Origin: Mesobacillus jeotgali
GTDB taxonomy: Bacteria; Bacillota; Bacilli; Bacillales; Cytobacillaceae
DNA: 64,000 nucleotides
Direction of reading: 5' to 3'
Assembly: GCF_014856545.2 (NCBI RefSeq)
Contig: NZ_CP109811.1
Coordinates: forward strand, 2,350,001-2,414,000
Made by a program: the position numbers and the translations under genes. This document shows, piece by piece, positions 1 to 64,000 of the stretch; within the stretch, counting starts at the first letter, position 1, and each line of letters begins with the position of its first letter. Below the pieces are notes generated by a model that was not told where the DNA came from, did not search any database, and saw only the letters and a program-made list of their open reading frames with translations.

Positions 1-198
1 ACCGATACTGAGACATATACTCAGGAAATGCTCGAAGAAGTCATAGGTGATGAATTCGAAGCGATGATGTTCAAAGATGATACAGAAATACCAGCATACA
101 TCTGGACAGTAAACTTTGTGGTCATAGTGAAAAGAAGTACGAAGTTTGTTACGGACATCAGCTTTGAAAAAATACCTAGAAATCCAGTTTGCGAGTAA
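1..198 (+). CDS. C-terminal end of an unrecognised protein (partial)
   Basis: The frame opening at base 1 runs without interruption for 65 codons to a TAA at 196-198; the true start lies outside the window. The visible part is acidic at first, then has a hydrophobic stretch (AYIWTVNFVVIVKR) and ends IPRNPVCE. I do not recognise the family. It is read in the same direction as adhE but is separated from it by about 100 bp containing a Rex-type operator, so the two are probably separate transcription units. Coding status rests on the open frame at the window edge and a plausible protein-like composition. Confidence 0.55.
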   Translation, partial: TDTETYTQEMLEEVIGDEFEAMMFKDDTEIPAYIWTVNFVVIVKRSTKFVTDISFEKIPRNPVCE

Positions 199-216
199 AT
201 TATTTTTTGAACAATC

Positions 217-234
217 TTGTGAAGGTATTCACAA
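217..234. promoter_or_regulatory. Rex (redox repressor) operator
   Basis: TTGTGAAGGTATTCACAA is an 18-bp palindrome with perfect TTGTGAA/TTCACAA arms, matching the consensus for the NADH-sensing repressor Rex of Gram-positive bacteria. It lies 68 bp upstream of adhE, a classic Rex target, so adhE is probably derepressed when the NADH/NAD+ ratio rises. A convincing -10/-35 pair next to it could not be fixed. Confidence 0.8.
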
Positions 235-301
235 ATAAACTTAACAACATACGAACTACATATGCAGCAGTTGAACGTAAAATAAAAAGGAGGTCCTGAA
301 A

Positions 302-2905
302 ATGGGGACAGTTGAAAAAGTGGCAAAAGAGCAATCATCCGTTACAAAAATGGTTGATAATCTGCTAGATAAAGGTTTAAAAGCGTTAGCTCAAATGCGA
401 GAGCTGGATCAGGAAACTGTGAATAAAATCGTAAAGGAAATGGCGCTGGCAGGCCTTGATCAGCATATGCCACTTGCGAAAATGGCAGTTGAAGAAACAA
501 AACGTGGAGTTTATGAAGATAAGATCATCAAGAACATGTTTGCCACCGAGTATGTATATCACAACATCAAATACGATAAAACTGCTGGCATTATCGAAGA
601 AAATGAACACGAAGGCATGATCACGATTGCTGAGCCAGTTGGCGTGATCGCCGGGGTCACACCGGTGACGAATCCGACCTCAACAACCATGTTCAAAGCA
701 TTAATCTCGATTAAGACTAGAAACCCCATCATATTCGCTTTCCATCCATCTGCCCAGAAATGCAGCAGTGAGGCCGCCAGAATCTTACGCGATGCGGCAG
801 TTAAAGCAGGGGCACCAGAGGACTGTATCCAGTGGATTGAAAAACCGTCCCTAGAAGCCACACAATCTTTGATGAACCATCCGAAAATTTCACTGATTCT
901 AGCTACTGGCGGTGCCGGGATGGTAAAATCCGCGTACAGTTCAGGAAAGCCGGCATTAGGTGTTGGGCCTGGTAACGTACCTTGCTATATTGAACGAACT
1001 GCCAATGTAAAACGGGCTGTGAATGACCTGATTTTATCTAAGACATTCGATAACGGGATGATTTGCGCTTCTGAACAGGCAGTCATCATTGATAAAGAAA
1101 TCTACCATGATGTAAAAACGGAAATGATTGCGAATAGCTGCTACTTTTTAAGCGATGAAGAAAGGTCAAAGGTTGAGAAGCTTGTCATCAATGAGCACTC
1201 CTGTGCCGTTAATGCAGATATAGTTGGGATGCCGGCTCATAAGATTGCGGAAATGGCAGGTGTGACAGTACCTGAAGAGACTAAAATCCTTGTTGCTGAG
1301 CTGAAAGGAGTAGGCCCTCAATATCCTCTATCACGGGAAAAATTAAGTCCGGTACTGGCTTGCTATAAAGTGAACGGAACAGAAGAAGGACTTAAGCGGG
1401 CTGAAGAAATGCTTGAATTTGGCGGACTTGGCCACTCTGCTGTCATTCATTCAACTAGTGATGAAGTGATTAAAGCATTCGGATTAAAAATGAAGGCAGG
1501 ACGCATCATCGTAAATGCACCTTCTTCCCAAGGGGCAATCGGCGATATCTATAACGCCTATCTGCCATCATTGACCCTCGGCTGCGGAACTTATGGCGGG
1601 AACTCCGTTTCAACCAACGTTGGTGCAATCAACTTGATCAATGTAAAAAAAGTAGCAAGAAGGAACGTGAATATGCAGTGGTTCAAAGTCCCATCAAAAA
1701 TTTACTTTGAAAAGAATTCAACTCAATATTTAGCGAAAATGCCTAAAATCTCGAAAGCATTTATCGTCACTGACCCTGGAATGGTGAAGCTAGGATATGT
1801 AGATAGAGTACTGTACCACTTGAGGAAACGTCCAGACTATGTCCACTGTGAAATTTTCTCTGATGTAGAGCCAGATCCATCGATCGAAACAGTAATGAAG
1901 GGTGCGGAAATGATGGCGAGTTTCCAGCCTGATGTCATCATTGCTCTGGGCGGCGGCTCAGCGATGGACGCAGCGAAAGGCATGTGGTTGTTCTATGAGT
2001 ATCCTGACGCTGACTTCCACGGCTTGAAACAGAAATTCCTGGATATTCGAAAGCGGATCGTCAAATACCCGCAGCTTGGACGCAAAGCCCAGTTCGTAGC
2101 AATCCCGACGACATCCGGAACAGGTTCAGAAGTGACATCCTTCTCTGTCATTACTGATAAAAAAGCGAACATCAAATATCCGCTAGCAGACTATGAGTTG
2201 ACACCAGATGTAGCAATTGTCGATCCTCAGTTTGTCATGACGGTGCCTAAGCATATTACTGCCGATACTGGTATGGACGTATTGACTCACGCAATTGAAG
2301 CCTATGTCAGCTGCATGGCCAATGACTATACAGATGGCCTCGCGATAAAAGCCATCCAGCTGATATTTGAATATCTGCCAAGAGCATACCGAAATGGCCA
2401 GGACGAAGTAGCTCGTGAGAAAGTCCACAATGCGTCAACAATTGCCGGGATGGCATTTGCCAATGCATTCCTTGGAATCAACCACAGCCTTGCCCACAAG
2501 CTCGGTGCAGAATTCCATATCGCCCACGGCCGTTCTAATACAATTTTGATGCCGCATGTCATTCGTTATAACGCGACTAAACCAAAGAAATTCACAGCCT
2601 TCCCTAAGTATGAAAGCTTTGTCGCTGACCAGCGATACGCTGAAATTTCGCGCATACTTGGCCTGCCCTCCCGCAACACGGAAGAGGGAGTTGAAAGTCT
2701 TGTCCAGGCAATCATCAAGTTGGCGAGGGAAATGGATATTCCAATGAGCATTGAAGCAAACGGTGTTGAGAAAGCAGAATTTGAAGCAAAGATCGACCAG
2801 CTTGCCGATCGCGCATTCGAAGACCAGTGCACAACAGCTAATCCTAAGCTTCCATTAGTGTCAGAGTTGGCTGAAATCTACCGATTAGCTTATAAGGGAG
2901 TTTAA
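302..2905 (+). CDS. adhE: Bifunctional acetaldehyde-CoA/alcohol dehydrogenase
   Basis: AdhE reduces acetyl-CoA to acetaldehyde and then to ethanol, reoxidising two NADH during fermentation; it forms cytosolic filaments (spirosomes). The 867-residue length is normal for the family. Residues 1 to about 440 are the CoA-acylating aldehyde dehydrogenase, with the catalytic Cys in DNGMICASEQ near residue 256. Residues from about 460 are the iron-dependent alcohol dehydrogenase, with GGGSAMDAAKG for NAD binding and metal-ligand histidines around INHSLAHKLG. The ATG follows AAAGGAGG at a good distance. The gene is monocistronic, flanked by a Rex operator upstream and a strong terminator downstream, which fits anaerobic induction. 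Confidence 0.97.
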   Translation: MGTVEKVAKEQSSVTKMVDNLLDKGLKALAQMRELDQETVNKIVKEMALAGLDQHMPLAKMAVEETKRGVYEDKIIKNMFATEYVYHNIKYDKTAGIIEENEHEGMITIAEPVGVIAGVTPVTNPTSTTMFKALISIKTRNPIIFAFHPSAQKCSSEAARILRDAAVKAGAPEDCIQWIEKPSLEATQSLMNHPKISLILATGGAGMVKSAYSSGKPALGVGPGNVPCYIERTANVKRAVNDLILSKTFDNGMICASEQAVIIDKEIYHDVKTEMIANSCYFLSDEERSKVEKLVINEHSCAVNADIVGMPAHKIAEMAGVTVPEETKILVAELKGVGPQYPLSREKLSPVLACYKVNGTEEGLKRAEEMLEFGGLGHSAVIHSTSDEVIKAFGLKMKAGRIIVNAPSSQGAIGDIYNAYLPSLTLGCGTYGGNSVSTNVGAINLINVKKVARRNVNMQWFKVPSKIYFEKNSTQYLAKMPKISKAFIVTDPGMVKLGYVDRVLYHLRKRPDYVHCEIFSDVEPDPSIETVMKGAEMMASFQPDVIIALGGGSAMDAAKGMWLFYEYPDADFHGLKQKFLDIRKRIVKYPQLGRKAQFVAIPTTSGTGSEVTSFSVITDKKANIKYPLADYELTPDVAIVDPQFVMTVPKHITADTGMDVLTHAIEAYVSCMANDYTDGLAIKAIQLIFEYLPRAYRNGQDEVAREKVHNASTIAGMAFANAFLGINHSLAHKLGAEFHIAHGRSNTILMPHVIRYNATKPKKFTAFPKYESFVADQRYAEISRILGLPSRNTEEGVESLVQAIIKLAREMDIPMSIEANGVEKAEFEAKIDQLADRAFEDQCTTANPKLPLVSELAEIYRLAYKGV

Positions 2906-2911
2906 TTGACT

Positions 2912-2947
2912 AAAAGGGGATGGAATCTTTGGGTTCCATCCCTTTTC
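2912..2947 (+). terminator. Rho-independent terminator of adhE
   Basis: AAAAGGGGATGGAA and TTCCATCCCTTTT form a long stem with a short loop, ending in a T-rich tract just after the adhE stop. Confidence 0.85.
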
Positions 2948-3066
2948 TCCATATAATAAGCAACTTGACCTATTTCAGCGGCAGCTGAGTTTAAAACTGT
3001 ACTATTTACCTACTGAAAATAGTAAAAAATTAACTAGTTTGTATTTTTAGAATATTATATTATTTA

Positions 3067-3095
3067 TCCCGGATAACTATTTTACTAATCCGGGA
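3067..3095 (+). promoter_or_regulatory. Leader hairpin overlapping the ribosome binding site of the M28 peptidase
   Basis: TCCCGGAT (3067-3074) and ATCCGGGA (3088-3095) are perfect 8-bp arms around a 13-nt loop. The 3' arm contains the first part of the Shine-Dalgarno GGGAGG (3092-3097) of the gene starting at 3103. It could limit ribosome access or protect the 5' end of the message. There is no T-tract, so it is not a terminator. Confidence 0.45.
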
Positions 3096-3102
3096 GGTAA
3101 TT

Positions 3103-4506
3103 ATGAAGAAGAAGCCTTATCTATCAATCGCATTAGCAGCAGGTCTGGCAGTCAGCACATTAGGAGCGCAAGCCAGTTTCGCAAAGCCGGCTGACACTCC
3201 GCAACAGGTTCAGCCATTCAATGTTTTTGACAACAAGGTGTTGGACAAGATCAATGTTGAAAATATTTACAACAACATTGAATACCTTTCAAGAACTCCT
3301 CGTGTGGCCGGTACAGAAGCCGAGCACAATGCGATTCAGTATGTCAAAGAGCAATTTGAGTCATACGGTTATGAAACAGAGCTTCAGGAATTTACTTTCT
3401 ATGGCTACACAGCACCGAATACAGTCGAGCTGACAGTAGATGGCTATCCTGGTGAAATCCAGCCAAAATCATTTACATACGGGATGGATGGAACTGCCTC
3501 AGGTGAACTGGTCTATGCTGGACTAGGACAAGCTGGGGATTTTGAAGGCAAAGATGTTAGCGGCAAAATCGCTTTGATTCAACGAGGAGCAATTTCATTT
3601 GCTGATAAAGTCTTGAACGCAGCAGCTAACGGTGCAGCAGGAGTCATTATTTTTAACAATGCAGCAGGAGACCTGAACGGTACATTCGGTTCACCGAATG
3701 ACGCCTATGTACCGGCTGTGGCCATTTCCCAGGAAGTTGGACAAGCTTTAATGGACCAGCTAAACAATGGAGATACTCTGACTGGATCAATTAACATTGA
3801 GGGTGCAGAGGCTGGAATGAGAACTTCTTACAATGTCATTGCCACGAAAGCACCAACAAATAAAAATAAGGCAAAAGACACTATTCTAGCATTGGGTGCC
3901 CATCATGATTCAGTTCCTGGAGCACCTGGAGCAAACGACGATGCATCAGGCACTGCAATGACACTCGAGCTTGCCCGCGTTATGAAGGACTTGCCGACGA
4001 ATATGGAAATGCGCTTTATTACTTTTGGTGCCGAAGAACTTGGGTTGATTGGTTCACGTTATTATGTCAGCCAGCTTTCAGAGGATGAAAAAGATCGCTT
4101 TGTCGGCTATTTTAATATGGATATGGTAGGAAGCAGGGATGCAGGAGATTTGGTGATCAATACACCGGACGGGAACGAAAACATTGTTTCTCAAACTGCT
4201 CAGGCTTCCAGCGCACGCTTAAATGGTGAACCAACTCCGATCCAGCCAGGCGGGAGCAGTGACCATGTATCATTCTTTGAAGGTGGCATTGCATCAGGCT
4301 CATTTATTCATAGACCGTTAGAGCCATGGTACCATACGCCGGAAGATACAATTGACAAAATCAGCAAAGAAAAACTGCAAGATGTGGCGGAAATCGTAGG
4401 TACGGCTGTCTATGATATCGTCCGTCCAGAGAATCAGGGACCGAAGGCTAATAGAGGAAAAGAACAAAAAGCACCTCACTTATATTATGAACAGGAGTTA
4501 AAGTAA
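3103..4506 (+). CDS. Secreted M28-family zinc aminopeptidase with PA domain
   Basis: A two-zinc exopeptidase that releases N-terminal amino acids from peptides outside the cell. Residues 1 to about 27 are a Sec signal peptide (KKK, hydrophobic core, AQASFA cleavage region). A protease-associated (PA) insert lies at about 125-215. The metal-site segments of the M28 core are visible: LGAHHDSVPGAPGANDDASG, FGAEELGLIGS, NMDMVGS and GSSDHVSF. The length of 467 residues fits the aminopeptidase Y/S type. The ATG is preceded by CCGGGAGG. A terminator on each side makes it a single-gene unit. Substrate preference cannot be read from the sequence. Confidence 0.92.
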   Translation: MKKKPYLSIALAAGLAVSTLGAQASFAKPADTPQQVQPFNVFDNKVLDKINVENIYNNIEYLSRTPRVAGTEAEHNAIQYVKEQFESYGYETELQEFTFYGYTAPNTVELTVDGYPGEIQPKSFTYGMDGTASGELVYAGLGQAGDFEGKDVSGKIALIQRGAISFADKVLNAAANGAAGVIIFNNAAGDLNGTFGSPNDAYVPAVAISQEVGQALMDQLNNGDTLTGSINIEGAEAGMRTSYNVIATKAPTNKNKAKDTILALGAHHDSVPGAPGANDDASGTAMTLELARVMKDLPTNMEMRFITFGAEELGLIGSRYYVSQLSEDEKDRFVGYFNMDMVGSRDAGDLVINTPDGNENIVSQTAQASSARLNGEPTPIQPGGSSDHVSFFEGGIASGSFIHRPLEPWYHTPEDTIDKISKEKLQDVAEIVGTAVYDIVRPENQGPKANRGKEQKAPHLYYEQELK

Positions 4507-4520
4507 CTTTCAAAAAATTA

Positions 4521-4556
4521 CCAGGTTCACCAGTTTATTGGTGGACCTGGTTTTTA
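4521..4556 (+). terminator. Terminator of the M28 peptidase gene
   Basis: CCAGGTTCACCA/TGGTGGACCTGG stem followed by TTTTTATTT. Confidence 0.85.
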
Positions 4557-4743
4557 TTTACCTATGTGCAAACACTCATTTTAAAAAAGAATCAGCATTA
4601 ATTTGGGAAAAATCAGGAATGGGGCAGAAAGACACGGATATATAATTCCCTAAGTTAATAAGGTCTCTAAGACCTTTTATAAGGTCTAATTTACACACAT
4701 GAAAATATATATATACAATAACTACTTATTGCCTGGAGGAATT

Positions 4744-5178
4744 ATGAGCCGGAAGAAAAGTGTGGATTCGATGGCAGAGGCCAGGAGGATTCTTGGTCAC
4801 GATTTTTTTGATGCGGTCTCCGATATCCTCCCGCTGGTGGGGCCGAGAATCGATATGTTCCAGGGAGATCATGAGCTGGTTATAGTAGCCGAATTGCCGG
4901 GTCTTGTTTCACAGGAAGATGTGAATCTCTCGCTGGAAGGCTATAATTTAGCTATTAAGGGCGAATTGAAGCGGCCTTACGTGACAGATGAAGATAAACT
5001 GTTAATCAATGAACGCGCTGGCGGCCCTTTTGAGAGAATATTGAAAATTCCCCCTCAATGTTCCCTGGAGCGGATTCGGGCCGACTTTTTCAATGGTCTT
5101 CTTTTCGTTCGTATTCCATTCGTTCACCAGCAGTCCACACAAAATCGCGAGTCCATTCAAATCAACTTCCACGGCTGA
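4744..5178 (+). CDS. Hsp20/alpha-crystallin family protein, probably spore-associated
   Basis: A 144-residue small heat-shock-type protein. The alpha-crystallin domain covers most of the chain from about residue 36, with the typical VAELPGL segment, the LSLEGYNLAIKGE strand pair and a GPFERILKIP strand; the C-terminal FVRIP replaces the classic IXI region. The ATG at 4744 is chosen because GGAGG lies just upstream; a longer in-frame start at 4699 lacks one. The next gene starts 15 bp downstream and the genes after it look GerP-like, so a role in spore coat assembly (like CotM and CotP of B. subtilis, also Hsp20 proteins) is more likely than a general chaperone role. That function is inference. 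Confidence 0.82.
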   Translation: MSRKKSVDSMAEARRILGHDFFDAVSDILPLVGPRIDMFQGDHELVIVAELPGLVSQEDVNLSLEGYNLAIKGELKRPYVTDEDKLLINERAGGPFERILKIPPQCSLERIRADFFNGLLFVRIPFVHQQSTQNRESIQINFHG

Positions 5179-5193
5179 CATGGAGATGATGAT

Positions 5194-5388
5194 ATGACTA
5201 AAATAAAATTCAAACATATAGATATAAACAAGATCACCAATAGCTCAGGGGTCCATACAGGCGTTAACATAACACGCCAATGGAAAAGCCGTGTAAGCAG
5301 CTCCGAAGGTTTCGGGAATGTGGACGGGAAATCAAACAAGATATCTAATAATGTTTCCTTTTCTGATCGTAAAAACGGAGAGGGTTGA
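5194..5388 (+). CDS. Small GerPA/GerPF-like spore protein
   Basis: A 64-residue protein with the layout of the short GerPA/GerPF family: an N-terminal beta segment (FKHIDINKI), a Ser-Gly-Val turn (NSSGVHTG), and a Gly/Asn-rich middle (EGFGNVDGKSNK). GerP proteins help germinants cross the spore coat. Its stop and the next ATG are one base apart, so translation is coupled. The same residue pattern recurs in the neighbouring genes at 5761, 6843 and 7073, which suggests local duplication. The family call rests on pattern resemblance, not on a close match. Confidence 0.62.
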   Translation: MTKIKFKHIDINKITNSSGVHTGVNITRQWKSRVSSSEGFGNVDGKSNKISNNVSFSDRKNGEG

Positions 5389-5389
5389 A

Positions 5390-5746
5390 ATGGACAATCA
5401 AGAAGTTATAAGAATGATACAAAAGCTCAATGAAAAAATAGATACAATCCAGAAAAGTGAATTTCACTTTCATATTGAAAAAGTCTCAATCGAACACCTT
5501 CAATTAGAGGAATTAGCCTATCACTTGGATAAAATTGATATAAAAGAACTTAGCGGAATGATGAATTTGGGGAACTCCTTTAATCCTAATCTCGAGACAA
5601 TAAAGTCTCAATCAAAAAAATCGAAGGAAAAGAATCCTGAAAATAATCGTGCTGAAACAGCATATAGCAGAAAACCCCAAGAAGGCGAGAGGCTCGAACC
5701 GGCTTTAAGCGTAATAATCAATGGGAAAGAAATTTTATCAGAATGA
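5390..5746 (+). CDS. GerPC-like coiled-coil spore protein
   Basis: A 118-residue protein. The first 25 residues (MDNQEVIRMIQKLNEKIDTI) suggest a short coiled coil. They are followed by FHFHIEKVSIEHLQLEELAYH and then SGMMNLGNSF, which resembles the GerPC core where an IEY...LKIE..L strand precedes a GTLNIG segment. The remainder is charged and low-complexity (KSKEKNPENNRAE), ending in VIINGKEI. GerPC is the larger partner in GerP operons, so its place between two short GerP-like genes fits. The ATG follows GGAGAGGG and sits one base after the preceding stop; the earlier in-frame start at 5318 would overlap that gene. Confidence 0.58.
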   Translation: MDNQEVIRMIQKLNEKIDTIQKSEFHFHIEKVSIEHLQLEELAYHLDKIDIKELSGMMNLGNSFNPNLETIKSQSKKSKEKNPENNRAETAYSRKPQEGERLEPALSVIINGKEILSE

Positions 5747-5760
5747 AGGGGGGAGTTATA

Positions 5761-6051
5761 TTGAAAACACTAAGCCCTGCCTTTTATATAGGTTCCATAC
5801 AGATTGGGACTGTCCAGGATGCATCCTGTGTAAATTTTGGAAACAGCTTTCCAAAGGATTTTACAAGCCAAAAAAATCAAAACCAGGGATTTGGGAGTAT
5901 CAGCGGGGACAATAATGACATACATGATATTATTTCAAGACTTGCACAAAGGAATATAGCTGAAATTTTTGGTGACCCTGCAGAAACTGAACAGCCAGAT
6001 TGGCTCGAGGGTCTATTGAAATCCCAACAAGTACAGATGGAACAAGAATGA
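5761..6051 (+). CDS. GerPD/GerPE-like spore protein
   Basis: A 96-residue protein whose N-terminus (YIGSIQIGTVQDASCVNFGN) has the alternating beta pattern of GerPB/GerPD/GerPE proteins, followed by the local signature NQNQGFGSISGDNND. The C-terminal third is acidic and helical and is not typical of short GerP proteins. TTG at 5761 is preferred because AAGGGGGGAG precedes it at 5 bases; the ATG at 5743 overlaps the previous stop and has no ribosome binding site of its own. It is the last gene of the hsp20-led plus-strand operon and is followed by a terminator. Confidence 0.57.
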   Translation: MKTLSPAFYIGSIQIGTVQDASCVNFGNSFPKDFTSQKNQNQGFGSISGDNNDIHDIISRLAQRNIAEIFGDPAETEQPDWLEGLLKSQQVQMEQE

Positions 6052-6085
6052 AGAGGCCTGGCTCTTAAAGCAGGACCTCTTTTTT
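6052..6085 (+). terminator. Terminator of the Hsp20/GerP-like operon
   Basis: AGAGGCCTG and CAGGACCTCT form a stem followed by TTTTTT. It lies between convergent genes and overlaps the end of the DUF421 gene. Confidence 0.75.
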
Positions 6086-6782
6086 AATGCAAAAAATCAT
6101 TTCGTTTATCTATATATAGATTTCCATCCGGCTGAACTTCAGCATAGAAAACATCATCCAGTGATTGAACTCCAGACTGTTGCAGCTGTTCATCGAGCCA
6201 AGTTCGATCCTTATTCATTTTATTAAGATTTTGAACATTCACTCTTCCGTCGGATACCAATTCTGTAGAAAGTGGAACAAAGTTGCCAGAAGGCATGGCT
6301 AGATTCATGTCACTTTTCGTAACCGTCTGTTTGCCTTCCTTTTTCATGACAGAAAGTTTCCCATCTGTTTCGAAGATGGCATAATCAACATCACTCAAAG
6401 AAAAGATGCTCTTTTCCCTAAGCATGGCTTTCAAAGAATCTGTGTCAAGACGTGCCTGCCTTAAAGCATCTTCCATGATCTCACCTTTTTTTATAACGAT
6501 GACTGGATCCCCCATTAACAGCTTTCTGGCTTTCTTCGATTTTATATGAATTTGATCCGTCAAGACCGTAAAGGCGGCCCAGCCTAACAGAGCGATAATA
6601 CCATTTAGAATACTAACACTCGGGTTAACGACAAGAGCTGCTGCTATCGATCCAAAGGCAATAGCAGAAACAAGGTTGAAGAACGTCATCTGGCTGATTT
6701 CTTTCCTGCCAGCCCACCTTGCCATTGAAAATAAAACGACAAAGCCAATCGCGATTCTAAGTAGTAGTTCTAACTGATTCAA
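6084..6782 (-). CDS. DUF421 (YetF/YrbG-type) membrane protein
   Basis: A 232-residue protein with about three N-terminal membrane helices (residues 5-85: LLLRIAIGFVVLFSMARWAG, FFNLVSAIAFGSIAAALVV, then a third) and a soluble alpha/beta domain typical of DUF421 (MGDPVIVIKKGEIMEDALRQ; LDTDSLKAMLREK; DVDYAIFETDGKLSVM). The start is TTG at 6782 with AAGGCGGG upstream. DUF421 proteins are common in spore formers, and some are spore inner-membrane proteins that affect resistance. Lying between two sets of GerP-like genes hints at a spore role here, but that is inference. Confidence 0.85.
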   Translation of the reverse strand: MNQLELLLRIAIGFVVLFSMARWAGRKEISQMTFFNLVSAIAFGSIAAALVVNPSVSILNGIIALLGWAAFTVLTDQIHIKSKKARKLLMGDPVIVIKKGEIMEDALRQARLDTDSLKAMLREKSIFSLSDVDYAIFETDGKLSVMKKEGKQTVTKSDMNLAMPSGNFVPLSTELVSDGRVNVQNLNKMNKDRTWLDEQLQQSGVQSLDDVFYAEVQPDGNLYIDKRNDFLH

Positions 6783-6842
6783 AATAAATCCCGCCTTAAC
6801 ATTTTTAATGTATATTATTTGCTGATAGGCGGGATTTTTATT

Positions 6843-7058
6843 CTAAGTGACCGACTTAATGATTTCAACTTCATTATCATCCTTAACAAAACTTAAGTTG
6901 CGGAACAGTTGATTGTCATCACCAGTTACAGAAAATCCATTGTTTGATTTGGAGCTTGAAAGAAAATTCGTATTCACATTTGTCCCGAAAAATACGCCGG
7001 ATGAACTGTTGATACTATTGACATTTATATTTCTAAAAGTAATTTTAATAGAATTCAT
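6843..7058 (-). CDS. Small GerPF-like spore protein (second minus-strand copy)
   Basis: A 71-residue protein beginning MNSIKITFRNINVNSINS. It shares with its upstream neighbour a pattern of FxxINVNS, SxxGVFxGxN, a Lys-Asn-Asn-Gly turn, then a Gly-rich Asp/Asn segment and a final beta strand. This resembles GerPA/GerPF but is degenerate. ATG 7058 is chosen because AGGAG precedes it; a TTG at 7076 overlaps the previous stop. It is probably co-transcribed with the gene at 7073-7318. Confidence 0.6.
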   Translation of the reverse strand: MNSIKITFRNINVNSINSSSGVFFGTNVNTNFLSSSKSNNGFSVTGDDNQLFRNLSFVKDDNEVEIIKSVT

Positions 7059-7072
7059 AGCTTCTCCTGCCG

Positions 7073-7318
7073 TCAAAAAGCCTGCCCCTGGCTGGTCGGC
7101 TGAATATCTGGATCGGCATTAGGCTGGTCCACGCCATCATTGTCGCTAATCAAATGCATGTTTCCAAAATAAACATTACCCTGTCCGGTGCCAAAAATGC
7201 CGTTATTCTGCTTTGTCGGTGAATTCCATCCAGTTTGCGCGTTTCCACCGATGAAGACCCCAGCATTACTTTGCATCGAATTGACATTTATAGAATTAAA
7301 TAAAACGCTGTTTGCCAT
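7073..7318 (-). CDS. Small GerPF-like spore protein (first minus-strand copy)
   Basis: An 81-residue protein (MANSVLFNSINVNSMQSNAG...) with the same scaffold as the next gene: an INVNS strand, GVFIGGN, NNGIFGTGQGNV, and an acidic tail (DNDGVDQPNADPD). The ATG at 7318 has GGGAGGGA upstream. It leads a two-gene minus-strand unit that converges with the hsp20-led operon across the DUF421 gene. Resemblance to GerPF is moderate; a coat-associated structural protein is the safest reading. Confidence 0.62.
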   Translation of the reverse strand: MANSVLFNSINVNSMQSNAGVFIGGNAQTGWNSPTKQNNGIFGTGQGNVYFGNMHLISDNDGVDQPNADPDIQPTSQGQAF

Positions 7319-7679
7319 ATTGTTCCCTCCCAGAAAAGAACCCTTTAATACTTTTATTCGATAAGCGGATGATTTGTGAATTGAAGGGGGCAGTGGGGTT
7401 AACTAAAGATGAGAAAACGAAAGGGCGAAGGGAAGGGGAAATGAGACAAAATAAAAGCTTTTTAGGCATTGAAAGACTCTTTAAGTACACAAACATTTGT
7501 CGCGCATTATGAAAGGTTTTAGGCTCCTTACGAAGATGCTTCCGAATCAGATATACATGTGTAATCGTAAAAACCCAGAAGCCGGTTTTTACTTTGGGTG
7601 TGATGCGACAAAGTATATGCAAAGGGCATAATAAAAAGAAGATCCCCGCAGGAACCTTCTTCTTTAAGCAAAACTAATA
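7319..7679. other. Gene-less stretch between GerPF-like genes and csp
   Basis: About 360 bp with no convincing gene. Its left end must hold the promoter of the minus-strand GerPF-like pair, but I could not fix a sporulation sigma-factor site. Its right end holds the csp terminator. An open frame at 7312-7512 lacks a ribosome binding site and protein-like composition. Confidence 0.5.
7633..7666 (-). terminator. Terminator of the minus-strand csp gene
   Basis: Read on the minus strand, AAGAAGG...GGATCTTCTT forms an imperfect stem followed by TTTTTATTA. Confidence 0.65.
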
Positions 7680-7880
7680 TTATAGTTTGTTTACGTTAGC
7701 AGCTTGTGGTCCGCGAGCGCCTTGCTCAACGTCGAAAGATACTTTTTGACCTTCGTCTAATGATTTGAAACCTTCAGATTGGATAGCAGAGAAGTGTACG
7801 AATACGTCGTCTCCACCTTCGCGCTCGATGAATCCAAAACCTTTTTCTGCGTTAAACCATTTTACTGTACCTTGTTCCAT
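7680..7880 (-). CDS. Cold-shock protein, CspA/CspB family
   Basis: A 66-residue single-domain OB-fold protein that binds single-stranded RNA and DNA and acts as an RNA chaperone. Both nucleic-acid motifs are intact: GFGFIE (RNP1-type, near residue 14) and VFVHF (RNP2-type, near residue 27). Length and sequence ([16 protein letters not shown], ending [12 protein letters not shown]) match Bacillus Csp proteins. The ATG follows GGGAGGTAAC. The leader from the predicted promoter is about 105 nt, as usual for csp genes regulated after transcription. A second csp lies at 50347. Confidence 0.96.
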
Positions 7881-7991
7881 TTCTTGTTACCTCCCAGTGC
7901 GTTAGCACATTATGTTACTATCCTTGCCCAAAGTGATCATTAAGACGAAATAATTTCTATCCTTTACACCGAACAAAAATAATTCTATTTC

Positions 7992-8020
7992 ATCATAACA
8001 GATACTGGAATCAATAGCAA
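7992..8020 (-). promoter_or_regulatory. Sigma-A promoter of csp
   Basis: On the minus strand TTGCTA (-35) and TATGAT (-10) are separated by 17 bp, placing the transcript start roughly 105 nt before the csp ATG. Confidence 0.6.
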
Positions 8021-8049
8021 ACAATATTAAAAGATTTGATGCTAACGGA

Positions 8050-9630
8050 CTATTTAAGAGGGAGCACACTCCAATTGTCATTGCATGAAGCCTCAATTTC
8101 CCTGTGTCTTTGGATATAATTTGCTATTAATTCGGTCATATCTGTCTGGATTTCTTTTTTGACCGGCTTACCTTTGAACATATTAAAGTGTCCACCACCG
8201 CCTGCACGATAATTATTGACCACTATGTTGAATGGATCACTAAGTTTTAGTGTTTCTCCCTTATATTTCAGGAGTGTAACCCTGTTTCCATGGGATTTGG
8301 AGATATCGATATGATATTCTATTCCTTCCCACATATCATAGTTATAATGCTGTGGTTTAGGAGACTCAAAGGAAGGATTAACATGGATTTCTCCTTCGTC
8401 ATCTAAAATAAAGTATTCTGCGGATTTTTCAAGAGCGTCTTTTATATCCTGCCCAGAAACTGTAATCACTTTTAAAGTATTGGGGTAAACATAGTTGGAT
8501 ACGATATCCCTCATGGTTACCTTATTAGGTAATCCTGGGGCTCCATTATGGAAAAGAGCTGTCGCAGATATATCTACCCCAGCAGCATCCATCTGTATCT
8601 TATTAATAAACTCGATAAGAGGATGGTCTTTTTTTCGGACTTCGAGGGGTGAATGGACGCGCATATCCCCGACGATTTCTCCCAGTGGCTCATCAAGCCA
8701 ATTTTGCGTGGAGTCTTCATATGGACTTGTCAACTCCACAATCTTTCCATCTGGCTCCGTGGTTTCATCTATGGCTATATTATCTGATGCCTTTTCAACA
8801 ATAGTCCAGCTTCCTTTCAACTTTTCAAGTTTGATCGATACCTTTGAAAAAGCCTGTCCCATATGCCCTGGCTGTGCAACCAGGACACCGTTTAGTTGAG
8901 TGGATAGCTGACGATGCTGGTGACCGGTCAGAAGAATATCAATTCCGGCTATTTCCATGCACATCCGATAGGCCTGATTTTCGCCCGTAAGCTGTTCAGT
9001 CGGGGCTCCAGTCTCAAGGTCTCTCTCAAAACCGCCATGATAGGAAACAATAAGAAGGTCATACTGCTCATTTTCTTGTAAATACTCAACCCACTTATTT
9101 AGCGTTTCAAAAGCATCCAGGAATTCAAGCCCTAAAATATTATCGGGGTTTTCCCAGTTTGGTATGTAATGTGTTGTCACTCCAAGCACTGCGATTCGCA
9201 AACCATTAGGGAAGGTTTTGATAAAATACGGCTTACCGAATGCTGGTTCTTTAGTTTGCTTTTTCACTATATTAGCAGATAGCCACGGGAATTTTGATTC
9301 CCTGATCGCGTTCTTCAATAAACCCTGCCCAAAATTGAATTCATGATTGCCAATGACTGCTCCATCATAACCGAGGTCATTCATCACACTGACAATAGGG
9401 TTACTTAACTCGTTCAAATGTTTCGCGAAGTGATACGTAAGGGGAGTGCCCTGGATAAGATCGCCGTTATCGATCAGGATGGTGCAGTCGCTAGTTTTTA
9501 AAATGTTTTTGAAGACAGTTGCAAGTTTGGCCAATCCCGAATTTGTCTGTTTATTATTACCGTAATTAATAGGTAGAATATTCCCATGGATGTCGCTTGT
9601 GTGCAGAACAATAAGCTCGCACTGTTCCAT
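8050..9630 (-). CDS. Metallophosphoesterase/5'-nucleotidase (UshA/YunD-like)
   Basis: A 526-residue bifunctional-type nucleotidase. The N-terminal calcineurin-like domain has all metal motifs: HTSDIHG, DNGDLIQGTP, IGNHEFNFG and LTGHQHRQL. The C-terminal 5'-nucleotidase domain (from about residue 330) has the substrate-binding NYRAGGGGHF. No signal peptide is visible, so it is probably cytoplasmic like YunD and unlike secreted UshA. ATG 9630 is preferred over the GTG 18 bp upstream because GGAAGTGA lies ahead of it. It is downstream of, and in the same direction as, the P450 gene but separated by a terminator. Likely substrates are nucleoside phosphates or 2',3'-cyclic nucleotides. Confidence 0.88.
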   Translation of the reverse strand: MEQCELIVLHTSDIHGNILPINYGNNKQTNSGLAKLATVFKNILKTSDCTILIDNGDLIQGTPLTYHFAKHLNELSNPIVSVMNDLGYDGAVIGNHEFNFGQGLLKNAIRESKFPWLSANIVKKQTKEPAFGKPYFIKTFPNGLRIAVLGVTTHYIPNWENPDNILGLEFLDAFETLNKWVEYLQENEQYDLLIVSYHGGFERDLETGAPTEQLTGENQAYRMCMEIAGIDILLTGHQHRQLSTQLNGVLVAQPGHMGQAFSKVSIKLEKLKGSWTIVEKASDNIAIDETTEPDGKIVELTSPYEDSTQNWLDEPLGEIVGDMRVHSPLEVRKKDHPLIEFINKIQMDAAGVDISATALFHNGAPGLPNKVTMRDIVSNYVYPNTLKVITVSGQDIKDALEKSAEYFILDDEGEIHVNPSFESPKPQHYNYDMWEGIEYHIDISKSHGNRVTLLKYKGETLKLSDPFNIVVNNYRAGGGGHFNMFKGKPVKKEIQTDMTELIANYIQRHREIEASCNDNWSVLPLK

Positions 9631-9691
9631 CAAATCACTTCCGTTCACATTTTAAATACATATTTAATCCTTCCCATTTATATTAAAAATT

Positions 9692-9719
9692 AAAAAAGCG
9701 CTTAAAAATCAAGCGCTTC
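9692..9719 (-). terminator. Terminator of the P450 gene
   Basis: AAGCGCTT repeated in inverted orientation (9696-9703 and 9711-9718) followed on the minus strand by TTTTTT. Confidence 0.8.
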
Positions 9720-9721
9720 CG

Positions 9722-11029
<1,308 letters not shown>

Positions 11030-11253
11030 CTAGCGCTCATATGTTTAATAACAGGCTTGGGAGTTAGGCAAATGAAAAATTCGACTGGTACAGTCATAAA
11101 CGCGGACGATTATTCCTAGTTTATTTACACGTAAAAGTAAAAAGTAAACTTGTTATCCTTTAAATGTTTCGTCTAACAAGGTGTTGTTATACATGTTCCA
11201 CAGGAATGATACAAGCTGGTTTAACAAATAGTAAGAAAAAAGGAGGGAGCATT

Positions 11254-11436
11254 ATGAGTAAATGGAATGAAGAAGGAGCTGCCAACAACAATCTTTCTGC
11301 TGAAACAATTTCGAGTTCTAAGCTGGTGGGAAAACCGGGCCTACAGGCGCATGAGTTTTCGGAAGAACTTGCTGATGGAGGAGAAAGGGATGAGGCGATC
11401 GAGAAGCAATTAAAGGAGCATCAACCAGGTATGTAA
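11254..11436 (+). CDS. Small hydrophilic protein, unknown
   Basis: A 60-residue, charged, disordered-looking protein (MSKWNEEGAANNNLSAE..., ending KQLKEHQPGM). The ATG at 11254 has AAAGGAGGGAG ahead of it; a longer in-frame opening at 11164 does not. Composition resembles small spore-associated or stress proteins of Bacillus, but I do not recognise the family. Another tiny gene with its own ribosome binding site follows 19 bp later. Confidence 0.6.
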   Translation: MSKWNEEGAANNNLSAETISSSKLVGKPGLQAHEFSEELADGGERDEAIEKQLKEHQPGM

Positions 11437-11455
11437 TATGAAAGGAGAAATATTA

Positions 11456-11578
11456 ATGAAGAATAATAATTACCTCGACAAAAGAGGAGATTTCACTGCT
11501 CCTCCTGAAGGTACTGCTGACTATCCAAAGAAACCGGATCACAGGAAAATTGAACAGGAAACTAATAAGAGGAAATGA
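11456..11578 (+). CDS. 40-residue hydrophilic protein, unknown
   Basis: ATG at 11456 with GAAAGGAGAAA upstream, 40 codons, TGA at 11576-11578. The product is polar and Pro/Lys-rich (FTAPPEGTADYPKKPDHRK). It lies 19 bp after the previous small gene in the same direction, so the two are probably co-expressed. It immediately precedes the first 52-bp repeat array. Very short genes are uncertain, but the ribosome binding site is strong. Confidence 0.5.
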   Translation: MKNNNYLDKRGDFTAPPEGTADYPKKPDHRKIEQETNKRK

Positions 11579-11614
11579 ACTGAGGGTTGTGTTGTGTTGA
11601 TTGAAAACTTGGCG

Positions 11615-12335
11615 TGACTTCGGACAAGTTTTGATGAAGAGGCCGAAAAGCTGTCCGAACTTGGCGTGACTTCGGACAAGTTTAGATGAGAAGACCGAAA
11701 AGCTGTCCGAACTTGGCATGACTTCGGACAAGTTTAGATGAAAAGCTCGAAAAGCTGTCCGAACCTAGCATGAATTTGGACAAGTTTAGAAGAAAAACAC
11801 CAAAAGCTGTCCGAACTTAGCGTGACTTCGGACAAGTCTAGATGAAAAGCACCAAAAGCTGTCCGAACCTAGCATGACTCCGGACAAGTTTAAAGGAAAA
11901 GCACCAAAAGCTGTCCGAACTTGGCGTGACTTCGGACAAGTTTAGAAGAAAGGCACCAAAAGCTGTCCGAACTTGGCGTGACTTCGGACAAGTCTAGATG
12001 AAAAGGGCGAAAAGCTGTCCGAACTTGGAGCGACTTCGGACAAGTTTAAAGGAAAAGCACCAAAAGCTGTCCGAACCTGGCATGACTTCGGACAAGTTTT
12101 GATGAAAAGCACCAAAGCTGTCCGAACCTAGCATGACTTCGGACAAGTTTTGATGAAAAGCACCAAAAGCTGTCCGAACTTGGCATGACTTCGGACAAGT
12201 TTAGAAGAAAGGCACCAAAAGCTGTCCGAACTTAGCGTGACTTCGGACAAGTCTAGATGAAAAGCACCAAAAGCTGTCCGAACTTGGCGTGACTTCAGAC
12301 AAGTTTAGAGGAAAAGCAATAATAGTTGTCAGAGC
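11615..12335. repeat. 52-bp tandem array 1 (14 hairpin units)
   Basis: Fourteen head-to-tail units average 52 bp; left arms start at about 11624, 11676, 11728, 11780 and so on to 12297. Each unit contains CTTCGGACAAGTTT, a variable middle (TAGATGAAAAGCACC or similar) and AAAAGCTGTCCGAAC, so the ends TTCGGACA and TGTCCGAA pair into a hairpin. The spacer TTGGCGTGA or CTAGCATGA joins units. The last unit (12297-12335) and the fourth are degenerate. Units differ by a few bases each, as expected of an old array under drift or gene conversion. It is not CRISPR because there are no unique spacers. No gene overlaps it convincingly. Confidence 0.95.
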
Positions 12336-12424
12336 TGAAGTCAAAAGATTCACTTTCCTTTTTTCTTGTTCTTTTGTATCATATTATTGTTAGGAAATTT
12401 AAGGAAATGAAGGAGGGGATTAAT

Positions 12425-12496
12425 ATGATAACTGATAAAATTATAATTCAACCCTATACGACGGTTTATTTTTCCCCTTTTATGATGAATAAGTAA
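12425..12496 (+). CDS. Possible 23-residue leader peptide before the acetyltransferase
   Basis: ATG at 12425 is preceded by GAAGGAGGGGAT, an excellent ribosome binding site, and encodes MITDKIIIQPYTTVYFSPFM then MNK before TAA. The stop codon lies in a small hairpin, and a terminator follows 20 bp later, ahead of the GNAT gene. This order is that of ribosome-mediated attenuation leaders upstream of antibiotic-resistance genes. The peptide itself matches nothing I know. Confidence 0.5.
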   Translation: MITDKIIIQPYTTVYFSPFMMNK

Positions 12497-12549
12497 CAAC
12501 TTATTATTTTCACGACAAGACCTTCGTAAAAAACGGAGGTCTTTATTTA
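12489..12549 (+). promoter_or_regulatory. Candidate attenuator: stop-codon hairpin plus terminator
   Basis: AATAAGT and ACTTATT (12489-12506) form a 7-bp stem covering the leader-peptide stop. AAGACCTTCG (12517-12526) and CGGAGGTCTT (12534-12543) form a terminator stem followed by TATTTAT. The terminator stands about 50 bp before the acetyltransferase ATG, so read-through would be needed to express it from any upstream promoter. A separate promoter between 12550 and 12600 cannot be excluded. Confidence 0.5.
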
Positions 12550-12601
12550 TGTTTTGGTATCCTTCCTAACAAAATAATATGAATCTAAGGAGTAACAATA
12601 T

Positions 12602-13189
12602 ATGGAGATCAGAAATTATATGAAGGAAGATGAAATTGGTTGGGTACATTGCAGAATACTTTCTTTTTTAGATACAGCCTATTTTGATAACGTTTTAAAG
12701 GAAAAAGAAAGTTATGACAATCCATCAATTGAGTTAGTAGCTGTGATTGATAATAAAATTGTAGGTCTATTGGATATTGAATATGAAACAGAAGAGCGAA
12801 CAGTATGTTCCAGAGGGAAGGGACTTGGCGGAATGATGTGGCATATAGCAGTCCATCCTGACTTTCGTCGAAGGGGAATAGGCAAGAGTCTCCTGTTGGA
12901 AGCTGAAAGAATTTCTAAAGATCTTGGCTTGAACCGGATTGAAGCATGGACAAGGGATGATGAATGGGTAAATAAGTGGTATGAGAATAACATGTTTGTA
13001 AAAGCAGCATCATATTTTCATGTATTTATTGATGCGGGAGAAGAATTAAGAGGAACGAATAAAACTGAAATTCCTGGCTTATATCCCATTCAAACATTTG
13101 CACATTATGTTGGAAATAACAGAGAAATGATTAAGAATAAATTTAAACGAGTTCACGAATGCAATTGTTATGAGAAACAATTGTTATAG
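12602..13189 (+). CDS. GNAT-family N-acetyltransferase
   Basis: A 195-residue acetyl-CoA-dependent acetyltransferase. The acetyl-CoA binding motif A is clear: MMWHIAVHPDFRRRGIGKSL at about residues 78-98, followed by the helix LLEAERISKDLGLNRIEAWT and the motif B region WYENNMFVK. The C-terminal 50 residues are less typical. The substrate is unknown; resistance to an antimicrobial or polyamine acetylation are possibilities suggested by the attenuator-like leader. The ATG follows AAGGAG. Confidence 0.85.
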   Translation: MEIRNYMKEDEIGWVHCRILSFLDTAYFDNVLKEKESYDNPSIELVAVIDNKIVGLLDIEYETEERTVCSRGKGLGGMMWHIAVHPDFRRRGIGKSLLLEAERISKDLGLNRIEAWTRDDEWVNKWYENNMFVKAASYFHVFIDAGEELRGTNKTEIPGLYPIQTFAHYVGNNREMIKNKFKRVHECNCYEKQLL

Positions 13190-13221
13190 ATTAAAATTTT
13201 CATATAGAGTATTTGTAAAAC

Positions 13222-13260
13222 AACAAGAACGCCTGGGAAAACCCAGGCGTTCTTGTTGTT
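13222..13260. terminator. Bidirectional terminator between GNAT gene and bioB
   Basis: A perfect stem ACAAGAACGCCTGGG/CCCAGGCGTTCTTGT with AAAA loop and T/A tracts on both sides, serving both convergent genes. Confidence 0.88.
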
Positions 13261-13264
13261 GATG

Positions 13265-14260
13265 CTAATTAACTGTTATTTCTTCTTTCGTAAATTCAAT
13301 TTCAAACCCCAAATCCTGAAGCATTTTATGGTCAGCAGTCGTTTCTTGCCCTGCTGTTGTCAGATAATCTCCAACAAAGATTGAGTTGGCAGGGTAAAGG
13401 CCAAGAGGCTGCAGGCTTCGCAAATTAACTTCTCTGCCACCGGAAATCCTGATTTCTTTTGTTGGATTGATGAATCGCATCAGGCAAAGGACTTTTAGGC
13501 AATATCGAGGATTCAATTCATCGGTTCCCTCAAGAGGGGTACCGTCAATCGCGTGGAGGAAATTGACTGGAATTGAATCGGCGTCCAGTGCCTTCAGGCT
13601 CCTGGCCATTTCGATTACATCTTGCTTTGTTTCCTTCATTCCTATAATCACTCCGGAGCATGGTGAAATTCCGGAATTTTTAACAAGCTCTACAGTATTA
13701 ACGCGATCTTCATATGTATGCGATGTCGTGATGGCATTGTGATGGTTAGAGGAAGTATTGAGATTATGGTTATATCGGTCAACACCAGCAGACTTGAGTC
13801 TTTCAGCTTGTGAAGGTTTGAGAATTCCTAGACAGGCGCAAACCTTCAGGCCATATTTCGCTTTGATTTCCTCCACTGCCGAAGTAACAGTATCAATTTC
13901 CTTTTCACTTGGTCCTCTGCCGCTTGCAACGATGCAATAAGTGCCGGCATTCAGGTTAAACGCCTGTTCTGCTCCTTTTAGGATCGTGTCCTTATCCATC
14001 ATCCGATACTTTTGGATAGGGGCCTCGGAGACGCTCGACTGCGCACAATAACCGCAATTTTCTGGACACATTCCCGATTTTGTATTGATAATCATATTTA
14101 GCTTAACCCGATTTCCATAATAGTGATGGCGTATCGTGTATGCTGCCTGGAGTAATTCGAGCAGTTCCAGGTCGGGACATTCAAGTATACTTAAAGCCTT
14201 TGCATCAGTCAGCTCGTTCCCACCAAGTACGCCCTGCGCTAAATCCTTCCAGTATCCCAT
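13265..14260 (-). CDS. bioB: Biotin synthase
   Basis: Radical-SAM enzyme that inserts sulfur into dethiobiotin, the last step of biotin synthesis. The radical-SAM 4Fe-4S motif is CPENCGYC (near residue 67, within TKSGMCPENCGYCAQSS), followed by YCIVASGRGPSE, YNHNLNTS and RISGGREVNLR with the conserved Arg near the 2Fe-2S cluster. The 331-residue length is normal. ATG follows AAAGGGGGAT, 15 bp after bioY. No other bio genes are in the window, so the pair may salvage dethiobiotin or biotin taken up by BioY, or complement genes elsewhere. Confidence 0.97.
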   Translation of the reverse strand: MGYWKDLAQGVLGGNELTDAKALSILECPDLELLELLQAAYTIRHHYYGNRVKLNMIINTKSGMCPENCGYCAQSSVSEAPIQKYRMMDKDTILKGAEQAFNLNAGTYCIVASGRGPSEKEIDTVTSAVEEIKAKYGLKVCACLGILKPSQAERLKSAGVDRYNHNLNTSSNHHNAITTSHTYEDRVNTVELVKNSGISPCSGVIIGMKETKQDVIEMARSLKALDADSIPVNFLHAIDGTPLEGTDELNPRYCLKVLCLMRFINPTKEIRISGGREVNLRSLQPLGLYPANSIFVGDYLTTAGQETTADHKMLQDLGFEIEFTKEEITVN

Positions 14261-14275
14261 TCATTGATCCCCCTT

Positions 14276-14866
14276 TTAAGCTGTTTTTCTTAAATGCTTG
14301 AAACTGCCTTTGGACAAAACAGATTTTTCGAGTCTGTGACCCAACATGCCGGCGAATACAGCAAGGATGATGTCTTTGGGAAGAGGGGCAACCATCCATA
14401 GCCAAGCCATTTTATAGGTAAAGCCCTCTGGTGCAGCGGCCCAGAATTTATAAGCAAAGTACATCCAGTTCGTTCCGAATACATAATTGATAACAAGACC
14501 AATTAATGATGCAATGATAAAAGCTGATAAAGTGCGGTTCTTTTCAACAACTTTACCTGCAACATAGGCTGTTAGGATAAATGAAAGGATAAATCCGAAT
14601 GTTGGACTTATGAAAGTAGACATGCCAGCGCCGAACTTGGCAAACACCGGTACACCCACTAAACCAACTAGCGCGTATACAGTCATTGAAATTGCTCCCA
14701 GCCGGCTCCCAAGGATGATCCCTGCCAGAATCGCAAAAAAGGTTTGGAGTGTAATCGGTACCCCGCCAACTGTCATAAACGGCACAAACGATGTTATGTT
14801 CGCCCCAATAGCCATAAGGCCTACGAACATGGATGCCAGAGTTAAATCAAGTGCTTTAAACTTCAT
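14276..14866 (-). CDS. bioY: Biotin transporter, BioY substrate-binding component
   Basis: A 196-residue integral membrane protein with about six helices, the S component of an ECF-type vitamin importer. BioY features: the N-terminal LTLASMFVGLMAIGANI, the GGVPITLQTFFAILAG segment, and LVGVPVFAKFGAGMSTFISPTFGF. It can work with a shared EcfAA'T module, which is not in this window. It is first in a bioY-bioB operon, directly behind a BirA-type operator, so it should be repressed when biotin is plentiful. Confidence 0.95.
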   Translation of the reverse strand: MKFKALDLTLASMFVGLMAIGANITSFVPFMTVGGVPITLQTFFAILAGIILGSRLGAISMTVYALVGLVGVPVFAKFGAGMSTFISPTFGFILSFILTAYVAGKVVEKNRTLSAFIIASLIGLVINYVFGTNWMYFAYKFWAAAPEGFTYKMAWLWMVAPLPKDIILAVFAGMLGHRLEKSVLSKGSFKHLRKTA

Positions 14867-14899
14867 GTAAATTGCTCTCCTTTTCTGTAATATAAATTC

Positions 14900-14951
14900 A
14901 GAATAAACTTTTTGAATATTTTATGTCAACTTAAAAATAATTAAGTTAACA
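14900..14951 (-). promoter_or_regulatory. bioY promoter overlapped by a BirA operator
   Basis: On the minus strand TTGACA (-35, 14929-14924) and TATTCT (-10, 14905-14900) are 18 bp apart. The -35 lies inside a long palindrome, TGTCAACTTAA...TTAAGTTAACA (14924-14951), with 11-bp arms and one mismatch. This fits the GTTAAC/GTTGAC-type site bound by the biotin-protein-ligase repressor BirA in Firmicutes. Confidence 0.78.
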
Positions 14952-15116
14952 AATATCGATCAATAAACCCTTGAGTTTAGGAGATTAGAAGTTATGAGCG
15001 TAATTAAAACTTGTAGATTTTGAGATAGCAGGTTTTACAGTGGAACGTTTTTATCGATTTTTAAACGAAGGCTGTTTTTGTTGTTAAAATCCTTTACAGT
15101 TGGTCGTTAAAAATAA

Positions 15117-15147
15117 ACAAGGTGCACGGATAATCCGTGCACCTTGT
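15117..15147 (-). terminator. Terminator of the 102-residue protein gene
   Basis: Perfect stem ACAAGGTGCACGGA/TCCGTGCACCTTGT with a TAA loop, followed on the minus strand by TTATTTTT. Confidence 0.8.
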
Positions 15148-15148
15148 A

Positions 15149-15457
15149 TTATCTAACGCGATTATGCATTGCCCGTTCAGGCAATGGACGATCTATATCC
15201 TTGTTTTTATCAGTTTCTAATTCGGGGTTCTCTGTTGGGTCATCCTTGTAATCTTCAAAAGCGGGTTCCCCCATATCCAGCTCCCCTGGACTGAAAGCAT
15301 TCGTTGGATACTCTTTGGTCGATTTTTTTTCGACATTATAGCCTGAAATGGAACTGTTGACAGGATGATCTTTTTCATCTTTTATCTTCCCGATTGAATC
15401 TATTTCTTCTTTTTCGTTTTTGTATGATTTGAGGACATGCTTTTTCTCAATTTCCAT
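15149..15457 (-). CDS. Hydrophilic protein of unknown function
   Basis: A 102-residue, highly charged, Asp/Glu/Lys/Pro-rich protein without hydrophobic core (MEIEKKHVLKSYKNEKEEID...), probably disordered. A ribosome binding site (AGGAGG) lies upstream of the ATG, and a strong terminator follows. Such proteins are frequent in Bacillus and often unannotated. No motif suggests a function. Confidence 0.65.
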   Translation of the reverse strand: MEIEKKHVLKSYKNEKEEIDSIGKIKDEKDHPVNSSISGYNVEKKSTKEYPTNAFSPGELDMGEPAFEDYKDDPTENPELETDKNKDIDRPLPERAMHNRVR

Positions 15458-15620
15458 TGCGATCAGCCTCCTATCGGTTTTATTTACTTATACCCAAGAT
15501 ATAATACAGACTAACTTTTACTTTTTTTCCATGGCTGGTCTTTTTAGACTATCTTTCTGGTAAAATATTTTTAATCGAAGATGTTTTTGCATCTAAATCG
15601 GATAAAGGGGATACATTACT

Positions 15621-16586
15621 GTGAAGAAAAAGATCATTTGGATTGCAGGCGGGATCATTCTGGCAATTTTCATCGGACTGACTGCTGCAGGGAATTACTT
15701 TTATAATGTCGCCATAAATCGGAGCCAGGAATCTGTAGAACTCCATGGCGGCGGGGAAAGTGTCACGGCAGCCAAACTGTTAAGTGAAGAAGAGGAGCAG
15801 AAGAAGTTGGAGGAAATTACAGCCTGGACCAAGAAACAAAAATTTGAAGTGGTCGAAATTAAATCAGAAGACGGACTAAGGCTGAAGGCTCGTTTTTTAA
15901 AGAATGATCAGTCCTCTGGGAAAGCTGTGATTCTAGCTCACGGTTATAAAGGGAACAGTGAACAGATGCCAGGAATCACGAAGTTTTATTATGAGCAGGG
16001 GTATGATATTCTTAAGCCTGATGCGAGGGGGCACGGCCTTAGCGAAGGGGACTATATAGGTTATGGCTGGCATGATCGCAAGGATTATGTGCGGTGGTCT
16101 CAATTCTTAGCTGAAGAAGCTGGGGCTGATGAAATTTTTCTGCACGGTTTTTCCATGGGTGCTGCGACCGTCCTGATGGCGAGCGGGGAAAAGCTGCCGG
16201 AGCAGGTTAAGGGAATAATAGCTGACAGTGGGTATACGACGGTGCTTGAAGAACTAAGCCACCAATTGAAATACATGTATAAGCTCCCATCATTCCCGGT
16301 GATGCAGGTTACCAGTGTGATTACGAATTTACGGGCAGGCTACACTTTTGCAGAAGCCTCGGCTATTGACAGTGTTGCGAAAAATAAACTTCCTTTACTC
16401 ATCATCCACGGTGACAAGGATGCATTAGTCCCAACTGAAATGGGAATACGTATTTTTGAAAGAGCAAACAGTGATAAAGAGCTTTGGATTGTCCCAGGCG
16501 CCGGTCATACGGAAGCATATACAATCGCTGAGCAGGAGTATCAAGAAAAATTAAAGGCCTTCTGGACGAAAGCCATAGGAAAATAG
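15621..16586 (+). CDS. Membrane-anchored alpha/beta hydrolase (YqkD-like)
   Basis: A 321-residue serine hydrolase. An N-terminal hydrophobic helix (residues 4-26, IIWIAGGIILAIFIGLTAAG) anchors or exports it. The core has HGYKGN (oxyanion loop), DARGHGLSEGDYIGYGWHDR, the nucleophile elbow GFSMGA, the acid in IHGDKDALVP and the His in GAGHTEAY. This matches the B. subtilis YqkD group. GTG start with AAAGGGG upstream. The next gene begins within 10 bp, so the two hydrolases form an operon. The substrate is unknown; an esterase is likely. Confidence 0.86.
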   Translation: MKKKIIWIAGGIILAIFIGLTAAGNYFYNVAINRSQESVELHGGGESVTAAKLLSEEEEQKKLEEITAWTKKQKFEVVEIKSEDGLRLKARFLKNDQSSGKAVILAHGYKGNSEQMPGITKFYYEQGYDILKPDARGHGLSEGDYIGYGWHDRKDYVRWSQFLAEEAGADEIFLHGFSMGAATVLMASGEKLPEQVKGIIADSGYTTVLEELSHQLKYMYKLPSFPVMQVTSVITNLRAGYTFAEASAIDSVAKNKLPLLIIHGDKDALVPTEMGIRIFERANSDKELWIVPGAGHTEAYTIAEQEYQEKLKAFWTKAIGK

Positions 16587-16595
16587 GTGAATTTC

Positions 16596-17453
16596 ATGCA
16601 AACAATTGAAAGAATAGGCGAGCGTTTTTGGTATATGACGCCTGTTTCTGAGACAGACAGGCCGATCCTCGGTATAGTTGCAGGGAAAGAAAAAACACTG
16701 ATGATTGACGCTGGAAACTCTGAAGCGCACGTTACTCTTTTCATGGATATGGTTAAAGAGCAAGGTGTATCTGCGCCCGCTTATGTGGTTTTGACACATT
16801 GGCATTGGGACCATATTTTCGGACTGTCTGCGCTTGGAAATACTATATCCATCTCTTCTGGAAAAACGAAGAAGGAAATTGATAAGCTGCGCCATTTATC
16901 CTGGTCAGATGAGGCAATAGATCAAAGGGTAGAAGAAGGAACAGAAATTGAATTTTGCGCGAATGCTATAAAACAAGAGTTTCCCGATAATCGGGACATT
17001 ACAATAACCCTGCCAGAGATGACCTTTAAAGAAGAAATGGAGATTGACCTTGGCGAAATAACTTGTATCATCAAGCATGTAGGTGGTGACCATGCAGAAG
17101 ATTCGGTTGTCATTTATGTCAAAGAGGAAAAGATACTATTCCTGGCTGACAGCATTTATCCAGATATCTTTGCTGTTAAAGATAACTATACAATCGAGGG
17201 AATAAGAGATTTGCTCAGTAAAATTGAAGCCTTTGATGCTGACACCTACATACTGTCACATTCAGGGATACTTTCTAAAGAAGAATTCTTTCAGGAAGCG
17301 AATCTCCTTAGATCTATCGCTGATTTAACTGAAAAGCATCATGGAGATTCTAAAATGATGATCGAGGACTATAGAAAAAAGGTTAATAGAGACCTTGCAG
17401 AGGAAGAACTCGAAACAATTGAATACTTCGTCAATGGATTTGAGGCGAGATGA
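16596..17453 (+). CDS. Metallo-beta-lactamase-fold hydrolase
   Basis: A 285-residue protein with the zinc-binding motif LTHWHWDHIFG (HxHxDH) near residue 70, GGDHAEDSVVIYV for the next ligand, LADSIYPD, and a C-terminal LSHSG histidine. These are the ligands of MBL-fold hydrolases. The substrate is unknown; family members include lactonases and thioesterases. ATG 16596 is chosen over GTG 16587 because AGGTGA lies 6 bases before it. It is translationally close to the YqkD-like gene. Confidence 0.85.
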   Translation: MQTIERIGERFWYMTPVSETDRPILGIVAGKEKTLMIDAGNSEAHVTLFMDMVKEQGVSAPAYVVLTHWHWDHIFGLSALGNTISISSGKTKKEIDKLRHLSWSDEAIDQRVEEGTEIEFCANAIKQEFPDNRDITITLPEMTFKEEMEIDLGEITCIIKHVGGDHAEDSVVIYVKEEKILFLADSIYPDIFAVKDNYTIEGIRDLLSKIEAFDADTYILSHSGILSKEEFFQEANLLRSIADLTEKHHGDSKMMIEDYRKKVNRDLAEEELETIEYFVNGFEAR

Positions 17454-17483
17454 AACACACCCAATTAGGTGTGTTTTTATTTT
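17454..17483 (+). terminator. Terminator of the hydrolase operon
   Basis: AACACACC/GGTGTGTT stem followed by TTTATTTTT. Confidence 0.82.
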
Positions 17484-17666
17484 TACCAGGGTAAATACGA
17501 ATGGGGTGCTGTTTGTGATTAAATGCAGGAGCTCTCCATCTCTGCGATAACCGCAATCATCTCTAAGTGGTCCGTTCGCAGCGAGTTACTTAAAAAAAGG
17601 ACAAAGTATAAATCCGTTTGAAAAACATATATCTCTTAAAGGATATTCATCAAAGGAGGAGAGAGC

Positions 17667-18119
17667 ATGCCAGAAGGAAAGCACGACATCATGATTGATG
17701 TGCCAATCGAACAGGTCTGGGATTTCGTGAAAGACATGGACAACTGGGCACCTTTATTGCCTGGGTATATTAGTCACGAAAAGCTGAATGATAAGCAGTC
17801 TAACTGGACCTTTAAGGAAACGGTAGGTGTTTTGAAAAAGAAAATCAGCTTACAGGTTACGATCAAGGAGTGGATTGAACCAACTAGAGTGACCTTTGAA
17901 TTGAAGGGTATTAATGAAAACCTGGCTGGAAATGGTTATTTTAACGCAGAAAGCCTTGGTCAAAACCGGACAAAGATGACTGGTTATCTGCAAATGACGG
18001 CAGAAGGTGCCCTTGCACCTGTCATGAATGCTGTCATGAAGAACTCACTCCCGAAAAGCGGGCAGGAGCTTACCGAAGCAATCGCGGAGAAACTTGAGCA
18101 AAGAAAAGCAATTCGGTGA
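17667..18119 (+). CDS. CoxG/SRPBCC-family protein
   Basis: A 150-residue START/Bet v1-like fold protein of the carbon-monoxide-dehydrogenase subunit G (CoxG) group. Signs are the N-terminal IDVPIEQVWDFVKDMDNWAPLLPGY, typical of SRPBCC proteins, and a C-terminal amphipathic helix. Members bind hydrophobic ligands; in CO-oxidisers CoxG recruits the enzyme or carries quinone. No coxL/M/S genes are nearby, so a general lipid- or quinone-binding role is more likely. The ATG follows AAAGGAGGAGAG. Confidence 0.8.
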   Translation: MPEGKHDIMIDVPIEQVWDFVKDMDNWAPLLPGYISHEKLNDKQSNWTFKETVGVLKKKISLQVTIKEWIEPTRVTFELKGINENLAGNGYFNAESLGQNRTKMTGYLQMTAEGALAPVMNAVMKNSLPKSGQELTEAIAEKLEQRKAIR

Positions 18120-18151
18120 AAGTTGCAGGGAGCTCGCATAACACTGGCTCC

Positions 18152-18457
18152 CTATTCTGTTTTCTCAATTTTCACTGGTCCATCAATCCGTCCACTTTTG
18201 TCAAAATACAGAATTACATCATCTCCATTTTTTATTTTTTGGGATGATTCCACTTTTTCTTTTTTAAAATAAATGCTTCTACCATCCGCGCTTTCCCCAT
18301 AATATCCAGAGCTGTCAACCTTATTGATGGTGTATTCTTCAGTAAAATACTCTGTTTCAACCTCATTGGAAACTTGTCGCGCTACGTCCATTTCAAACTT
18401 CAGGAAAACCATCAGTCCAAGAAGAAGAGTCAGTAAAAACAGCAATAATACCCTCAT
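18152..18457 (-). CDS. Small membrane-anchored protein, unknown
   Basis: A 101-residue protein with an N-terminal membrane helix or signal (MRVLLLFLLTLLLGLMVFL) and a soluble beta-rich part including VDSSGYYGESADGRSIYFKK and GDDVILYFDKSGRIDGPVKI. The latter looks like a small OB- or SH3-like barrel exposed outside. ATG 18457 has GTGGAGGA ahead of it; the longer frame from 18490 lacks one. It converges with the CoxG gene, with a GGGAGC/GCTCCC hairpin between them. Confidence 0.66.
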   Translation of the reverse strand: MRVLLLFLLTLLLGLMVFLKFEMDVARQVSNEVETEYFTEEYTINKVDSSGYYGESADGRSIYFKKEKVESSQKIKNGDDVILYFDKSGRIDGPVKIEKTE

Positions 18458-18583
18458 TTGTTTATCCTCCACTGCATAATCCGTAAACATTATATGAAGC
18501 GGGCTTGTCTAAATGACTTAATTCATTGAAAAAGTTTGCTATAATGATAGAAAAAATCGAAGGAATGACAGAAGGGTTGACAC

Positions 18584-19294
18584 ATGACGAAACTATATGA
18601 AGCCGATTTATATGAGCCAATCCGAAAACATTTTTCCAAACAAGGCTACCGAGTCAATGGTGAAGTACACGATTGCGATTTAACGGCTGTTAAGGATGAA
18701 GAACTCATTATCGTCGAATTAAAACTGAACCTGAAAATTGATCTTTTGCTTCAGGCAACGAGAAGACAGCGCCTGACTGATCTTGTATATATCGCGATTC
18801 CGAAACCAAAGAGGATATCAAGGAAACGCTGGAATGATATAACCCAGTTAGTAAGAAGGCTTGAACTGGGCCTGATTATTGTATCGTTAGCTGGAAATCA
18901 AAAAAAGATTGAGTTCAAGGTTCACCCGGAACCATATAAGCGCATGACCAGCAAGAACACCAGGAAGAAAGTAGCCTTGATTAAAGAAATAGAAGGAAGA
19001 AGCGCTGATTACAATATCGGCGGAAGCAACAAAACCAAGATCATGACTGCCTACAAAGAAAATTGCATCCAAATCGCCTGTTACCTTGAAAAACTTGGAC
19101 AAATGTCTCCAAAAGCGCTTGTTGCACTCGGAACAGGGGATAAGACACCCTTGATTCTGCAGAAAAACTATTACAAATGGTTTGAACGAGTGGAGAGAGG
19201 TATTTATGTCATCACCGAGCAGGGAAAGGCCGATCTTAAAGACTATCCTGAGCTTGTAGAATATTACTTAGGTGGATTGAAAACGGAAGATTGA
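18584..19294 (+). CDS. DUF2161 protein with PD-(D/E)XK nuclease-like fold
   Basis: A 236-residue protein. The N-terminal 80 residues carry a PD-(D/E)XK-type motif: VHDCDLTAVKDEELIIVELKL, with Asp and the Glu-x-Lys pair at about 32 and 46-48. A central basic region (KPKRISRKRWND) follows. The C-terminus looks like a winged-helix domain (QIACYLEKLGQMSPKALVALG...GIYVITEQGKADL). DUF2161 proteins are predicted nuclease- or phosphodiesterase-like, with no established role. It is a single gene, not next to a methylase, so a restriction enzyme is unlikely. Confidence 0.78.
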   Translation: MTKLYEADLYEPIRKHFSKQGYRVNGEVHDCDLTAVKDEELIIVELKLNLKIDLLLQATRRQRLTDLVYIAIPKPKRISRKRWNDITQLVRRLELGLIIVSLAGNQKKIEFKVHPEPYKRMTSKNTRKKVALIKEIEGRSADYNIGGSNKTKIMTAYKENCIQIACYLEKLGQMSPKALVALGTGDKTPLILQKNYYKWFERVERGIYVITEQGKADLKDYPELVEYYLGGLKTED

Positions 19295-19660
19295 TTTAGA
19301 GCTGCGGAAGTGAATCGGGTTGTGTCAACATTATTTGAAACTGCAAATTAAAATTCCATAGAAAGTAACAGTATTTAAAGTTAACTGGTAAAAAACGCTT
19401 AAAATTTCCAGTTCGCCAATATATTTTTATTTTCGCCAATAAAGTTGTGAAAACCGCCAATAAATTTTGTTTTAAAAATAAATTCGCTAGCAAATAGGCA
19501 TAATTTAAGGGGATTTTAGTTGCGAATTAGACTAAAATGCAAAAATTAAGCAACTTATGCTTGCTTTTATATCGTTCATCTACCAATATAGCGAGAAAAA
19601 CTAAATTCCGATAACATATAAGCAAAGCAAAGACCGCCGCAACCATAACCTTCACATTAA
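19295..19660. other. AT-rich gene-less stretch with spaced CGCCAATA motifs
   Basis: About 370 bp without a credible gene. CGCCAATA occurs three times at 19414, 19434 and 19455, spaced 20-21 bp (two helical turns), embedded in very AT-rich sequence; a decayed fourth copy may be TTCGCTAGCAAATA near 19484. No promoter or terminator for the DUF2161 gene could be defined. Confidence 0.5.
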
Positions 19661-19670
19661 AATAAAAAAA

Positions 19671-19711
19671 AACGGGGAGAAACAACTAAACTGTTTTCTC
19701 CCCGTTTTTTT
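19671..19711. terminator. Terminator of the TetR gene
   Basis: AACGGGGAGAA/TTTTCTCCCCGTT stem with A- and T-tracts on both sides; reads as a terminator on the minus strand and possibly on both. Confidence 0.82.
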
Positions 19712-20579
19712 ATGCCTTCTCAAGCAGATTTTCGTCTAACAGTGATTTTAATTCATCGAGTTCACTTTTATCGACCGTGTTCATTGATAACAGGACACTG
19801 TCAATGAGGAATTTTCTTGGTGATGATGATCGAAGGATTTCTTCCTCGATGAAATCCAGCTTTCTGAGATAATCACTGTTATTGCAATCAAGTTTTTTCA
19901 GTCGGGATAGTACTGATTGTATTTTCATCCTCCAGTCAACTGACTCAGTTGCAGACACCGGAAGCCAGTTATCCAAGGTTTCGGGGGGCAGCAATTGGTC
20001 TCCAGTTAGCGCCAGCTCTTCAAGCATTTTCAAAATTCGATTTACACTATACTGGACAACTGGACGTAAACTAGCTGCCTCACCGTTCGCTTTACGATGA
20101 AATCTAATATTCTGAAGCAGGATTCCATTAAGCATAATGGCAGCATCGAGAAGGTATGGCTGGCAAATATCATCCGTGATGTCACCTAGCCGATCAGAAA
20201 ACCAGCGTAATATCTTCATTTGTCCCACTTCAATGAATTGCTTAAGCTCTTTATCTCCTGAGAAAAACACTTCTTCAAATAGCGGGACGATTTTATTTTT
20301 ACGGTTTGCATTCATCTGAAATTCGATCTGGCTGATAAAGATTTCCGCGTCACCGGAATCCTGGCCAAGCAGCAATCCATTACGATCAATCTCCATCTTT
20401 CTGAAGGCAGTTTTAAAAATATCCATAAGCAATTGATTCTTGGATGAGAAATAGTTATAGAAGGTTCCTTTTGATATTCCGCTGTAATCGAGGATATCCT
20501 GAATAGAGGTGGCCTGGAATCCTTTTTCTATGAATAGCTGATGTGCTTTTTCAATTACATGCCGCTTTCTGTCGTTCAT
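19710..20579 (-). CDS. TetR/AcrR-family repressor, divergent from an MFS pump
   Basis: A 289-residue regulator, long for the family. The N-terminal helix-turn-helix is canonical: FIEKGFQATSIQDILDYSGI followed by SKGTFYNYFSSKNQLLMDIF. The long C-terminal ligand and dimer domain is not recognisable by motif. It is divergent from the DHA2-type exporter at 20763, and two similar palindromes (ATACCGATTGTAT and GTACCGATGGTATA) lie between them, so it probably represses the pump and itself until an inducer binds. Confidence 0.9.
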   Translation of the reverse strand: MNDRKRHVIEKAHQLFIEKGFQATSIQDILDYSGISKGTFYNYFSSKNQLLMDIFKTAFRKMEIDRNGLLLGQDSGDAEIFISQIEFQMNANRKNKIVPLFEEVFFSGDKELKQFIEVGQMKILRWFSDRLGDITDDICQPYLLDAAIMLNGILLQNIRFHRKANGEAASLRPVVQYSVNRILKMLEELALTGDQLLPPETLDNWLPVSATESVDWRMKIQSVLSRLKKLDCNNSDYLRKLDFIEEEILRSSSPRKFLIDSVLLSMNTVDKSELDELKSLLDENLLEKA

Positions 20580-20599
20580 TTCATCACCTTGACCTTTTT

Positions 20600-20705
20600 A
20601 TACCGATTGTATAAAAAATATACTACATTAAATTTTCGGTCTTTACAAATCCCTTTGTTAAGGGGATTTAAAAACGTTGCAAAAATTGTACCGATGGTAT
20701 ATGCT
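20600..20705. promoter_or_regulatory. TetR operators and MFS promoter
   Basis: Two related imperfect palindromes lie at 20600-20612 (ATACCGATTGTAT) and 20688-20701 (GTACCGATGGTATA). The second sits in the spacer of a plus-strand promoter, TTGCAA (20677-20682), 17 bp, TATGCT (20700-20705). Bound repressor would block polymerase at the pump promoter, and the first site is placed to control the repressor gene. Confidence 0.6.
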
Positions 20706-20762
20706 AGTGTCTATGCAATCACATTGTTTACAAATTTGTGAACAATTTTAGGGGGATATAGA

Positions 20763-22301
20763 ATGGAACAAAATATGAAAACACCTGACAAACCGCCCTA
20801 TGGAATATTGGCGGTATTAATTGTTGGGGCTTTTATTGCATTTTTAAATAATACATTGCTCAATATTGCTTTGCCTTCGATCATGACTGACCTTGAGGTA
20901 GAAGCAACGACAGTCCAATGGCTGACAACCGGGTTCATGCTCATCAGTGGAATCATGATTCCTCTTAGTGCGTACTTGATCCAAAAGTATTCGGTAAGGA
21001 ATTTATTTTTGACCGCAATGGGTTTATTCACATTGGGTACGATCTTATCAGGAGCTGCGCATATATTCCCGATATTATTGGCAGGGCGGATGATCCAGGC
21101 TTCAGGTACAGCGATCATGATGCCGCTTTTAATGAATGTCATGCTTATAAGTTTCCCAATTGAAAAACGCGGGACCGCAATGGGAGTGTTCGGTTTGGTG
21201 CTTATGTTCGCACCCGCTATCGGTCCGACACTTTCAGGCTGGCTCATTGAGCATTACGATTGGAGGATGCTTTTCCATTTTGTAACCCCAATCGCTGCTA
21301 CGGTCTTGTTACTCGGATTCTTCCTGTTAAAAGATAAAAAAGAGAAAGTGCATATGCGTTTGGACATCATTTCTTTATCACTATCGAGCGTAGGATTTGG
21401 CGGACTCCTGTACGGTTTCAGCTCTGCCGGTTCGAAGGGATGGGACAGTCCACATGTCTATCTAACTTTATCGATAGGCGCAGTATCACTTATCGTCTTT
21501 ATCCTTCGTCAATTACGCCAGGATAATCCGATGTTGAATTTCAGGATTTATAAGTATCCAATGTTTGCTTTATCTTCAGTTATTTCGATGATCGTGACAA
21601 TGGCAATGTTCTCTGGAATGCTGCTTCTGCCAATCTACGTGCAGACAATACGCGGAATTTCACCATTGGATGCGGGCTTAATGTTGTTGCCGGGTGCTAT
21701 TGCCATGGCCATTATGTCTCCGATTACTGGTAAATTATTTGATAAGTTTGGCGGCCGCGCTATGGCTGTCATCGGTTTGATCATTACGCTAGTGACGAGC
21801 TACTATTTCAGCAAGCTTTCAATGGAAACAACTTATACTCAGCTGATCATCCTTTATACAGTTCGTATGTTCGGCATGTCGATGGTTAATATGCCTGTTA
21901 ACACAAATGGACTAAACCAGCTGCCAGCTCGTTATTATCCACACGGCACAGCAATGAACAATACGCTGCAGCAGGTTTCTGGTGCAATTGGAACAGCCTT
22001 GCTGGTTACGGTGATGTCAATGCGTGCAGAATCCTATGGCAAAGAACTAGCAGCCTCAGCACTCAAAGAAGCTGCTGCAGCAGGTAAAGCTGTAACTCCT
22101 GCCGTAAAAGCGGAAATGGAGCAGCAGATTGCCATGCAAGCGATGCTGCAGGGAATCAATGACGCATTTTTTGTCACTGTATTCTTGTCAGCGATTGCGT
22201 TGGTGCTTGCTTTCTTTATCAAACGAGCAACACAGGCAGAGGACACAATTGGCAAAAAGGCTCCTGCCAAAAAACCTTCTCATAAATTAGTTAATAATTA
22301 A
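20763..22301 (+). CDS. DHA2-family MFS drug/H+ antiporter (EmrB/QacA type)
   Basis: A 512-residue exporter with about 14 membrane helices. Signs of the DHA2 family: FLNNTLLNIALPSIMTDL in helix 1, TGFMLISGIMIPLSAYLIQK in helix 2, GRMIQASGTAIMMPL, and motif C in helix 5 (VLMFAPAIGPTLSGWLIE). A long hydrophilic loop lies before the last helix (residues 415-460), then a basic tail (KKAPAKKPSHK). The ATG follows AGGGGGA. It is under the divergent TetR repressor. The substrate is unknown, probably an amphiphilic toxic compound. Confidence 0.94.
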   Translation: MEQNMKTPDKPPYGILAVLIVGAFIAFLNNTLLNIALPSIMTDLEVEATTVQWLTTGFMLISGIMIPLSAYLIQKYSVRNLFLTAMGLFTLGTILSGAAHIFPILLAGRMIQASGTAIMMPLLMNVMLISFPIEKRGTAMGVFGLVLMFAPAIGPTLSGWLIEHYDWRMLFHFVTPIAATVLLLGFFLLKDKKEKVHMRLDIISLSLSSVGFGGLLYGFSSAGSKGWDSPHVYLTLSIGAVSLIVFILRQLRQDNPMLNFRIYKYPMFALSSVISMIVTMAMFSGMLLLPIYVQTIRGISPLDAGLMLLPGAIAMAIMSPITGKLFDKFGGRAMAVIGLIITLVTSYYFSKLSMETTYTQLIILYTVRMFGMSMVNMPVNTNGLNQLPARYYPHGTAMNNTLQQVSGAIGTALLVTVMSMRAESYGKELAASALKEAAAAGKAVTPAVKAEMEQQIAMQAMLQGINDAFFVTVFLSAIALVLAFFIKRATQAEDTIGKKAPAKKPSHKLVNN

Positions 22302-22307
22302 TTTCTT

Positions 22308-22331
22308 CCCCCTGTATACCAGGGGGTTTTG
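22308..22331 (+). terminator. Terminator of the MFS gene
   Basis: CCCCCTG/CAGGGGG stem with a tiny loop and TTTTGT. Confidence 0.78.
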
Positions 22332-22379
22332 TATAATAAAAAGTAAACAAATTTTAATTGATAGATAGGGAGAACATCA

Positions 22380-22718
22380 ATGGAAAAAATCTCAGAAATG
22401 CTCGCGCAAAAGCAGCTTGACGCTTATAACAAACAAGATTTACAAGAGTTTTTATCTGTTTATAGTGATGATGTAGTGATTATGGAGTTTCCTGGTAATA
22501 ATGTGACTACTCGAGGTATTGAAGAAATGCGAACCAGATATGGCAAGCTTTTTAAAGAGCATCCCAATAACCATGCGGAATTATTGGCCAGAATGGTCCA
22601 TGGCAACAAGGTCGTGGACCATGAACTTGTAACAGGAAGGGAAAACTCTGAACCGAAAAAAGCTGTTGCCATATATGAAATTGAAGGCGAAAAGATTGTG
22701 AAGGTTTGGTTTTTATAA
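22380..22718 (+). CDS. NTF2-like (SnoaL/ketosteroid-isomerase fold) protein
   Basis: A 112-residue protein of the nuclear-transport-factor-2 fold: LAQKQLDAYNKQDLQEFLSVYSDDV at the N-terminus is typical of SnoaL-like enzymes, with the remaining beta sheet ending in IYEIEGEKIVKVWFL. Many such proteins are small hydrolases, isomerases or ligand carriers; no catalytic set can be assigned. The upstream AGGGAG is a ribosome binding site. Confidence 0.82.
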   Translation: MEKISEMLAQKQLDAYNKQDLQEFLSVYSDDVVIMEFPGNNVTTRGIEEMRTRYGKLFKEHPNNHAELLARMVHGNKVVDHELVTGRENSEPKKAVAIYEIEGEKIVKVWFL

Positions 22719-22731
22719 TCTCAGCAAATAG

Positions 22732-22766
22732 AAAGCCAGCACCAGTTCGACAAGGTGCTGGCTTTT
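22732..22766. terminator. Bidirectional terminator
   Basis: AAAGCCAGCACCA/TGGTGCTGGCTTTT-type stem between convergent genes. Confidence 0.84.
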
Positions 22767-22799
22767 AAATTGCGGTGGACTGCTGGGAATAATGCTGTC

Positions 22800-23174
22800 C
22801 TACTGGTTAAAAGAAGGCTGTTGCATGAATTGGGACACAGACTGCTGCTGATAATGAACCGGTTGCTGCATGGCAGTCTGGAATCCATAAGTGGAAACAT
22901 TGTTGCCAGATAGCTCACTCGCCATCTGGGAGCATAAATTGATGACTTCCTGGCATCGGTTAATGGCAAGATCATGATTTCGAAGGCTAACCTCAATCAT
23001 TTGCGCCGCCTGTTTCTCACGCTGAAGCATTTGTTCAAGCATGTGGATGTTCTGTTGTTCCTGCTGCAGCATCATCCGATATTGCTGGCTGCCCTGCTGA
23101 GTCTGTTGAATCAACTGCTGAGCGATCTGGCGTGTTTGATTCACTTGCTGTAACCCATGCTGAATGGTATGCAT
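22800..23174 (-). CDS. Gln-rich coiled-coil protein, unknown
   Basis: A 124-residue protein with about 25 percent Gln. Residues 5-75 predict a long helix or coiled coil (QQVNQTRQIAQQLIQQTQQG...MLEQMLQREKQAAQMIE), followed by LAINRCQEVINLCSQMASEL and a Gln/Ser-rich tail. ATG 23174 follows GGGAGGAAAAC; the longer reading from 23189 starts at a TTG within that ribosome binding site. The composition recalls small Bacillus coat or spore-related proteins, but no family was recognised. Confidence 0.62.
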   Translation of the reverse strand: MHTIQHGLQQVNQTRQIAQQLIQQTQQGSQQYRMMLQQEQQNIHMLEQMLQREKQAAQMIEVSLRNHDLAINRCQEVINLCSQMASELSGNNVSTYGFQTAMQQPVHYQQQSVSQFMQQPSFNQ

Positions 23175-23344
23175 CTGTTTTCCTCCCAATAATATAGTCG
23201 TGGAAACAATGTTCCTGCAATAGTTTGCAACGAATATCAGGTAAAAAAACTGTAAATGAGGACCATAACCGGTGGAGTTATACCATTATAATTTCGTTTT
23301 TAAGGGGGAATCTATCCCTAAATACACAGAAGGGTTTGAAAGAA

Positions 23345-24349
23345 GTGGCAAAACACAACAACATCCAATTGACATCAGCCGAATTAGCAGCTCTTCACCA
23401 AAATTATCTCGGAGATACAATGTCTGTTTGTGTTTTTGGGCATTTCCTTGAAACAGTGGTGGATCCCGAGATTAAAAAAGTGGTGGAACACGCACTGGAT
23501 ATATCAGTACAACATGTTGAACATATCAAAGAAATATTTATTAAAGAAAATATACCTGTTCCAATAGGTTTTACGGCACAGGATGTAAACAAGCATGCTC
23601 CACGGTTATTTTCAGATGCATTCTATTTGAGTTACATTAAGCACATGTCAAGAGGTGGCCTGGCTCTTTATGGTTTCATTCAGCCCCATGTATTCAGAAG
23701 TGATGTTTTATCTTTCTATACTAAATGTTTACATTCGGCAATTGAATTGAGCAATGAGACGACAAAATTATTACAACAAAAAGGGTTAGCAGTCCGGCCC
23801 GCATATATCCCTTATCCTGATAAAAATGAATTCATACAGAAAGATTCCTTTTTATCAGGCTTTATAGGTGATAAAAGGCCCTTGACGGCGATGGAGATTA
23901 CTCATCTGTACGCGAATATACAAACAAATAAACTAGGTGAAGCACTTTCAATCGGATTTAGCCAGATCGCCCAGTCCAAGAAGGTAAGAAAGTATTTACT
24001 GAGAGGGAAAGAAATCTCTGAAAAACACATCAAAATATTCTCCGGGTATCTACGTGATGAAAATCTTCCAGTACCAATGACGTGGGACCATGAAGTTACC
24101 AAATCACAGGAACCTCCTTTTTCGGATAAATTGCTGATGTTCCATTTTGGACTTATGAATTTTTCCGGCAGCGGCAACTACGGAATGTCTGTTGCGGCGA
24201 GTCAAAGAAAGGATATTGCAGCCATATACGCCCGGTTAAATGCAGAAATTTTATTATTTGCTGAGGATGGAGCTAATATCATGATCGATGAAGGCTGGCT
24301 TGAACAGCCGCCACTCGCAGCAGACCGTAATGATTTGAGTGAGAAATAA
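23345..24349 (+). CDS. DUF3231 protein, two ferritin-like repeats
   Basis: DUF3231 proteins are found widely in spore formers; their role is unknown. The 334-residue chain contains two repeats of the domain, each starting with an LTSAELAALHQNYLGDTM-like or MEITHLYANIQTNKLGEAL-like helix and containing IKEIFIKENIPVPIGF versus FSGYLRDENLPVPMTW. A ferritin-like helical bundle is the likely fold. The start is uncertain: GTG 23345 (AGAAGGG upstream) fits family N-termini best; TTG 23336 or a TTG at 23225 would lengthen it. The next gene follows after 21 bp. Confidence 0.75.
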   Translation: MAKHNNIQLTSAELAALHQNYLGDTMSVCVFGHFLETVVDPEIKKVVEHALDISVQHVEHIKEIFIKENIPVPIGFTAQDVNKHAPRLFSDAFYLSYIKHMSRGGLALYGFIQPHVFRSDVLSFYTKCLHSAIELSNETTKLLQQKGLAVRPAYIPYPDKNEFIQKDSFLSGFIGDKRPLTAMEITHLYANIQTNKLGEALSIGFSQIAQSKKVRKYLLRGKEISEKHIKIFSGYLRDENLPVPMTWDHEVTKSQEPPFSDKLLMFHFGLMNFSGSGNYGMSVAASQRKDIAAIYARLNAEILLFAEDGANIMIDEGWLEQPPLAADRNDLSEK

Positions 24350-24370
24350 GCTGAAATAAGTGGTGAAACA

Positions 24371-24742
24371 ATGAGCGACCAAAACAAGATTGTTTCTATA
24401 GAAAACTCAAGCAATTCTAGAGAAATCACCGGTATGAGGTTCACCAAGAATTTTCGTTCTGCTACAGCAGAAGAATGGTATGTCTTTATTCCGGGGTTTA
24501 AGGACCCTGTTAGCGGGGGAGCTGCAGCGAAGGCAATAATCCATTACAATCTATACGGCAATAAGGATATATTTATCAATACAACAGTCATCTTTGATGA
24601 TCCTGGTCTGCATGAGGAAGAAAATCATCAGCTTGTCTATGGACTGGCAGAAGAAATTATAAATGTGCTGGTAGGGTATGCAGACACATTGTTGTCGGTA
24701 CATTCGGGAAGCAACTCCTATCAGGCGGTATATCGTTCTTAG
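24371..24742 (+). CDS. Conserved-looking protein of unknown function
   Basis: A 123-residue soluble protein (MSDQNKIVSIENSSNSREIT...) with a compact alpha/beta look, including EEWYVFIPGFKDPVSGGAAAKAI and a hydrophobic helix LAEEIINVLVGYADTLLSVH. It lies 21 bp after the DUF3231 gene and before another small gene, so the three probably form an operon. I do not recognise the family. Confidence 0.65.
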   Translation: MSDQNKIVSIENSSNSREITGMRFTKNFRSATAEEWYVFIPGFKDPVSGGAAAKAIIHYNLYGNKDIFINTTVIFDDPGLHEEENHQLVYGLAEEIINVLVGYADTLLSVHSGSNSYQAVYRS

Positions 24743-24771
24743 ATAAAATCCTTAAACGGAGGTGAACTAAA

Positions 24772-24921
24772 ATGAAAAAAGATACAGAAGGTGAGGCTTA
24801 CGAAAGTGAAGTAGCCAAATTATTTGGACTCGATGAAGAAACAAGTCTTCAATCCGTCAATTTCGCCACAACTGAAAACCCCTTATTAAATGAACATTTC
24901 CAGGAGGAACAGCAAAAATAA
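24772..24921 (+). CDS. 49-residue acidic protein, unknown
   Basis: ATG at 24772 behind ACGGAGGTGA, 49 codons, TAA at 24919. The product is acidic (GEAYESEVAKLFGLDEETS..., ending FQEEQQK). Strong ribosome binding site and operon position after the 123-residue gene support it. Confidence 0.55.
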   Translation: MKKDTEGEAYESEVAKLFGLDEETSLQSVNFATTENPLLNEHFQEEQQK

Positions 24922-24922
24922 A

Positions 24923-24950
24923 TAAAAGCCAGGCTTAGAGCCCAGCTTAA
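24923..24950 (-). terminator. Terminator of the SGNH esterase gene
   Basis: On the minus strand AAGCTGGGCT/AGCCTGGCTT forms a stem followed by TTTAT. Confidence 0.65.
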
Positions 24951-25783
24951 TTTTGGCGGTTTGCCAGGACGGCATCCGCTTTATTCTGTTGTTGGAACTG
25001 CTGGAGGATCTGACTGGATATGGCTGTATTGCCAGAATAGTTTGGATGCACTCCATCACTAGACAAATACTCCAAATTATCACTGTTGATGACATTGGTC
25101 GTTTGTACTACTATCGATGACCCAGTCCCTTTTGCAGCTTCATAAATCATTAAATTCCATTTTGGAAGAAGCTTATCTGCCAGGGAGTAGAATTGGTGAT
25201 CGGCTGGCATCGGGTTATACAGCTCTAGCAGTACGATTGTCGCTGAAGGATTTAATTCACCAATTTTCGTGGTAATCTCAGCAAGATTTTGTGAAAAATC
25301 TGTTTGCAGACTGTCAAAGGATTTAAGAGCACTGTAAATATCGCTCTTCTTTACCAATTTAAGAATATCATTGCCGCCAACGTTAACAGTTATGAGGTCG
25401 GCCTCCTTAATTGCCTCGTCATACAACCCATCCTGAACGTACTGGTTCAACCTATCGCTTGTTATACCAATCACACCAACGTTATTCGAAATGACTTGTT
25501 TCCCAGTTTCCACACTGAGCTGGCTGGAAAATTGACTAACGAAATTTTCTTCCTCTGGAATATTGTAGCCGCGAATGATGGAGTCACCGAGAGCTAGATG
25601 GTTAATGGTACTGCCTGGAATTGTTTTGTAATAATCTATATAGGTAAGCTTATTGGTATTTTCAACTGTTGGTGCATTTTCCTGCTTGATTTTATTGATT
25701 TGGTATTGGGGATAGTAAATCCACGCGGAAAATGACAGGACGGCAAGCAGGGACGACAGCAGCAGAATTTTTATGATTTTCAT
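24947..25783 (-). CDS. Exported SGNH/GDSL hydrolase
   Basis: A 278-residue lipase/esterase of the SGNH superfamily. Block I is ALGDSIIRGY (nucleophile Ser near residue 69), block III VGGNDILK (Asn), and block V DGVHPN with the catalytic Asp and His. An N-terminal hydrophobic segment (residues 4-24) is a signal or membrane anchor. The substrate is unknown; lysophospholipase or acyl esterase activity is common. ATG follows GAGGAGTG. It is similar in layout to other cell-envelope GDSL esterases of Bacillus. Confidence 0.88.
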   Translation of the reverse strand: MKIIKILLLSSLLAVLSFSAWIYYPQYQINKIKQENAPTVENTNKLTYIDYYKTIPGSTINHLALGDSIIRGYNIPEEENFVSQFSSQLSVETGKQVISNNVGVIGITSDRLNQYVQDGLYDEAIKEADLITVNVGGNDILKLVKKSDIYSALKSFDSLQTDFSQNLAEITTKIGELNPSATIVLLELYNPMPADHQFYSLADKLLPKWNLMIYEAAKGTGSSIVVQTTNVINSDNLEYLSSDGVHPNYSGNTAISSQILQQFQQQNKADAVLANRQN

Positions 25784-25953
25784 GTTGATTCACTCCTCGA
25801 TATATCTATTGTATCAAGGATTTTGAAGGAAATAATTAGGGGGGTATTTCCATTTTTAAAATAATGATAATATTTAGTGATACGAAAAAACTTCCGTTTT
25901 AGCCAAGATATTTTGTTATAATTATATAATTAATATATTCAAGGAGTACACAG

Positions 25954-27321
25954 ATGTACCAGACATATTCGACAAAAGAGAAAATTAAACAGATTTTTGT
26001 CATGCTGATCCCAATCTTGATAACTCAATTAGGGATGTTTTCAATGGTCTTTTTCAATACGATCATGTCAGGAAAATATAATTCTACAGACCTTGCAGGT
26101 GTAGCCATTGGGTCATCGATTTGGAGCCCGGTCTTCACCGGACTCAGTGGAATTCTTCTTGCGGTTTCACCGATTGCAGCCCAGCGGTTTGGTGAAAAGA
26201 AAGGAAAAGAAGTAGCCTCAATTCTCACTCATGGTATTTATTTGGCATTAATCATTGCAGCACTTGTTATCGTTTTGGGTGTTTTTCTGCTGAATCCTAT
26301 TTTAACAGCGATGAACCTTCCCGAGGGTGTCCACGAAACGGCCTTTCGCTATCTGGCCGGATTAAGCTTTGGAATCATCCCATTATTTATTTTTAATGTA
26401 TTAAGGTCTTTCATTTATGCGCTCGGAAAAACAAGAGTGGTCATGTATATCCTGCTGATGTCCCTGCCAATCAATTTCTTCTTGAACTATGTCTTGATTT
26501 TTGGTCACTGGGGTTTTCCTGAATTAGGCGGAGCCGGAGCAGGTTATGCAACGTCGATTACCTATTATGTAATCGCGGGAATGACTGCTGTTGTGATTAT
26601 AAAGCAAAAGCCATTCTCGGATTTTGTCGGGTTGGAATACTTCAAAGAGTTTTCCGGTGCGAAAGTGAAGGAGATCTTGAGTATCGGTGTCCCGATGGGA
26701 TTATCGATTTTCTTTGAAACTAGCATGTTTGCCGTCGTCACCATTTTGATCAGTAAATTCAATATCACTACTATTGCCGCCTATCAGTCCGCTCTGAATA
26801 TCGTTTCTTTTTTATACATGATTCCAATGAGTATTTCGATGGCGCAAACGGTTCTCGTCGGATTTGAAGTCGGGGCCGGCCGTTATCATGATGCCAAAGT
26901 CTATAGCTGGATGGGGATCTATCTTGGAGCTATTATTGCGGTTGGAGCGGGACTGCTAGTGGTGCTTTTCCGATATGAGGTAGCTGGATTTTATTCGAAT
27001 GAACCTGCCGTGATTGCCTTAACTGGCCAATTTTTGATCTATGCTTTGTTTTTCATGATATCTGACGCAATCCAGGCTACTGCGCTAGCAGCATTGCGCG
27101 GCTATAAAGACGTGAATATTTCTTTTGTCATAACCTTGATCGCATACTGGCTCATCTGCCTTCCGGTCGGGTACCTGCTGGCCCATAATACCGGACTTGG
27201 AGCTTCGGGATACTGGGTAGGACTGACAATCGGATTGCTCGCAGCTGGTATATCCTTATCATTAAGACTGATATTTATCCAAAAACGTCGTTTTAACGCT
27301 AATTTGGCAGAAGTTATCTAA
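25954..27321 (+). CDS. MATE-family multidrug efflux pump (NorM-like)
   Basis: A 455-residue transporter with about 12 membrane helices in two halves, using a Na+ or H+ gradient to export cationic drugs. Family signs: PILITQLGMFSMVFFNTIMSG in helix 1, IGSSIWSPVFTGLSGILLAVSPIAAQ, and the equivalent second-half helices LSIGVPMGLSIFFETSMFAVV and ISDAIQATALAALRGYKDV. ATG follows AAGGAG. It is monocistronic with its own terminator. Confidence 0.94.
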   Translation: MYQTYSTKEKIKQIFVMLIPILITQLGMFSMVFFNTIMSGKYNSTDLAGVAIGSSIWSPVFTGLSGILLAVSPIAAQRFGEKKGKEVASILTHGIYLALIIAALVIVLGVFLLNPILTAMNLPEGVHETAFRYLAGLSFGIIPLFIFNVLRSFIYALGKTRVVMYILLMSLPINFFLNYVLIFGHWGFPELGGAGAGYATSITYYVIAGMTAVVIIKQKPFSDFVGLEYFKEFSGAKVKEILSIGVPMGLSIFFETSMFAVVTILISKFNITTIAAYQSALNIVSFLYMIPMSISMAQTVLVGFEVGAGRYHDAKVYSWMGIYLGAIIAVGAGLLVVLFRYEVAGFYSNEPAVIALTGQFLIYALFFMISDAIQATALAALRGYKDVNISFVITLIAYWLICLPVGYLLAHNTGLGASGYWVGLTIGLLAAGISLSLRLIFIQKRRFNANLAEVI

Positions 27322-27326
27322 TGAAG

Positions 27327-27357
27327 AGTGAGGTTCCAAAAGGAATCTCGCTTTTTT
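27327..27357 (+). terminator. Terminator of the MATE gene
   Basis: AGTGAGGTTCC/GGAATCTCGCT stem followed by TTTTTTT. Confidence 0.82.
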
Positions 27358-27415
27358 TATGCCTCTATCATCGAGGGTTATTCACATCAATTTAATGAAA
27401 AATGTTGGACAGCCA

Positions 27416-27446
27416 AAACAAAGAAGAGACCTAATGGAAGGTCTCT
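27416..27446 (-). terminator. Terminator of the DUF4395 gene
   Basis: On the minus strand AGAGACCT/AGGTCTCT forms a stem followed by TCTTTGTTTT. Confidence 0.68.
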
Positions 27447-27447
27447 C

Positions 27448-27885
27448 TTAAGAGTTTACTGCATGTTTTTTTGGTTTGTATTTAGACCATTGAAAACGAA
27501 TGAAGCAGCCAATGCAAAATCCGAGGATTGCAATAAATGCGGCTAAAGCTACCATTATAGTAAATATATTTCCTAATAACGTTAGACCATTGACATAGGC
27601 AATGATTCCGCCAGCTAAGCAGCCAACAGCGATTTTCTGATTGAACTGCTGCTGTTCCCATTCCTCCGGGATATAATCCGATTTTTTCTTTCTAAGAAAA
27701 CTGCTCGCTATTTTCATTACCGGGTTAAATCCGAATAACAGCCCTGAAATCCCAGCAAGAAACGGTAAAGCCAAAATCCATTCTAAACCTGTTAACCAGG
27801 TGCTAATTACACTTATGACTATAAACCACTGATTTGTTCTAACCAGGGGCCGAGGAATTGTGCGAATTTCATCAGTTATTTTAAT
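27448..27885 (-). CDS. DUF4395 membrane protein with a non-AUG start
   Basis: DUF4395 proteins are small four-helix membrane proteins of unknown role. The signature IPRPLVRTNQWFIV at residues 10-23 appears only if the frame is extended upstream of the first conventional start codon (TTG 27774), which would remove the first helix. Extending to an ATT at 27885, with GAAAGG 5 bases before it and an in-frame stop 4 codons upstream, gives 145 residues starting MKITDEIRTIPRP, the normal family length. The core GLLFGFNPVMKIA, EEWEQQQFNQKIAV and LGFCIGCFIRFQW is intact. No other start codon (ATG, GTG, TTG, CTG) fits between the stop and the signature. Confidence 0.78.
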   Translation of the reverse strand: MKITDEIRTIPRPLVRTNQWFIVISVISTWLTGLEWILALPFLAGISGLLFGFNPVMKIASSFLRKKKSDYIPEEWEQQQFNQKIAVGCLAGGIIAYVNGLTLLGNIFTIMVALAAFIAILGFCIGCFIRFQWSKYKPKKHAVNS

Positions 27886-28053
27886 TCCGACCTTTCATAT
27901 TGGTTTATTAGTATTTTATCTTTTTTTCCTTGGAATGTGAAGCCTTAGGTGATTTATTTTTATTTTTTACCACAACATGCGGAAATATGGAAAAGTATCC
28001 CTGAATATAATGGAATGGTGGTTTTTAATATATAGAGGAATGATGGGGGTAAC

Positions 28054-29067
28054 ATGGGGAGAAAAATGAGGTTTATTGGGCTGTTAGTTGTTGCGGTATT
28101 TATTGGATTGGCTGGATGTTCGGAACCTACAGCAAAAAAAGCTGAGAAAGAGAATAAGGTGATTGAACAGGAGGGCGAGCAAGAAACAGAAAATGCAGAG
28201 AAAGAAAATGAGCCTGTTAAAGAAGAAGAAGAGGCTAAACCAATTGTAGTGAATGTGATCGAGCCTGACACCCAAAAAGTGATTCGATCACTTATACCGG
28301 CGGATATGGGTTATGGAAATGACAATGCAAGGTATAGAGCCGAATTGGAGAAATGGGCCCGAGAATTGGCTCGCGGGACGGAGACGACTCCTGGATACGA
28401 CCAAAGGATGATTCCGGATAAGCTTGGTCCGGATGGACAGGTGATTAAAGGGAGCCCTTTAATTGTTTTGGAAGAAGCGGAACTGGTTGAAAAGATCATC
28501 GAAGCTTCAGAAAAAGGGGGAAATGTCGAGCTGCCACTTTATGTAACGGCGAGTGGTTACGAAATCAATGATGCTTCCCAGCTAGGCGAGGTTGTTGTTG
28601 GAAAATACACAACCTATTTTAACGCTTCCGTTGCAGGCAGGACGAAGAATATTGAGCTTTCAGCTGAGGCGATTAATAATGTAATCCTGGGCACTGGGGA
28701 TGTGTTTTCCTTTAATACCACTGTCGGTCCAAGCGACGAAGCCCATGGCTATCAGCCTGCTGAAGAAATTGTGAACAAAAAGCTGGTCATGGGGATAGGA
28801 GGGGGCATCTGTCAGACTTCGTCCACTTTATTCAATGCTGTTGATGAACTTGGTGTTGGATATGTGGAAAAACATCATCATTCCCTATCTGTAGGCTACG
28901 TCCCTGAAGGAAGGGATGCAACAGTTTCATATGGAGGCAAAGATTTTAGGTTTGCGAACACAACTGGTGTGCCTCTTTTGCTGAAAGCAATAATGGGAAA
29001 AGGGTCTTTGACCGTAGAAGTGAGGACCTCCAAAGAGTACGAAGCTCAAATGAAGAAAGGTATTTAA
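28054..29067 (+). CDS. VanW-family lipoprotein
   Basis: A 337-residue exported protein. MRFIGLLVVAVFIGLAGC is a lipoprotein signal with the lipobox LAGC, then a 50-residue Glu/Lys-rich linker. The VanW domain covers about 185-335: YFNASVAGRTKNIELSAEAIN, GDVFSFNTTVGPS, GGGICQTSSTLFNAV, HHHSLSVGYVPEGRDATVSY. VanW proteins are common cell-wall-associated proteins in Firmicutes and do not by themselves give vancomycin resistance; no vanHAX genes are near. ATG 28054 has GGGGGTAAC upstream; ATG 28066 is also possible. Confidence 0.92.
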   Translation: MGRKMRFIGLLVVAVFIGLAGCSEPTAKKAEKENKVIEQEGEQETENAEKENEPVKEEEEAKPIVVNVIEPDTQKVIRSLIPADMGYGNDNARYRAELEKWARELARGTETTPGYDQRMIPDKLGPDGQVIKGSPLIVLEEAELVEKIIEASEKGGNVELPLYVTASGYEINDASQLGEVVVGKYTTYFNASVAGRTKNIELSAEAINNVILGTGDVFSFNTTVGPSDEAHGYQPAEEIVNKKLVMGIGGGICQTSSTLFNAVDELGVGYVEKHHHSLSVGYVPEGRDATVSYGGKDFRFANTTGVPLLLKAIMGKGSLTVEVRTSKEYEAQMKKGI

Positions 29068-29177
29068 TGGTCTTAAACTGATTCAGTCAAAAGATGTAGA
29101 AAGAATCAATCTGGTGGTGAATGTTTCCATTACTTCATTCCCTTATTCTTAAGTTAAGAACAAGGGAGGCGAACGAT

Positions 29178-29333
29178 ATGGAAATGAATTATTTAGCATT
29201 AGAATATATATGGAATACAAAGAAGGAAGAAATGAAGCGGAAAGATGATTTTAGGGAAACTTATAAACTCTATCCAGAGCTTACTAGGTTTCAGTGGATT
29301 AATTCTTTAAGGAGGGAGAATAAATCAAAGTAA
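29178..29333 (+). CDS. 51-residue basic protein, unknown
   Basis: ATG 29178 follows AGGGAGGCGA. The 51 residues are polar and aromatic (MEMNYLALEYIWNTKKEEMK, then YPELTRFQWINSLRRENKSK). It overlaps the likely non-AUG start of the next gene, which suggests translational coupling. Family not recognised. Confidence 0.58.
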   Translation: MEMNYLALEYIWNTKKEEMKRKDDFRETYKLYPELTRFQWINSLRRENKSK

Positions 29334-29344
29334 TAAAATATTTA

Positions 29345-29719
29345 ATGTATACAGCAGGTTTTATCATTTTGCTGATTGTTATTGGTAACCTTCAGCAAAG
29401 CTTTGATAATATTGGAAGGGAGACGTTTAGGCTCTACCCTTGGAGCATCCTTGCTGTTATTTTATATTTTCCTTTGGGTGTTTATCTCGGAATTCCGGGA
29501 ATTATGAAGGAATACCAAAAGGATGGAAAATGGAAATTCAGCTGGTATAAGAATATTTTCATAACTCTGCCGCTGATCTATTTTTCGTTCTTCTGGTTCA
29601 TTCCAACTTCTTATCCGATACCAGATTTGATGGTAGGATCCCATTCAACGTTTAAACTGGCGATGCTGGCTTCAGGGATTGTTTTCATGTATAGCATCAC
29701 TAAAGAAAACAGCGGCTGA
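29345..29719 (+). CDS. Small membrane protein, unknown; start possibly ATC at 29324
   Basis: A 124-residue protein with about four hydrophobic helices (TAGFIILLIVIGNL, WSILAVILYFPLGVYLG, IFITLPLIYFSFFWFI, LAMLASGIVFMYS). The ATG at 29345 is 29 nt from the only good ribosome binding site, GGAGGG at 29311-29316. An in-frame ATC at 29324, at normal spacing, would add IKVIKYL and complete the first helix neatly. ATC starts are very rare, so I keep ATG here and flag the alternative. Function unknown. Confidence 0.62.
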   Translation: MYTAGFIILLIVIGNLQQSFDNIGRETFRLYPWSILAVILYFPLGVYLGIPGIMKEYQKDGKWKFSWYKNIFITLPLIYFSFFWFIPTSYPIPDLMVGSHSTFKLAMLASGIVFMYSITKENSG

Positions 29720-29736
29720 TATTGTGCCGCTGTTTT
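29707..29736. terminator. Terminator between convergent small genes
   Basis: AAACAGCGGC/GCCGCTGTTTTT stem; its 5' arm overlaps the end of the membrane-protein gene. Confidence 0.8.
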
Positions 29737-29740
29737 TCTA

Positions 29741-29959
29741 TTAGGAGGTCCGTCTCTTTTCATTTACATTCACCAATAGCCCACGTTTGATCCAATAATC
29801 AAAGTTATCCACCGGAAAAACACTTCGATTCTCTGCGTTGTTCATTTTGATGATTACGCTGCTGTTTGAAACCTCTAAAACCTTTAATCTGTCTGAGTTA
29901 TACATATTGGGCAAAAAGCCATGACGAATTTCAAATTCCATATTATTTTGATAATCCAT
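29741..29959 (-). CDS. 72-residue protein, unknown
   Basis: A small soluble protein (MDYQNNMEFEIRHGFLPNMY...) with a compact beta-rich look: VLEVSNSSVIIKMN followed by SVFPVDNFDYWIKRGLLV. ATG follows GGGAGGG. It reads away from the sigma/membrane-partner pair. Family not recognised. Confidence 0.6.
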   Translation of the reverse strand: MDYQNNMEFEIRHGFLPNMYNSDRLKVLEVSNSSVIIKMNNAENRSVFPVDNFDYWIKRGLLVNVNEKRRTS

Positions 29960-30023
29960 AAAAAACCCTCCCGGATTTCATTATGAATATAATATTTGTC
30001 AAAAACAGTTTAATTATCCAATT

Positions 30024-30869
30024 TTAAAAGCCGAAATAAACATCAATAAAATTCTGCAGCTCGGCTGTTTTGTCGCCATCACCTTGGTAGGAGTATCCAT
30101 GAATTTCTCCTTTTCCGTCGTGATTGATCGTCATATCGAGGTCATTCAGCAATTTTTGTAAATATACAACTGACTGACTCATTTCTTCTGAAGGTTCCTT
30201 CCAGTATTTATGGGCATCAAATTTGCTGACACCTTCGATATTGACGCCATCTAACCGCTTTCCTTGTTCCTCATGAATTATGATAGTCAAGCTATATAGA
30301 TTATTAAAGTCTTTCTCTATATCTGTTCCTTGGACTTTTATTATATTTAGTCCATTTTGCACAGACATTGACTCTAAATAATAATAGTACATATCATCAT
30401 AGCCTCTTTGAGTTAGTTTGGAATCAGCAGAGGGCTTTGTTTGGATTGATCTATTAGCACTTGCGATATAAGCCCTTGCACTGGTCGGCATATCATAATG
30501 TGCTCCTGGTTCAAGGACAGTTACATCTTTCCATTCTTTCGCACCTGAACCTTGGGTGAGCTGATCTTTTTCAGTTCCTATTTTGGAAGTTTCTCTGGTT
30601 GTTTCATCCGCAAGTGTGACGGAAGGAGATGTTACTGCCGAACGGTTATCCGGAAAAAGATTATAATATGTGAATGAACCAATAGAGAGTAAGAAAACCA
30701 TCGTTACTGCAACTGAAAGAATAGGACCAATCAAATTCTTATTTTTCTGTGCATAGCTTTTATTAATTGCTTGTTCTAGTATACGCTTTTTTTCCGCTTG
30801 ACTCATACGGCCATTCTTTAAGACAGTATGGTTCATGCTCGAACGCAAGTTTTTTAATTTATTCTCCAT
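30024..30869 (-). CDS. Membrane-anchored partner of the ECF sigma factor (anti-sigma-like)
   Basis: A 281-residue protein with one membrane helix (about 48-70, IGPILSVAVTMVFLLSIGSF). The 47 cytoplasmic residues are basic and helical (KNGRMSQAEKKRILEQAINK), and the rest is extracytoplasmic, with a DUF4825/DUF4179-like mixed alpha/beta appearance I cannot name with certainty. The ATG lies inside the end of the sigma gene (11-bp overlap), so the two are co-translated. This arrangement is typical of a membrane anti-sigma factor sensing envelope conditions. No zinc-binding HxxxCxxC motif is present. Confidence 0.72.
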   Translation of the reverse strand: MENKLKNLRSSMNHTVLKNGRMSQAEKKRILEQAINKSYAQKNKNLIGPILSVAVTMVFLLSIGSFTYYNLFPDNRSAVTSPSVTLADETTRETSKIGTEKDQLTQGSGAKEWKDVTVLEPGAHYDMPTSARAYIASANRSIQTKPSADSKLTQRGYDDMYYYYLESMSVQNGLNIIKVQGTDIEKDFNNLYSLTIIIHEEQGKRLDGVNIEGVSKFDAHKYWKEPSEEMSQSVVYLQKLLNDLDMTINHDGKGEIHGYSYQGDGDKTAELQNFIDVYFGF

Positions 30870-31398
30870 CCAGTTCAACCCCTTCGTACATTTTACGAAG
30901 CAATGATTTGGCACGCCTTAGTCTTGTTTTGACAGTATCTAGGTTTATATTACTCAATTCACTTATTTCTCGGATGTTCAAATCCTCGTAATAGTATAAA
31001 ATGATGACCTCACGATATTTTGCTGGCAGCCTTAGCACCTTCTCTGAAAGAATGTATTCATCATTTTTTTCTATGACTTCGTCTTCTGGCGACGCTTTAA
31101 TTCCAGAAAACAAGGACCAGTTGAAATCAAAAGGAACAATCGATTTATACCATTTGCTTTTTAAGTAATCCTTGGATTTATTCACAGTAATTTTAAATAA
31201 CCAAGTTTTATATGAACTCTCGATTCGGAATGAATCCAGATTCTTATAGCAGGAAATGAACACTTCCTGGGTAATATCCTCAGCGGCTTGCCAGCTTTTT
31301 ACATACGTATATGCCAATCGTTTCACACGTTCTGAATATTCATCAACCAACATCTCCAATAATTCCTCAGTAGTTATAGTTCTTCTGCCAGGCTCCAA
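30859..31398 (-). CDS. ECF-type RNA polymerase sigma factor
   Basis: A 179-residue extracytoplasmic-function sigma factor. Region 2 is LVDEYSERVKRLAYTYVKSWQAAEDITQEVFISCYKNLD and following; region 4 is LPAKYREVIILYYYEDLNIREI...LDTVKTRLRRAKSLLRKMY, with the -35-recognition helix. The start is a judgement: TTG 31398 has GAGGTGG 5 bases upstream and gives a normal N-terminus; ATG 31458 would add 20 atypical residues without a ribosome binding site. It heads a two-gene unit with the membrane partner. Function is probably envelope stress, by analogy. Confidence 0.88.
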   Translation of the reverse strand: MEPGRRTITTEELLEMLVDEYSERVKRLAYTYVKSWQAAEDITQEVFISCYKNLDSFRIESSYKTWLFKITVNKSKDYLKSKWYKSIVPFDFNWSLFSGIKASPEDEVIEKNDEYILSEKVLRLPAKYREVIILYYYEDLNIREISELSNINLDTVKTRLRRAKSLLRKMYEGVELDGE

Positions 31399-31593
31399 CT
31401 TTCCACCTCTATTCATTTTGCTCATATTTAGACGATTTAGGTGACATAAAAGGTTCATATGCTAAAAATTATACACGACGGTTTTTAGAAAGACTTAAAG
31501 AGTATATAAATAAGGAGAGAATTCTATTTTCGTGTTTATCTATTTGATGTTGATGGTCGATAGGATAAATATTCAGAAGTTTCCTCCTAAACA

Positions 31594-31624
31594 GAAAAAG
31601 CAAGAGGGGAAAACCCTCTTGCTG
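31594..31624. terminator. Terminator of the methionine operon
   Basis: AGCAAGAGGG/CCCTCTTGCT stem; on the minus strand followed by TTTTTCTG. It lies just beyond the metH stop. Confidence 0.82.
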
Positions 31625-31638
31625 AAATATTCAATCTC

Positions 31639-34600
31639 CTAATTCTTTAATACATTGAAATACCTTGCTTCTGGATGAGAGAAGACAATAGCTGTAACCG
31701 ATGCCTCCGGTTCCATCATGAATCCTTCGGTCAAATTAATTCCAATATCTTCTGGCTGGATCAAGTTGAAAAGCTTTTTTTGATCTTCTAAATCGGGACA
31801 GGCAGGATATCCGAAAGAGAACCGCTGACCTTGATACTTTGCTGCGAAACGGTCCTTCATGGTCATATCCGGTGTGTCCGGGAAACCCCATCGATCACGG
31901 ATTTGGCGATGAATCAATTCCGCGAATCCTTCTGCACTTTCAAGAGCAAGTGCCTGGAGGGCATGGCTTTCCAGGAATCTTCCATCGTTTTTTAGCTGTT
32001 CTGCCGCTTGGCGAATGCCTGCACCTGCTGTGACTGCGAACATTCCGATGTAATCCTTTTCGGAATCACTGACAGGGCGGACGTAATCTGCCAGGCATAG
32101 TCCAGGAGAAACCTCTTGTCTTGGAAAATCAAAGGTTTCAAGGATTTCATCTGGTTGTTCAGGATTAAAGATATAAAGCCTATTTCCCTCTGACTGGGCA
32201 GGGAAGAACTGATAAACGGAAGCAGGTTTGATCCACTCATTTGCCTTGGCTTCCTTTATAAGAGATTGAACGACTTCCTGAAGCTTGACAGCTTTTTCAT
32301 TCCCATCAGCAAGCAGTCTTTCTACCTTTCCCTTAAGTCCAAGATGATGCCCCAGAAGCATTTGCTGGTTTATATAGGGCTCAATATGGGAGAGGGAGTA
32401 GGATTTAACAAGATGCCTCTTTGTATCCTGCGGAATGAAAACCGGTGCCTTAACTGTTACTTTTGGACGTTCTAAAACAGTTGTGGCAGAGGTTCGACCC
32501 GTTGTCGTATAGTCCTGCTTATTCATCGCTGCTTCTTGCTTAGCCTTTTGTTCCTTTAAAAATTGTTCGTACCCGTCTGGTTCCCGAAGCTGATTTGCAA
32601 TCGACAGGCCGTTCATTGCATCTTTTGCATACAATACAAGACCGTCATACTCTTTGGAAATCTTTGTATCAGTGAACTTCCTTGATAATGCAGCGCCGCC
32701 CACAAGGATGGGAGTGTCGATCCCAGCTTGCTTCATATCATGGGCAGTCAGCACCATCTGCTGTGCAGATTTAACAAGAAGTCCTGAGAGCCCAACGATA
32801 TCTGGTTTTTCCTTTTTTATGGCCTCTATAAGTGCAGTTGGAGTCACCTTGATTCCCAGGTCGACAACATCGTAACCATTATTGCTGAGGATAATATCTA
32901 CAAGGTTTTTGCCAATATCATGGACATCGCCCTTTACAGTCGCGAGGAGTACCTTTCCCTTTGCTGCCGTTGTATCATTTTTCTCCATATGAGGCTCCAA
33001 ATGGGACACAGCGGCCTTCATGACCTCTGCACTCTGAAGAACCTCGGCCACAATCAACTGGTTGTCATTGAACAGCCTGCCAACTTCTTTCATCCCATTC
33101 ATCAATGGACCATTTATAATATCCAGCGGGGCAAGGAAGATGCCCAGTGCCATATCAAGGTCTTGCTGAAGGCCTTCTTTTGTTCCTTCAACTACATAGT
33201 AGGCAAGTCGTTCTTCTAGGGTCATATCAGGCAATGCGCTTTTTGTTTCCTTCTTTTTATCCCGGTAAAAATCGGTGAATTCCGCAAGTGTCTTATCAGT
33301 TGTACTGAATAACAGCTCTTCAGCCATTTTAACTTCTTCCGCACTTATCGAAGCAAATCGCTCAAGCTTTTCTGTATTCACGATTGCGTAATCAAGACCT
33401 GCCTGGGTGCAGTGATAAAGAAATACTGAATTTAACACCTCACGGCCGACAGGAGGCAGGCCAAAGGAAACATTGCTGATTCCAAGAATACTTTGTGTTT
33501 CAGGGAAGGTTTCTTTGATTCTTCTGATTCCATCCACTGTTGCTTTTGCTGAGCCAATATATTGTTCATCCCCGGTGCCGACAGGGAAGACGAGAGGATC
33601 AAAAATCAAATCCTGTGCAGGTACTTTATATTTGTTGACTAGCAGGTCGTATGATCTTTTGGCAATTTCTAATTTCCTTTCAGCAGTTACACCCATACCT
33701 TCCTCATCGATTGTTCCGACAACAACAGCAGCACCATATTTATGGATCAAGCGTGCCACTGACTTGAATCGTTCTTCGCCATCTTCAAGATTGATGGAAT
33801 TGATGATTGCTTTACCCTGTGAATATCTCAAAGCTTTTTCGATTACTTCATCATCTGTAGAGTCTATAACGAGTGGAGCCTTCACTTTTTTTACAACTTC
33901 CCTTATGAATCCTTCCATATCCTGAAGTTCATCCCGGTCCGGGTCAGCCAAACAAATATCGATGACGTGTGCTCCATTTTTAACCTGAGCCCTTGCAATC
34001 TCAGCTGCTTCCTCAAGTTTGCCTTCAGAGATCAGACGTTTGAATTTTCTGGAACCGATAACGTTCGTCCGTTCCCCAACCATAATTGGCCTTAGTGTTG
34101 GATCATCATAGATGAAAGGCTCAATCCCGGAAACCATATGTAAATTGTTTTCTTCCGTCTGCCTTGGCAGGCGCTCTTGCATTTTTTCCGAAATTGCCTT
34201 TATATGTGCAGGTGTCGTACCACAGCAGCCTCCGACAATATTCAGCCAGCCTTCACGGGCAAAATCGGCGAGCTTCTGGGCGAGCGTGTCAGGCGTTTCA
34301 TGATATTGACCTTCCTCGTCGGGCAGCCCAGCGTTCGGATAGCAGCTGACAGCAGAAGTCGAAAGGGAGGACAGGGAACGCAAATGCTCCTGCATGAATT
34401 CCGGTCCGGTTGCGCAATTCAATCCAATCGCAATCGGATTCATATGCTGTACTGAAATATAAAAGGCTTCTATAGACTGGCCGGCAAGTGTCGTGCCCAT
34501 TGGTTCAATTGTGGCAGAAATCATGAGAGGGAGCTCTTTGCCACTTTTTTGGAATGCACGCTGGATTCCCGTATAAGCAGCTTTAACGTTCAGCAAATCC

Positions 34601-35091
34601 TGGCTCGTTTCGAGCAAAAGCAAATCGACATTGCCATCGATCAGGCCAAGAGCCTGCTCCTCGTAGGAAGCTGACATTTCTTCAAAGGTTGATCCCCCGG
34701 TCACGCTAAGTGTTTTGGTAGTCGGACCCATTGAACCAGCCACAAATCGCGGCTTGGAGGGAGTGGATGACTCGTCAGCCGCTCTCCTGGCAATAAGAGC
34801 CGCTTCCTTGTTGATTTCGTACGCTCTGTGGCCCAGGCCGTATTCGTCAAGAACCAGGCTTGTGGCACCGAAGGTATTGGTCTCAACGATGTCTGCACCG
34901 GCTTCGAAGTATTCACGATGAATCTTTTCAATTACTTCCGGCACAGTTATATTCAGGATTTCGTTACAGCCATCATATTCTTCACCGCCAAAATCTGCGG
35001 GGGTCAAGTCTGCCTGCTGGAGCATCGTTCCCATCGCTCCGTCCATAATCAGGATTTTTTTCTTCATCTGTTCAGTTAACAAGGTTGACAT
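31639..35091 (-). CDS. metH: Cobalamin-dependent methionine synthase
   Basis: Transfers the methyl group of methyltetrahydrofolate via cobalamin to homocysteine. The 1150-residue chain has the four modules in order: homocysteine-binding with zinc ligands in VGGCCGTTPAHI (near 290), pterin-binding beginning MVGERTNVIGSRKF (near 340), the B12 cap and Rossmann domains with the cobalt-ligand motif DVHDIGKNL (near 720), and the SAM-dependent reactivation domain (from about 880) containing RFSFGYPACPDL. ATG follows GAGGAGG and overlaps the end of yitJ by 20 bp. It is last in the met operon. Confidence 0.97.
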   Translation of the reverse strand: MSTLLTEQMKKKILIMDGAMGTMLQQADLTPADFGGEEYDGCNEILNITVPEVIEKIHREYFEAGADIVETNTFGATSLVLDEYGLGHRAYEINKEAALIARRAADESSTPSKPRFVAGSMGPTTKTLSVTGGSTFEEMSASYEEQALGLIDGNVDLLLLETSQDLLNVKAAYTGIQRAFQKSGKELPLMISATIEPMGTTLAGQSIEAFYISVQHMNPIAIGLNCATGPEFMQEHLRSLSSLSTSAVSCYPNAGLPDEEGQYHETPDTLAQKLADFAREGWLNIVGGCCGTTPAHIKAISEKMQERLPRQTEENNLHMVSGIEPFIYDDPTLRPIMVGERTNVIGSRKFKRLISEGKLEEAAEIARAQVKNGAHVIDICLADPDRDELQDMEGFIREVVKKVKAPLVIDSTDDEVIEKALRYSQGKAIINSINLEDGEERFKSVARLIHKYGAAVVVGTIDEEGMGVTAERKLEIAKRSYDLLVNKYKVPAQDLIFDPLVFPVGTGDEQYIGSAKATVDGIRRIKETFPETQSILGISNVSFGLPPVGREVLNSVFLYHCTQAGLDYAIVNTEKLERFASISAEEVKMAEELLFSTTDKTLAEFTDFYRDKKKETKSALPDMTLEERLAYYVVEGTKEGLQQDLDMALGIFLAPLDIINGPLMNGMKEVGRLFNDNQLIVAEVLQSAEVMKAAVSHLEPHMEKNDTTAAKGKVLLATVKGDVHDIGKNLVDIILSNNGYDVVDLGIKVTPTALIEAIKKEKPDIVGLSGLLVKSAQQMVLTAHDMKQAGIDTPILVGGAALSRKFTDTKISKEYDGLVLYAKDAMNGLSIANQLREPDGYEQFLKEQKAKQEAAMNKQDYTTTGRTSATTVLERPKVTVKAPVFIPQDTKRHLVKSYSLSHIEPYINQQMLLGHHLGLKGKVERLLADGNEKAVKLQEVVQSLIKEAKANEWIKPASVYQFFPAQSEGNRLYIFNPEQPDEILETFDFPRQEVSPGLCLADYVRPVSDSEKDYIGMFAVTAGAGIRQAAEQLKNDGRFLESHALQALALESAEGFAELIHRQIRDRWGFPDTPDMTMKDRFAAKYQGQRFSFGYPACPDLEDQKKLFNLIQPEDIGINLTEGFMMEPEASVTAIVFSHPEARYFNVLKN

Positions 35092-36934
35092 TCTGTTTCC
35101 TCCTCTTTAGAAGGCTGCTGTATTCATTAGCGTAGCTCGATAACTCGACACTCATCTCATAATTCATAAAAGGTGTGATGATATAGATTCCGTTAAACAG
35201 TTCTGCTGCAGCCTCAATCAAACCTTTTGTAATCGCGATGCCTTCCTTTTTGGATTGCAGCGGTTCATTATTAAACTTCGCCATAATGTCTAGTATTTCC
35301 TGTGAAATCTTAATGCCGGGAACTTCATTATGAAGGAATTCAGCATTTCTGCTGCTTGTTAGCGGCATTAGGCCGATATAAACAGGGGCATCAATATGCT
35401 TTGTTGCTTCATGCACCTCCAAAAGCATTTTTTCCGAGTAAACTGGCTGGGTGATGAAATAATCTGCACCAGCGCGGATTTTCTTTTCCATCCTCAGGAC
35501 AGCCTTTTCGATGGAACGGACATTTGGATTGAAGGCAGCACCAATAGAAAAAGCACCTTTTTGTCCTAAATCCTTTCCAGAATAGGAGAGACCATCATTA
35601 AACTGTTTAATCATCTCAATTAACTCGAAGGAAGAGACATCAAACACTGACGAAGCACCAGGGAAATCACCGACACGGGCTGGGTCACCCGTAACGGCTA
35701 ACACGTCATGCAGGCCGAGTGTATGCAAGCCCATTAAATGTGACTGAAGCCCAATGATGTTCCTGTCACGGCAAGTTAAGTGTACCAGCGGTCGCAAACC
35801 GATTTTTTCTTTTACCAGATGGCCGATAGCCGAATTTGAAATCCTTGGTGAAGCAAGTGAATTGTCTGCGAGCGTTAAGGCATCAATACCAGTATCTTTT
35901 AGTGCCTTTGCTCCTTCAAAAAATCGAGTTGTATCCAGCTTACGCGGTGAATCAAGTTCAACAATCACAGAGGGCCGTTCTTTCACCACTTGATGCAATG
36001 GAGCTAAAGGCCTTTTTATGTCAGCGGGTGAGACGACAACCTTCGGCTTCTTTGCAGGGATTTTCTTATCCAACACAGGCGGCAACCCTTTTAGCTCCTC
36101 AGCAAATGCTTTAATATGTTCAGGTGTCGTTCCGCAACAGCCTCCAATCAGCCTTACTCCCTGGTCACGGAAGCTGCGGGCAGACTTGCCGAAGTACTCT
36201 GGATTGCCTTCGTAATGGAATTTGCCATCTGTGTAAGCAGGCAACCCGGCATTAGGATAGGCGGAAAGGAATGCCTTTGAAGGCAGCTCTATCTGCTCAA
36301 GACTGGAAATCATATGATGGGGGCCAAGTCTGCAATTTAGACCTACAAGATCAGCGCCAAGATTCTCTAATCTATTGAAAACTACCTGAAGCGGAGTCTG
36401 GTCCTGCATGATGCCTATTTCCTGGAGGGAAACCTGTGCAATGATTGGCAGGTCGGTTTCCTTTCGGGCAATCTCGAGCACCGTCTCGATTTCTTCCATA
36501 TCATAAAATGTCTCCAGCAAAAGTCCGTCAACACCCTCCAGGAGGAGACAATAGAGCTGCTCCCTGAAGCTTCTTTTGATTTCCTCAATCGGGATGGCAG
36601 AAGGCCTGATTCCCCGGTTTCCGCCAATCGTTCCGAGGACATATGCATCGGTGCCTGCTGCCTGGCGGGCTAGTCTTACTGCTGCACTATTAATCTCTTT
36701 AACCTGATCCTCAAGTCCATATCTTTCAAGTTTTATATAATTGGCGGCATATGTGTTCGTCTGGATAAGATCGGCACCGGCATTTATATAGGCTTTATGG
36801 ATTCGTATGATGTCATCAGGATGTGAGATGTTCAACTCTTCAAAACAGGTTCCTGCTCCATAAGAGTGGAGGAGAGTACCAATCGCACCATCCGCGATCA
36901 AAATTTCATTTTCCAGGCGTTTCAGGAAACTCAT
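35072..36934 (-). CDS. yitJ: Bifunctional homocysteine S-methyltransferase/methylenetetrahydrofolate reductase
   Basis: The 620-residue fusion is typical of Bacillus YitJ. Residues 1-300 form a homocysteine methyltransferase barrel with zinc site IGGCCGTTPEHI near 277 and an upstream LNCRLGPHH Cys. Residues 330-610 form the MTHFR flavin barrel (VIVELDSPR, LACRDRN-like HLTCRDRNIIGLQS, GAAFNPN, DYFITQPVYSEK). It can supply methyl-THF for MetH and also methylate homocysteine from S-methyl donors. Its ATG overlaps the metC stop (TAATG). Confidence 0.95.
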   Translation of the reverse strand: MSFLKRLENEILIADGAIGTLLHSYGAGTCFEELNISHPDDIIRIHKAYINAGADLIQTNTYAANYIKLERYGLEDQVKEINSAAVRLARQAAGTDAYVLGTIGGNRGIRPSAIPIEEIKRSFREQLYCLLLEGVDGLLLETFYDMEEIETVLEIARKETDLPIIAQVSLQEIGIMQDQTPLQVVFNRLENLGADLVGLNCRLGPHHMISSLEQIELPSKAFLSAYPNAGLPAYTDGKFHYEGNPEYFGKSARSFRDQGVRLIGGCCGTTPEHIKAFAEELKGLPPVLDKKIPAKKPKVVVSPADIKRPLAPLHQVVKERPSVIVELDSPRKLDTTRFFEGAKALKDTGIDALTLADNSLASPRISNSAIGHLVKEKIGLRPLVHLTCRDRNIIGLQSHLMGLHTLGLHDVLAVTGDPARVGDFPGASSVFDVSSFELIEMIKQFNDGLSYSGKDLGQKGAFSIGAAFNPNVRSIEKAVLRMEKKIRAGADYFITQPVYSEKMLLEVHEATKHIDAPVYIGLMPLTSSRNAEFLHNEVPGIKISQEILDIMAKFNNEPLQSKKEGIAITKGLIEAAAELFNGIYIITPFMNYEMSVELSSYANEYSSLLKRRKQNVNLVN

Positions 36935-38112
36935 TAGATTTCCTCCTTTTGTGCTGCTAAAGTTCCTATGTAATCCAAAGCTTGCTCAAAATCCGCGATC
37001 AAGTCGTCGGCGTTTTCCAGCCCGACAGAGAGTCGAAGGAGGCCGTCAGTGATGCCTCGCCATTCTCGTTCGTCCTGCGGCATGGCCGCATGTGACATTT
37101 TTGCCGGATAAGAGAGAATCGATTCTACTGCTCCAAGACTGACTGCAAAAACTGGTAGCTTCACATGTTCTATGAATCTGGTTAAAACCTCTGCATTTTC
37201 AAGCTCAAACGACAGTACTGCTCCCGGCCCATATGCCTGCTGAATCTGAAGGTCCGACTGCGGATGATCCGAAAGGCCAGGGTAAAAGACATTCTTGATT
37301 ACTGGCTGTTTCTTTAAAAATCCAGCTATTTTCTTTGCGCTTTCCTGAGATTGTTTCATCCTGACAGACAAGGTCTTGATACCTCTCATGACAAGCCACG
37401 CATCCTGGACTCCGAGGACTGCCCCGAAAGAATTCTGCAGGGTATAAAGCTTGTTGGCCAGATTTTCATCCTTAACCACCGCCAGACCCGCGACTGTATC
37501 ACTGTGGCCGGACAGAAACTTTGTGGCGCTGTGGAGGACAATATCAGCTCCAAGTTCCAGCGGGCGCTGCAAGTAGGGAGTCATGAAGGTATTGTCAACA
37601 AAGGTAAGAGCGCCGTGTTTCTTCGCTATTTCGCTAATCGCCTGAATATCTGTCACCTTTAATAGCGGATTAGAGGGAGTTTCAGCATATAGCAATGCAG
37701 TATTGGGCCTAATTGCACGCTCTACCACGTCAAGGTCGGTCATATCCACAAAAGTGTGCTCAATACCAAAACGGTTCAGTACCTGTGTAACCATCCGGTA
37801 GGTGCCGCCATAAACATCCTCGGTTACGATCACGTGGTCACCTTGAGAAAGAAGCAAAAAGGCAGTTGAGATAGCTGCCATCCCGGATGAAAAAGCAAAA
37901 CCCCGGACACCGCCCTCCAGCTCGGCGGTTATTTCCTCAAGTGCCTCTCTGGTGGGATTAAGACTGCGGCTGTAATCATATTTTCCAAATTTGTCTGCCG
38001 ACGGCTGGTGGAAAGTTGAGGCGTGCTGGATTGGCACGCTTACTCCACCGGTTGCAGGATCGAACTTATGCTTGTTATGGAGCAATTGGGTTTCAAATGT
38101 ATATCTGCTCAT
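36934..38112 (-). CDS. metC: Cystathionine beta-lyase
   Basis: PLP enzyme cleaving cystathionine to homocysteine, pyruvate and ammonia. The 392 residues follow the trans-sulfuration family fold: substrate loop STFHQPSADKFGKYDYSRSLNPT, SSGMAAIST for phosphate binding, the aspartate in TFVDNTFMTPYLQ, and the PLP lysine in LHSATKFLSGHSD. Assigned MetC rather than MetI by operon order (second, as in B. subtilis metI-metC) and by similarity to MetC-type sequences; the two families are hard to separate by motif. ATGA overlap with metI. Confidence 0.88.
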   Translation of the reverse strand: MSRYTFETQLLHNKHKFDPATGGVSVPIQHASTFHQPSADKFGKYDYSRSLNPTREALEEITAELEGGVRGFAFSSGMAAISTAFLLLSQGDHVIVTEDVYGGTYRMVTQVLNRFGIEHTFVDMTDLDVVERAIRPNTALLYAETPSNPLLKVTDIQAISEIAKKHGALTFVDNTFMTPYLQRPLELGADIVLHSATKFLSGHSDTVAGLAVVKDENLANKLYTLQNSFGAVLGVQDAWLVMRGIKTLSVRMKQSQESAKKIAGFLKKQPVIKNVFYPGLSDHPQSDLQIQQAYGPGAVLSFELENAEVLTRFIEHVKLPVFAVSLGAVESILSYPAKMSHAAMPQDEREWRGITDGLLRLSVGLENADDLIADFEQALDYIGTLAAQKEEI

Positions 38113-39224
38113 ATTGCTTCAGCCTCCTGGCTTGCTTTTTGGAAAGCTTCATCCAAGTCTTTTATCAAATCCGCCACATTTTCGATTCCCACAGAGAATC
38201 GCAGCAGTCGGTCACAAACCCCGGTTTGTTCACGAATTTCAGCTGGGATATCGGCATGTGTCTGAGTCGCAGGGTAGGTAATGAAACTTTCTACGCCACC
38301 AAGGCTTTCTGCAAAAGTAATGGTAGATAGACTTTTTAAAAACGGATTCACCATGGCAGGAGAGTGTACTCTGAATGAAATCATTCCGCCTCTGCCGGGA
38401 TACAAGACATCCTTCACAGCATGATGATTCTGTAAATAATTCATCAGCTCCCTGGCATTTTGTTCATGGCGTTCCATCCTTAATGCCAGTGTTTTCATCC
38501 CGCGGATGAGCAGCCAGGAATCGAACGGACTTAACACCGCACCTCCGCCATTATGATGAAGGAAGAGGGAATCACATATCTGCTGGCCCCTGGCAACGAT
38601 GAGCCCGGCAAGAACATCATTGTGACCTCCAAGATATTTAGTTGCACTGTGGATCACGATATCTGCACCTAAAGTCAATGGTTTTTGCAGAAGGGGAGTG
38701 TAGAAGGTATTATCAACAATCAGCAGAATGCCGTTCTCTTTTGCGATGTTTGCGATGGCTTCAATATCAGCCTGCTCCATCAGAGGATTCGTCGGCGTTT
38801 CTACAAAAAGAGCCTTAGTCCTATGATTTATTGCGGATTTGATTTCGTTTACATCGGCCATGTCAGCATATGTACTATTTAATCCCCACTTTTTGAAACC
38901 CTGCTCGAGAAGACGGTAAGTTCCCCCGTATAGATCCTTCGAAACAATCCATTCATCTCCGTGCTCGAATAATGACAGAACTGTCCAGATTGCTGCCATT
39001 CCGGAGCTGCAGGCAAAACCGCGGTCTCCATCCTCCAGGTCTGCAATCGCCTTTTCAAGGATTTCGCGAGTAGGATTGCCCGTGCGGACATAATCATAGC
39101 CGCTGGATTGCCCAATCCCTTCGTGACGGTAGGCTGTCGTTAAATAGATTGGTGGATTGACCGCACCTGTTGATGATTCACTCCTGTTGCCAAGCTGTGC
39201 TAGCTTTGTTTCGATTTCTGCCAA
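38109..39224 (-). CDS. metI: Cystathionine gamma-synthase/O-acetylhomoserine thiolyase
   Basis: PLP enzyme that joins an activated homoserine to cysteine, or to sulfide, entering the methionine branch. Family motifs: YDYVRTGNPTREILEKAIA, SSGMAAIWT, FVDNTF-like LIVDNTFYTPLLQ, and the PLP lysine in HSATKYLGGHNDV. The start is TTG 39224, 371 residues, because GGAGTG stands 7 bases before it; GTG 39233 falls inside that ribosome binding site. It is first in the operon, behind the SAM riboswitch. Confidence 0.88.
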   Translation of the reverse strand: MAEIETKLAQLGNRSESSTGAVNPPIYLTTAYRHEGIGQSSGYDYVRTGNPTREILEKAIADLEDGDRGFACSSGMAAIWTVLSLFEHGDEWIVSKDLYGGTYRLLEQGFKKWGLNSTYADMADVNEIKSAINHRTKALFVETPTNPLMEQADIEAIANIAKENGILLIVDNTFYTPLLQKPLTLGADIVIHSATKYLGGHNDVLAGLIVARGQQICDSLFLHHNGGGAVLSPFDSWLLIRGMKTLALRMERHEQNARELMNYLQNHHAVKDVLYPGRGGMISFRVHSPAMVNPFLKSLSTITFAESLGGVESFITYPATQTHADIPAEIREQTGVCDRLLRFSVGIENVADLIKDLDEAFQKASQEAEAI

Positions 39225-39347
39225 TTTATTCACTCCTATTGGTTATAGTCAGATGGCAGTTTTTGTTTTATGAGAAAAGACGAGATAATCGACTTAAAAA
39301 GGGACTTGTTCGACAATGATCCAGAAAGTCAGTGTGAGATCCCTAAT

Positions 39348-39379
39348 AAAACAAAAAAAGCCTTCTTAAGAAGAAGACT
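39348..39379 (-). terminator. Terminator of the SAM riboswitch expression platform
   Basis: On the minus strand GTCTTCTTCTTAAGAAGGC folds into a stem followed by TTTTTTTGTTTT, about 115 nt before metI. It should form when SAM is bound. Confidence 0.85.
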
Positions 39380-39400
39380 TTACAGTTAGTAGCCATTCTT

Positions 39401-39510
39401 CTTATCTGCCAAGTTTCAAGAACTTGCTGGAATTAGCACCTTTTCAACAAAAATATAGTTGAAGGTTGCTGAAGCTTCACAGGGCCAGACCCTCAGCTTC
39501 TCTGGATAAG
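39401..39510 (-). ncRNA. SAM-I (S-box) riboswitch aptamer
   Basis: Reading the minus strand from 39510: CTTATCCAGAGAAGCTGAGG, then GGTCTGGCCCTGTGAAGCTT, CAGCAACC, a variable P3/P4 region and GGTGCTAATTCCAGCAAG, closing with GATAAG that pairs with the opening CTTATC (P1). These are the conserved blocks of the S-box. It controls the metI-metC-yitJ-metH operon by SAM-dependent transcription termination at the hairpin just downstream. Confidence 0.96.
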
Positions 39511-39649
39511 ATTTAATATTATTGAATTATTAAATTTCTCTAAATATTACATCTGATCATGTTCAATGTCAATCATTTTAATTTAATGCGGTGAAGTATA
39601 TATGCATAAGGTGTAAGATTAATAGAAGTATCTGGCAAGGCAAAGTAAT

Positions 39650-40370
39650 TTTTTTTGACAGCTTTTTAGTGGATGAGGGCAAAGCTTTTAAGATTCCGGA
39701 GGTTTTATGACAGCTTTTCTGGTTCCGAAGCCAAAGCTGTCATGATTCCGATGTTATTGTGACAGCTTTTCTGGTTCCGAAGCCAAAGCTGTCATGATTC
39801 CGATGTTATTGTGACAGCTTTTCTGGTTGCAAGGCCAAAGCTGTCACGATTCCGGTGTTATTGTGACAGCTTTTCTGGATCCGAGATCAAAACTTTCACG
39901 ATTCCGATGTTATTGTGACAGCTTTTCTGATTGCAAGGCCAAGGCTGTCACGATTCCAATGTTATTGTGACAGGTTTTCTGGTTCCGAGGCAAAGCTGTC
40001 ACGATTCCGATGTTTTATGACAACTTTCCAGGTTACAGGCCAAAGCTGTCACGATTCCGATGTTATTGTGACAGCTTTCTGGTTCGAGGCCAAAGCTGTC
40101 ACGATTCCGATGTTATTGTGACAGCTTTCTGATTGCAAGGCCAAAGCTGTCACGATTCCAATGTTATTGTGACAGGTTTTCTGGTTCCGAGGGCAAAGCT
40201 GTCACGATTCCGATGTTTTTATGACAACTTTCCAGGTTACAAGGCCAAAGCTGTCACGATTCCGATGTTATTGTGACAGCTTTTCTGGTTGCAAGGCCAA
40301 AGCTGTCACGATTCGAATGTTATTGTGACAGGTTTTCATGATTAGCTGCCAAAGGTGTCACGATTCCGTA
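39650..40370. repeat. 52-bp tandem array 2 (14 hairpin units)
   Basis: Fourteen units of about 52 bp; left arms near 39656, 39708, 39760, 39812, 39864, 39916, 39968, 40017, 40069, 40120, 40172, 40222, 40274 and 40325. A typical unit is GTGACAGCTTTTCTGGTTCC, a short variable part, CCAAAGCTGTCACGATTCCG, ATGTTATT. GACAGCTTT and AAAGCTGTC pair around a 15-nt loop. Variants are shared between units: four successive units beginning near 39929 reappear about 203 bp later near 40132, so a block duplication has occurred. It lies between the S-box leader and the bacillolysin terminator. It has no unique spacers, so it is not CRISPR. Confidence 0.95.
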
Positions 40371-40444
40371 CCCTCAATCCCGCTTTAATCAAAATCAATA
40401 TTCCGTTCTCTCATTAAAACGAGAAGGCGAGGGAGCAGCAGCAT

Positions 40445-40480
40445 AAAAAGACTGGCTCACAAGAATAGATGAGCCAGTCT
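40445..40480 (-). terminator. Terminator of the bacillolysin gene
   Basis: AGACTGGCTCA/TGAGCCAGTCT stem followed on the minus strand by TTTTTATG. Confidence 0.85.
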
Positions 40481-40497
40481 GACTAAATATAAAGTTA

Positions 40498-42153
<1,656 letters not shown>

Positions 42154-42183
42154 CTATCTAATAGGAATTAGTAGATTATCATA

Positions 42184-42212
42184 TTTATACTTTAATAGTC
42201 TGAACATTTCAA
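42184..42212 (-). promoter_or_regulatory. Promoter of the bacillolysin gene
   Basis: On the minus strand TTGAAA (-35), 17 bp, TATAAA (-10), about 55 bp before the TTG start. Confidence 0.6.
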
Positions 42213-42312
42213 CAACTAAGTCTAAAATTGTCGAATATGCATGTTGGGAAATATTTTTGACCTAAGAGTGAATGGATAAATATGGGATTTTAAGAAAAGT
42301 AGTCAGAATTTA

Positions 42313-42342
42313 TTGACTAATTCAGCAATATATTTTTATTAT
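42313..42342 (+). promoter_or_regulatory. Promoter of cstA
   Basis: TTGACT (42313-42318), 18 bp, TATTAT (42337-42342), about 40 bp before the cstA ATG. Confidence 0.5.
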
Positions 42343-42383
42343 TAAGTTGTAATACCAACTCATAAAAAAGGAGGTTTATAAAA

Positions 42384-44126
42384 ATGAATTCTTTATGGTT
42401 AGCCGTGATCGGAATGATTGTCTTTGCGATTGGCTATCGCTTCTATTCCAAGTGGGTAGCAGAAAAGATTTACCGTCTCGATCCTAACTACGTTACACCG
42501 GCACACCAGTATTCGGATGGGGTGGATTTTGTCCCAACGAAGAAAATGATCTTATGGGGCCACCATTTTACCTCTGTTGCCGGAGCTGCACCGATTGTCG
42601 GACCAGCAATCGCTGTATATTGGGGATGGCTTCCTGCATTCCTGTGGGTTACTTTGGGGACGGTCTTCGCGGCAGGTGTCCATGACTTCGGAACTCTTGT
42701 CCTGTCAGTCAGGAATAAGGGACAGTCAGTAGGAACAATCACAAATAAGCTGATTGGCAAACGTGCGAAAATCATGTTCTTATTCATTATTTTAATACTT
42801 GTTTTGATGGTAAACGCTGTTTTTGCATGGGTTATCGCGAACTTATTTGTCAGCTTCCCGGCAAGCGTCCTGTCGGTATTCCTGCAAATTCCGCTGGCAA
42901 TCTGGATTGGCTATGCTGTTTATAAAAAGAAAAAAGGTATGCTTCTGCCTTCATTGGTTGCACTTGCGGTCATGTATGGTGCCGCAATCCTGGCCAGCCG
43001 TGTACCAGCCTTACAGATTGATCTTGTGAAATACTTTGGCGGAGCGGATAACACCGTCATGTTTGGCCTTAGTGGTGTATCAATGGCATTCTTAGTCTGG
43101 ATTATCGTGTTGATGGTTTATGTGTACATTGCTTCAACACTGCCGGTCTGGAAGCTCCTTCAGCCTCGTGATTATATCAATTCACACCAGTTGGTTGTAG
43201 GTTTATTCATTTTATATGCTGGGTTAGTCTTCCTTCAGCCTGAGGTTACAGCTCCTGCAATGAATGCAGCGGCTACTGATGTTTCCTGGTTTCCGCTATT
43301 GTTCATCACTATTGCCTGTGGTGCTATTTCCGGTTTCCATGGACTAGTTTCATCGGGTACATCCTCCAAGCAGCTGGAAAAAGAAACGGATGCCCGTTTT
43401 GTTGGTTATCTTGGTGCGGTTGGGGAAGGTATTCTTGCACTGATTGCCATCATTGCGGTTATCACTGTTTTTGCGACTAAGGCTGATTTTACTGCGGCGT
43501 ATTCAAGCTTTGCGGCTGCAAGCTCAGGCGGTCTTGGCAACTTCATCAATGGTGCTGCCCAGCTTGCGACTGGCATCTGGATTCCTGCGGACATCGCAAG
43601 GACAATTGTTTCCATCATCGTTGTCAGCTTTGCCGCAACAACTTTGGATACATCAGTAAGATTGATGCGTTATATCATTGCTGAGATTGGAAGCGAATAT
43701 AATGTCCAGGCTTTGACTAAAACTCATGTAGCGACAACAGTCGCAGTTGTTTCCAGTGCAGCGCTTGTACTATTGCCAAAAGGTCCTAATGGATTCGGTT
43801 CTGGTGGATACCTGTTGTGGCCGCTGTTCGGAACAAGCAACCAGCTATTGGCAGGTGTAAGCCTTCTGCTTGTATCCATCTGGTTGAAGCGTCAGGGAAG
43901 GAATTATCTAGTTACTTTCATCCCAATGGTATTCGTTTTCTTCATGACACTCTGGGCTATGATTCAGCAAGTCGTTTTCCAGTGGTCTGGATATGGGGGA
44001 GGGGAGCTGAATATGCTGCTCTTTGGTATCGGCGGACTGATTTTGATATTTGTCTTCTGGATCATCATCGAGGCATTCTCAGCCTTCAGCAGGAATAATC
44101 CACCGCCATTAAGCAAGGAAATGTAA
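42384..44126 (+). CDS. cstA: CstA-family peptide/pyruvate transporter (carbon starvation)
   Basis: A 580-residue membrane protein with many helices. CstA proteins import peptides or pyruvate during carbon limitation. Family signs: GYRFYSKWVAEKIYRLD, WGHHFTSVAGAAPIVGPAIA, GVHDFGTLVLSVRNKGQSVG, CGAISGFHGLVSSGTSSKQL, SFAATTLDTSVRLMRYII and PLFGTSNQLLAGVSLLL. ATG follows AAAGGAGG. Downstream genes encode a small cory-CC-star protein and an ArsA-type ATPase, with short gaps, so all three are probably one operon. The transported substrate cannot be read from the sequence. Confidence 0.94.
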   Translation: MNSLWLAVIGMIVFAIGYRFYSKWVAEKIYRLDPNYVTPAHQYSDGVDFVPTKKMILWGHHFTSVAGAAPIVGPAIAVYWGWLPAFLWVTLGTVFAAGVHDFGTLVLSVRNKGQSVGTITNKLIGKRAKIMFLFIILILVLMVNAVFAWVIANLFVSFPASVLSVFLQIPLAIWIGYAVYKKKKGMLLPSLVALAVMYGAAILASRVPALQIDLVKYFGGADNTVMFGLSGVSMAFLVWIIVLMVYVYIASTLPVWKLLQPRDYINSHQLVVGLFILYAGLVFLQPEVTAPAMNAAATDVSWFPLLFITIACGAISGFHGLVSSGTSSKQLEKETDARFVGYLGAVGEGILALIAIIAVITVFATKADFTAAYSSFAAASSGGLGNFINGAAQLATGIWIPADIARTIVSIIVVSFAATTLDTSVRLMRYIIAEIGSEYNVQALTKTHVATTVAVVSSAALVLLPKGPNGFGSGGYLLWPLFGTSNQLLAGVSLLLVSIWLKRQGRNYLVTFIPMVFVFFMTLWAMIQQVVFQWSGYGGGELNMLLFGIGGLILIFVFWIIIEAFSAFSRNNPPPLSKEM

Positions 44127-44182
44127 TGAAATGGAGGCCGGGCGACCGGTCTCTATTGTCATTTTTAGAAAGAGAGGTAATC

Positions 44183-44449
44183 ATGATGGGTTTCTACGAA
44201 CAATTCAAGCGTGCAATAGCTGTTTATGATGAGATTCTCAGGCAGCCGCACAGGACAGAAATAGCACGTGAATTGAGAGATGAGGAAGACCTGTTTATGC
44301 TGCTTTGCTTTTCGGAATTGCTCGGCCTGCCCAACCCTGCATTTTACTATACGCTTGAACTTTACCCGGTCATCATCGAGCGTTTTCATGATTGGCATTT
44401 GCGGGCAGGTATGGAAAAATCACCGCTCGAAGGAATACGCTGCTGTTAG
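44183..44449 (+). CDS. Cory-CC-star protein
   Basis: An 88-residue protein ending in Arg-Cys-Cys immediately before the stop, the defining feature of the cory-CC-star family. The rest is mostly helical (FYEQFKRAIAVYDEILRQ, DLFMLLCFSELLGLPNPAFYYTLELYP). The function is unknown. A terminal Cys pair could bind a metal, a cofactor or another protein. The gene sits between cstA and an ArsA/Get3-like ATPase, with GAGGT ahead of its ATG; the 3' end is 11 bp before the ATPase start. Confidence 0.82.
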   Translation: MMGFYEQFKRAIAVYDEILRQPHRTEIARELRDEEDLFMLLCFSELLGLPNPAFYYTLELYPVIIERFHDWHLRAGMEKSPLEGIRCC

Positions 44450-44460
44450 GAGGAGCTGAT

Positions 44461-45426
44461 ATGACGATGATGGACAAGAAGATCTATTTTATCGGTGGAA
44501 AAGGCGGCGTTGGCAAAAGTACAACATCTGCAGCCATGGCGCTCTTACTCGCACAAAAAGGGAAAAGGATCCTGCTGGTTTCAACCGATCCGGCCCATAA
44601 TACAGGGGATCTATTCCATCGGAAACTCCGTGGAGGAAAAATTGAGAATGCCACCCGGAATCTCGATGTACTGGAGATTGACTCTGAGCAGGAGTCCAGG
44701 AACTATATCAATGGTGTAAAAGGCAACTTGAAAGGCCTGGTGAAAGCGACGATGCTTGAGGAGGTCAACAGGCAGATAGACATGGCGGCATCCTCGCCTG
44801 GGGCAGAAGAAGCAGCGCTGTTTGACAAAATCACCTCATTGGTTCTGGAGGAAATCACCAACTATGATGCCATTGTTTTTGATACAGCACCGACAGGACA
44901 TACAATCCGGCTGCTGACTCTGCCCGAATTGATGGGCGTTTGGATGGACGGGCTGTTGGAACGGCGCAAAAAAGTAAATGAAAATTACGCACAGTGGATG
45001 AACGATGGTGAAACCGTCGATGACCCTTTATATGACAAGCTGAATGAACGAAAGAACCGTTTTAAGCGCGTACGAGAAATACTGCTTGATGGTACACAAA
45101 CGGAGTATGTATTTGTACTTAACGCAGAGCGCCTTCCTATCCTTGAAACGATTAAGGCAATCGAAACACTGCACCAGCATGGCATACATGTTAACTCAAT
45201 CGTTGTCAACAAGGTCATTCCCGAAGATGCAGATGGTCGGTTCATGGCGCAAAGAAGAACGAACGAGCGATTGTATTTAGATGAAATCAAGGATGCATTC
45301 AAGAATCAGAGGCAGGTTTTATTGCCGCTCCTGGAGCATGATATTTCCTCGCTTAGCACACTGGAGTTCATTTCGGATCTTTTAGGAAAACAAATCGATT
45401 CAATCTTGAACCATAGCCAAATGTAG
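44461..45426 (+). CDS. ArsA/Get3-family ATPase
   Basis: A 321-residue P-loop ATPase of the deviant Walker A type: GGKGGVGKSTTSAAMA near residue 12 (with the signature Lys), DPAHNTGDL switch I, and DTAPTGHTIRLL switch II. This is the ArsA/Get3 class, single-domain form. No arsB, arsD or arsR is near, so arsenite efflux is unlikely. Being third in the cstA operon, it may drive assembly or insertion of the transporter or act with the neighbouring CC-terminal protein. ATG follows AGGAGGAG. Confidence 0.88.
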   Translation: MTMMDKKIYFIGGKGGVGKSTTSAAMALLLAQKGKRILLVSTDPAHNTGDLFHRKLRGGKIENATRNLDVLEIDSEQESRNYINGVKGNLKGLVKATMLEEVNRQIDMAASSPGAEEAALFDKITSLVLEEITNYDAIVFDTAPTGHTIRLLTLPELMGVWMDGLLERRKKVNENYAQWMNDGETVDDPLYDKLNERKNRFKRVREILLDGTQTEYVFVLNAERLPILETIKAIETLHQHGIHVNSIVVNKVIPEDADGRFMAQRRTNERLYLDEIKDAFKNQRQVLLPLLEHDISSLSTLEFISDLLGKQIDSILNHSQM

Positions 45427-45541
45427 AGTTTTCATCTTGCTTATTAGGGTTATATAAATACATGGATAATTTTTTGAGTTGTATGGAAACTAAAGCTAAT
45501 GATGAGCGGAAGGAATCTGCCATACAGAAAGGGGCACTAAA

Positions 45542-46219
45542 ATGAGGCGGATCTATGCAGGTTCGATTACATCTTATAGTCAGTTCGGACACTTGAAGGT
45601 CCCAAAGGGTATTAAAAATATCTGTCCAGTATGCAAGGAAAAAGTTGAATTTGTCCTTAAGTCGACTTATCAGAGCAGCAAACATGGACTGATGACTGAA
45701 AGTTCTTGTCCCTCATGCAAACACAGCGTTCCGTTTGTTATCATTACAAGGGATAATGAAACTCAGCCCGATGTATACATATATGATCCACAAAGCTCCA
45801 CAGATCCAACAAGCCAGATACAGCACATTCCCAAAATTCCCGAAGAATTGGTAAGGGCATATAAATCGGCAGTCAGCGTCTATCTTTCAAAAGAGAATAC
45901 AGCCACTGCAGTACTGGCCAAGCGTGTCATCGAGAATGTTCTAAAAAACTTTTTGGGTGACAAGTCAAAGGGCATGACTCTTGATCAGCAATTCGAGATC
46001 CTTCCAGACCATATTAATTTAGTAAATCCAGTGACCTCATTAAGCCCCTTGTTGAAACCTGAAGGGGGACTCCATAGGATGCTTGAGTTGGAAACGGACA
46101 TGGATGATGAAATGACAGAACTAATAATGGATTTACTGGAGGATTTGATACAGTACCTGTTCGTTTTACCCGGAAAAATTGAGATGACCCGGGAACAAAT
46201 CGAAAAGAAGTTAAATTGA
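45542..46219 (+). CDS. DUF4145 protein with N-terminal zinc ribbon
   Basis: A 225-residue protein. A likely zinc ribbon occupies residues 28-60 (CPVCKEKV...SSCPSCKHSV). From about 95 there is a DUF4145-like helical domain: VRAYKSAVSVYLSKENTATAVLAKRVIENVLKNFL, found in proteins near restriction or toxin genes and in many standalone proteins. No methylase or toxin is near. Role unknown. ATG follows AAAGGGG; terminator downstream. Confidence 0.8.
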   Translation: MRRIYAGSITSYSQFGHLKVPKGIKNICPVCKEKVEFVLKSTYQSSKHGLMTESSCPSCKHSVPFVIITRDNETQPDVYIYDPQSSTDPTSQIQHIPKIPEELVRAYKSAVSVYLSKENTATAVLAKRVIENVLKNFLGDKSKGMTLDQQFEILPDHINLVNPVTSLSPLLKPEGGLHRMLELETDMDDEMTELIMDLLEDLIQYLFVLPGKIEMTREQIEKKLN

Positions 46220-46230
46220 TTTGATTTTAA

Positions 46231-46258
46231 GCAGCTTCCATGGGAGGCTGTTTTTTTG
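46231..46258 (+). terminator. Terminator of the DUF4145 gene
   Basis: GCAGCTTCC/GGAGGCTG(T) imperfect stem followed by TTTTTTT. Confidence 0.72.
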
Positions 46259-46290
46259 GTATAGTAGGAGGGGTAAAAGGGGGAGCAGCA

Positions 46291-47484
46291 GTGAATTACA
46301 TAAAGAAATTTAGTTTGATATTTGCCATCGTGATGGCATTTTTTATTTTACCAACCCTGGCCTCGGCGCATAATGGCTCGCGGGATGAACTGGGCGGACA
46401 TTTCCGAAATGCAGATTGCGTATATATCCTTCATGAGCCTACTTCGATTACCAAAAGCGCAGCCAATATTGGCGAGCTTATCCGATTGATTCATCAGTAT
46501 AACAATAATTCTGATTGTGCAGCCGGACTCAGTGAGGAAAAAATAGATTTGGAGGGGTATACTTTCTCAGGTGCAGGAAAAGTTGCGCCAGAATCTAATC
46601 AGGCTGCAGACGAAATGCATAGAGCTGAAGTTTCTTCCGGCAATTTGCAGCTTGGAAAAGTGTACGAGGCAGAATTGTCAGATTGCACAGACGGGGATAC
46701 GGCTGTGTTTACGATCAACGGAAAAGACTATAAAACACGTTTTCTCTATATTGATACCCCTGAAAGCACAAGGACGAAGGAGCCATTTGGACCGGAAGCA
46801 GCACAGTATACATGTTCCTTTTTAAAGCAGGACAATATTAAACTTGAGACGGATGGCGGAAGCCTTTTCGATAAATATGATCGACTTCTGGCATGGGTTT
46901 GGGTAGGAGACAAGCTGCATCAGGAGGAAATCACGAAGGCAGGACTGGTCGAAGACTTTTACGATTATGGCAGCTATAAGTATGAAAATCGAATCCGATC
47001 TGCGATGGATTATGCAAAAGATAAAGGAGAAGGCATATATGCAGCTACGGATGCTCCAAAAGAGAGAAATGAACAATCACAAGAGCAACCTAAAAAACAA
47101 GAGGATCATACCAACCAAGAGCAGCAGCCCAAAAATGATAGGGAAGAAAATCAAATAGAGAGTCAGCCTGATAAAAGGGAAGAAAATACCGAAGTAACTG
47201 ACCAACAGCGTGAATCGAAACAAGAATCCGATCAGGCTGAAACTGCTGATGAAGAATTTGACTGCAACTTTTTAAGCGGCCTGTTGTATGCATTGTTATT
47301 TTACCTCTCACTTCCCATAAAGAAGGCGATGGGGAAGCGGACGCTGATCGCTCACAGATTGTGGAGCAAAAAATGGCCGCTCAATCTGTTACTCGGTGTA
47401 ATTTATGCTTTTCTTTGCTACATTACCTTGCTGCTATCACTAGTAGAAGTGCTCCATCTTTTCAAAAATAAAAAGCGCAAGTGA
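46291..47484 (+). CDS. Exported, membrane-anchored staphylococcal-nuclease-like protein
   Basis: A 397-residue protein. Signal peptide (residues 3-28, FSLIFAIVMAFFILPTLASA), then a 90-residue domain containing HNGSRDELGGHFRNADCVY that recurs in secreted Bacillus proteins, then a thermonuclease domain at about 130-260: DGDTAVFTINGKDYKTRFLYIDTPES, FGPEAAQYT, DKYDRLLAWVWVGDKLHQEEI, GLVEDFY. A Gln/Glu/Lys linker and two C-terminal membrane helices (LSGLLYALLFYLSLPI; NLLLGVIYAFLCYITLLL) anchor it. GTG start with GGGGGAGC upstream. It may degrade extracellular DNA for nutrition or competence. The third repeat array begins at its stop. Confidence 0.85.
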   Translation: MNYIKKFSLIFAIVMAFFILPTLASAHNGSRDELGGHFRNADCVYILHEPTSITKSAANIGELIRLIHQYNNNSDCAAGLSEEKIDLEGYTFSGAGKVAPESNQAADEMHRAEVSSGNLQLGKVYEAELSDCTDGDTAVFTINGKDYKTRFLYIDTPESTRTKEPFGPEAAQYTCSFLKQDNIKLETDGGSLFDKYDRLLAWVWVGDKLHQEEITKAGLVEDFYDYGSYKYENRIRSAMDYAKDKGEGIYAATDAPKERNEQSQEQPKKQEDHTNQEQQPKNDREENQIESQPDKREENTEVTDQQRESKQESDQAETADEEFDCNFLSGLLYALLFYLSLPIKKAMGKRTLIAHRLWSKKWPLNLLLGVIYAFLCYITLLLSLVEVLHLFKNKKRK

Positions 47485-47488
47485 AAAT

Positions 47489-47690
47489 GACGGAAACAAA
47501 TTGACGGAAAATCGAGAAAACTGTCCGTCATCGAGGTTATGACGGACAAAAATTGAACGGGAAATCGGGAAAACTGTCCGTCATCGAGGTTATGACGGAC
47601 ACTAATCGATGGGGAACCGGGAAAACTGTCCGTCATCCCAGGTGATGAAAGACACTAATCACTAGTAATTCTAGAAAACTGGACGCCATC
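47489..47690. repeat. 52-53-bp tandem array 3 (about four hairpin units)
   Basis: Units begin at 47489, 47541, 47594 and 47647. The best ones read GACGGACAAAAATTGAACGG, GAAATCGGGAAAACTGTCCG, TCATCGAGGTTAT. GACGGACA and TGTCCGTC pair across the unit. The first unit has a decayed left arm. The fourth is diverged throughout, and its right part merges with the downstream terminator stem. Layout and spacing match arrays 1 and 2 although the sequence differs. Confidence 0.88.
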
Positions 47691-47718
47691 CTTTATTGAT
47701 GGCGTTTCCCAATTTTTA
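47682..47718. terminator. Terminator following array 3
   Basis: GACGCCATC/GATGGCGTT stem followed by TCCCAATTTTT, between convergent genes. The left arm lies inside the fourth, decayed repeat unit. Confidence 0.7.
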
Positions 47719-47737
47719 ACCATACTTTCAGCATAAG

Positions 47738-48517
47738 TCACGGTGAAGCGACCCTCAGCATTTTAAAGAAATCTTCTCGATTATATGCCTCGTAAAGCAA
47801 TCTTTCATGATTGAAAATGGCGTAATACGGCAGCGAATCGATTTTTAAATCGGGGAATTGTTGGCGTGCTTCCTCAAGGTTGTTAACCTTCAAAGAATGT
47901 GCCTTATGTACATATTTGTTATTTAATTGTTCGAGAGCCCAATTTACCTGCAGCTCTTCTGGTTTATACAGTTCAAGTATAGCCAAGTAGCCTCGTTCTT
48001 CGGCAAGTTGTGCCTGATACGCAACCACTTCTTCAATGATCAATGGAAAAACATAATGATAGACTTGGTCACCACTGGAGGCCTGAATGATTACTGTACT
48101 TTGGCCAGCCACATTGTTAAAAGTATAGGTATCATCAAAAACTGTTTCCAGCGGAAGGTTCCCCATCTCCAAATCTCCTTGTCCCTGTGAGCGGTAAACA
48201 GATATACTGTCAATTCCTTCTTTTTCGGGAAAAGTAATCTTCATTTCGCTGAACGGCTTCACGCTGACAGGCAGCAAATCATGGAACAGGATTGGTGGCT
48301 CATCTTGGTCGATGACAGGTCCGGTGCCTTTTTCTACCCAGGCAAATGTGCCTGATTTATATATAACTTCCTGATCTCCAACGGTGATTATTGCTTCTGG
48401 AATACTGAAAGTCGGTTCTTTTTCCTGTTCCGGCAGATGCGTACGGAGTCTATCTACGGTGAAGACCAGAAATACCGCTATGAGGACTATTCCGTATGGA
48501 AGCCATTTACTTTTCAT
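47738..48517 (-). CDS. Membrane-anchored extracytoplasmic protein, unknown
   Basis: A 259-residue protein with one N-terminal membrane helix (LPYGIVLIAVFLVFTVDRL) and a 235-residue outside domain rich in beta strands (IISITVGDQEVIYKSGTFAW-type sequence; FNNVAGQSTVIIQASSGD), then a mixed alpha/beta end (KPEELQVNWALEQLNNKYVHK). I do not recognise it. The ATG lies inside the end of the small gene at 48507-48677 (11-bp overlap), so they are coupled. Confidence 0.68.
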   Translation of the reverse strand: MKSKWLPYGIVLIAVFLVFTVDRLRTHLPEQEKEPTFSIPEAIITVGDQEVIYKSGTFAWVEKGTGPVIDQDEPPILFHDLLPVSVKPFSEMKITFPEKEGIDSISVYRSQGQGDLEMGNLPLETVFDDTYTFNNVAGQSTVIIQASSGDQVYHYVFPLIIEEVVAYQAQLAEERGYLAILELYKPEELQVNWALEQLNNKYVHKAHSLKVNNLEEARQQFPDLKIDSLPYYAIFNHERLLYEAYNREDFFKMLRVASP

Positions 48518-48677
48518 TGTTAGTATTCTTTGAAGTTAGCATCTTTTCAATTTCCTCATCCGTTGGTGGTGGCGCCACTGGGTTAAGGTGAGCATTCAAC
48601 CTATCAATTTTCTTGTGCAGTCTTACAACATCAATGAGTGTGAACAACAGTAAAGCAATGATTAACCACATTAGCAT
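48507..48677 (-). CDS. Small single-helix membrane protein
   Basis: A 56-residue protein with an N-terminal membrane helix (MLMWLIIALLLFTLIDVVRL) and a short polar tail (HKKIDRLNAHLNPVAPPPTD). ATG 48677 follows GAGAGGTG; the longer frame from 48719 adds untypical residues. It overlaps the next gene on the same strand by 11 bp, suggesting a joint function at the membrane. Family unknown. Confidence 0.62.
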   Translation of the reverse strand: MLMWLIIALLLFTLIDVVRLHKKIDRLNAHLNPVAPPPTDEEIEKMLTSKNTNNEK

Positions 48678-48828
48678 AGGAAACACCTCTCTTTTTTTCA
48701 AATATAAAACAAAAGGCATGGAATAGAAAGGTGAAATTGGATAAAATTTGCGCTGCGCACTGGATTATAATACTATCTTAGTGAGTACAAATGGTGGTGT
48801 TGCAGTGTAAATTACAAAGCATTTATTA

Positions 48829-50055
48829 ATGAATCTCTCACTTCTTCTTGTCCTTTTGTTTTTTACACAGTTAATCATCGAAAGGCAAGTGAAGGAAGAG
48901 AGCCGAGAAAGATATCAATTATCTTATTTCATAATATCGATTTTTACATGTTATATTTTTTCGGTACAAGTGCAGGATGGCATTCACTTTGACCTTAGAC
49001 AGGTGCCGATGATTCTTGGAAGTCTCTATACTGGATATAGTTTTCTGCTTGCAGGCGTCACTATCCTTATGAGAGGTTTTTTAGGCATAAACGATGGGTT
49101 CTGGGTCTCGGTGGGGGTCTTTGCAGCGCTTGCCATCCTTCTCAAATGGATTCATCCCTGGTTCAACAGGCTTACTCTGAACAGTAGAGTCGGTATTTCC
49201 GTTTTACTGACCGTAATCACTTCGTTTTTACTAATGCAAATGGTCAACGTAGTTAATGAACCAATCAGACACCCGGAAGCCTGGATCAGTTTCATTTTGA
49301 TTCCCGCGCTAACATCAGGTCTAGTCAGCTATTCAATTGAAACCATTCGTCAAACATTCATTATCCGGCAAAGACTAGCGAAGGCCGATAAAATTGAAGC
49401 CGTCAGCCATTTAAGTGCGGCTATTTCTCATGAAATCCGCAATCCACTTACAACTGTGAAAGGATTTCTGCAACTGCTCGGTGAGAAAGATTATCCTGAT
49501 GAAAAGAAGAAGGAATTCATCGATATTGCGGTCCAGGAATTAAATCGTGCCGAAGAGGTCATTAATGACTATCTTACTTTTGCAAGGCCTGCTTTTGAAA
49601 AGGAAGAGAAAATCGAAATCGATAAGGAATTGAATCAGGTTCTTAATGTACTAAATCCATTGGCTAACCTTAATGGTGTGAAAATTATCAAAAAGTATAG
49701 CCCAGGTTTAGTCATATCAGGGGACCGTTCGAAATTCAAGCAAGGATTCATCAACCTGATCAAGAACGGTTTGGAGGCTATGCCAAATGGCGGGGAACTA
49801 ATCGTCCAAACCTTCCGAACCGGAACTGTGATCCACATCCTTGTGAGAGATACAGGTCTCGGGATGACGGAAGAACAGATTGCCCGCCTGGGAGAACCAT
49901 ACTATACGACAAAAGGGCAGCAAGGAACTGGCCTTGGCATGATGGTGACTTTCAGCATTATCCGTGCAATGAGAGGTAAAGTGGAGGTTAAGAGCCAGGT
50001 TGGCACAGGGACCACCTTCCATATCCGCTTCAGCAATATAATAGAAGACAGCTAG
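48829..50055 (+). CDS. Membrane sensor histidine kinase (KinB/5TM-type)
   Basis: A 408-residue kinase. Six hydrophobic helices in residues 1-180 form a membrane sensor of the 5TM-5TMR_LYT or KinB kind, with no extracellular loop domain. The catalytic part has the H-box SHEIRNPLTTVKGFLQL (His near 206), N-box NLIKNGLEAM, G1 DTGLGM and G2 GTGLGM. There is no response regulator beside it, as with sporulation-phosphorelay kinases, so it may feed Spo0F. That link is inference. The ATG at 48829 lacks a good ribosome binding site; an in-frame ATT at 48811 would add ITKHLL and is an alternative. Confidence 0.9.
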   Translation: MNLSLLLVLLFFTQLIIERQVKEESRERYQLSYFIISIFTCYIFSVQVQDGIHFDLRQVPMILGSLYTGYSFLLAGVTILMRGFLGINDGFWVSVGVFAALAILLKWIHPWFNRLTLNSRVGISVLLTVITSFLLMQMVNVVNEPIRHPEAWISFILIPALTSGLVSYSIETIRQTFIIRQRLAKADKIEAVSHLSAAISHEIRNPLTTVKGFLQLLGEKDYPDEKKKEFIDIAVQELNRAEEVINDYLTFARPAFEKEEKIEIDKELNQVLNVLNPLANLNGVKIIKKYSPGLVISGDRSKFKQGFINLIKNGLEAMPNGGELIVQTFRTGTVIHILVRDTGLGMTEEQIARLGEPYYTTKGQQGTGLGMMVTFSIIRAMRGKVEVKSQVGTGTTFHIRFSNIIEDS

Positions 50056-50115
50056 GATGATCCTAAAAACGATTTGGGATGGTATTGTTTTTTCAACATG
50101 CCCCTGCAAAAAGTT

Positions 50116-50162
50116 CCTGACAGAAGTAACTTTCAACTAGAATCTGTCAGGTTTGTCTTTTG
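50116..50162 (+). terminator. Terminator of the kinase gene
   Basis: CCTGACAGA/TCTGTCAGG stem with an 18-nt loop, followed by TTTGTCTTTTG. Confidence 0.68.
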
Positions 50163-50163
50163 T

Positions 50164-50192
50164 TGACATCAAAAAGCATCGTTGCTATATTG
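50164..50192 (+). promoter_or_regulatory. Sigma-A promoter of csp
   Basis: TTGACA (50164-50169), 17 bp, TATATT (50187-50192), leaving a leader of about 150 nt before the csp ATG, typical of cold-shock genes. Confidence 0.75.
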
Positions 50193-50346
50193 AAATTAGC
50201 TGATTGCACACGTATTAGGCACTTTGCAATTTGCTTATTCTAATGTTTTACAGACGTTTGAATAGGACAGGTATGAGGAACTAGTCGTTGTGATTTTGCT
50301 AAATTTTAATCATGGATTGTTCGGCCGATCTAGGAGGATTTTTCAC

Positions 50347-50547
50347 ATGAAAAACGGTAAAGTTAAATGGTTCAATGCAGAAAAAGGATTTGGTTTCATC
50401 GAAGCTGAAGACGGCAATGACGTTTTCGTACATTACTCGGCTATTCAAACAGATGGTTTCAAAACATTAGAAGAAGGCCAGGAAGTATCTTTCGAGGTTG
50501 TGGAAGGTGCTCGCGGACCACAAGCTGCTAACGTTACAAAACTATAA
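50347..50547 (+). CDS. Cold-shock protein, CspA/CspB family (second copy)
   Basis: A 66-residue OB-fold RNA chaperone ([20 protein letters not shown]...). RNP motifs KGFGFIE and VFVHY are intact, and the C-terminus [12 protein letters not shown] matches the family. It is a paralogue of the protein at 7680, clearly alike but with a different N-terminus and middle. ATG follows AGGAGG. The long 5' leader suggests cold-dependent RNA structure control. Its strong promoter points to high expression. Confidence 0.96.
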
Positions 50548-50581
50548 TCGTACTAAACTATCAATCTTATTCTGATTTTTT

Positions 50582-50608
50582 AGCTCAGCCAACAGGCTGG
50601 GCTTTTTA
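50582..50608 (+). terminator. Terminator of csp
   Basis: AGCTCAGCC/GGCTGGGCT stem with AACA loop, followed by TTTTTAT. Confidence 0.82.
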
Positions 50609-50701
50609 TATTTTGCCAGAAATTTCAATTATTCCGAAACCTTTCCATGATGTAAAACGTAATATCCTTAACAACTATTTCACAAGGCGAGGTGTTTGAT
50701 T

Positions 50702-51658
50702 TTGGGTATCTTCTTAACAATTGCAGCGGGAGCAGGAATTCTCTTTGCCATAGCTTATTTTTCGGGCAATGAAAGCAAAAAGAAAGTTTTATTGAAGGAG
50801 AATATACCGGCTTGTCTTGGCTTGCTTGATGATGTTCCGGCTTCTGCTATCCTGAATAAATTGGAAAACGCACTGCCTTATGAGTATATCAATCAAGTTA
50901 AACTTCGCTATTTAAGTGACCATCCCCAAATTTCCGATGATGAGTTTGAATGGCGCCTATTTGAATTAAAAAGATATTTCTTCCTTAATTCGATTATGAA
51001 AAGCACGCCAATGTTCAGCAGCGAGGTCGATGAGGTTTGGCATGAGATGCTGATGTTCACGAAGCAGTATGAATCATTTTCTCAAAAATATCTTGGCAGA
51101 ATGCTTCATCATACGCCGAACCTGGCACTGGAACCGGCACCACAGCAACGGGCATTCTTTGATTGGGTGTTCGCTCAGCTATTTGAAATTACAGAGTACA
51201 CATGGCAGGCATGGGGAGACTTTTTCCATTATCCAATGGATCAGCAGCTACTCCAAAAAATCAGTTCACTTAGTGACGATGAGCTGAAACAGCAATTTTT
51301 CAGGATTACTGAGGATAATCTGGAGCTAGTGGATTACTTAACCAAACAACTTAGGTCACAACTAAGAAAAGCCCAAGAAATATACAGTGTTGACAGAAAA
51401 GGGACTTTTGAAAGGCCAGGACTTTTTGGCGACTTATCAGGATTGAGTTTGGTAATGGTGTTTTATTCTTACTATTACTTTGATGAATATTGGGACTATG
51501 CTCAAGCATATGCTTATTCACACCAGGCACATGGAACATCGGGCTGCAGTGCCGTTTTTTGCGGTTCCACCGACATGAATGATTCCCATAATGATGGAGG
51601 CGGACACAGCTGTTCATCCAGCAGCTGTTCAAGCTGTGGCGGAGGATGTTCTTCTTAA
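50702..51658 (+). CDS. Glycine-rich-domain (GRDP)-like protein with Cys/Ser/Gly-rich tail
   Basis: A 318-residue protein. Residues 1-20 are hydrophobic (signal or anchor). A GRDP-type motif lies near 105-140: EVDEVWHEMLMFTKQYESFSQKY followed by HHTP, the pattern of PF07173 proteins. A second hydrophobic aromatic stretch (LSLVMVFYSYYYFDEYWDYA) precedes the last 45 residues, which carry about eight Cys among Ser and Gly (CSSSSCSSCGGGCSS at the end). TTG 50702 is chosen because GAGGTG stands 7 bases upstream. Cys-rich ends like this are common in proteins with an oxidised-surface or metal role. Function unknown. Confidence 0.72.
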   Translation: MGIFLTIAAGAGILFAIAYFSGNESKKKVLLKENIPACLGLLDDVPASAILNKLENALPYEYINQVKLRYLSDHPQISDDEFEWRLFELKRYFFLNSIMKSTPMFSSEVDEVWHEMLMFTKQYESFSQKYLGRMLHHTPNLALEPAPQQRAFFDWVFAQLFEITEYTWQAWGDFFHYPMDQQLLQKISSLSDDELKQQFFRITEDNLELVDYLTKQLRSQLRKAQEIYSVDRKGTFERPGLFGDLSGLSLVMVFYSYYYFDEYWDYAQAYAYSHQAHGTSGCSAVFCGSTDMNDSHNDGGGHSCSSSSCSSCGGGCSS

Positions 51659-51666
51659 GAAAAAAG

Positions 51667-51695
51667 AAACCTGCTAGTAATTGCTAGCAGGTTTT
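51667..51695. terminator. Bidirectional terminator
   Basis: AAACCTGCTAG/CTAGCAGGTTT stem between convergent genes. Confidence 0.83.
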
Positions 51696-52536
51696 AACTT
51701 TGTATAATTTTTTTAATTACATTCTGCAGGTTACCTTCTGTCATAATATCTGAAAAATCTATTCCCAGTTGAACTGCTGTTTGTGCAACCTCTGGGCGGA
51801 TCCCTGTAACGATGGTTTGAACGCCTAGCAACTTTAAGGCATCCATCAGTTTGAAGATTTGATGGGCTACCATCGTGTCAACCATCACAACTCCTGAAAG
51901 ATCAACGATCAAGGTATTGATTCTGGCATCGATACTTTGTGTAAGCGTGGATTCCATCAAGCCCTTTGCTCTCGTTGTATCGATTTCACCAATCAATGGC
52001 AGAAGGCCGACTTCCTTTGTCAGACTAATTACTGGCGCGCTTAATTCCTTAATTAAAGTTGCTTGAGAGGCTAATCGGTTCATAAGGATGTCCATGAAAA
52101 CGATAATAAATGTTTCAAAGACATAATCAAGCGTGAAATTGATCTTTTCTTCCCATGTAAAAACGTCGTCCAGTGTAATCTCCATTTCTGTCTGTTTCAC
52201 GAATTTTTGTACATATTCCCAGTAAACACGACGGAAAACCCCTGAATTCCAAGCCACTTCTGTCAGGTCCGTTTTAGATTTTATCCGGTCAGCTGCAGTC
52301 TGGCTCGTCCAGGCCGAAATGGTTTCCTTCATCTCTTCCTCAGTCTGATAAAGTGATTTGGCCACAAGGCGAACATAGTTTGAGTTTTGCTCCTTCACCC
52401 TGTTCATGACTTCTGGCGGCGCGTCAGCAGAGTAATCAGATCCCTTAATAACCCGCTGGCGTTTAAGCCAATCCTCTGTAAAATTGCTTGCATTGTCTAC
52501 AAGAAACTTATATAACGCCTCTGTTTTTGGTTCCAT
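51694..52536 (-). CDS. RsbR-type stressosome protein
   Basis: A 280-residue paralogue of RsbRA. The N-terminal 150 residues are a globin-like, non-heme helical sensor. The C-terminal STAS domain (about 165-280) has the conserved EIDTTRAKGLMESTLTQ and DLSGVVMVDTMVAHQ, and TGIRPEVAQTAVQLG, which carry the threonines phosphorylated by RsbT in the family. Stressosome members control sigma-B by sequestering RsbT. No rsbS, rsbT or sigB is beside it, so it is a stand-alone paralogue, as ykoB or yojH in B. subtilis. A single gene. Confidence 0.88.
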   Translation of the reverse strand: MEPKTEALYKFLVDNASNFTEDWLKRQRVIKGSDYSADAPPEVMNRVKEQNSNYVRLVAKSLYQTEEEMKETISAWTSQTAADRIKSKTDLTEVAWNSGVFRRVYWEYVQKFVKQTEMEITLDDVFTWEEKINFTLDYVFETFIIVFMDILMNRLASQATLIKELSAPVISLTKEVGLLPLIGEIDTTRAKGLMESTLTQSIDARINTLIVDLSGVVMVDTMVAHQIFKLMDALKLLGVQTIVTGIRPEVAQTAVQLGIDFSDIMTEGNLQNVIKKIIQS

Positions 52537-52688
52537 TCATAATCCCTGCTTTATTGATTAGTCTTAACTCTATTGTGAAAAACAAGCACTGAAAAGTCAA
52601 ATTTCAAATATATTTACTAAATGTTATTTCAATAGACAATAGTGAAGGAAAAATCAGGTAGATTTTTAAGTGGGTGCCTGATAGAATT

Positions 52689-52702
52689 AGAACAAACGTT
52701 CC
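52689..52702. promoter_or_regulatory. LexA (DinR) SOS box upstream of sbcD
   Basis: AGAACAAACGTTCC contains the Bacillus LexA core GAAC-N4-GTTC. It is 125 bp upstream of sbcD. A TGATATAAT extended -10 lies at 52748-52756, between the SOS box and the gene. Confidence 0.68.
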
Positions 52703-52747
52703 TTGAATCTTTCCTTTTTTTTGAGCACCCATTAAATTTACGAGTTT

Positions 52748-52756
52748 GATATAATA
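52748..52756 (+). promoter_or_regulatory. Extended -10 promoter of sbcDC
   Basis: TGATATAAT is a consensus extended -10 about 70 bp before the sbcD ATG. No good -35 at the right spacing was found. Confidence 0.5.
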
Positions 52757-52826
52757 GTAACATTGTCAAAAAACGCTTATAGCAAGAATTAAAATAGATA
52801 ACTTTTTAAAAACAGGGGGGATTGGC

Positions 52827-53972
52827 ATGAAATTTATCCATACAGGTGACTGGCATCTTGGAAAGCTTGTACACGGTATGTACATGACTGCAGATCAGCG
52901 AGAGGTATTGAATCAATTTGTGGATCTTGTCGCCGACGAAAAGCCTGATGCTGTTGTGATTGCAGGAGATCTTTATGACAGATCTGTTCCGCCGACAGAT
53001 GCAGTGGAGCTTCTTGATGAAGTGCTCTTCAGGATCAACGTGGAACTGAACACGCCAATCGTGGCGATTGCAGGAAATCACGACAGTGCAGAACGCCTGT
53101 CCTTTGGCAGTTCATGGTACCGCCACAACCATTTCTACCTTACCGGTAAGTTGACGAACGACTTTAGGCCCGTGCATATTAATGGAGTCAATTTTTACCT
53201 GATTCCTTATGCAGAACCTGGCGTCGTCCGCCATTTGCTCGACGATTCTTCGATCCATTCCCATCAGGATGCAATGAAAGCAGTGATTGGCAAAATCGAA
53301 GAAAACCTGAACCCTGACGAAGCAAACGTTTTTGTTGGACATGCTTTCGTGCTTGGCGGTGACTCCTGTGATTCAGAGCGCACATTGTCTGTTGGCGGTT
53401 CAGGCTGTGTCACTCAGGACCTTTTTGATCCATTCGCCTTTACTGCATTAGGTCATCTTCACAGCCCAGACGCAATCAAGCATGACAAAATTAAATACTC
53501 TGGCTCCCTGTTAAAATATTCTTTTTCGGAAGCAAAACAGCGCAAATCGATTTCAATCATTGAAATGAATGAAAACGGCACTTTCGACATGCGCTACAAA
53601 ACCCTGAAACCGAAGCAGGATATGCGTGAATTGGAGGGCCACCTTGAACAGCTTTTGGATCCATCGTTCTATGAAAAAGAAAATACGAGTGATTATTTAA
53701 AAGTAACTTTGCTAGATGACGGGGCCATGATCGACCCAATGGGCAAACTGCGCCAGGTTTTTCCGAATGTCCTGCATCTTGAGCGTAAAATCGAATCTAT
53801 AGATCAGAAGCAAAAGCAGCATTTCAGCTCCATCAGGGAAGAGAAAAAGACTGAGCTGGAGCTTTTCGAACAGTTTTATAAAGAAATGACAACAAGCGAA
53901 TTTTCAGAAGATAAACGCGGGGTCATGACAGATGTGATTGGCAAAGTATTGAGGGAGGAGGGTCAAAAATGA
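52827..53972 (+). CDS. sbcD: Exonuclease subunit SbcD (Mre11-like)
   Basis: Manganese-dependent nuclease partner of SbcC; together they cut DNA hairpins and process double-strand-break ends. The 381 residues include all metallophosphoesterase motifs: HTGDWHLGK, AGDLYDRSVPP, AGNHDSAERL, GHAFVLGG and LGHLHSPD, then the cap domain. ATG follows AGGGGGGAT. Its stop overlaps the sbcC ATG (ATGA), so they are coupled. Confidence 0.96.
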   Translation: MKFIHTGDWHLGKLVHGMYMTADQREVLNQFVDLVADEKPDAVVIAGDLYDRSVPPTDAVELLDEVLFRINVELNTPIVAIAGNHDSAERLSFGSSWYRHNHFYLTGKLTNDFRPVHINGVNFYLIPYAEPGVVRHLLDDSSIHSHQDAMKAVIGKIEENLNPDEANVFVGHAFVLGGDSCDSERTLSVGGSGCVTQDLFDPFAFTALGHLHSPDAIKHDKIKYSGSLLKYSFSEAKQRKSISIIEMNENGTFDMRYKTLKPKQDMRELEGHLEQLLDPSFYEKENTSDYLKVTLLDDGAMIDPMGKLRQVFPNVLHLERKIESIDQKQKQHFSSIREEKKTELELFEQFYKEMTTSEFSEDKRGVMTDVIGKVLREEGQK

Positions 53973-54400
53973 AACCTCTGAAACTGACGATGCAGGCTTT
54001 CGGGCCATATGCCGGTACGGAAACGATAGATTTTAAGCAGCTTGAGAACAGGACAATGTTTGTTATTTCGGGTAAAACTGGATCTGGAAAGACAACCATT
54101 TTTGACGGCATCAGTTACGCGATATACGGCAAGGCAAGCGGTGAGGACCGTAATGGCCCCGATCTGCGGAGCCAATTTGCTGAAGATGAGTTATTGACTG
54201 AAGTTACTCTTGAATTTTCATTGCGTCAAAAGACGTACCGGATTACAAGGTCTCCGCAGCAGGAGAGGAAAAAGAAATCTGGTGAAGGAACAACCAATGT
54301 CGGTGCCAAGGCAGAATTTTATCTGATCGACGAAAATGGAGAACTGCAGCTGCTTGCATCAAATGTTCGCGAAGTGGATGAAAAGATCAAGGAGATATGA
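53969..54400 (+). CDS. sbcC: SbcC N-terminal fragment (frameshifted gene)
   Basis: Residues 1-143 match the SbcC/Rad50 N-terminal ATPase half: MKPLKLTMQAFGPYAGTETI, Walker A GKTGSGKTTIF, SYAIYGKASGEDR. The frame ends at a TGA inside the Q-loop region, where the matching sequence continues in the -1 frame from 54397. The normal protein is about 1100 residues, so this fragment alone would be non-functional. The break is a single-base loss relative to the full gene, or a sequencing/assembly error; the sequence around it does not resemble a programmed slip site. Confidence 0.88.
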   Translation: MKPLKLTMQAFGPYAGTETIDFKQLENRTMFVISGKTGSGKTTIFDGISYAIYGKASGEDRNGPDLRSQFAEDELLTEVTLEFSLRQKTYRITRSPQQERKKKSGEGTTNVGAKAEFYLIDENGELQLLASNVREVDEKIKEI

Positions 54401-57105
54401 TCATCGACAGCAATCAATTCCGGCAGATCCTGATGATTCCACAGGGTGAATTCCGAAAGCTTCTAACTTCCGACAGTAAGGATAAGGAAGTCATCCTGCA
54501 AAGACTCTTCCATACGGAAATCTATAAGAGAGTAGAAGAAAAGCTTAAGGAAGAAGCAACTGTGCTGAAAAAATCGGTCGAGGACCAGGTTGAAAAAAGG
54601 AATTCAGCTCTTCGCAGCATAAAAGCTGTGGAAAATGAGGAACTGAAGGAGTATGTAGAAGCCGGCAGTACAAATGATGTATTGATTCTTCCGCTTTTAA
54701 AAAAAGAAATTGGGGCAATGGAAATAAAGCTTGAAAAGCTAAACAGAGACCGCGATAAACTTCAGCTGGAGCGCGATAAAATGCAGCAGCGTTTGTTCGA
54801 AGCTGAAGCAACTTTAAAACAAATCCAATCACTAGAAACCCTTAAGATGACAAAGGAAAAGCTTGAAGGCCAAAAGAGTCTGTTTGCAGAAAAAGAAAAA
54901 CAAACAGTGCTTGCCAAAAAAGCAGCTCTCCTGGAAGCTCAGGAACAGCTTTGCCACCGACTTAAGGCCGACCTGGACAGTATAACAAACCAGGTAAATG
55001 TGATCACAAAACGAATCGAACAGTTAACTGTAAGACTCACAGCAGCAGAAAAAGAACACCAGAAACAAATTGATCGGGAACCAGAGCGGAAAGCAGCTGC
55101 TGAGCAGGTAAACAGGCTTGAAAATATGAAGGAAGATGTCCATGTATTCGCCAGCATAGCTTCACAGTTTGCTGAACTACAGCAGTCACTGGAATCATCG
55201 GCAAAGAACCGGGAGAACAGTGAAGCCCAGCTCAAGTCAACTGAGGAGCGGCTTAAAGTCTTGCTTGCAGAAAAGGAAGGTGCCGAAAAGGCGCAGATTA
55301 CTTATCTGGAGAATGACCGGAAATTGGAGAAACTGCTGCTTGAATTGGACAAGTTGAATAGGCTTGGCAACCATAATCAGAAAGTTACCCAAGCCCGAGC
55401 AAGCTTTGAAGCACGGAAAGGCATTTTTGACCAGGCTGTATCCAGACTGAATGATGCCAAAGCCACAGTGGAAGAGCTTGAACAAAAATGGCTTCATTCC
55501 CAGGCTTCCGTTTTGGCTGCCTCACTGCAAAATGGCAGTGCTTGCCCTGTTTGCGGATCAGAGCATCATCCTGAACCTGCAGAAGCAACTGGAGGTTTTA
55601 TTCCGACCGAAGAGGATTTAAAAGCTGCACGGGAGCAGATCACTGGTATTGAAAGAGAGAAGGGTGCTGCTGAAAAGTCTTACATCGAGGCAGATACGAC
55701 CCTTAGGTCAATGATTGAAAGCGGAGAGGAAATGATTACTGAAATCGTCAAATTCCGTACTGACTTTGTCGTCGGCCAGTTAGCTGACACCGTTCTGCTG
55801 ACTCAAAGCGAGGTTGAAAAACTGCAATATGAGCAGAATCAACATTCGGTGAAGTTAAAAGGCTTGGAAAAGATCAAATCTGAAATCAAAAGGTTTGAAG
55901 ATGACAAAGAAAGGCTGAATAAGCAGCTGAAAGCTATAGACGAAAGCTATCAAAGCCTGATGATCCAGTATACGGAAAAGAAAACCACCCTAGAGAGAAT
56001 AACAGAGAAAATACCTGAACAACTGCGCTCACTGCAAGTATTTGAATCGAAAGTGAAATCAGCACGACTCTTACAGCAGCAGCTTGATGAGGAACTAGAG
56101 CGGGCGCGCAAAAATTACCAGGAAGCAAAAGAACTTCTGGGAACCGAAAAAGCACGGAGTGAAGAGGCCGAAAAGAGATTGAAGGAAATAGATTCGCAAT
56201 TGACAGCCGAGCGGGAAACATTCAAAAACAATATGACATCCCAGGGCTTTGAAAACTATCAGGCCTATCACCAGGCGAAAATTCCAGAACAGGCTATTCA
56301 ACAGCTTGATGCAGACATCTTGAATTATCGGGAAGAAGTCAGGTCGGTAAGTGATCGCTTCGCGGAGTTGTCTGAACTTCTTAAAGACGTTAAGAAACCT
56401 GATATAGTAACACTTCAAGCAGAATTCGCCCAGTTAAATAATATGATCAGGGAGACTGATGAAGCATACCAGGATTTAAACCTGAAAAAACGGGATAATC
56501 AGTCCATCTTGGACCAGGTAGATACTCTGAATGAGCAGATGAAGGTACTGGAGGAAAAGTACAAGCTGGTAGGCCATTTATTCGAAATTTCAAAAGGCCA
56601 GAACACTTACAGGATTACCTTCGAACGTTATGTCCTGGCGGCGTTTCTCGATGATATACTGGCTGAGGCAAATCTAAGGCTCAACAAGATGACGAGCGGA
56701 CGATACAGATTATTGCGAAAAACTGATCGGTCAAAAGGCAATGTACAGAGTGGGTTGGAGCTCTTGGTTTTTGATGCATACACCGGACAGGAGCGACATG
56801 TAAAGACATTGTCTGGCGGAGAAAGCTTCAAGGCGGCGTTATCGCTTGCCCTTGGATTGGCCGATGTTGTCCAGAATTATGCAGGTGGAGTTTCATTAGA
56901 GACAATGTTCATTGATGAAGGCTTCGGAACCCTTGATCCAGAATCCCTGGACCAGGCTATAGAAGCATTAATCGATATCCAAAGCAGCGGCCGGCTTGTC
57001 GGCATCATTTCTCACGTTCCGGAACTAAAAGAGCGGATTGATGCAAGACTCGAAGTCATTTCCACCCAAACCGGAAGCAAAACAGAATTTGTATTGATGA
57101 ACTAA
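54397..57105 (+). CDS. sbcC: SbcC C-terminal part (frameshifted gene)
   Basis: 902 residues beginning MIIDSNQFRQILMIPQGEFR, which is the Q-loop of SbcC. It contains long coiled coils either side of the zinc hook (NGSACPVCGSEHHPEPA, CPVC motif), then the second ATPase half with signature KTLSGGESFKAALSLALGLAD, Walker B TMFIDEGFGTLD, and D-loop. Its first codon overlaps the stop of the N-terminal fragment, ATGA, offering possible re-initiation. Joined in frame, the two give a normal-length SbcC of about 1045 residues. Terminator downstream. Confidence 0.9.
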   Translation: MIIDSNQFRQILMIPQGEFRKLLTSDSKDKEVILQRLFHTEIYKRVEEKLKEEATVLKKSVEDQVEKRNSALRSIKAVENEELKEYVEAGSTNDVLILPLLKKEIGAMEIKLEKLNRDRDKLQLERDKMQQRLFEAEATLKQIQSLETLKMTKEKLEGQKSLFAEKEKQTVLAKKAALLEAQEQLCHRLKADLDSITNQVNVITKRIEQLTVRLTAAEKEHQKQIDREPERKAAAEQVNRLENMKEDVHVFASIASQFAELQQSLESSAKNRENSEAQLKSTEERLKVLLAEKEGAEKAQITYLENDRKLEKLLLELDKLNRLGNHNQKVTQARASFEARKGIFDQAVSRLNDAKATVEELEQKWLHSQASVLAASLQNGSACPVCGSEHHPEPAEATGGFIPTEEDLKAAREQITGIEREKGAAEKSYIEADTTLRSMIESGEEMITEIVKFRTDFVVGQLADTVLLTQSEVEKLQYEQNQHSVKLKGLEKIKSEIKRFEDDKERLNKQLKAIDESYQSLMIQYTEKKTTLERITEKIPEQLRSLQVFESKVKSARLLQQQLDEELERARKNYQEAKELLGTEKARSEEAEKRLKEIDSQLTAERETFKNNMTSQGFENYQAYHQAKIPEQAIQQLDADILNYREEVRSVSDRFAELSELLKDVKKPDIVTLQAEFAQLNNMIRETDEAYQDLNLKKRDNQSILDQVDTLNEQMKVLEEKYKLVGHLFEISKGQNTYRITFERYVLAAFLDDILAEANLRLNKMTSGRYRLLRKTDRSKGNVQSGLELLVFDAYTGQERHVKTLSGGESFKAALSLALGLADVVQNYAGGVSLETMFIDEGFGTLDPESLDQAIEALIDIQSSGRLVGIISHVPELKERIDARLEVISTQTGSKTEFVLMN

Positions 57106-57148
57106 CGTGAAAAATACAGCATCTTGCAACAGATGCTGTATTTTCACG
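57106..57148 (+). terminator. Terminator of sbcDC
   Basis: Long stem CGTGAAAAATACAGCATCT/AGATGCTGTATTTTCACG with TGCAAC loop; symmetrical, low T-tract beyond. Confidence 0.75.
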
Positions 57149-57227
57149 CTTACAGGTCAGCCTGTGTCTCAACTTGTATTCAGCTTGTGAAAAGTAATCA
57201 TTAAATAAGTCAGCAGGGAGTTTTACC

Positions 57228-58289
57228 ATGGATTTTGAAGTTCAATATTTATCATTTTACGTTGTACAGGTAGAAGGAAAAGGCGATCAGGCAGATAAAA
57301 GATATAAACATTTTCAGACATTGAACGAGGAAGAATATGAATCCAGTCATCTGAAGGAGTTTCTAGATGGCGAGTTTGCCAAAATCGTCAAGCGTAAGGT
57401 CGAACGCCATCCAAAAACAGATGAAGTTCCTACTAAGCTCGGCTACTTCATCGTTGAGGAGGGCCATGATTTAACATCCAACCCAAACTACAACCTATTC
57501 CATCGCGTTCGTTTTGCGGAGTCAAAGGAAGACTTCCAGCAAGAAAGTGAAAAATTCGCAATCGCTTATGTAGATACAAGCGCAGTAAGAGGCGGGGCTT
57601 TTATTGTAGCGAGAGCCAAGCTTCGCAAGTTTTTTGATGATGCATTTGTGTTCATCCTTAAATGTGATTTTGAACCAAAAGTAGCTTCCATTTCTGACGA
57701 GTCCACATTGATCCGGCAGGTGGAAATGGCGATAACGACTAAAAACATGAAATCAATACAGTATCCCTATATGCCAGAAGAGGGAATGATTCAGGATAAT
57801 GAACTGAAAATCAACCAGTCTTCCCATGCACGTTATTTTGAAGACTTCCTGAAATATGTAGAGTATGGCCAGTCGATGCCAGAAATCGTTAAGACTCAAG
57901 TTATTGAGATGGTCCGCGGGCATATGGAGGAAACCTTTGAGCCGGAAAGTGAAGAGCGGGAACAGCTTGAGAACGCCATGGAAATCTGGGCAGCCAGTGA
58001 CAAGCGCGAACTCCAGGAGCGATTCGAGCCAGAGCAGGTCATTGAAGCGGCTGCACAGCTCATCGAGCATACACCTGAACTGGAACTGAAAATGAAGCTC
58101 GACCACATATCAGTAAAAGGGTTGCTGGCTGATTACGGTGACAGCATCCATCTGTCAAAGGTTAATGGAAAGTATGTCATTATGATTGAAGCAGATACCA
58201 TTACATTTGAAAAAGGCTTTTCTCCAGTCGAATTTGCAAAACCTGATGAAATTGGTACAGTAGTAGAAAGAATCAGGCAAAAGAGCTGA
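57228..58289 (+). CDS. DUF3900 protein
   Basis: A 353-residue cytosolic protein of a family confined to Bacillales, of unknown function. The N-terminal part is MDFEVQYLSFYVVQVEGKGDQ, with an acidic central helix-rich segment and a beta-rich end (VNGKYVIMIEADTITFEKGF). No catalytic motif is evident. ATG follows GGGAG. A terminator on each side makes it monocistronic. Confidence 0.72.
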   Translation: MDFEVQYLSFYVVQVEGKGDQADKRYKHFQTLNEEEYESSHLKEFLDGEFAKIVKRKVERHPKTDEVPTKLGYFIVEEGHDLTSNPNYNLFHRVRFAESKEDFQQESEKFAIAYVDTSAVRGGAFIVARAKLRKFFDDAFVFILKCDFEPKVASISDESTLIRQVEMAITTKNMKSIQYPYMPEEGMIQDNELKINQSSHARYFEDFLKYVEYGQSMPEIVKTQVIEMVRGHMEETFEPESEEREQLENAMEIWAASDKRELQERFEPEQVIEAAAQLIEHTPELELKMKLDHISVKGLLADYGDSIHLSKVNGKYVIMIEADTITFEKGFSPVEFAKPDEIGTVVERIRQKS

Positions 58290-58348
58290 CAACTAAAAAT
58301 TTACAGACTGATAATGTGAGCTGGATTAATTCCTTTAATAACACATAC

Positions 58349-58379
58349 AAGCATTGGCGCAACTGCCAATGCTTTTTTT
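58349..58379 (+). terminator. Terminator of the DUF3900 gene
   Basis: AAGCATTGGC/GCCAATGCTT stem with a GCAACT loop, followed by TTTTTT. Confidence 0.85.
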
Positions 58380-58452
58380 ACTCTTGTCACACTATTCAAA
58401 TTATGGTTACAATTGGAAGGAGATGGTTGATTAGCAGCGAGGGGGCTTTGGA

Positions 58453-58953
58453 TTGATAACTACATATGTAAACTGGGACAATGCAAAAGTTAAATTAACC
58501 TGGCAGAAGGATGACCAGCTTCCACCGAGGGAGTTGATCAGCAGTGTCCATGGTTTTTGTTTCCACGGTGATAAGGTGCTCCTGGTAAACTTGAATCATC
58601 GCGGGTGGGATATAACTGGCGGTCATATTGAGGCAGGTGAATCTGTTGAGGAATGTTTCATGAGAGAAACTATGGAAGAGGCCTATGTTTCTGGTGATTG
58701 CAGGCTTTTAGGTTCAATCATTGTCGATCATACGGAGAACCCGCAATGGAATAACAACAGTCCATACCCCAAAATCGGATTCCAGGTGTTTTACCGGATG
58801 GACATTAACGAAATACATGATTTCGATGCAGGATATGAATCCTCTGAAAGAATCTTTGTCAATCAAGACCAGGTCCGCGAGTATTATCATGATTGGCACG
58901 AACTATATGAACATATTTTAAGATATGCTGCTGATAAAAAAATAATAGATTAA
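58453..58953 (+). CDS. Nudix hydrolase
   Basis: A 166-residue enzyme that hydrolyses nucleoside diphosphates linked to another moiety. The Nudix box is GHIEAGESVEECFMRETMEE (GX5EX7REUXEE), followed by a normal core. The N-terminal 30 residues form an extra strand. The substrate is unknown. The start is TTG 58453, with GAGGGGGC upstream. The methyltransferase gene follows 19 bp later. Confidence 0.88.
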   Translation: MITTYVNWDNAKVKLTWQKDDQLPPRELISSVHGFCFHGDKVLLVNLNHRGWDITGGHIEAGESVEECFMRETMEEAYVSGDCRLLGSIIVDHTENPQWNNNSPYPKIGFQVFYRMDINEIHDFDAGYESSERIFVNQDQVREYYHDWHELYEHILRYAADKKIID

Positions 58954-58972
58954 GATAGTTAGGGTGAAAGAG

Positions 58973-59752
58973 ATGGATGCAGTTAAGCAAAATAGTCTTG
59001 CATGGGACAAGAAGGTTGAAAGTGAAGCAGTTTATACTAAGGCGGTTTCAAGAGAAGTAATTGAAAAAAGCAAAGCGGGTGAGTGGGAAATCACGGTAAC
59101 AACTGGAAAGCCGGTTCCAAGAAGCTGGTTTCCACAATCACTGACAGGATTGAAAGTTCTATGTCTTGCTTCTGGAGGTGGACAGCAGGGGCCCGTCCTG
59201 GCGGCAGCTGGAGCTGATGTAACAGTTGTAGATATCTCAAAAAAACAGCTGGAGCAGGATGAGTTTGTTGCCAAAAGAGATGGACTTCAATTAAGTACAC
59301 TCCAATGCAGTATGACTGATCTTTCAGCGTTTAGTGATGAAGAATTTGACATGATCATCCATCCAGTGGCCAATCTATTCGTCGAAGACATCTCACACGT
59401 CTGGAAGGAAGCGTCGAGAGTATTGAAAGATAAAGGAACACTTATATCCGGCTTTACAAATCCTCTGTTATTTATTTTCGATGATGAAGAGGACTTGAAA
59501 GGGAACCTGGTGGTTAAGAACAAAGTCCCCGGCTCTTCAATGGATAACCTGACGGATCATGAGAAAGAAAAACATATTCAATCAGGGAATACAATTGAAT
59601 TTTTTCATACACTAGAAGACCAGATACAAGGTCAGGTGGATGCCGGCCTCGTCATCGCTGGATTGTATGAAGACGATTTTGGCGGCAGAAGGCCACTGGA
59701 TGAATATATTAAATGTTTTGTCGCAACAAAAGCAGTTAAAATAATGCTATAA
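58973..59752 (+). CDS. Class I SAM-dependent methyltransferase
   Basis: A 259-residue Rossmann-fold methyltransferase. Motif I is LKVLCLASGGGQQGPVLA, with the acidic end of strand 2 in VTVVDISKKQL, and motif post-I and II in CSMTDLSAFSDEEFDMIIHP. The C-terminal third has FDDEEDLKGNLVVKNKVPG, typical of the family. The substrate is unknown. ATG 58973 is chosen as AGGGTG lies 6 bases before it. It is an operon partner of the Nudix gene. Confidence 0.85.
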   Translation: MDAVKQNSLAWDKKVESEAVYTKAVSREVIEKSKAGEWEITVTTGKPVPRSWFPQSLTGLKVLCLASGGGQQGPVLAAAGADVTVVDISKKQLEQDEFVAKRDGLQLSTLQCSMTDLSAFSDEEFDMIIHPVANLFVEDISHVWKEASRVLKDKGTLISGFTNPLLFIFDDEEDLKGNLVVKNKVPGSSMDNLTDHEKEKHIQSGNTIEFFHTLEDQIQGQVDAGLVIAGLYEDDFGGRRPLDEYIKCFVATKAVKIML

Positions 59753-59759
59753 ATTGCTT

Positions 59760-59785
59760 AAGCCCTAAATATCCTTAGGGCTTTT
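59760..59785 (+). terminator. Terminator of the Nudix/methyltransferase operon
   Basis: AAGCCCTAA/TTAGGGCTT stem followed by TTTCT. Confidence 0.8.
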
Positions 59786-59824
59786 TCTACTTTATAGGGT
59801 ATGAACATACTCCTCGCAAATTAG

Positions 59825-60187
59825 TGTCTGGCTTCAGCGCCTAGACCCACGAGTCGCTTGTCTAGCTGCGGCTCCTAACTCCTCGAGACGTTTCGGTCCT
59901 GCCAATGAATTCAAAGAGCGACTTCACTGTCAGGCCCTCCAAAGCTTGTCGGACTTGGGCAGTCGCCTCCGCTTTTCGAATTGTCTAGTTTTGCCTCCTA
60001 GAAACTCCGAAACTTCAACTCCGTCGGCAGAAGCAAAAAGCGCTTCTTTGTCGGAGTCTTCAGTTTCTGTGTTTCTGGGCAGTCGGCTACACATTTCGTT
60101 TTCGGCCCGCCCAATGAAGTCAAAGAGCGACTTCACTGGTCGGCCCTCCAGCGCTTGTCGGGGCTGACCAAGGCGCTTACGCTTTTC
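59825..60187. repeat. GC-rich interspersed repeat, two related copies
   Basis: About 360 bp more GC-rich than the neighbourhood, with two copies of one element at 59902-59976 and 60111-60187 (CCAATGAA(T/G)TCAAAGAGCG...CTTCACT, ...GCCCTCCA, CTTGTCGG, CGCTTTT), separated by a divergent joining piece beginning TTGTCTAG. GAAGTC and GACTTC form a small hairpin inside each copy. Sequences of this type (GTCTAGCTCCAGCGC..., AAGAGCGACTTCACT...) recur between genes in Bacillus genomes, so it is probably a multicopy non-autonomous repeat. No protein reading frame is credible. Confidence 0.78.
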
Positions 60188-60260
60188 TGATTATTTTTAG
60201 AATATTTAGACTAATAGTTGAATATTTCAATATAAACGTTATAATAAAGTTAATAATACA

Positions 60261-60276
60261 TACCGACCGGTTAGTA
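60261..60276. promoter_or_regulatory. TetR-type operator of the fatty-acid cluster, copy 1
   Basis: TACCGACCGGTTAGTA, a 16-bp imperfect palindrome (two mismatches), lies 22 bp before the SDR gene. A near-identical site lies at 63403. It is probably bound by the TetR protein encoded at 62784. Confidence 0.68.
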
Positions 60277-60297
60277 GAAAGCATTAGGGGGAATAAA

Positions 60298-61050
60298 ATG
60301 AGATTAGCAGACAAGACAGCGATCATTACTGGCGGTGCCAGTGGTATAGGCCGTGCAGCCGCACTTCGCTTTGCCGCTGAAGGAGCGAAGCTGGTAATCG
60401 CTGATGTGAATGGTGAAGGCGGAAGAGAAACAGCCCAGCTTATTGAACAACAAGGGGGCAAGGCCCTTTTTTTCGAAACAAATGTAAGCGATTCCAAACA
60501 GGTGAAAGAACTCGTTTCAGCAACTGTTGAGGCATACGGGAAGCTGAATATTCTTTTTAATAACGCAGGCATCGGCAATCCGGATGTTAAAAGTGTTGAT
60601 CTCGATGAAGACGATTGGGACAGAGTTATAGATATTAATCTTAAAGGTGTTTTCCTCGGCATCAAGCATGCTGTTCCTGAATTGAAAAAGGCTGGTGGAG
60701 GAGCAATTATCAATACCTCAAGCCTGCTTGGCATAAAGGGGCAAAAATATCTTGCCGCTTATAACGCATCCAAGGCTGGCGTTATCTTGCTGACCAAAAA
60801 TGCTGCGTTGGAATACGGCAGGGACAATATCCGAGTAAATGCAATAGCCCCGGGTGTCATCGATACACAAATTATAGATGGATGGAAAAATGATGAACGC
60901 AAATGGCCAATCATTTCAAGGGCTAATGCCTTAGGAAGAATTGGGACTCCAGAGGAAGTCGCAAATGCGGTCCTGTTTCTTGCCTCTGAAGAAGCTTCTT
61001 TTATTACTGGTGCGACATTGTCAGTCGACGGCGGTGGACTGACATTTTAG
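60298..61050 (+). CDS. Short-chain dehydrogenase/reductase (SDR)
   Basis: A 250-residue NAD(P)-dependent oxidoreductase. Cofactor motif TGGASGIGRAA at residues 12-22, Asp after beta2 (VIADVN) favouring NAD, NNAG at about 88-91, catalytic Ser in NTSSLLG, and YNASK (Tyr-x-x-x-Lys) at about 155. It belongs to the classical SDR class that includes 3-hydroxyacyl-CoA and 3-oxoacyl reductases. Substrate inferred to be an acyl intermediate from the acyl-CoA ligase, TetR and thioesterase that follow. ATG follows AGGGGGAA. Confidence 0.9.
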   Translation: MRLADKTAIITGGASGIGRAAALRFAAEGAKLVIADVNGEGGRETAQLIEQQGGKALFFETNVSDSKQVKELVSATVEAYGKLNILFNNAGIGNPDVKSVDLDEDDWDRVIDINLKGVFLGIKHAVPELKKAGGGAIINTSSLLGIKGQKYLAAYNASKAGVILLTKNAALEYGRDNIRVNAIAPGVIDTQIIDGWKNDERKWPIISRANALGRIGTPEEVANAVLFLASEEASFITGATLSVDGGGLTF

Positions 61051-61090
61051 CCATATACAATTACGTTAAATTATGAATGGGGGAAATCAA

Positions 61091-62704
61091 ATGAGCGAGA
61101 ACAATGTCTGGCTTTCCAAGTATCCTGACTCCATTGCATCCACTATCACAATTCCTGAAAAATCTTTGCCGCAAATGCTGCGAGAATCAGCAGAGAAGTA
61201 TCCTCATAATAATGCTCTATCCTTTTATGGCAGAAAAGTCACCTATGAACAATTATCCCAGAATGTCACACATTTCGCTTCAGCACTGCAAAACAGAGGA
61301 GTGGAGACTGGAGACCGGGTTGCCATCATGCTGCCGAACTGCCCTCAATATGTCATTTCCTATTTTGGCATATTGACTGCAGGTGCGATTGTTACCCAGG
61401 TTAACCCAATGTCCGTTGAACGTGAGCTTGAATATATCCTAAATGACTCAGGAGCGGAAACAATAGTGGTGTTTGATGCACTCTATGCCAAGGTTAAAAG
61501 TGTTCAGGCTTCTACTAAACTTAGAAATATCGTAGTTGTCAGCCTGCAGCCTTCTGAGCATACTTTTGCACCAGATACTAAATTTGAAGCGTTTTTAGCA
61601 GAAAGCAGCGGCAGGACATCCTTGGTGGATGTTGATCCTGCAGAGGATGTTGCTGTGCTCCAATATACGGGCGGCACTACAGGAAGATCCAAAGGTGCGA
61701 TGTTGACTCATCGAAACCTTCTGGCCAATGTACTGCAATCCCATGAATTTTTCAAGAATGATATCAAACCTGGTGTTGAGCGTTCGTTGACGGTCATCCC
61801 CCTGTTCCATGTATTTGGGATGACAGCCTGTATGAACCTATCAATATATACAGGCGCAGAGATCATTTTATTGCCTCGCTTTGACCTGGAAGAAGTCTTG
61901 AATACGATAAAAAATGAGCAGCCAACAATGTTCCCTGGGGTACCGACGATGTATGTCGCCATTACGAACCATCCGAAAGCGGAGGAGTATGGAATCGGCA
62001 GCATCGAAATTTGCAACAGCGGTAGCGCGCCAATGCCTGTAGAGCTGCTAAAAGAATTCGAGAGAAAAACAGGTTCAAAGATCCTGGAAGGCTATGGCCT
62101 TTCTGAAGCATCGCCAACTACACATTGCAATCCAAGCTTTGCCGAAAGAAAGCCAGGAAGTGTCGGCATCGGCATGCCATCAACAGAATACAGAATTGTC
62201 GACCTGGCAGCAGGAACAGAAGAAGTTCCTGCTGGAGAGCTGGGTGAGGTAATCATCAAAGGCCCTCAGGTTATGAAGGGTTATTGGAATATGCCAGAGG
62301 AGACAGCAAACACATTGAGGGATGGATGGCTTTACACTGGAGATATTGCAAAGGTGGATGAAGACGGATATTTATATATTGTTGACCGGAAAAAAGACAT
62401 GATTATCGCGAGCGGTTATAATATTTATCCACGTGATATTGAGGAAGTTTTGTATGAGCATCCGTCTGTCCAGGAGGCTGTTGTTATCGGCATACCGGAT
62501 GAATACCGGGGTGAAGCAGTCAAAGCAGTGATTGTCTTAAAAGCAGGAAAGGAAGCCAATGAAGCACAGATCAAGGAGTTTTGCCGACAGAATATGGCGG
62601 CATACAAGGTACCTAACGTCGTCGAATTCCGTGAACAGCTGCCGAAGACAAGTGTGGGCAAGATTTTGCGCAGAGCACTAAGGGAAGAAGTAAGGAGTAA
62701 ATAA
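61091..62704 (+). CDS. Long-chain fatty-acid-CoA ligase
   Basis: A 537-residue member of the acyl-adenylate family that activates a fatty acid with ATP and CoA. Motifs in order: P-loop QYTGGTTGRSKGAML near residue 196, SGSAPMP, EGYGLSEASP, TGDIAKVDEDGYLYIVDRKKDMI, and the C-terminal catalytic Lys in PKTSVGKILRRALRE. ATG 61091 has GGGGGAAA upstream; an earlier start at 61073 is weaker. It lies 40 bp after the SDR gene and is probably co-transcribed. Confidence 0.92.
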   Translation: MSENNVWLSKYPDSIASTITIPEKSLPQMLRESAEKYPHNNALSFYGRKVTYEQLSQNVTHFASALQNRGVETGDRVAIMLPNCPQYVISYFGILTAGAIVTQVNPMSVERELEYILNDSGAETIVVFDALYAKVKSVQASTKLRNIVVVSLQPSEHTFAPDTKFEAFLAESSGRTSLVDVDPAEDVAVLQYTGGTTGRSKGAMLTHRNLLANVLQSHEFFKNDIKPGVERSLTVIPLFHVFGMTACMNLSIYTGAEIILLPRFDLEEVLNTIKNEQPTMFPGVPTMYVAITNHPKAEEYGIGSIEICNSGSAPMPVELLKEFERKTGSKILEGYGLSEASPTTHCNPSFAERKPGSVGIGMPSTEYRIVDLAAGTEEVPAGELGEVIIKGPQVMKGYWNMPEETANTLRDGWLYTGDIAKVDEDGYLYIVDRKKDMIIASGYNIYPRDIEEVLYEHPSVQEAVVIGIPDEYRGEAVKAVIVLKAGKEANEAQIKEFCRQNMAAYKVPNVVEFREQLPKTSVGKILRRALREEVRSK

Positions 62705-62783
62705 ATACTATCTCCTTAATGGGACAGGGGGTAAAATATGGTATAATTTCTGTGCAGACTAGTAGGATTGCGAGGACAGCAAA

Positions 62784-63347
62784 GTGAAAGAGAAAATTAC
62801 CGCACACAGCATTAAATTATTTGAGAAAAAAGGTTTCAGTGAGACTTCGATCCAGGATATTGTCGACTCACTAGGGGTGACTAAAGGTTCGTTTTATTAT
62901 TACTTTTCCAGTAAAGAAGAATTACTGATGGATATCCATCTCAGATATATTGACGAGTTACTGGGCCGTCAGGAAGAAATTCTCTCAGAGCAGTCAACAA
63001 GCAAGCAAAAATTATTTGACATTGTTTATATGCTGATCAGCAGCATTAAGTCCAAAGGGGCATCCGCAAAAATCTTTTTCAGGGAAATGCGTCACTTAAG
63101 CGATGACAGGCTGGCACAGATTGTCGCAAAGCGGGATCAATTCAGATTGAACGTGGAACGGCTGATTCGCGAAGGAATTGACAGTGGCGAGTTCCGCAAA
63201 GATTTGAATCCCATCATCGTAACATTTGGCATACTTGGTGCCGCAAACTGGAGCTACCAGTGGTTCAATCCAATGGGAAAGGTTTCTGACCGGGAAGTGG
63301 CAGAGATTTTTGTCGAAATGATCCTGAAGGGAATCGAAGTCAATTGA
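62784..63347 (+). CDS. TetR-family regulator of the fatty-acid cluster
   Basis: A 187-residue repressor. HTH: FEKKGFSETSIQDIVDSLGV followed by TKGSFYYYFSSKEELLMDIH. The C-terminal domain resembles FadR-type regulators that sense acyl-CoA (PF17932/TetR_C-like), though this cannot be fixed by motif. GTG start with GAGGA upstream. Two copies of the palindrome TACC(G/A)ACCGGTTAGTA flank the cluster, before the first gene (60261) and before the thioesterase (63403), so it probably represses both units until acyl-CoA is present. Confidence 0.88.
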   Translation: MKEKITAHSIKLFEKKGFSETSIQDIVDSLGVTKGSFYYYFSSKEELLMDIHLRYIDELLGRQEEILSEQSTSKQKLFDIVYMLISSIKSKGASAKIFFREMRHLSDDRLAQIVAKRDQFRLNVERLIREGIDSGEFRKDLNPIIVTFGILGAANWSYQWFNPMGKVSDREVAEIFVEMILKGIEVN

Positions 63348-63361
63348 AGAAGTATGTAGGG

Positions 63362-63386
63362 AGAGGCTTATGAAAGCCAAGCCTCT
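63362..63386 (+). terminator. Terminator after the TetR gene
   Basis: AGAGGCTT/AAGCCTCT stem followed by TTCTTTG. Confidence 0.68.
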
Positions 63387-63402
63387 TTCTTTGTATGCTA
63401 CA

Positions 63403-63418
63403 TACCAACCGGTTAGTA
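63403..63418. promoter_or_regulatory. TetR-type operator of the fatty-acid cluster, copy 2
   Basis: TACCAACCGGTTAGTA, a palindrome with one mismatch, between the TetR terminator and the thioesterase gene. It differs from the copy at 60261 by a single base. Confidence 0.7.
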
Positions 63419-63451
63419 CGGGGGAATTAGAATTAGAAAGTGGGGAGACAA

Positions 63452-63853
63452 ATGCAGGAGATCCAGGTACAGGCACGATTTGGCGAGACGGACGCGCTAG
63501 GACATATTAACAACACCAGTTATTTTGTCTATCTGGAGGAGGCAAGGATGCGCTTTTTTGAAAAATTGGGCTACAGCATGGAGTTGAACGACTGGAAATT
63601 CATTTTAGCCTCTACAAAATGCGATTTCGTCAGCCAAGGGTATTTTGACCAGCTGTTGACGGTAAAAACATATGTATCAGGAATTGGTTCAAAAAGCTTC
63701 CAGCTAGAACATGACATTGTTTGCTCGCAGACACAGCAATTGATTGCCAAGGGCAATGCAATCATTGTGTATTATGATTTTACAAATCAACAGAGTGAGG
63801 TTTTGCCCGAATTACTAAAAGAAGGGCTGAAAAGCTATTTGTTGCCCGCCTAA
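63452..63853 (+). CDS. 4HBT/YbgC-type acyl-CoA thioesterase
   Basis: A 133-residue hotdog-fold thioesterase. The family motif RFGETDALGHINNTSYFVYLEEARM at residues 9-33 includes the catalytic Asp and the HINN segment. Hydrolyses acyl-CoA, here probably a fatty acyl or hydroxybenzoyl thioester; the fatty-acid cluster favours the former. ATG 63452 has GGGGAGAC upstream; an in-frame GTG at 63440 overlaps that site. Second unit under the TetR operator. Confidence 0.86.
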   Translation: MQEIQVQARFGETDALGHINNTSYFVYLEEARMRFFEKLGYSMELNDWKFILASTKCDFVSQGYFDQLLTVKTYVSGIGSKSFQLEHDIVCSQTQQLIAKGNAIIVYYDFTNQQSEVLPELLKEGLKSYLLPA

Positions 63854-63889
63854 ATGACTGAATATTCCGTATTCACAGGAGGTGCTGAA

Positions 63890-64000
63890 GTGAGATTCGA
63901 AGAAACAGTGGTTCTTGTTACTGGAGCTGGGAGTGGAATTGGGAAAGCGACAGCCGCTCGGTTTGCCAGCGAAGGGGCAAAAGTAATATTGGTTGGACGG
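63890..64000 (+). CDS. Short-chain dehydrogenase/reductase (partial, runs off the window)
   Basis: 37 codons from a GTG with ACAGGAGGTG upstream. The visible part is the SDR cofactor site [20 protein letters not shown] followed by the beta2 strand VILVGR. It follows the thioesterase by 36 bp in the same direction, so it extends the fatty-acid cluster. The remainder is outside the window. Confidence 0.82.

What the first reader, a model, noticed from the sequence alone, without database searches (positions are those of the whole stretch)
11615..47690. Three unlike intergenic arrays share a 52-53 bp period and the same hairpin layout
Arrays at 11.6-12.3 kb (14 units), 39.65-40.37 kb (14 units) and 47.49-47.69 kb (about 4 units) have different unit sequences, but each repeats every 52-53 bp and each unit carries an inverted repeat whose arms read GACA...TGTC: TTCGGACA/TGTCCGAA, GACAGCTTT/AAAGCTGTC and GACGGACA/TGTCCGTC. 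Arrays 1 and 2 share the 9-mer AAAGCTGTC. A common period and layout with divergent sequence suggests selection for a structure (RNA hairpin array or nucleoid/protein-binding scaffold) or a common amplification mechanism, not chance. None overlaps a gene, and each lies at the 3' end or edge of an operon.
Basis: seen in the sequence. Interest (0 to 1): 0.78.

Follow-up and report, generated by a model that had tools for sequence, protein, structure and literature searches.

The report
Fork-oriented 52-bp hairpin repeat arrays
The three repeat blocks belong to a published but unexplained class of 52-base tandem repeats in Bacillus-like bacteria; here most repeats carry a conserved hairpin, most blocks point along the direction of DNA replication, and one kind of jumping gene lands in them at favoured positions.

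Summary
In detail: 52-bp x13.7, 52-bp x13.5 and 53-bp x3.3 arrays. They are 3 of 73 such arrays found in a partial survey of this Mesobacillus chromosome. The class is in print: Subirana and Messeguer 2021 (PMC8161180) describe 52-nt Bacillus repeats of constant size, variable sequence and no obvious function.

Four further points were not found in the parts of that paper that I read or searched. (1) The unit is a 27-nt hairpin plus a 25-nt linker; the stem covaries across 69 arrays (score 0.311 against 0.100 +/- 0.011 shuffled). (2) The purine-rich strand of the GACA-TGTC loop follows the replichore in 67 of 69 scorable arrays, and in 8 of 9 where both neighbouring genes oppose the fork. (3) All 6 PF00872 (IS256-family) transposase genes of the genome, and 17 of 17 complete 5' ends of the element in three genomes of the genus, abut 52- or 53-bp arrays of unrelated sequence. 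Insertions favour the midpoint between hairpins (15 of 31). Elsewhere in the family the link is strong but not universal. (4) Arms outlast linkers between species.

Most likely these are DNA-level, fork-oriented hairpin platforms; the reading protein and host benefit are inferred. An RNA role is not excluded.

The parts
11606..12336 (+). Array 1: 14 units of 52 bp; hairpin TGTCCGAA-N11-TTCGGACA (27 nt) plus 25-nt linker; purine-rich strand of the GACA-TGTC loop is +
   Evidence: loop purine fraction 0.70 on +
39651..40368 (.). Array 2: 14 units, mostly 50-52 bp; arms GACAGCTTT/AAAGCTGTC; hairpin TGTCACGAT...ATTGTGACA with a G.T pair on +; no purine polarity (0.49)
47487..47700 (+). Array 3: about 4 units of 52-56 bp (period 53); hairpin TGTCCGTCAT-N7-ATGACGGACA (27 nt) plus 25-26-nt linker; begins 2 bp after the stop of ORF 46240-47484
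   Evidence: (loop purine fraction 0.77 on +, one loop scored)

Best explanation
The arrays are members of the 52-nt tandem-repeat class of Bacillaceae. Each unit is typically a 27-nt hairpin (up to a 10-bp stem with a 7-nt loop, usually with NGTC...GACN at the base) followed by a 25-nt linker, so hairpins recur every 52 bp, which is five turns of B-DNA (recalled helical repeat). I think the array works at the DNA level. Its hairpins, extruded or formed on the single-stranded lagging-strand template, make a phased and directional platform that a structure-reading protein binds. Whole units are gained and lost by replication slippage or recombination, which keeps the period. IS256-family transposases read the same platform and insert at favoured positions relative to the hairpins. 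Shown: period, geometry, pairing, replichore orientation, copy-number variation at an orthologous site, insertion register. Inferred: DNA rather than RNA as the acting molecule, the host protein, the slippage step, and any benefit such as nucleoid or supercoiling control.
For: Period 52 in 374 of 382 intervals. Hairpin covariation across 69 arrays: score 0.311 against shuffled 0.100 +/- 0.011 (0 of 500 as high) and slid registers of at most 0.140. Purine-rich loop strand follows the replichore in 67 of 69 scorable arrays; 8 of 9 where both flanking genes oppose the fork. GC skew changes sign between the window and 2.70 Mb. Loop purine means are 0.696 left and 0.310 right, against 0.535 and 0.481 in the adjacent 150 bp. 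Relative G011: 13 of 15 scorable arrays agree. Insertions: 17 of 17 complete 5' ends of the element in three genomes abut 52- or 53-bp arrays with unrelated units; all 6 own-genome transposase genes do; 15 of 31 insertion points lie within 2.5 bp of the midpoint between hairpins, about 3 expected if uniform. Control family PF01609: none of 6 copies shown to be inside an array. Copy number at the orthologous array-2 site: 14 units here, 9 in L113, 3 in L112.
Against: No binding protein was identified. PMC8161180 states that the repeats are transcribed in B. coagulans. Orientation is not perfect: 2 of 69 here, one of them window array 2, and 2 of 15 in G011 disagree; of four G019 arrays fetched because their BLAST strand looked exceptional or was near the contig end, two disagree if the contig starts at the origin. 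IS256 relatives elsewhere do not always use 52-bp arrays: G069 0 of 2 fetched, G124 0 of 3, G030 2 of 5, the 48%-identity clade in G071 0 of 4, and 9 of 28 single loci show no array. The G.T versus A.C test does not pick a strand: 54 against 60 within-array departures in the outer stem. Two of the five covariation measures do not exceed shuffles.
Confidence: 0.5

Rival explanations
1. RNA hairpin arrays: the arrays are transcribed and act as small RNAs or protein sponges, as PMC8161180 discusses.
For: Stem covariation fits RNA. The paper reports transcription in B. coagulans. Array 3 starts 2 bp after a stop codon. Four arrays lie about 95 bp downstream of 5S rRNA genes.
Against: Orientation follows the replichore even where both neighbouring genes oppose it (8 of 9); 20 of 65 arrays lie between convergent genes. 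No Rfam match in the window's arrays. G.T pairs are no commoner than A.C.
Confidence: 0.2
2. BIME-2-like topology sites: the arrays bind gyrase or a nucleoid protein at the ends of transcription units.
For: Phased palindromes in intergenic regions: median distance 108.5 bp to a gene 3' end and 173.5 bp to a gene 5' end (crude ORF calls); arrays after four rRNA operons. PMC8161180 suggests nucleoid proteins. The BIME-gyrase link is recalled.
Against: No binding data. Pairing covariation with varying sequence argues against one fixed recognition sequence.
Confidence: 0.2
3. Neutral or selfish minisatellites: hairpin-prone sequence that merely amplifies, with the arms conserved because the amplification needs them.
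For: Unit number varies between species at one site. 2 of 20 same-genus genomes, G008 and G015, give no array-1 match, although G015 has 52-bp arrays of other sequence.
Against: Array 3 keeps its arms better than its linker across the 8 sequences compared (0.91 against 0.74 identity to consensus). A fixed 52-bp period with unrelated sequences is hard to get from drift.
Confidence: 0.2
4. REP/BIME elements moved by a RAYT (Y1) transposase.
For: One PF01797 gene in the genome. Replication-linked polarity is expected for Y1 transposition (recalled).
Against: G006 and G016 have arrays but no PF01797 match; G008 has PF01797 matches but no array-1 match. No 52-bp array was detected in the 16 kb fetched around the own Y1 gene.
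Confidence: 0.03

Closest known systems
52-nt tandem repeats of Bacillus/Firmicutes (Subirana and Messeguer, PMC8161180; read parts 1-3 of 5, the figures-and-tables section and the conclusions)
   Same: Period 51-53, constant size with variable sequence, several families per genome, short signals often together with their reverse in one repeat. Table 1 lists B. selenatarsenatis with repeats shared with boroniphilus and subterraneus, which genome records name Mesobacillus. Table 2 gives AAAGCTGTC as a signal in alkalitelluris.
   Different: A word search of the main text has no occurrence of hairpin, palindrom, transpos, insertion sequence, leading strand or orientation; 'replication' occurs once, on 20-21-nt repeats. 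Covariation, replichore polarity and IS256 targeting come from this work. Their 2020 J. Bacteriol. paper is not held, so overlap with it is unchecked.
REP elements as IS targets (Tobes and Pareja 2006, PMC1525189; read the Results section and passages)
   Same: Intergenic palindromes hit by particular IS, in some cases 100% of copies and at the symmetry axis; REP targeting reported for five families including IS256.
   Different: There each type-1 IS has one conserved REP target sequence. Here the targets share geometry but not sequence.
20-21 and 40-41-nt Bacillus repeats (PMC8161180)
   Same: Constant-size, non-coding tandem repeats; 71-72%-identity IS256 relatives in G071 and G023 sit at or near 40-bp arrays.
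   Different: Different period, and no hairpin layout was established here.

Membership tests
52-nt tandem repeats of Firmicutes | Repeat period 51-53 nt | tested here: met
52-nt tandem repeats of Firmicutes | Constant size, variable sequence, several families in one genome | tested here: met
52-nt tandem repeats of Firmicutes | At least four repeats per array (the paper's detection threshold) | tested here: met
   arrays 1 and 2: about 14 units; array 3 is borderline at 3.3-4
52-nt tandem repeats of Firmicutes | Short signals and their reverse in the same repeat | tested here: met
   GACA/TGTC invariant across 69 array consensuses apart from 2 A-to-C and 1 C-to-T cells (units were anchored on these bases); 18 of 27 consensus units typed from the paper's Table 1 have an inverted repeat at p<0.05, 9 do not
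REP/BIME with RAYT | Presence tracks a RAYT/Y1 transposase | tested here: not met
REP/BIME with RAYT | GTAG or CGTC tetranucleotide next to a single REP hairpin (title of PMC3733652 and recall; search listing only) | not tested
   no call
Rfam RNA families | Match at the curated threshold | tested here: not met
   3 matches in the window, none in an array; arrays outside the window were scanned only in L032, L033, L034 and L036, again without a match in the array
CRISPR | Identical repeats separated by unrelated spacers | tested here: not met
   linkers are repeated too

The most novel reading that the evidence does not exclude
The 52-bp arrays are replication-fork-oriented DNA hairpins recognised by shape. 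A host factor and the IS256-clade transposase both read hairpin spacing rather than sequence, which gives bacteria a sequence-independent, strand-polar safe landing platform.
Probability: 0.3. Interest if true: 0.8.

Novelty: new member of a known kind. Interest (0 to 1): 0.6.

Why it matters
The 52-nt repeats are a published puzzle: constant size, variable sequence, and in the authors' words no obvious function. The stem covariation says what is conserved (pairing), the replichore polarity says which process it follows (replication), and the IS256 insertions give a genetic footprint of something that reads the arrays by geometry. Together they turn an open question into pull-down, ChIP and transposition assays.

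Tried and rejected
RAYT-driven spread: rejected on phyletic mismatch. Known RNA family: no Rfam match in the window's arrays. Plasmid or phage origin: array 1 has no match in 72,556 plasmid or 50,697 phage records. Orientation set by transcription: rejected as the main rule. G.T versus A.C test for a functional strand: inconclusive. RNA folds of three-unit pieces: both strands fold, not discriminating. Literature: 10 searches; only the last, by sequence string, found the describing paper. That polarity and IS256 targeting are unreported rests on those searches and on PMC8161180 only.

Rows dropped or limited. The even sample is 15 of 20 planned stretches; the five that overlap or adjoin array loci were left out, which biases its density down. 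Three of the 64 BLAST-chosen loci (L054, L067, L083) hold no array. Four of 73 arrays had no scorable GACA-TGTC loop. The between-array alignment uses 69 of 73 arrays with at least two anchored units; one of its 69 rows (L052) is out of register at its first bases. One search used 31 insertion sites: the G030, G069, G071, G023, G124, G133 and G174 sites, three masked G168 sites and the single-hairpin site L282 were left out; three of the 31 (L220, L277, L283) have a poorly periodic upstream flank but were kept. In one search only the 5' flank was read; 8-bp duplications on both sides were read for three copies and 7-10-bp ones found by script for the copies that have them. Four of G015's five elements are 5' ends at contig edges. 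G069 and G168 have more copies than the 2 and 5 fetched. G133 and G174 copies were fetched (L309, L310) but not scored.
Full report
WHAT IS THERE. The three arrays are real, with periods 52, 52 and 53. The window is G000:C1:2350001-2414000 of a single 4,835,561-bp contig.

GENOME-WIDE. BLAST of the genome with units of the three arrays gave 147, 164 and 63 matches at E<=1 (the list was cut). I clustered the listed matches by hand into 64 further stretches and fetched them all. TRF and a lag-match detector (0 arrays in 227,607 shuffled bases) found arrays in 61 of 64. With the window (3 arrays) and 15 even 20-kb stretches (4 arrays) the total is 73. Density from the even sample and window suggests very roughly 65-95 per chromosome.

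GEOMETRY. The commonest GACA-to-TGTC distance is 29 bp in 67 of 73 arrays, leaving 23 to the next GACA. Unit-to-unit spacing is 52 in 374 of 382 intervals of 50-53. Read across the unit border, TGTC...GACA spans 27 nt: a hairpin with up to 10 pairs and a 7-nt loop. On 69 units (one per array) the structure pairs in 81.2% of cells, against 66.6% in shuffles and 31-41% in slid registers; covariation score 0.311 against 0.100 +/- 0.011 (0 of 500 shuffles as high) and at most 0.140 slid. The two measures that count pairs or pair types do not exceed shuffles (472 and 256 of 500 as high). Per pair: column 8-20 AU 52, CG 13, UA 3; column 7-21 AU 36, GU 13, UA 13, GC 5. Columns 6-22, 9-19 and 10-18 pair in only about half of the arrays.

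CONSERVATION. At the array-3 site, 27 units from 8 sequences keep the arms (mean identity to consensus 0.91) better than the linker (0.74) or small loop (0.65). Units were anchored on the 3' arm, which favours that arm. At the array-2 site the array has 14 units here, 9 in L113 and 3 in L112; in L119 and L134 a different GACC/GGTC-type repeat occupies the gap; L117, L118 and L156 show no such array there.

REPLICATION POLARITY. Of the 69 arrays with a scorable loop, 67 carry the purine-rich loop strand on the leading strand. The exceptions are window array 2 (0.49) and 4,098,928 (0.55). GC skew is positive in all 9 even samples from 0.06 to 2.24 Mb and in the window, and negative in all 6 from 2.70 Mb on, which places the boundary. 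By flanking genes (65 arrays, crude ORF calls of at least 150 aa): 25 of 25 where both genes go with the fork, 8 of 9 where both oppose it, 19 of 20 convergent, 11 of 11 divergent. Background skew is far weaker: 150-bp flanks 0.535 left and 0.481 right, loops 0.696 and 0.310. In G011, 13 of 15 scorable arrays agree, of 16 fetched (assuming the contig starts at the origin and the terminus lies between 2.5 and 3.3 Mb). Four G019 arrays, fetched because their BLAST strand looked exceptional or they lie near the contig end, give two agreements and two disagreements on the same assumption. In G024, of another genus, matches are + at 0.31 and 0.53 Mb and - at 3.66 and 3.96 Mb. BLAST strands in G011, G019 and G016 include several disagreements (list cut), partly because palindromes match on both strands.

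IS256-FAMILY INSERTIONS. Gene calls beside arrays showed one 412-aa open frame repeatedly. It is a PF00872 transposase (E 2.4e-124; that PF00872 is the IS256/Mutator family is recalled) in an element with ends GATTAAGCCCAT... and ...GGGCTTGACT. Three identical copies interrupt three arrays, with 8-bp duplications read on both sides, all in the loop between GACA and TGTC. The genome has 6 PF00872 genes and all 6 lie in or against arrays. Probing 31 genomes with the element's 5' end found 17 complete ends and 1 partial match in 3 genomes; four of the 17 are ends at contig edges. All 17 abut an array of period 52 (12) or 53 (5), though the units are unrelated; for L220 the upstream side holds only about 1.5 units and the array is mainly downstream. 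The protein search covered 151 genomes of the family, with 29 hit. One locus from each of the 28 others was scanned, including G015 and G017 again: 16 show a 51-52-bp array on that stretch, 2 show 40-bp arrays, 1 a 42-bp array, 9 none. In three of the 16 (L259, L262, L268) the array lies several hundred bases from the gene, so contact with the element is not shown. Multi-copy genomes: G094 5 of 5, G151 4 of 4, G130 3 of 4 (one weak), G030 2 of 5, G069 0 of 2 fetched, G124 0 of 3. In G071 the 72%-identity clade has 4 of 4 within 11 bp of 40-bp arrays, and its 48%-identity clade 0 of 4. G023 has 2 fetched copies in or near 40- to 60-bp repeats. G168 could not be fully scored because of masked N. 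Over 31 insertion sites the insertion point is within 2.5 bp of the midpoint between hairpins in 15 (about 3 expected if uniform); 8 lie 4-6.5 bp from a hairpin centre, 2 at the centre of the best-scoring dyad of 53-bp arrays, 6 elsewhere. Control family PF01609: none of 6 copies is shown to be inside an array; 2 of 6 (L313, L314) have one on one side, roughly 80 bp away in L314, and the ends of the L313 element were not determined.

BREADTH. The CstA-locus sample, chosen without regard to arrays (67 loci, 1.36 Mb), contains 51-53-bp arrays in Sutcliffiella, B. horikoshii, Oceanobacillus, B. infantis and Salinicoccus records besides Mesobacillus-like ones; the B. horikoshii one is 0.99 open frame and may be coding. 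Spaced stretches of ten other genomes: 52-53-bp arrays in G094, G151, G110 and G024; those of G110 and G024 are also 0.99-1.0 open frame, so coding is not excluded there; none in G008 (140 kb), G030 (100 kb), G042, G045, G036 or G049.

WHAT IS KNOWN. PMC8161180 describes the class: 4029 tandem repeats in 176 genomes, 1886 of 51-53 nt, species-specific families, possible RNA or nucleoid role. I tested 27 consensus units from its Table 1 as an independent set: 18 have an inverted repeat at p<0.05 against shuffles, uncorrected, and 10 of these 18 span 25-29 nt; 9 do not reach it, including all three from alcalophilus. PMC1525189 gives the precedent of IS elements hitting palindromic repeats. PMC6749651 (abstract only) surveys prokaryotic satellites.

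HOW IT MOST LIKELY WORKS. Pairing is conserved while sequence is free, the period is five helical turns, orientation follows the fork rather than the genes, and a transposon reads position within the unit. I read this as a DNA-level, fork-oriented, phased hairpin platform. The binding protein, the slippage step and the benefit are inferred. RNA and neutral readings remain open.

Noticed in passing
L032:4003, L033:4003, L034:4009, L036:4009: Four arrays start about 95 bp downstream of the 5S rRNA gene of four rRNA operons; other rRNA operons were not looked for.
   Followed up: partly
G000:C1:3637350-3638764, 1175713-1177127 and about 1072195-1073609: Three identical IS256-family copies inside GACA-type arrays; three more relatives at 671612, 2070463 and 3043923 sit in non-GACA arrays.
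   Followed up: yes
L090:5098-5208, L099:9985-10079, L110:11265-11362, L110:19426-19536: A second kind of tandem repeat, period 40-41, with units such as TATAGCGA or TATTGGCGA.
   Followed up: no
L109:5745-6149 and L219, L225, L227, L228, L231: 53-bp arrays with CATAAGG/CCTTATG-like arms in G000 and G017, also hit by the IS256-family element in L219, L225, L227, L228 and L231.
   Followed up: partly
L119:7720-8060 and L134:7510-7840: At the array-2 site two relatives carry a different GACC/GGTC-type repeat instead of the GACA/TGTC type.
   Followed up: no
window 7632-8075 (-) and 50288-50609 (+): Two cspA thermoregulator matches in Rfam.
   Followed up: no
window 39399-39512 (-): SAM riboswitch upstream of a Cys/Met metabolism operon, next to array 2.
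   Followed up: no
G000:C1:4307853-4308179 (-): A single Y1 (PF01797) transposase-like gene, 192-aa open frame, with no 52-bp array detected in the 16 kb fetched.
   Followed up: partly
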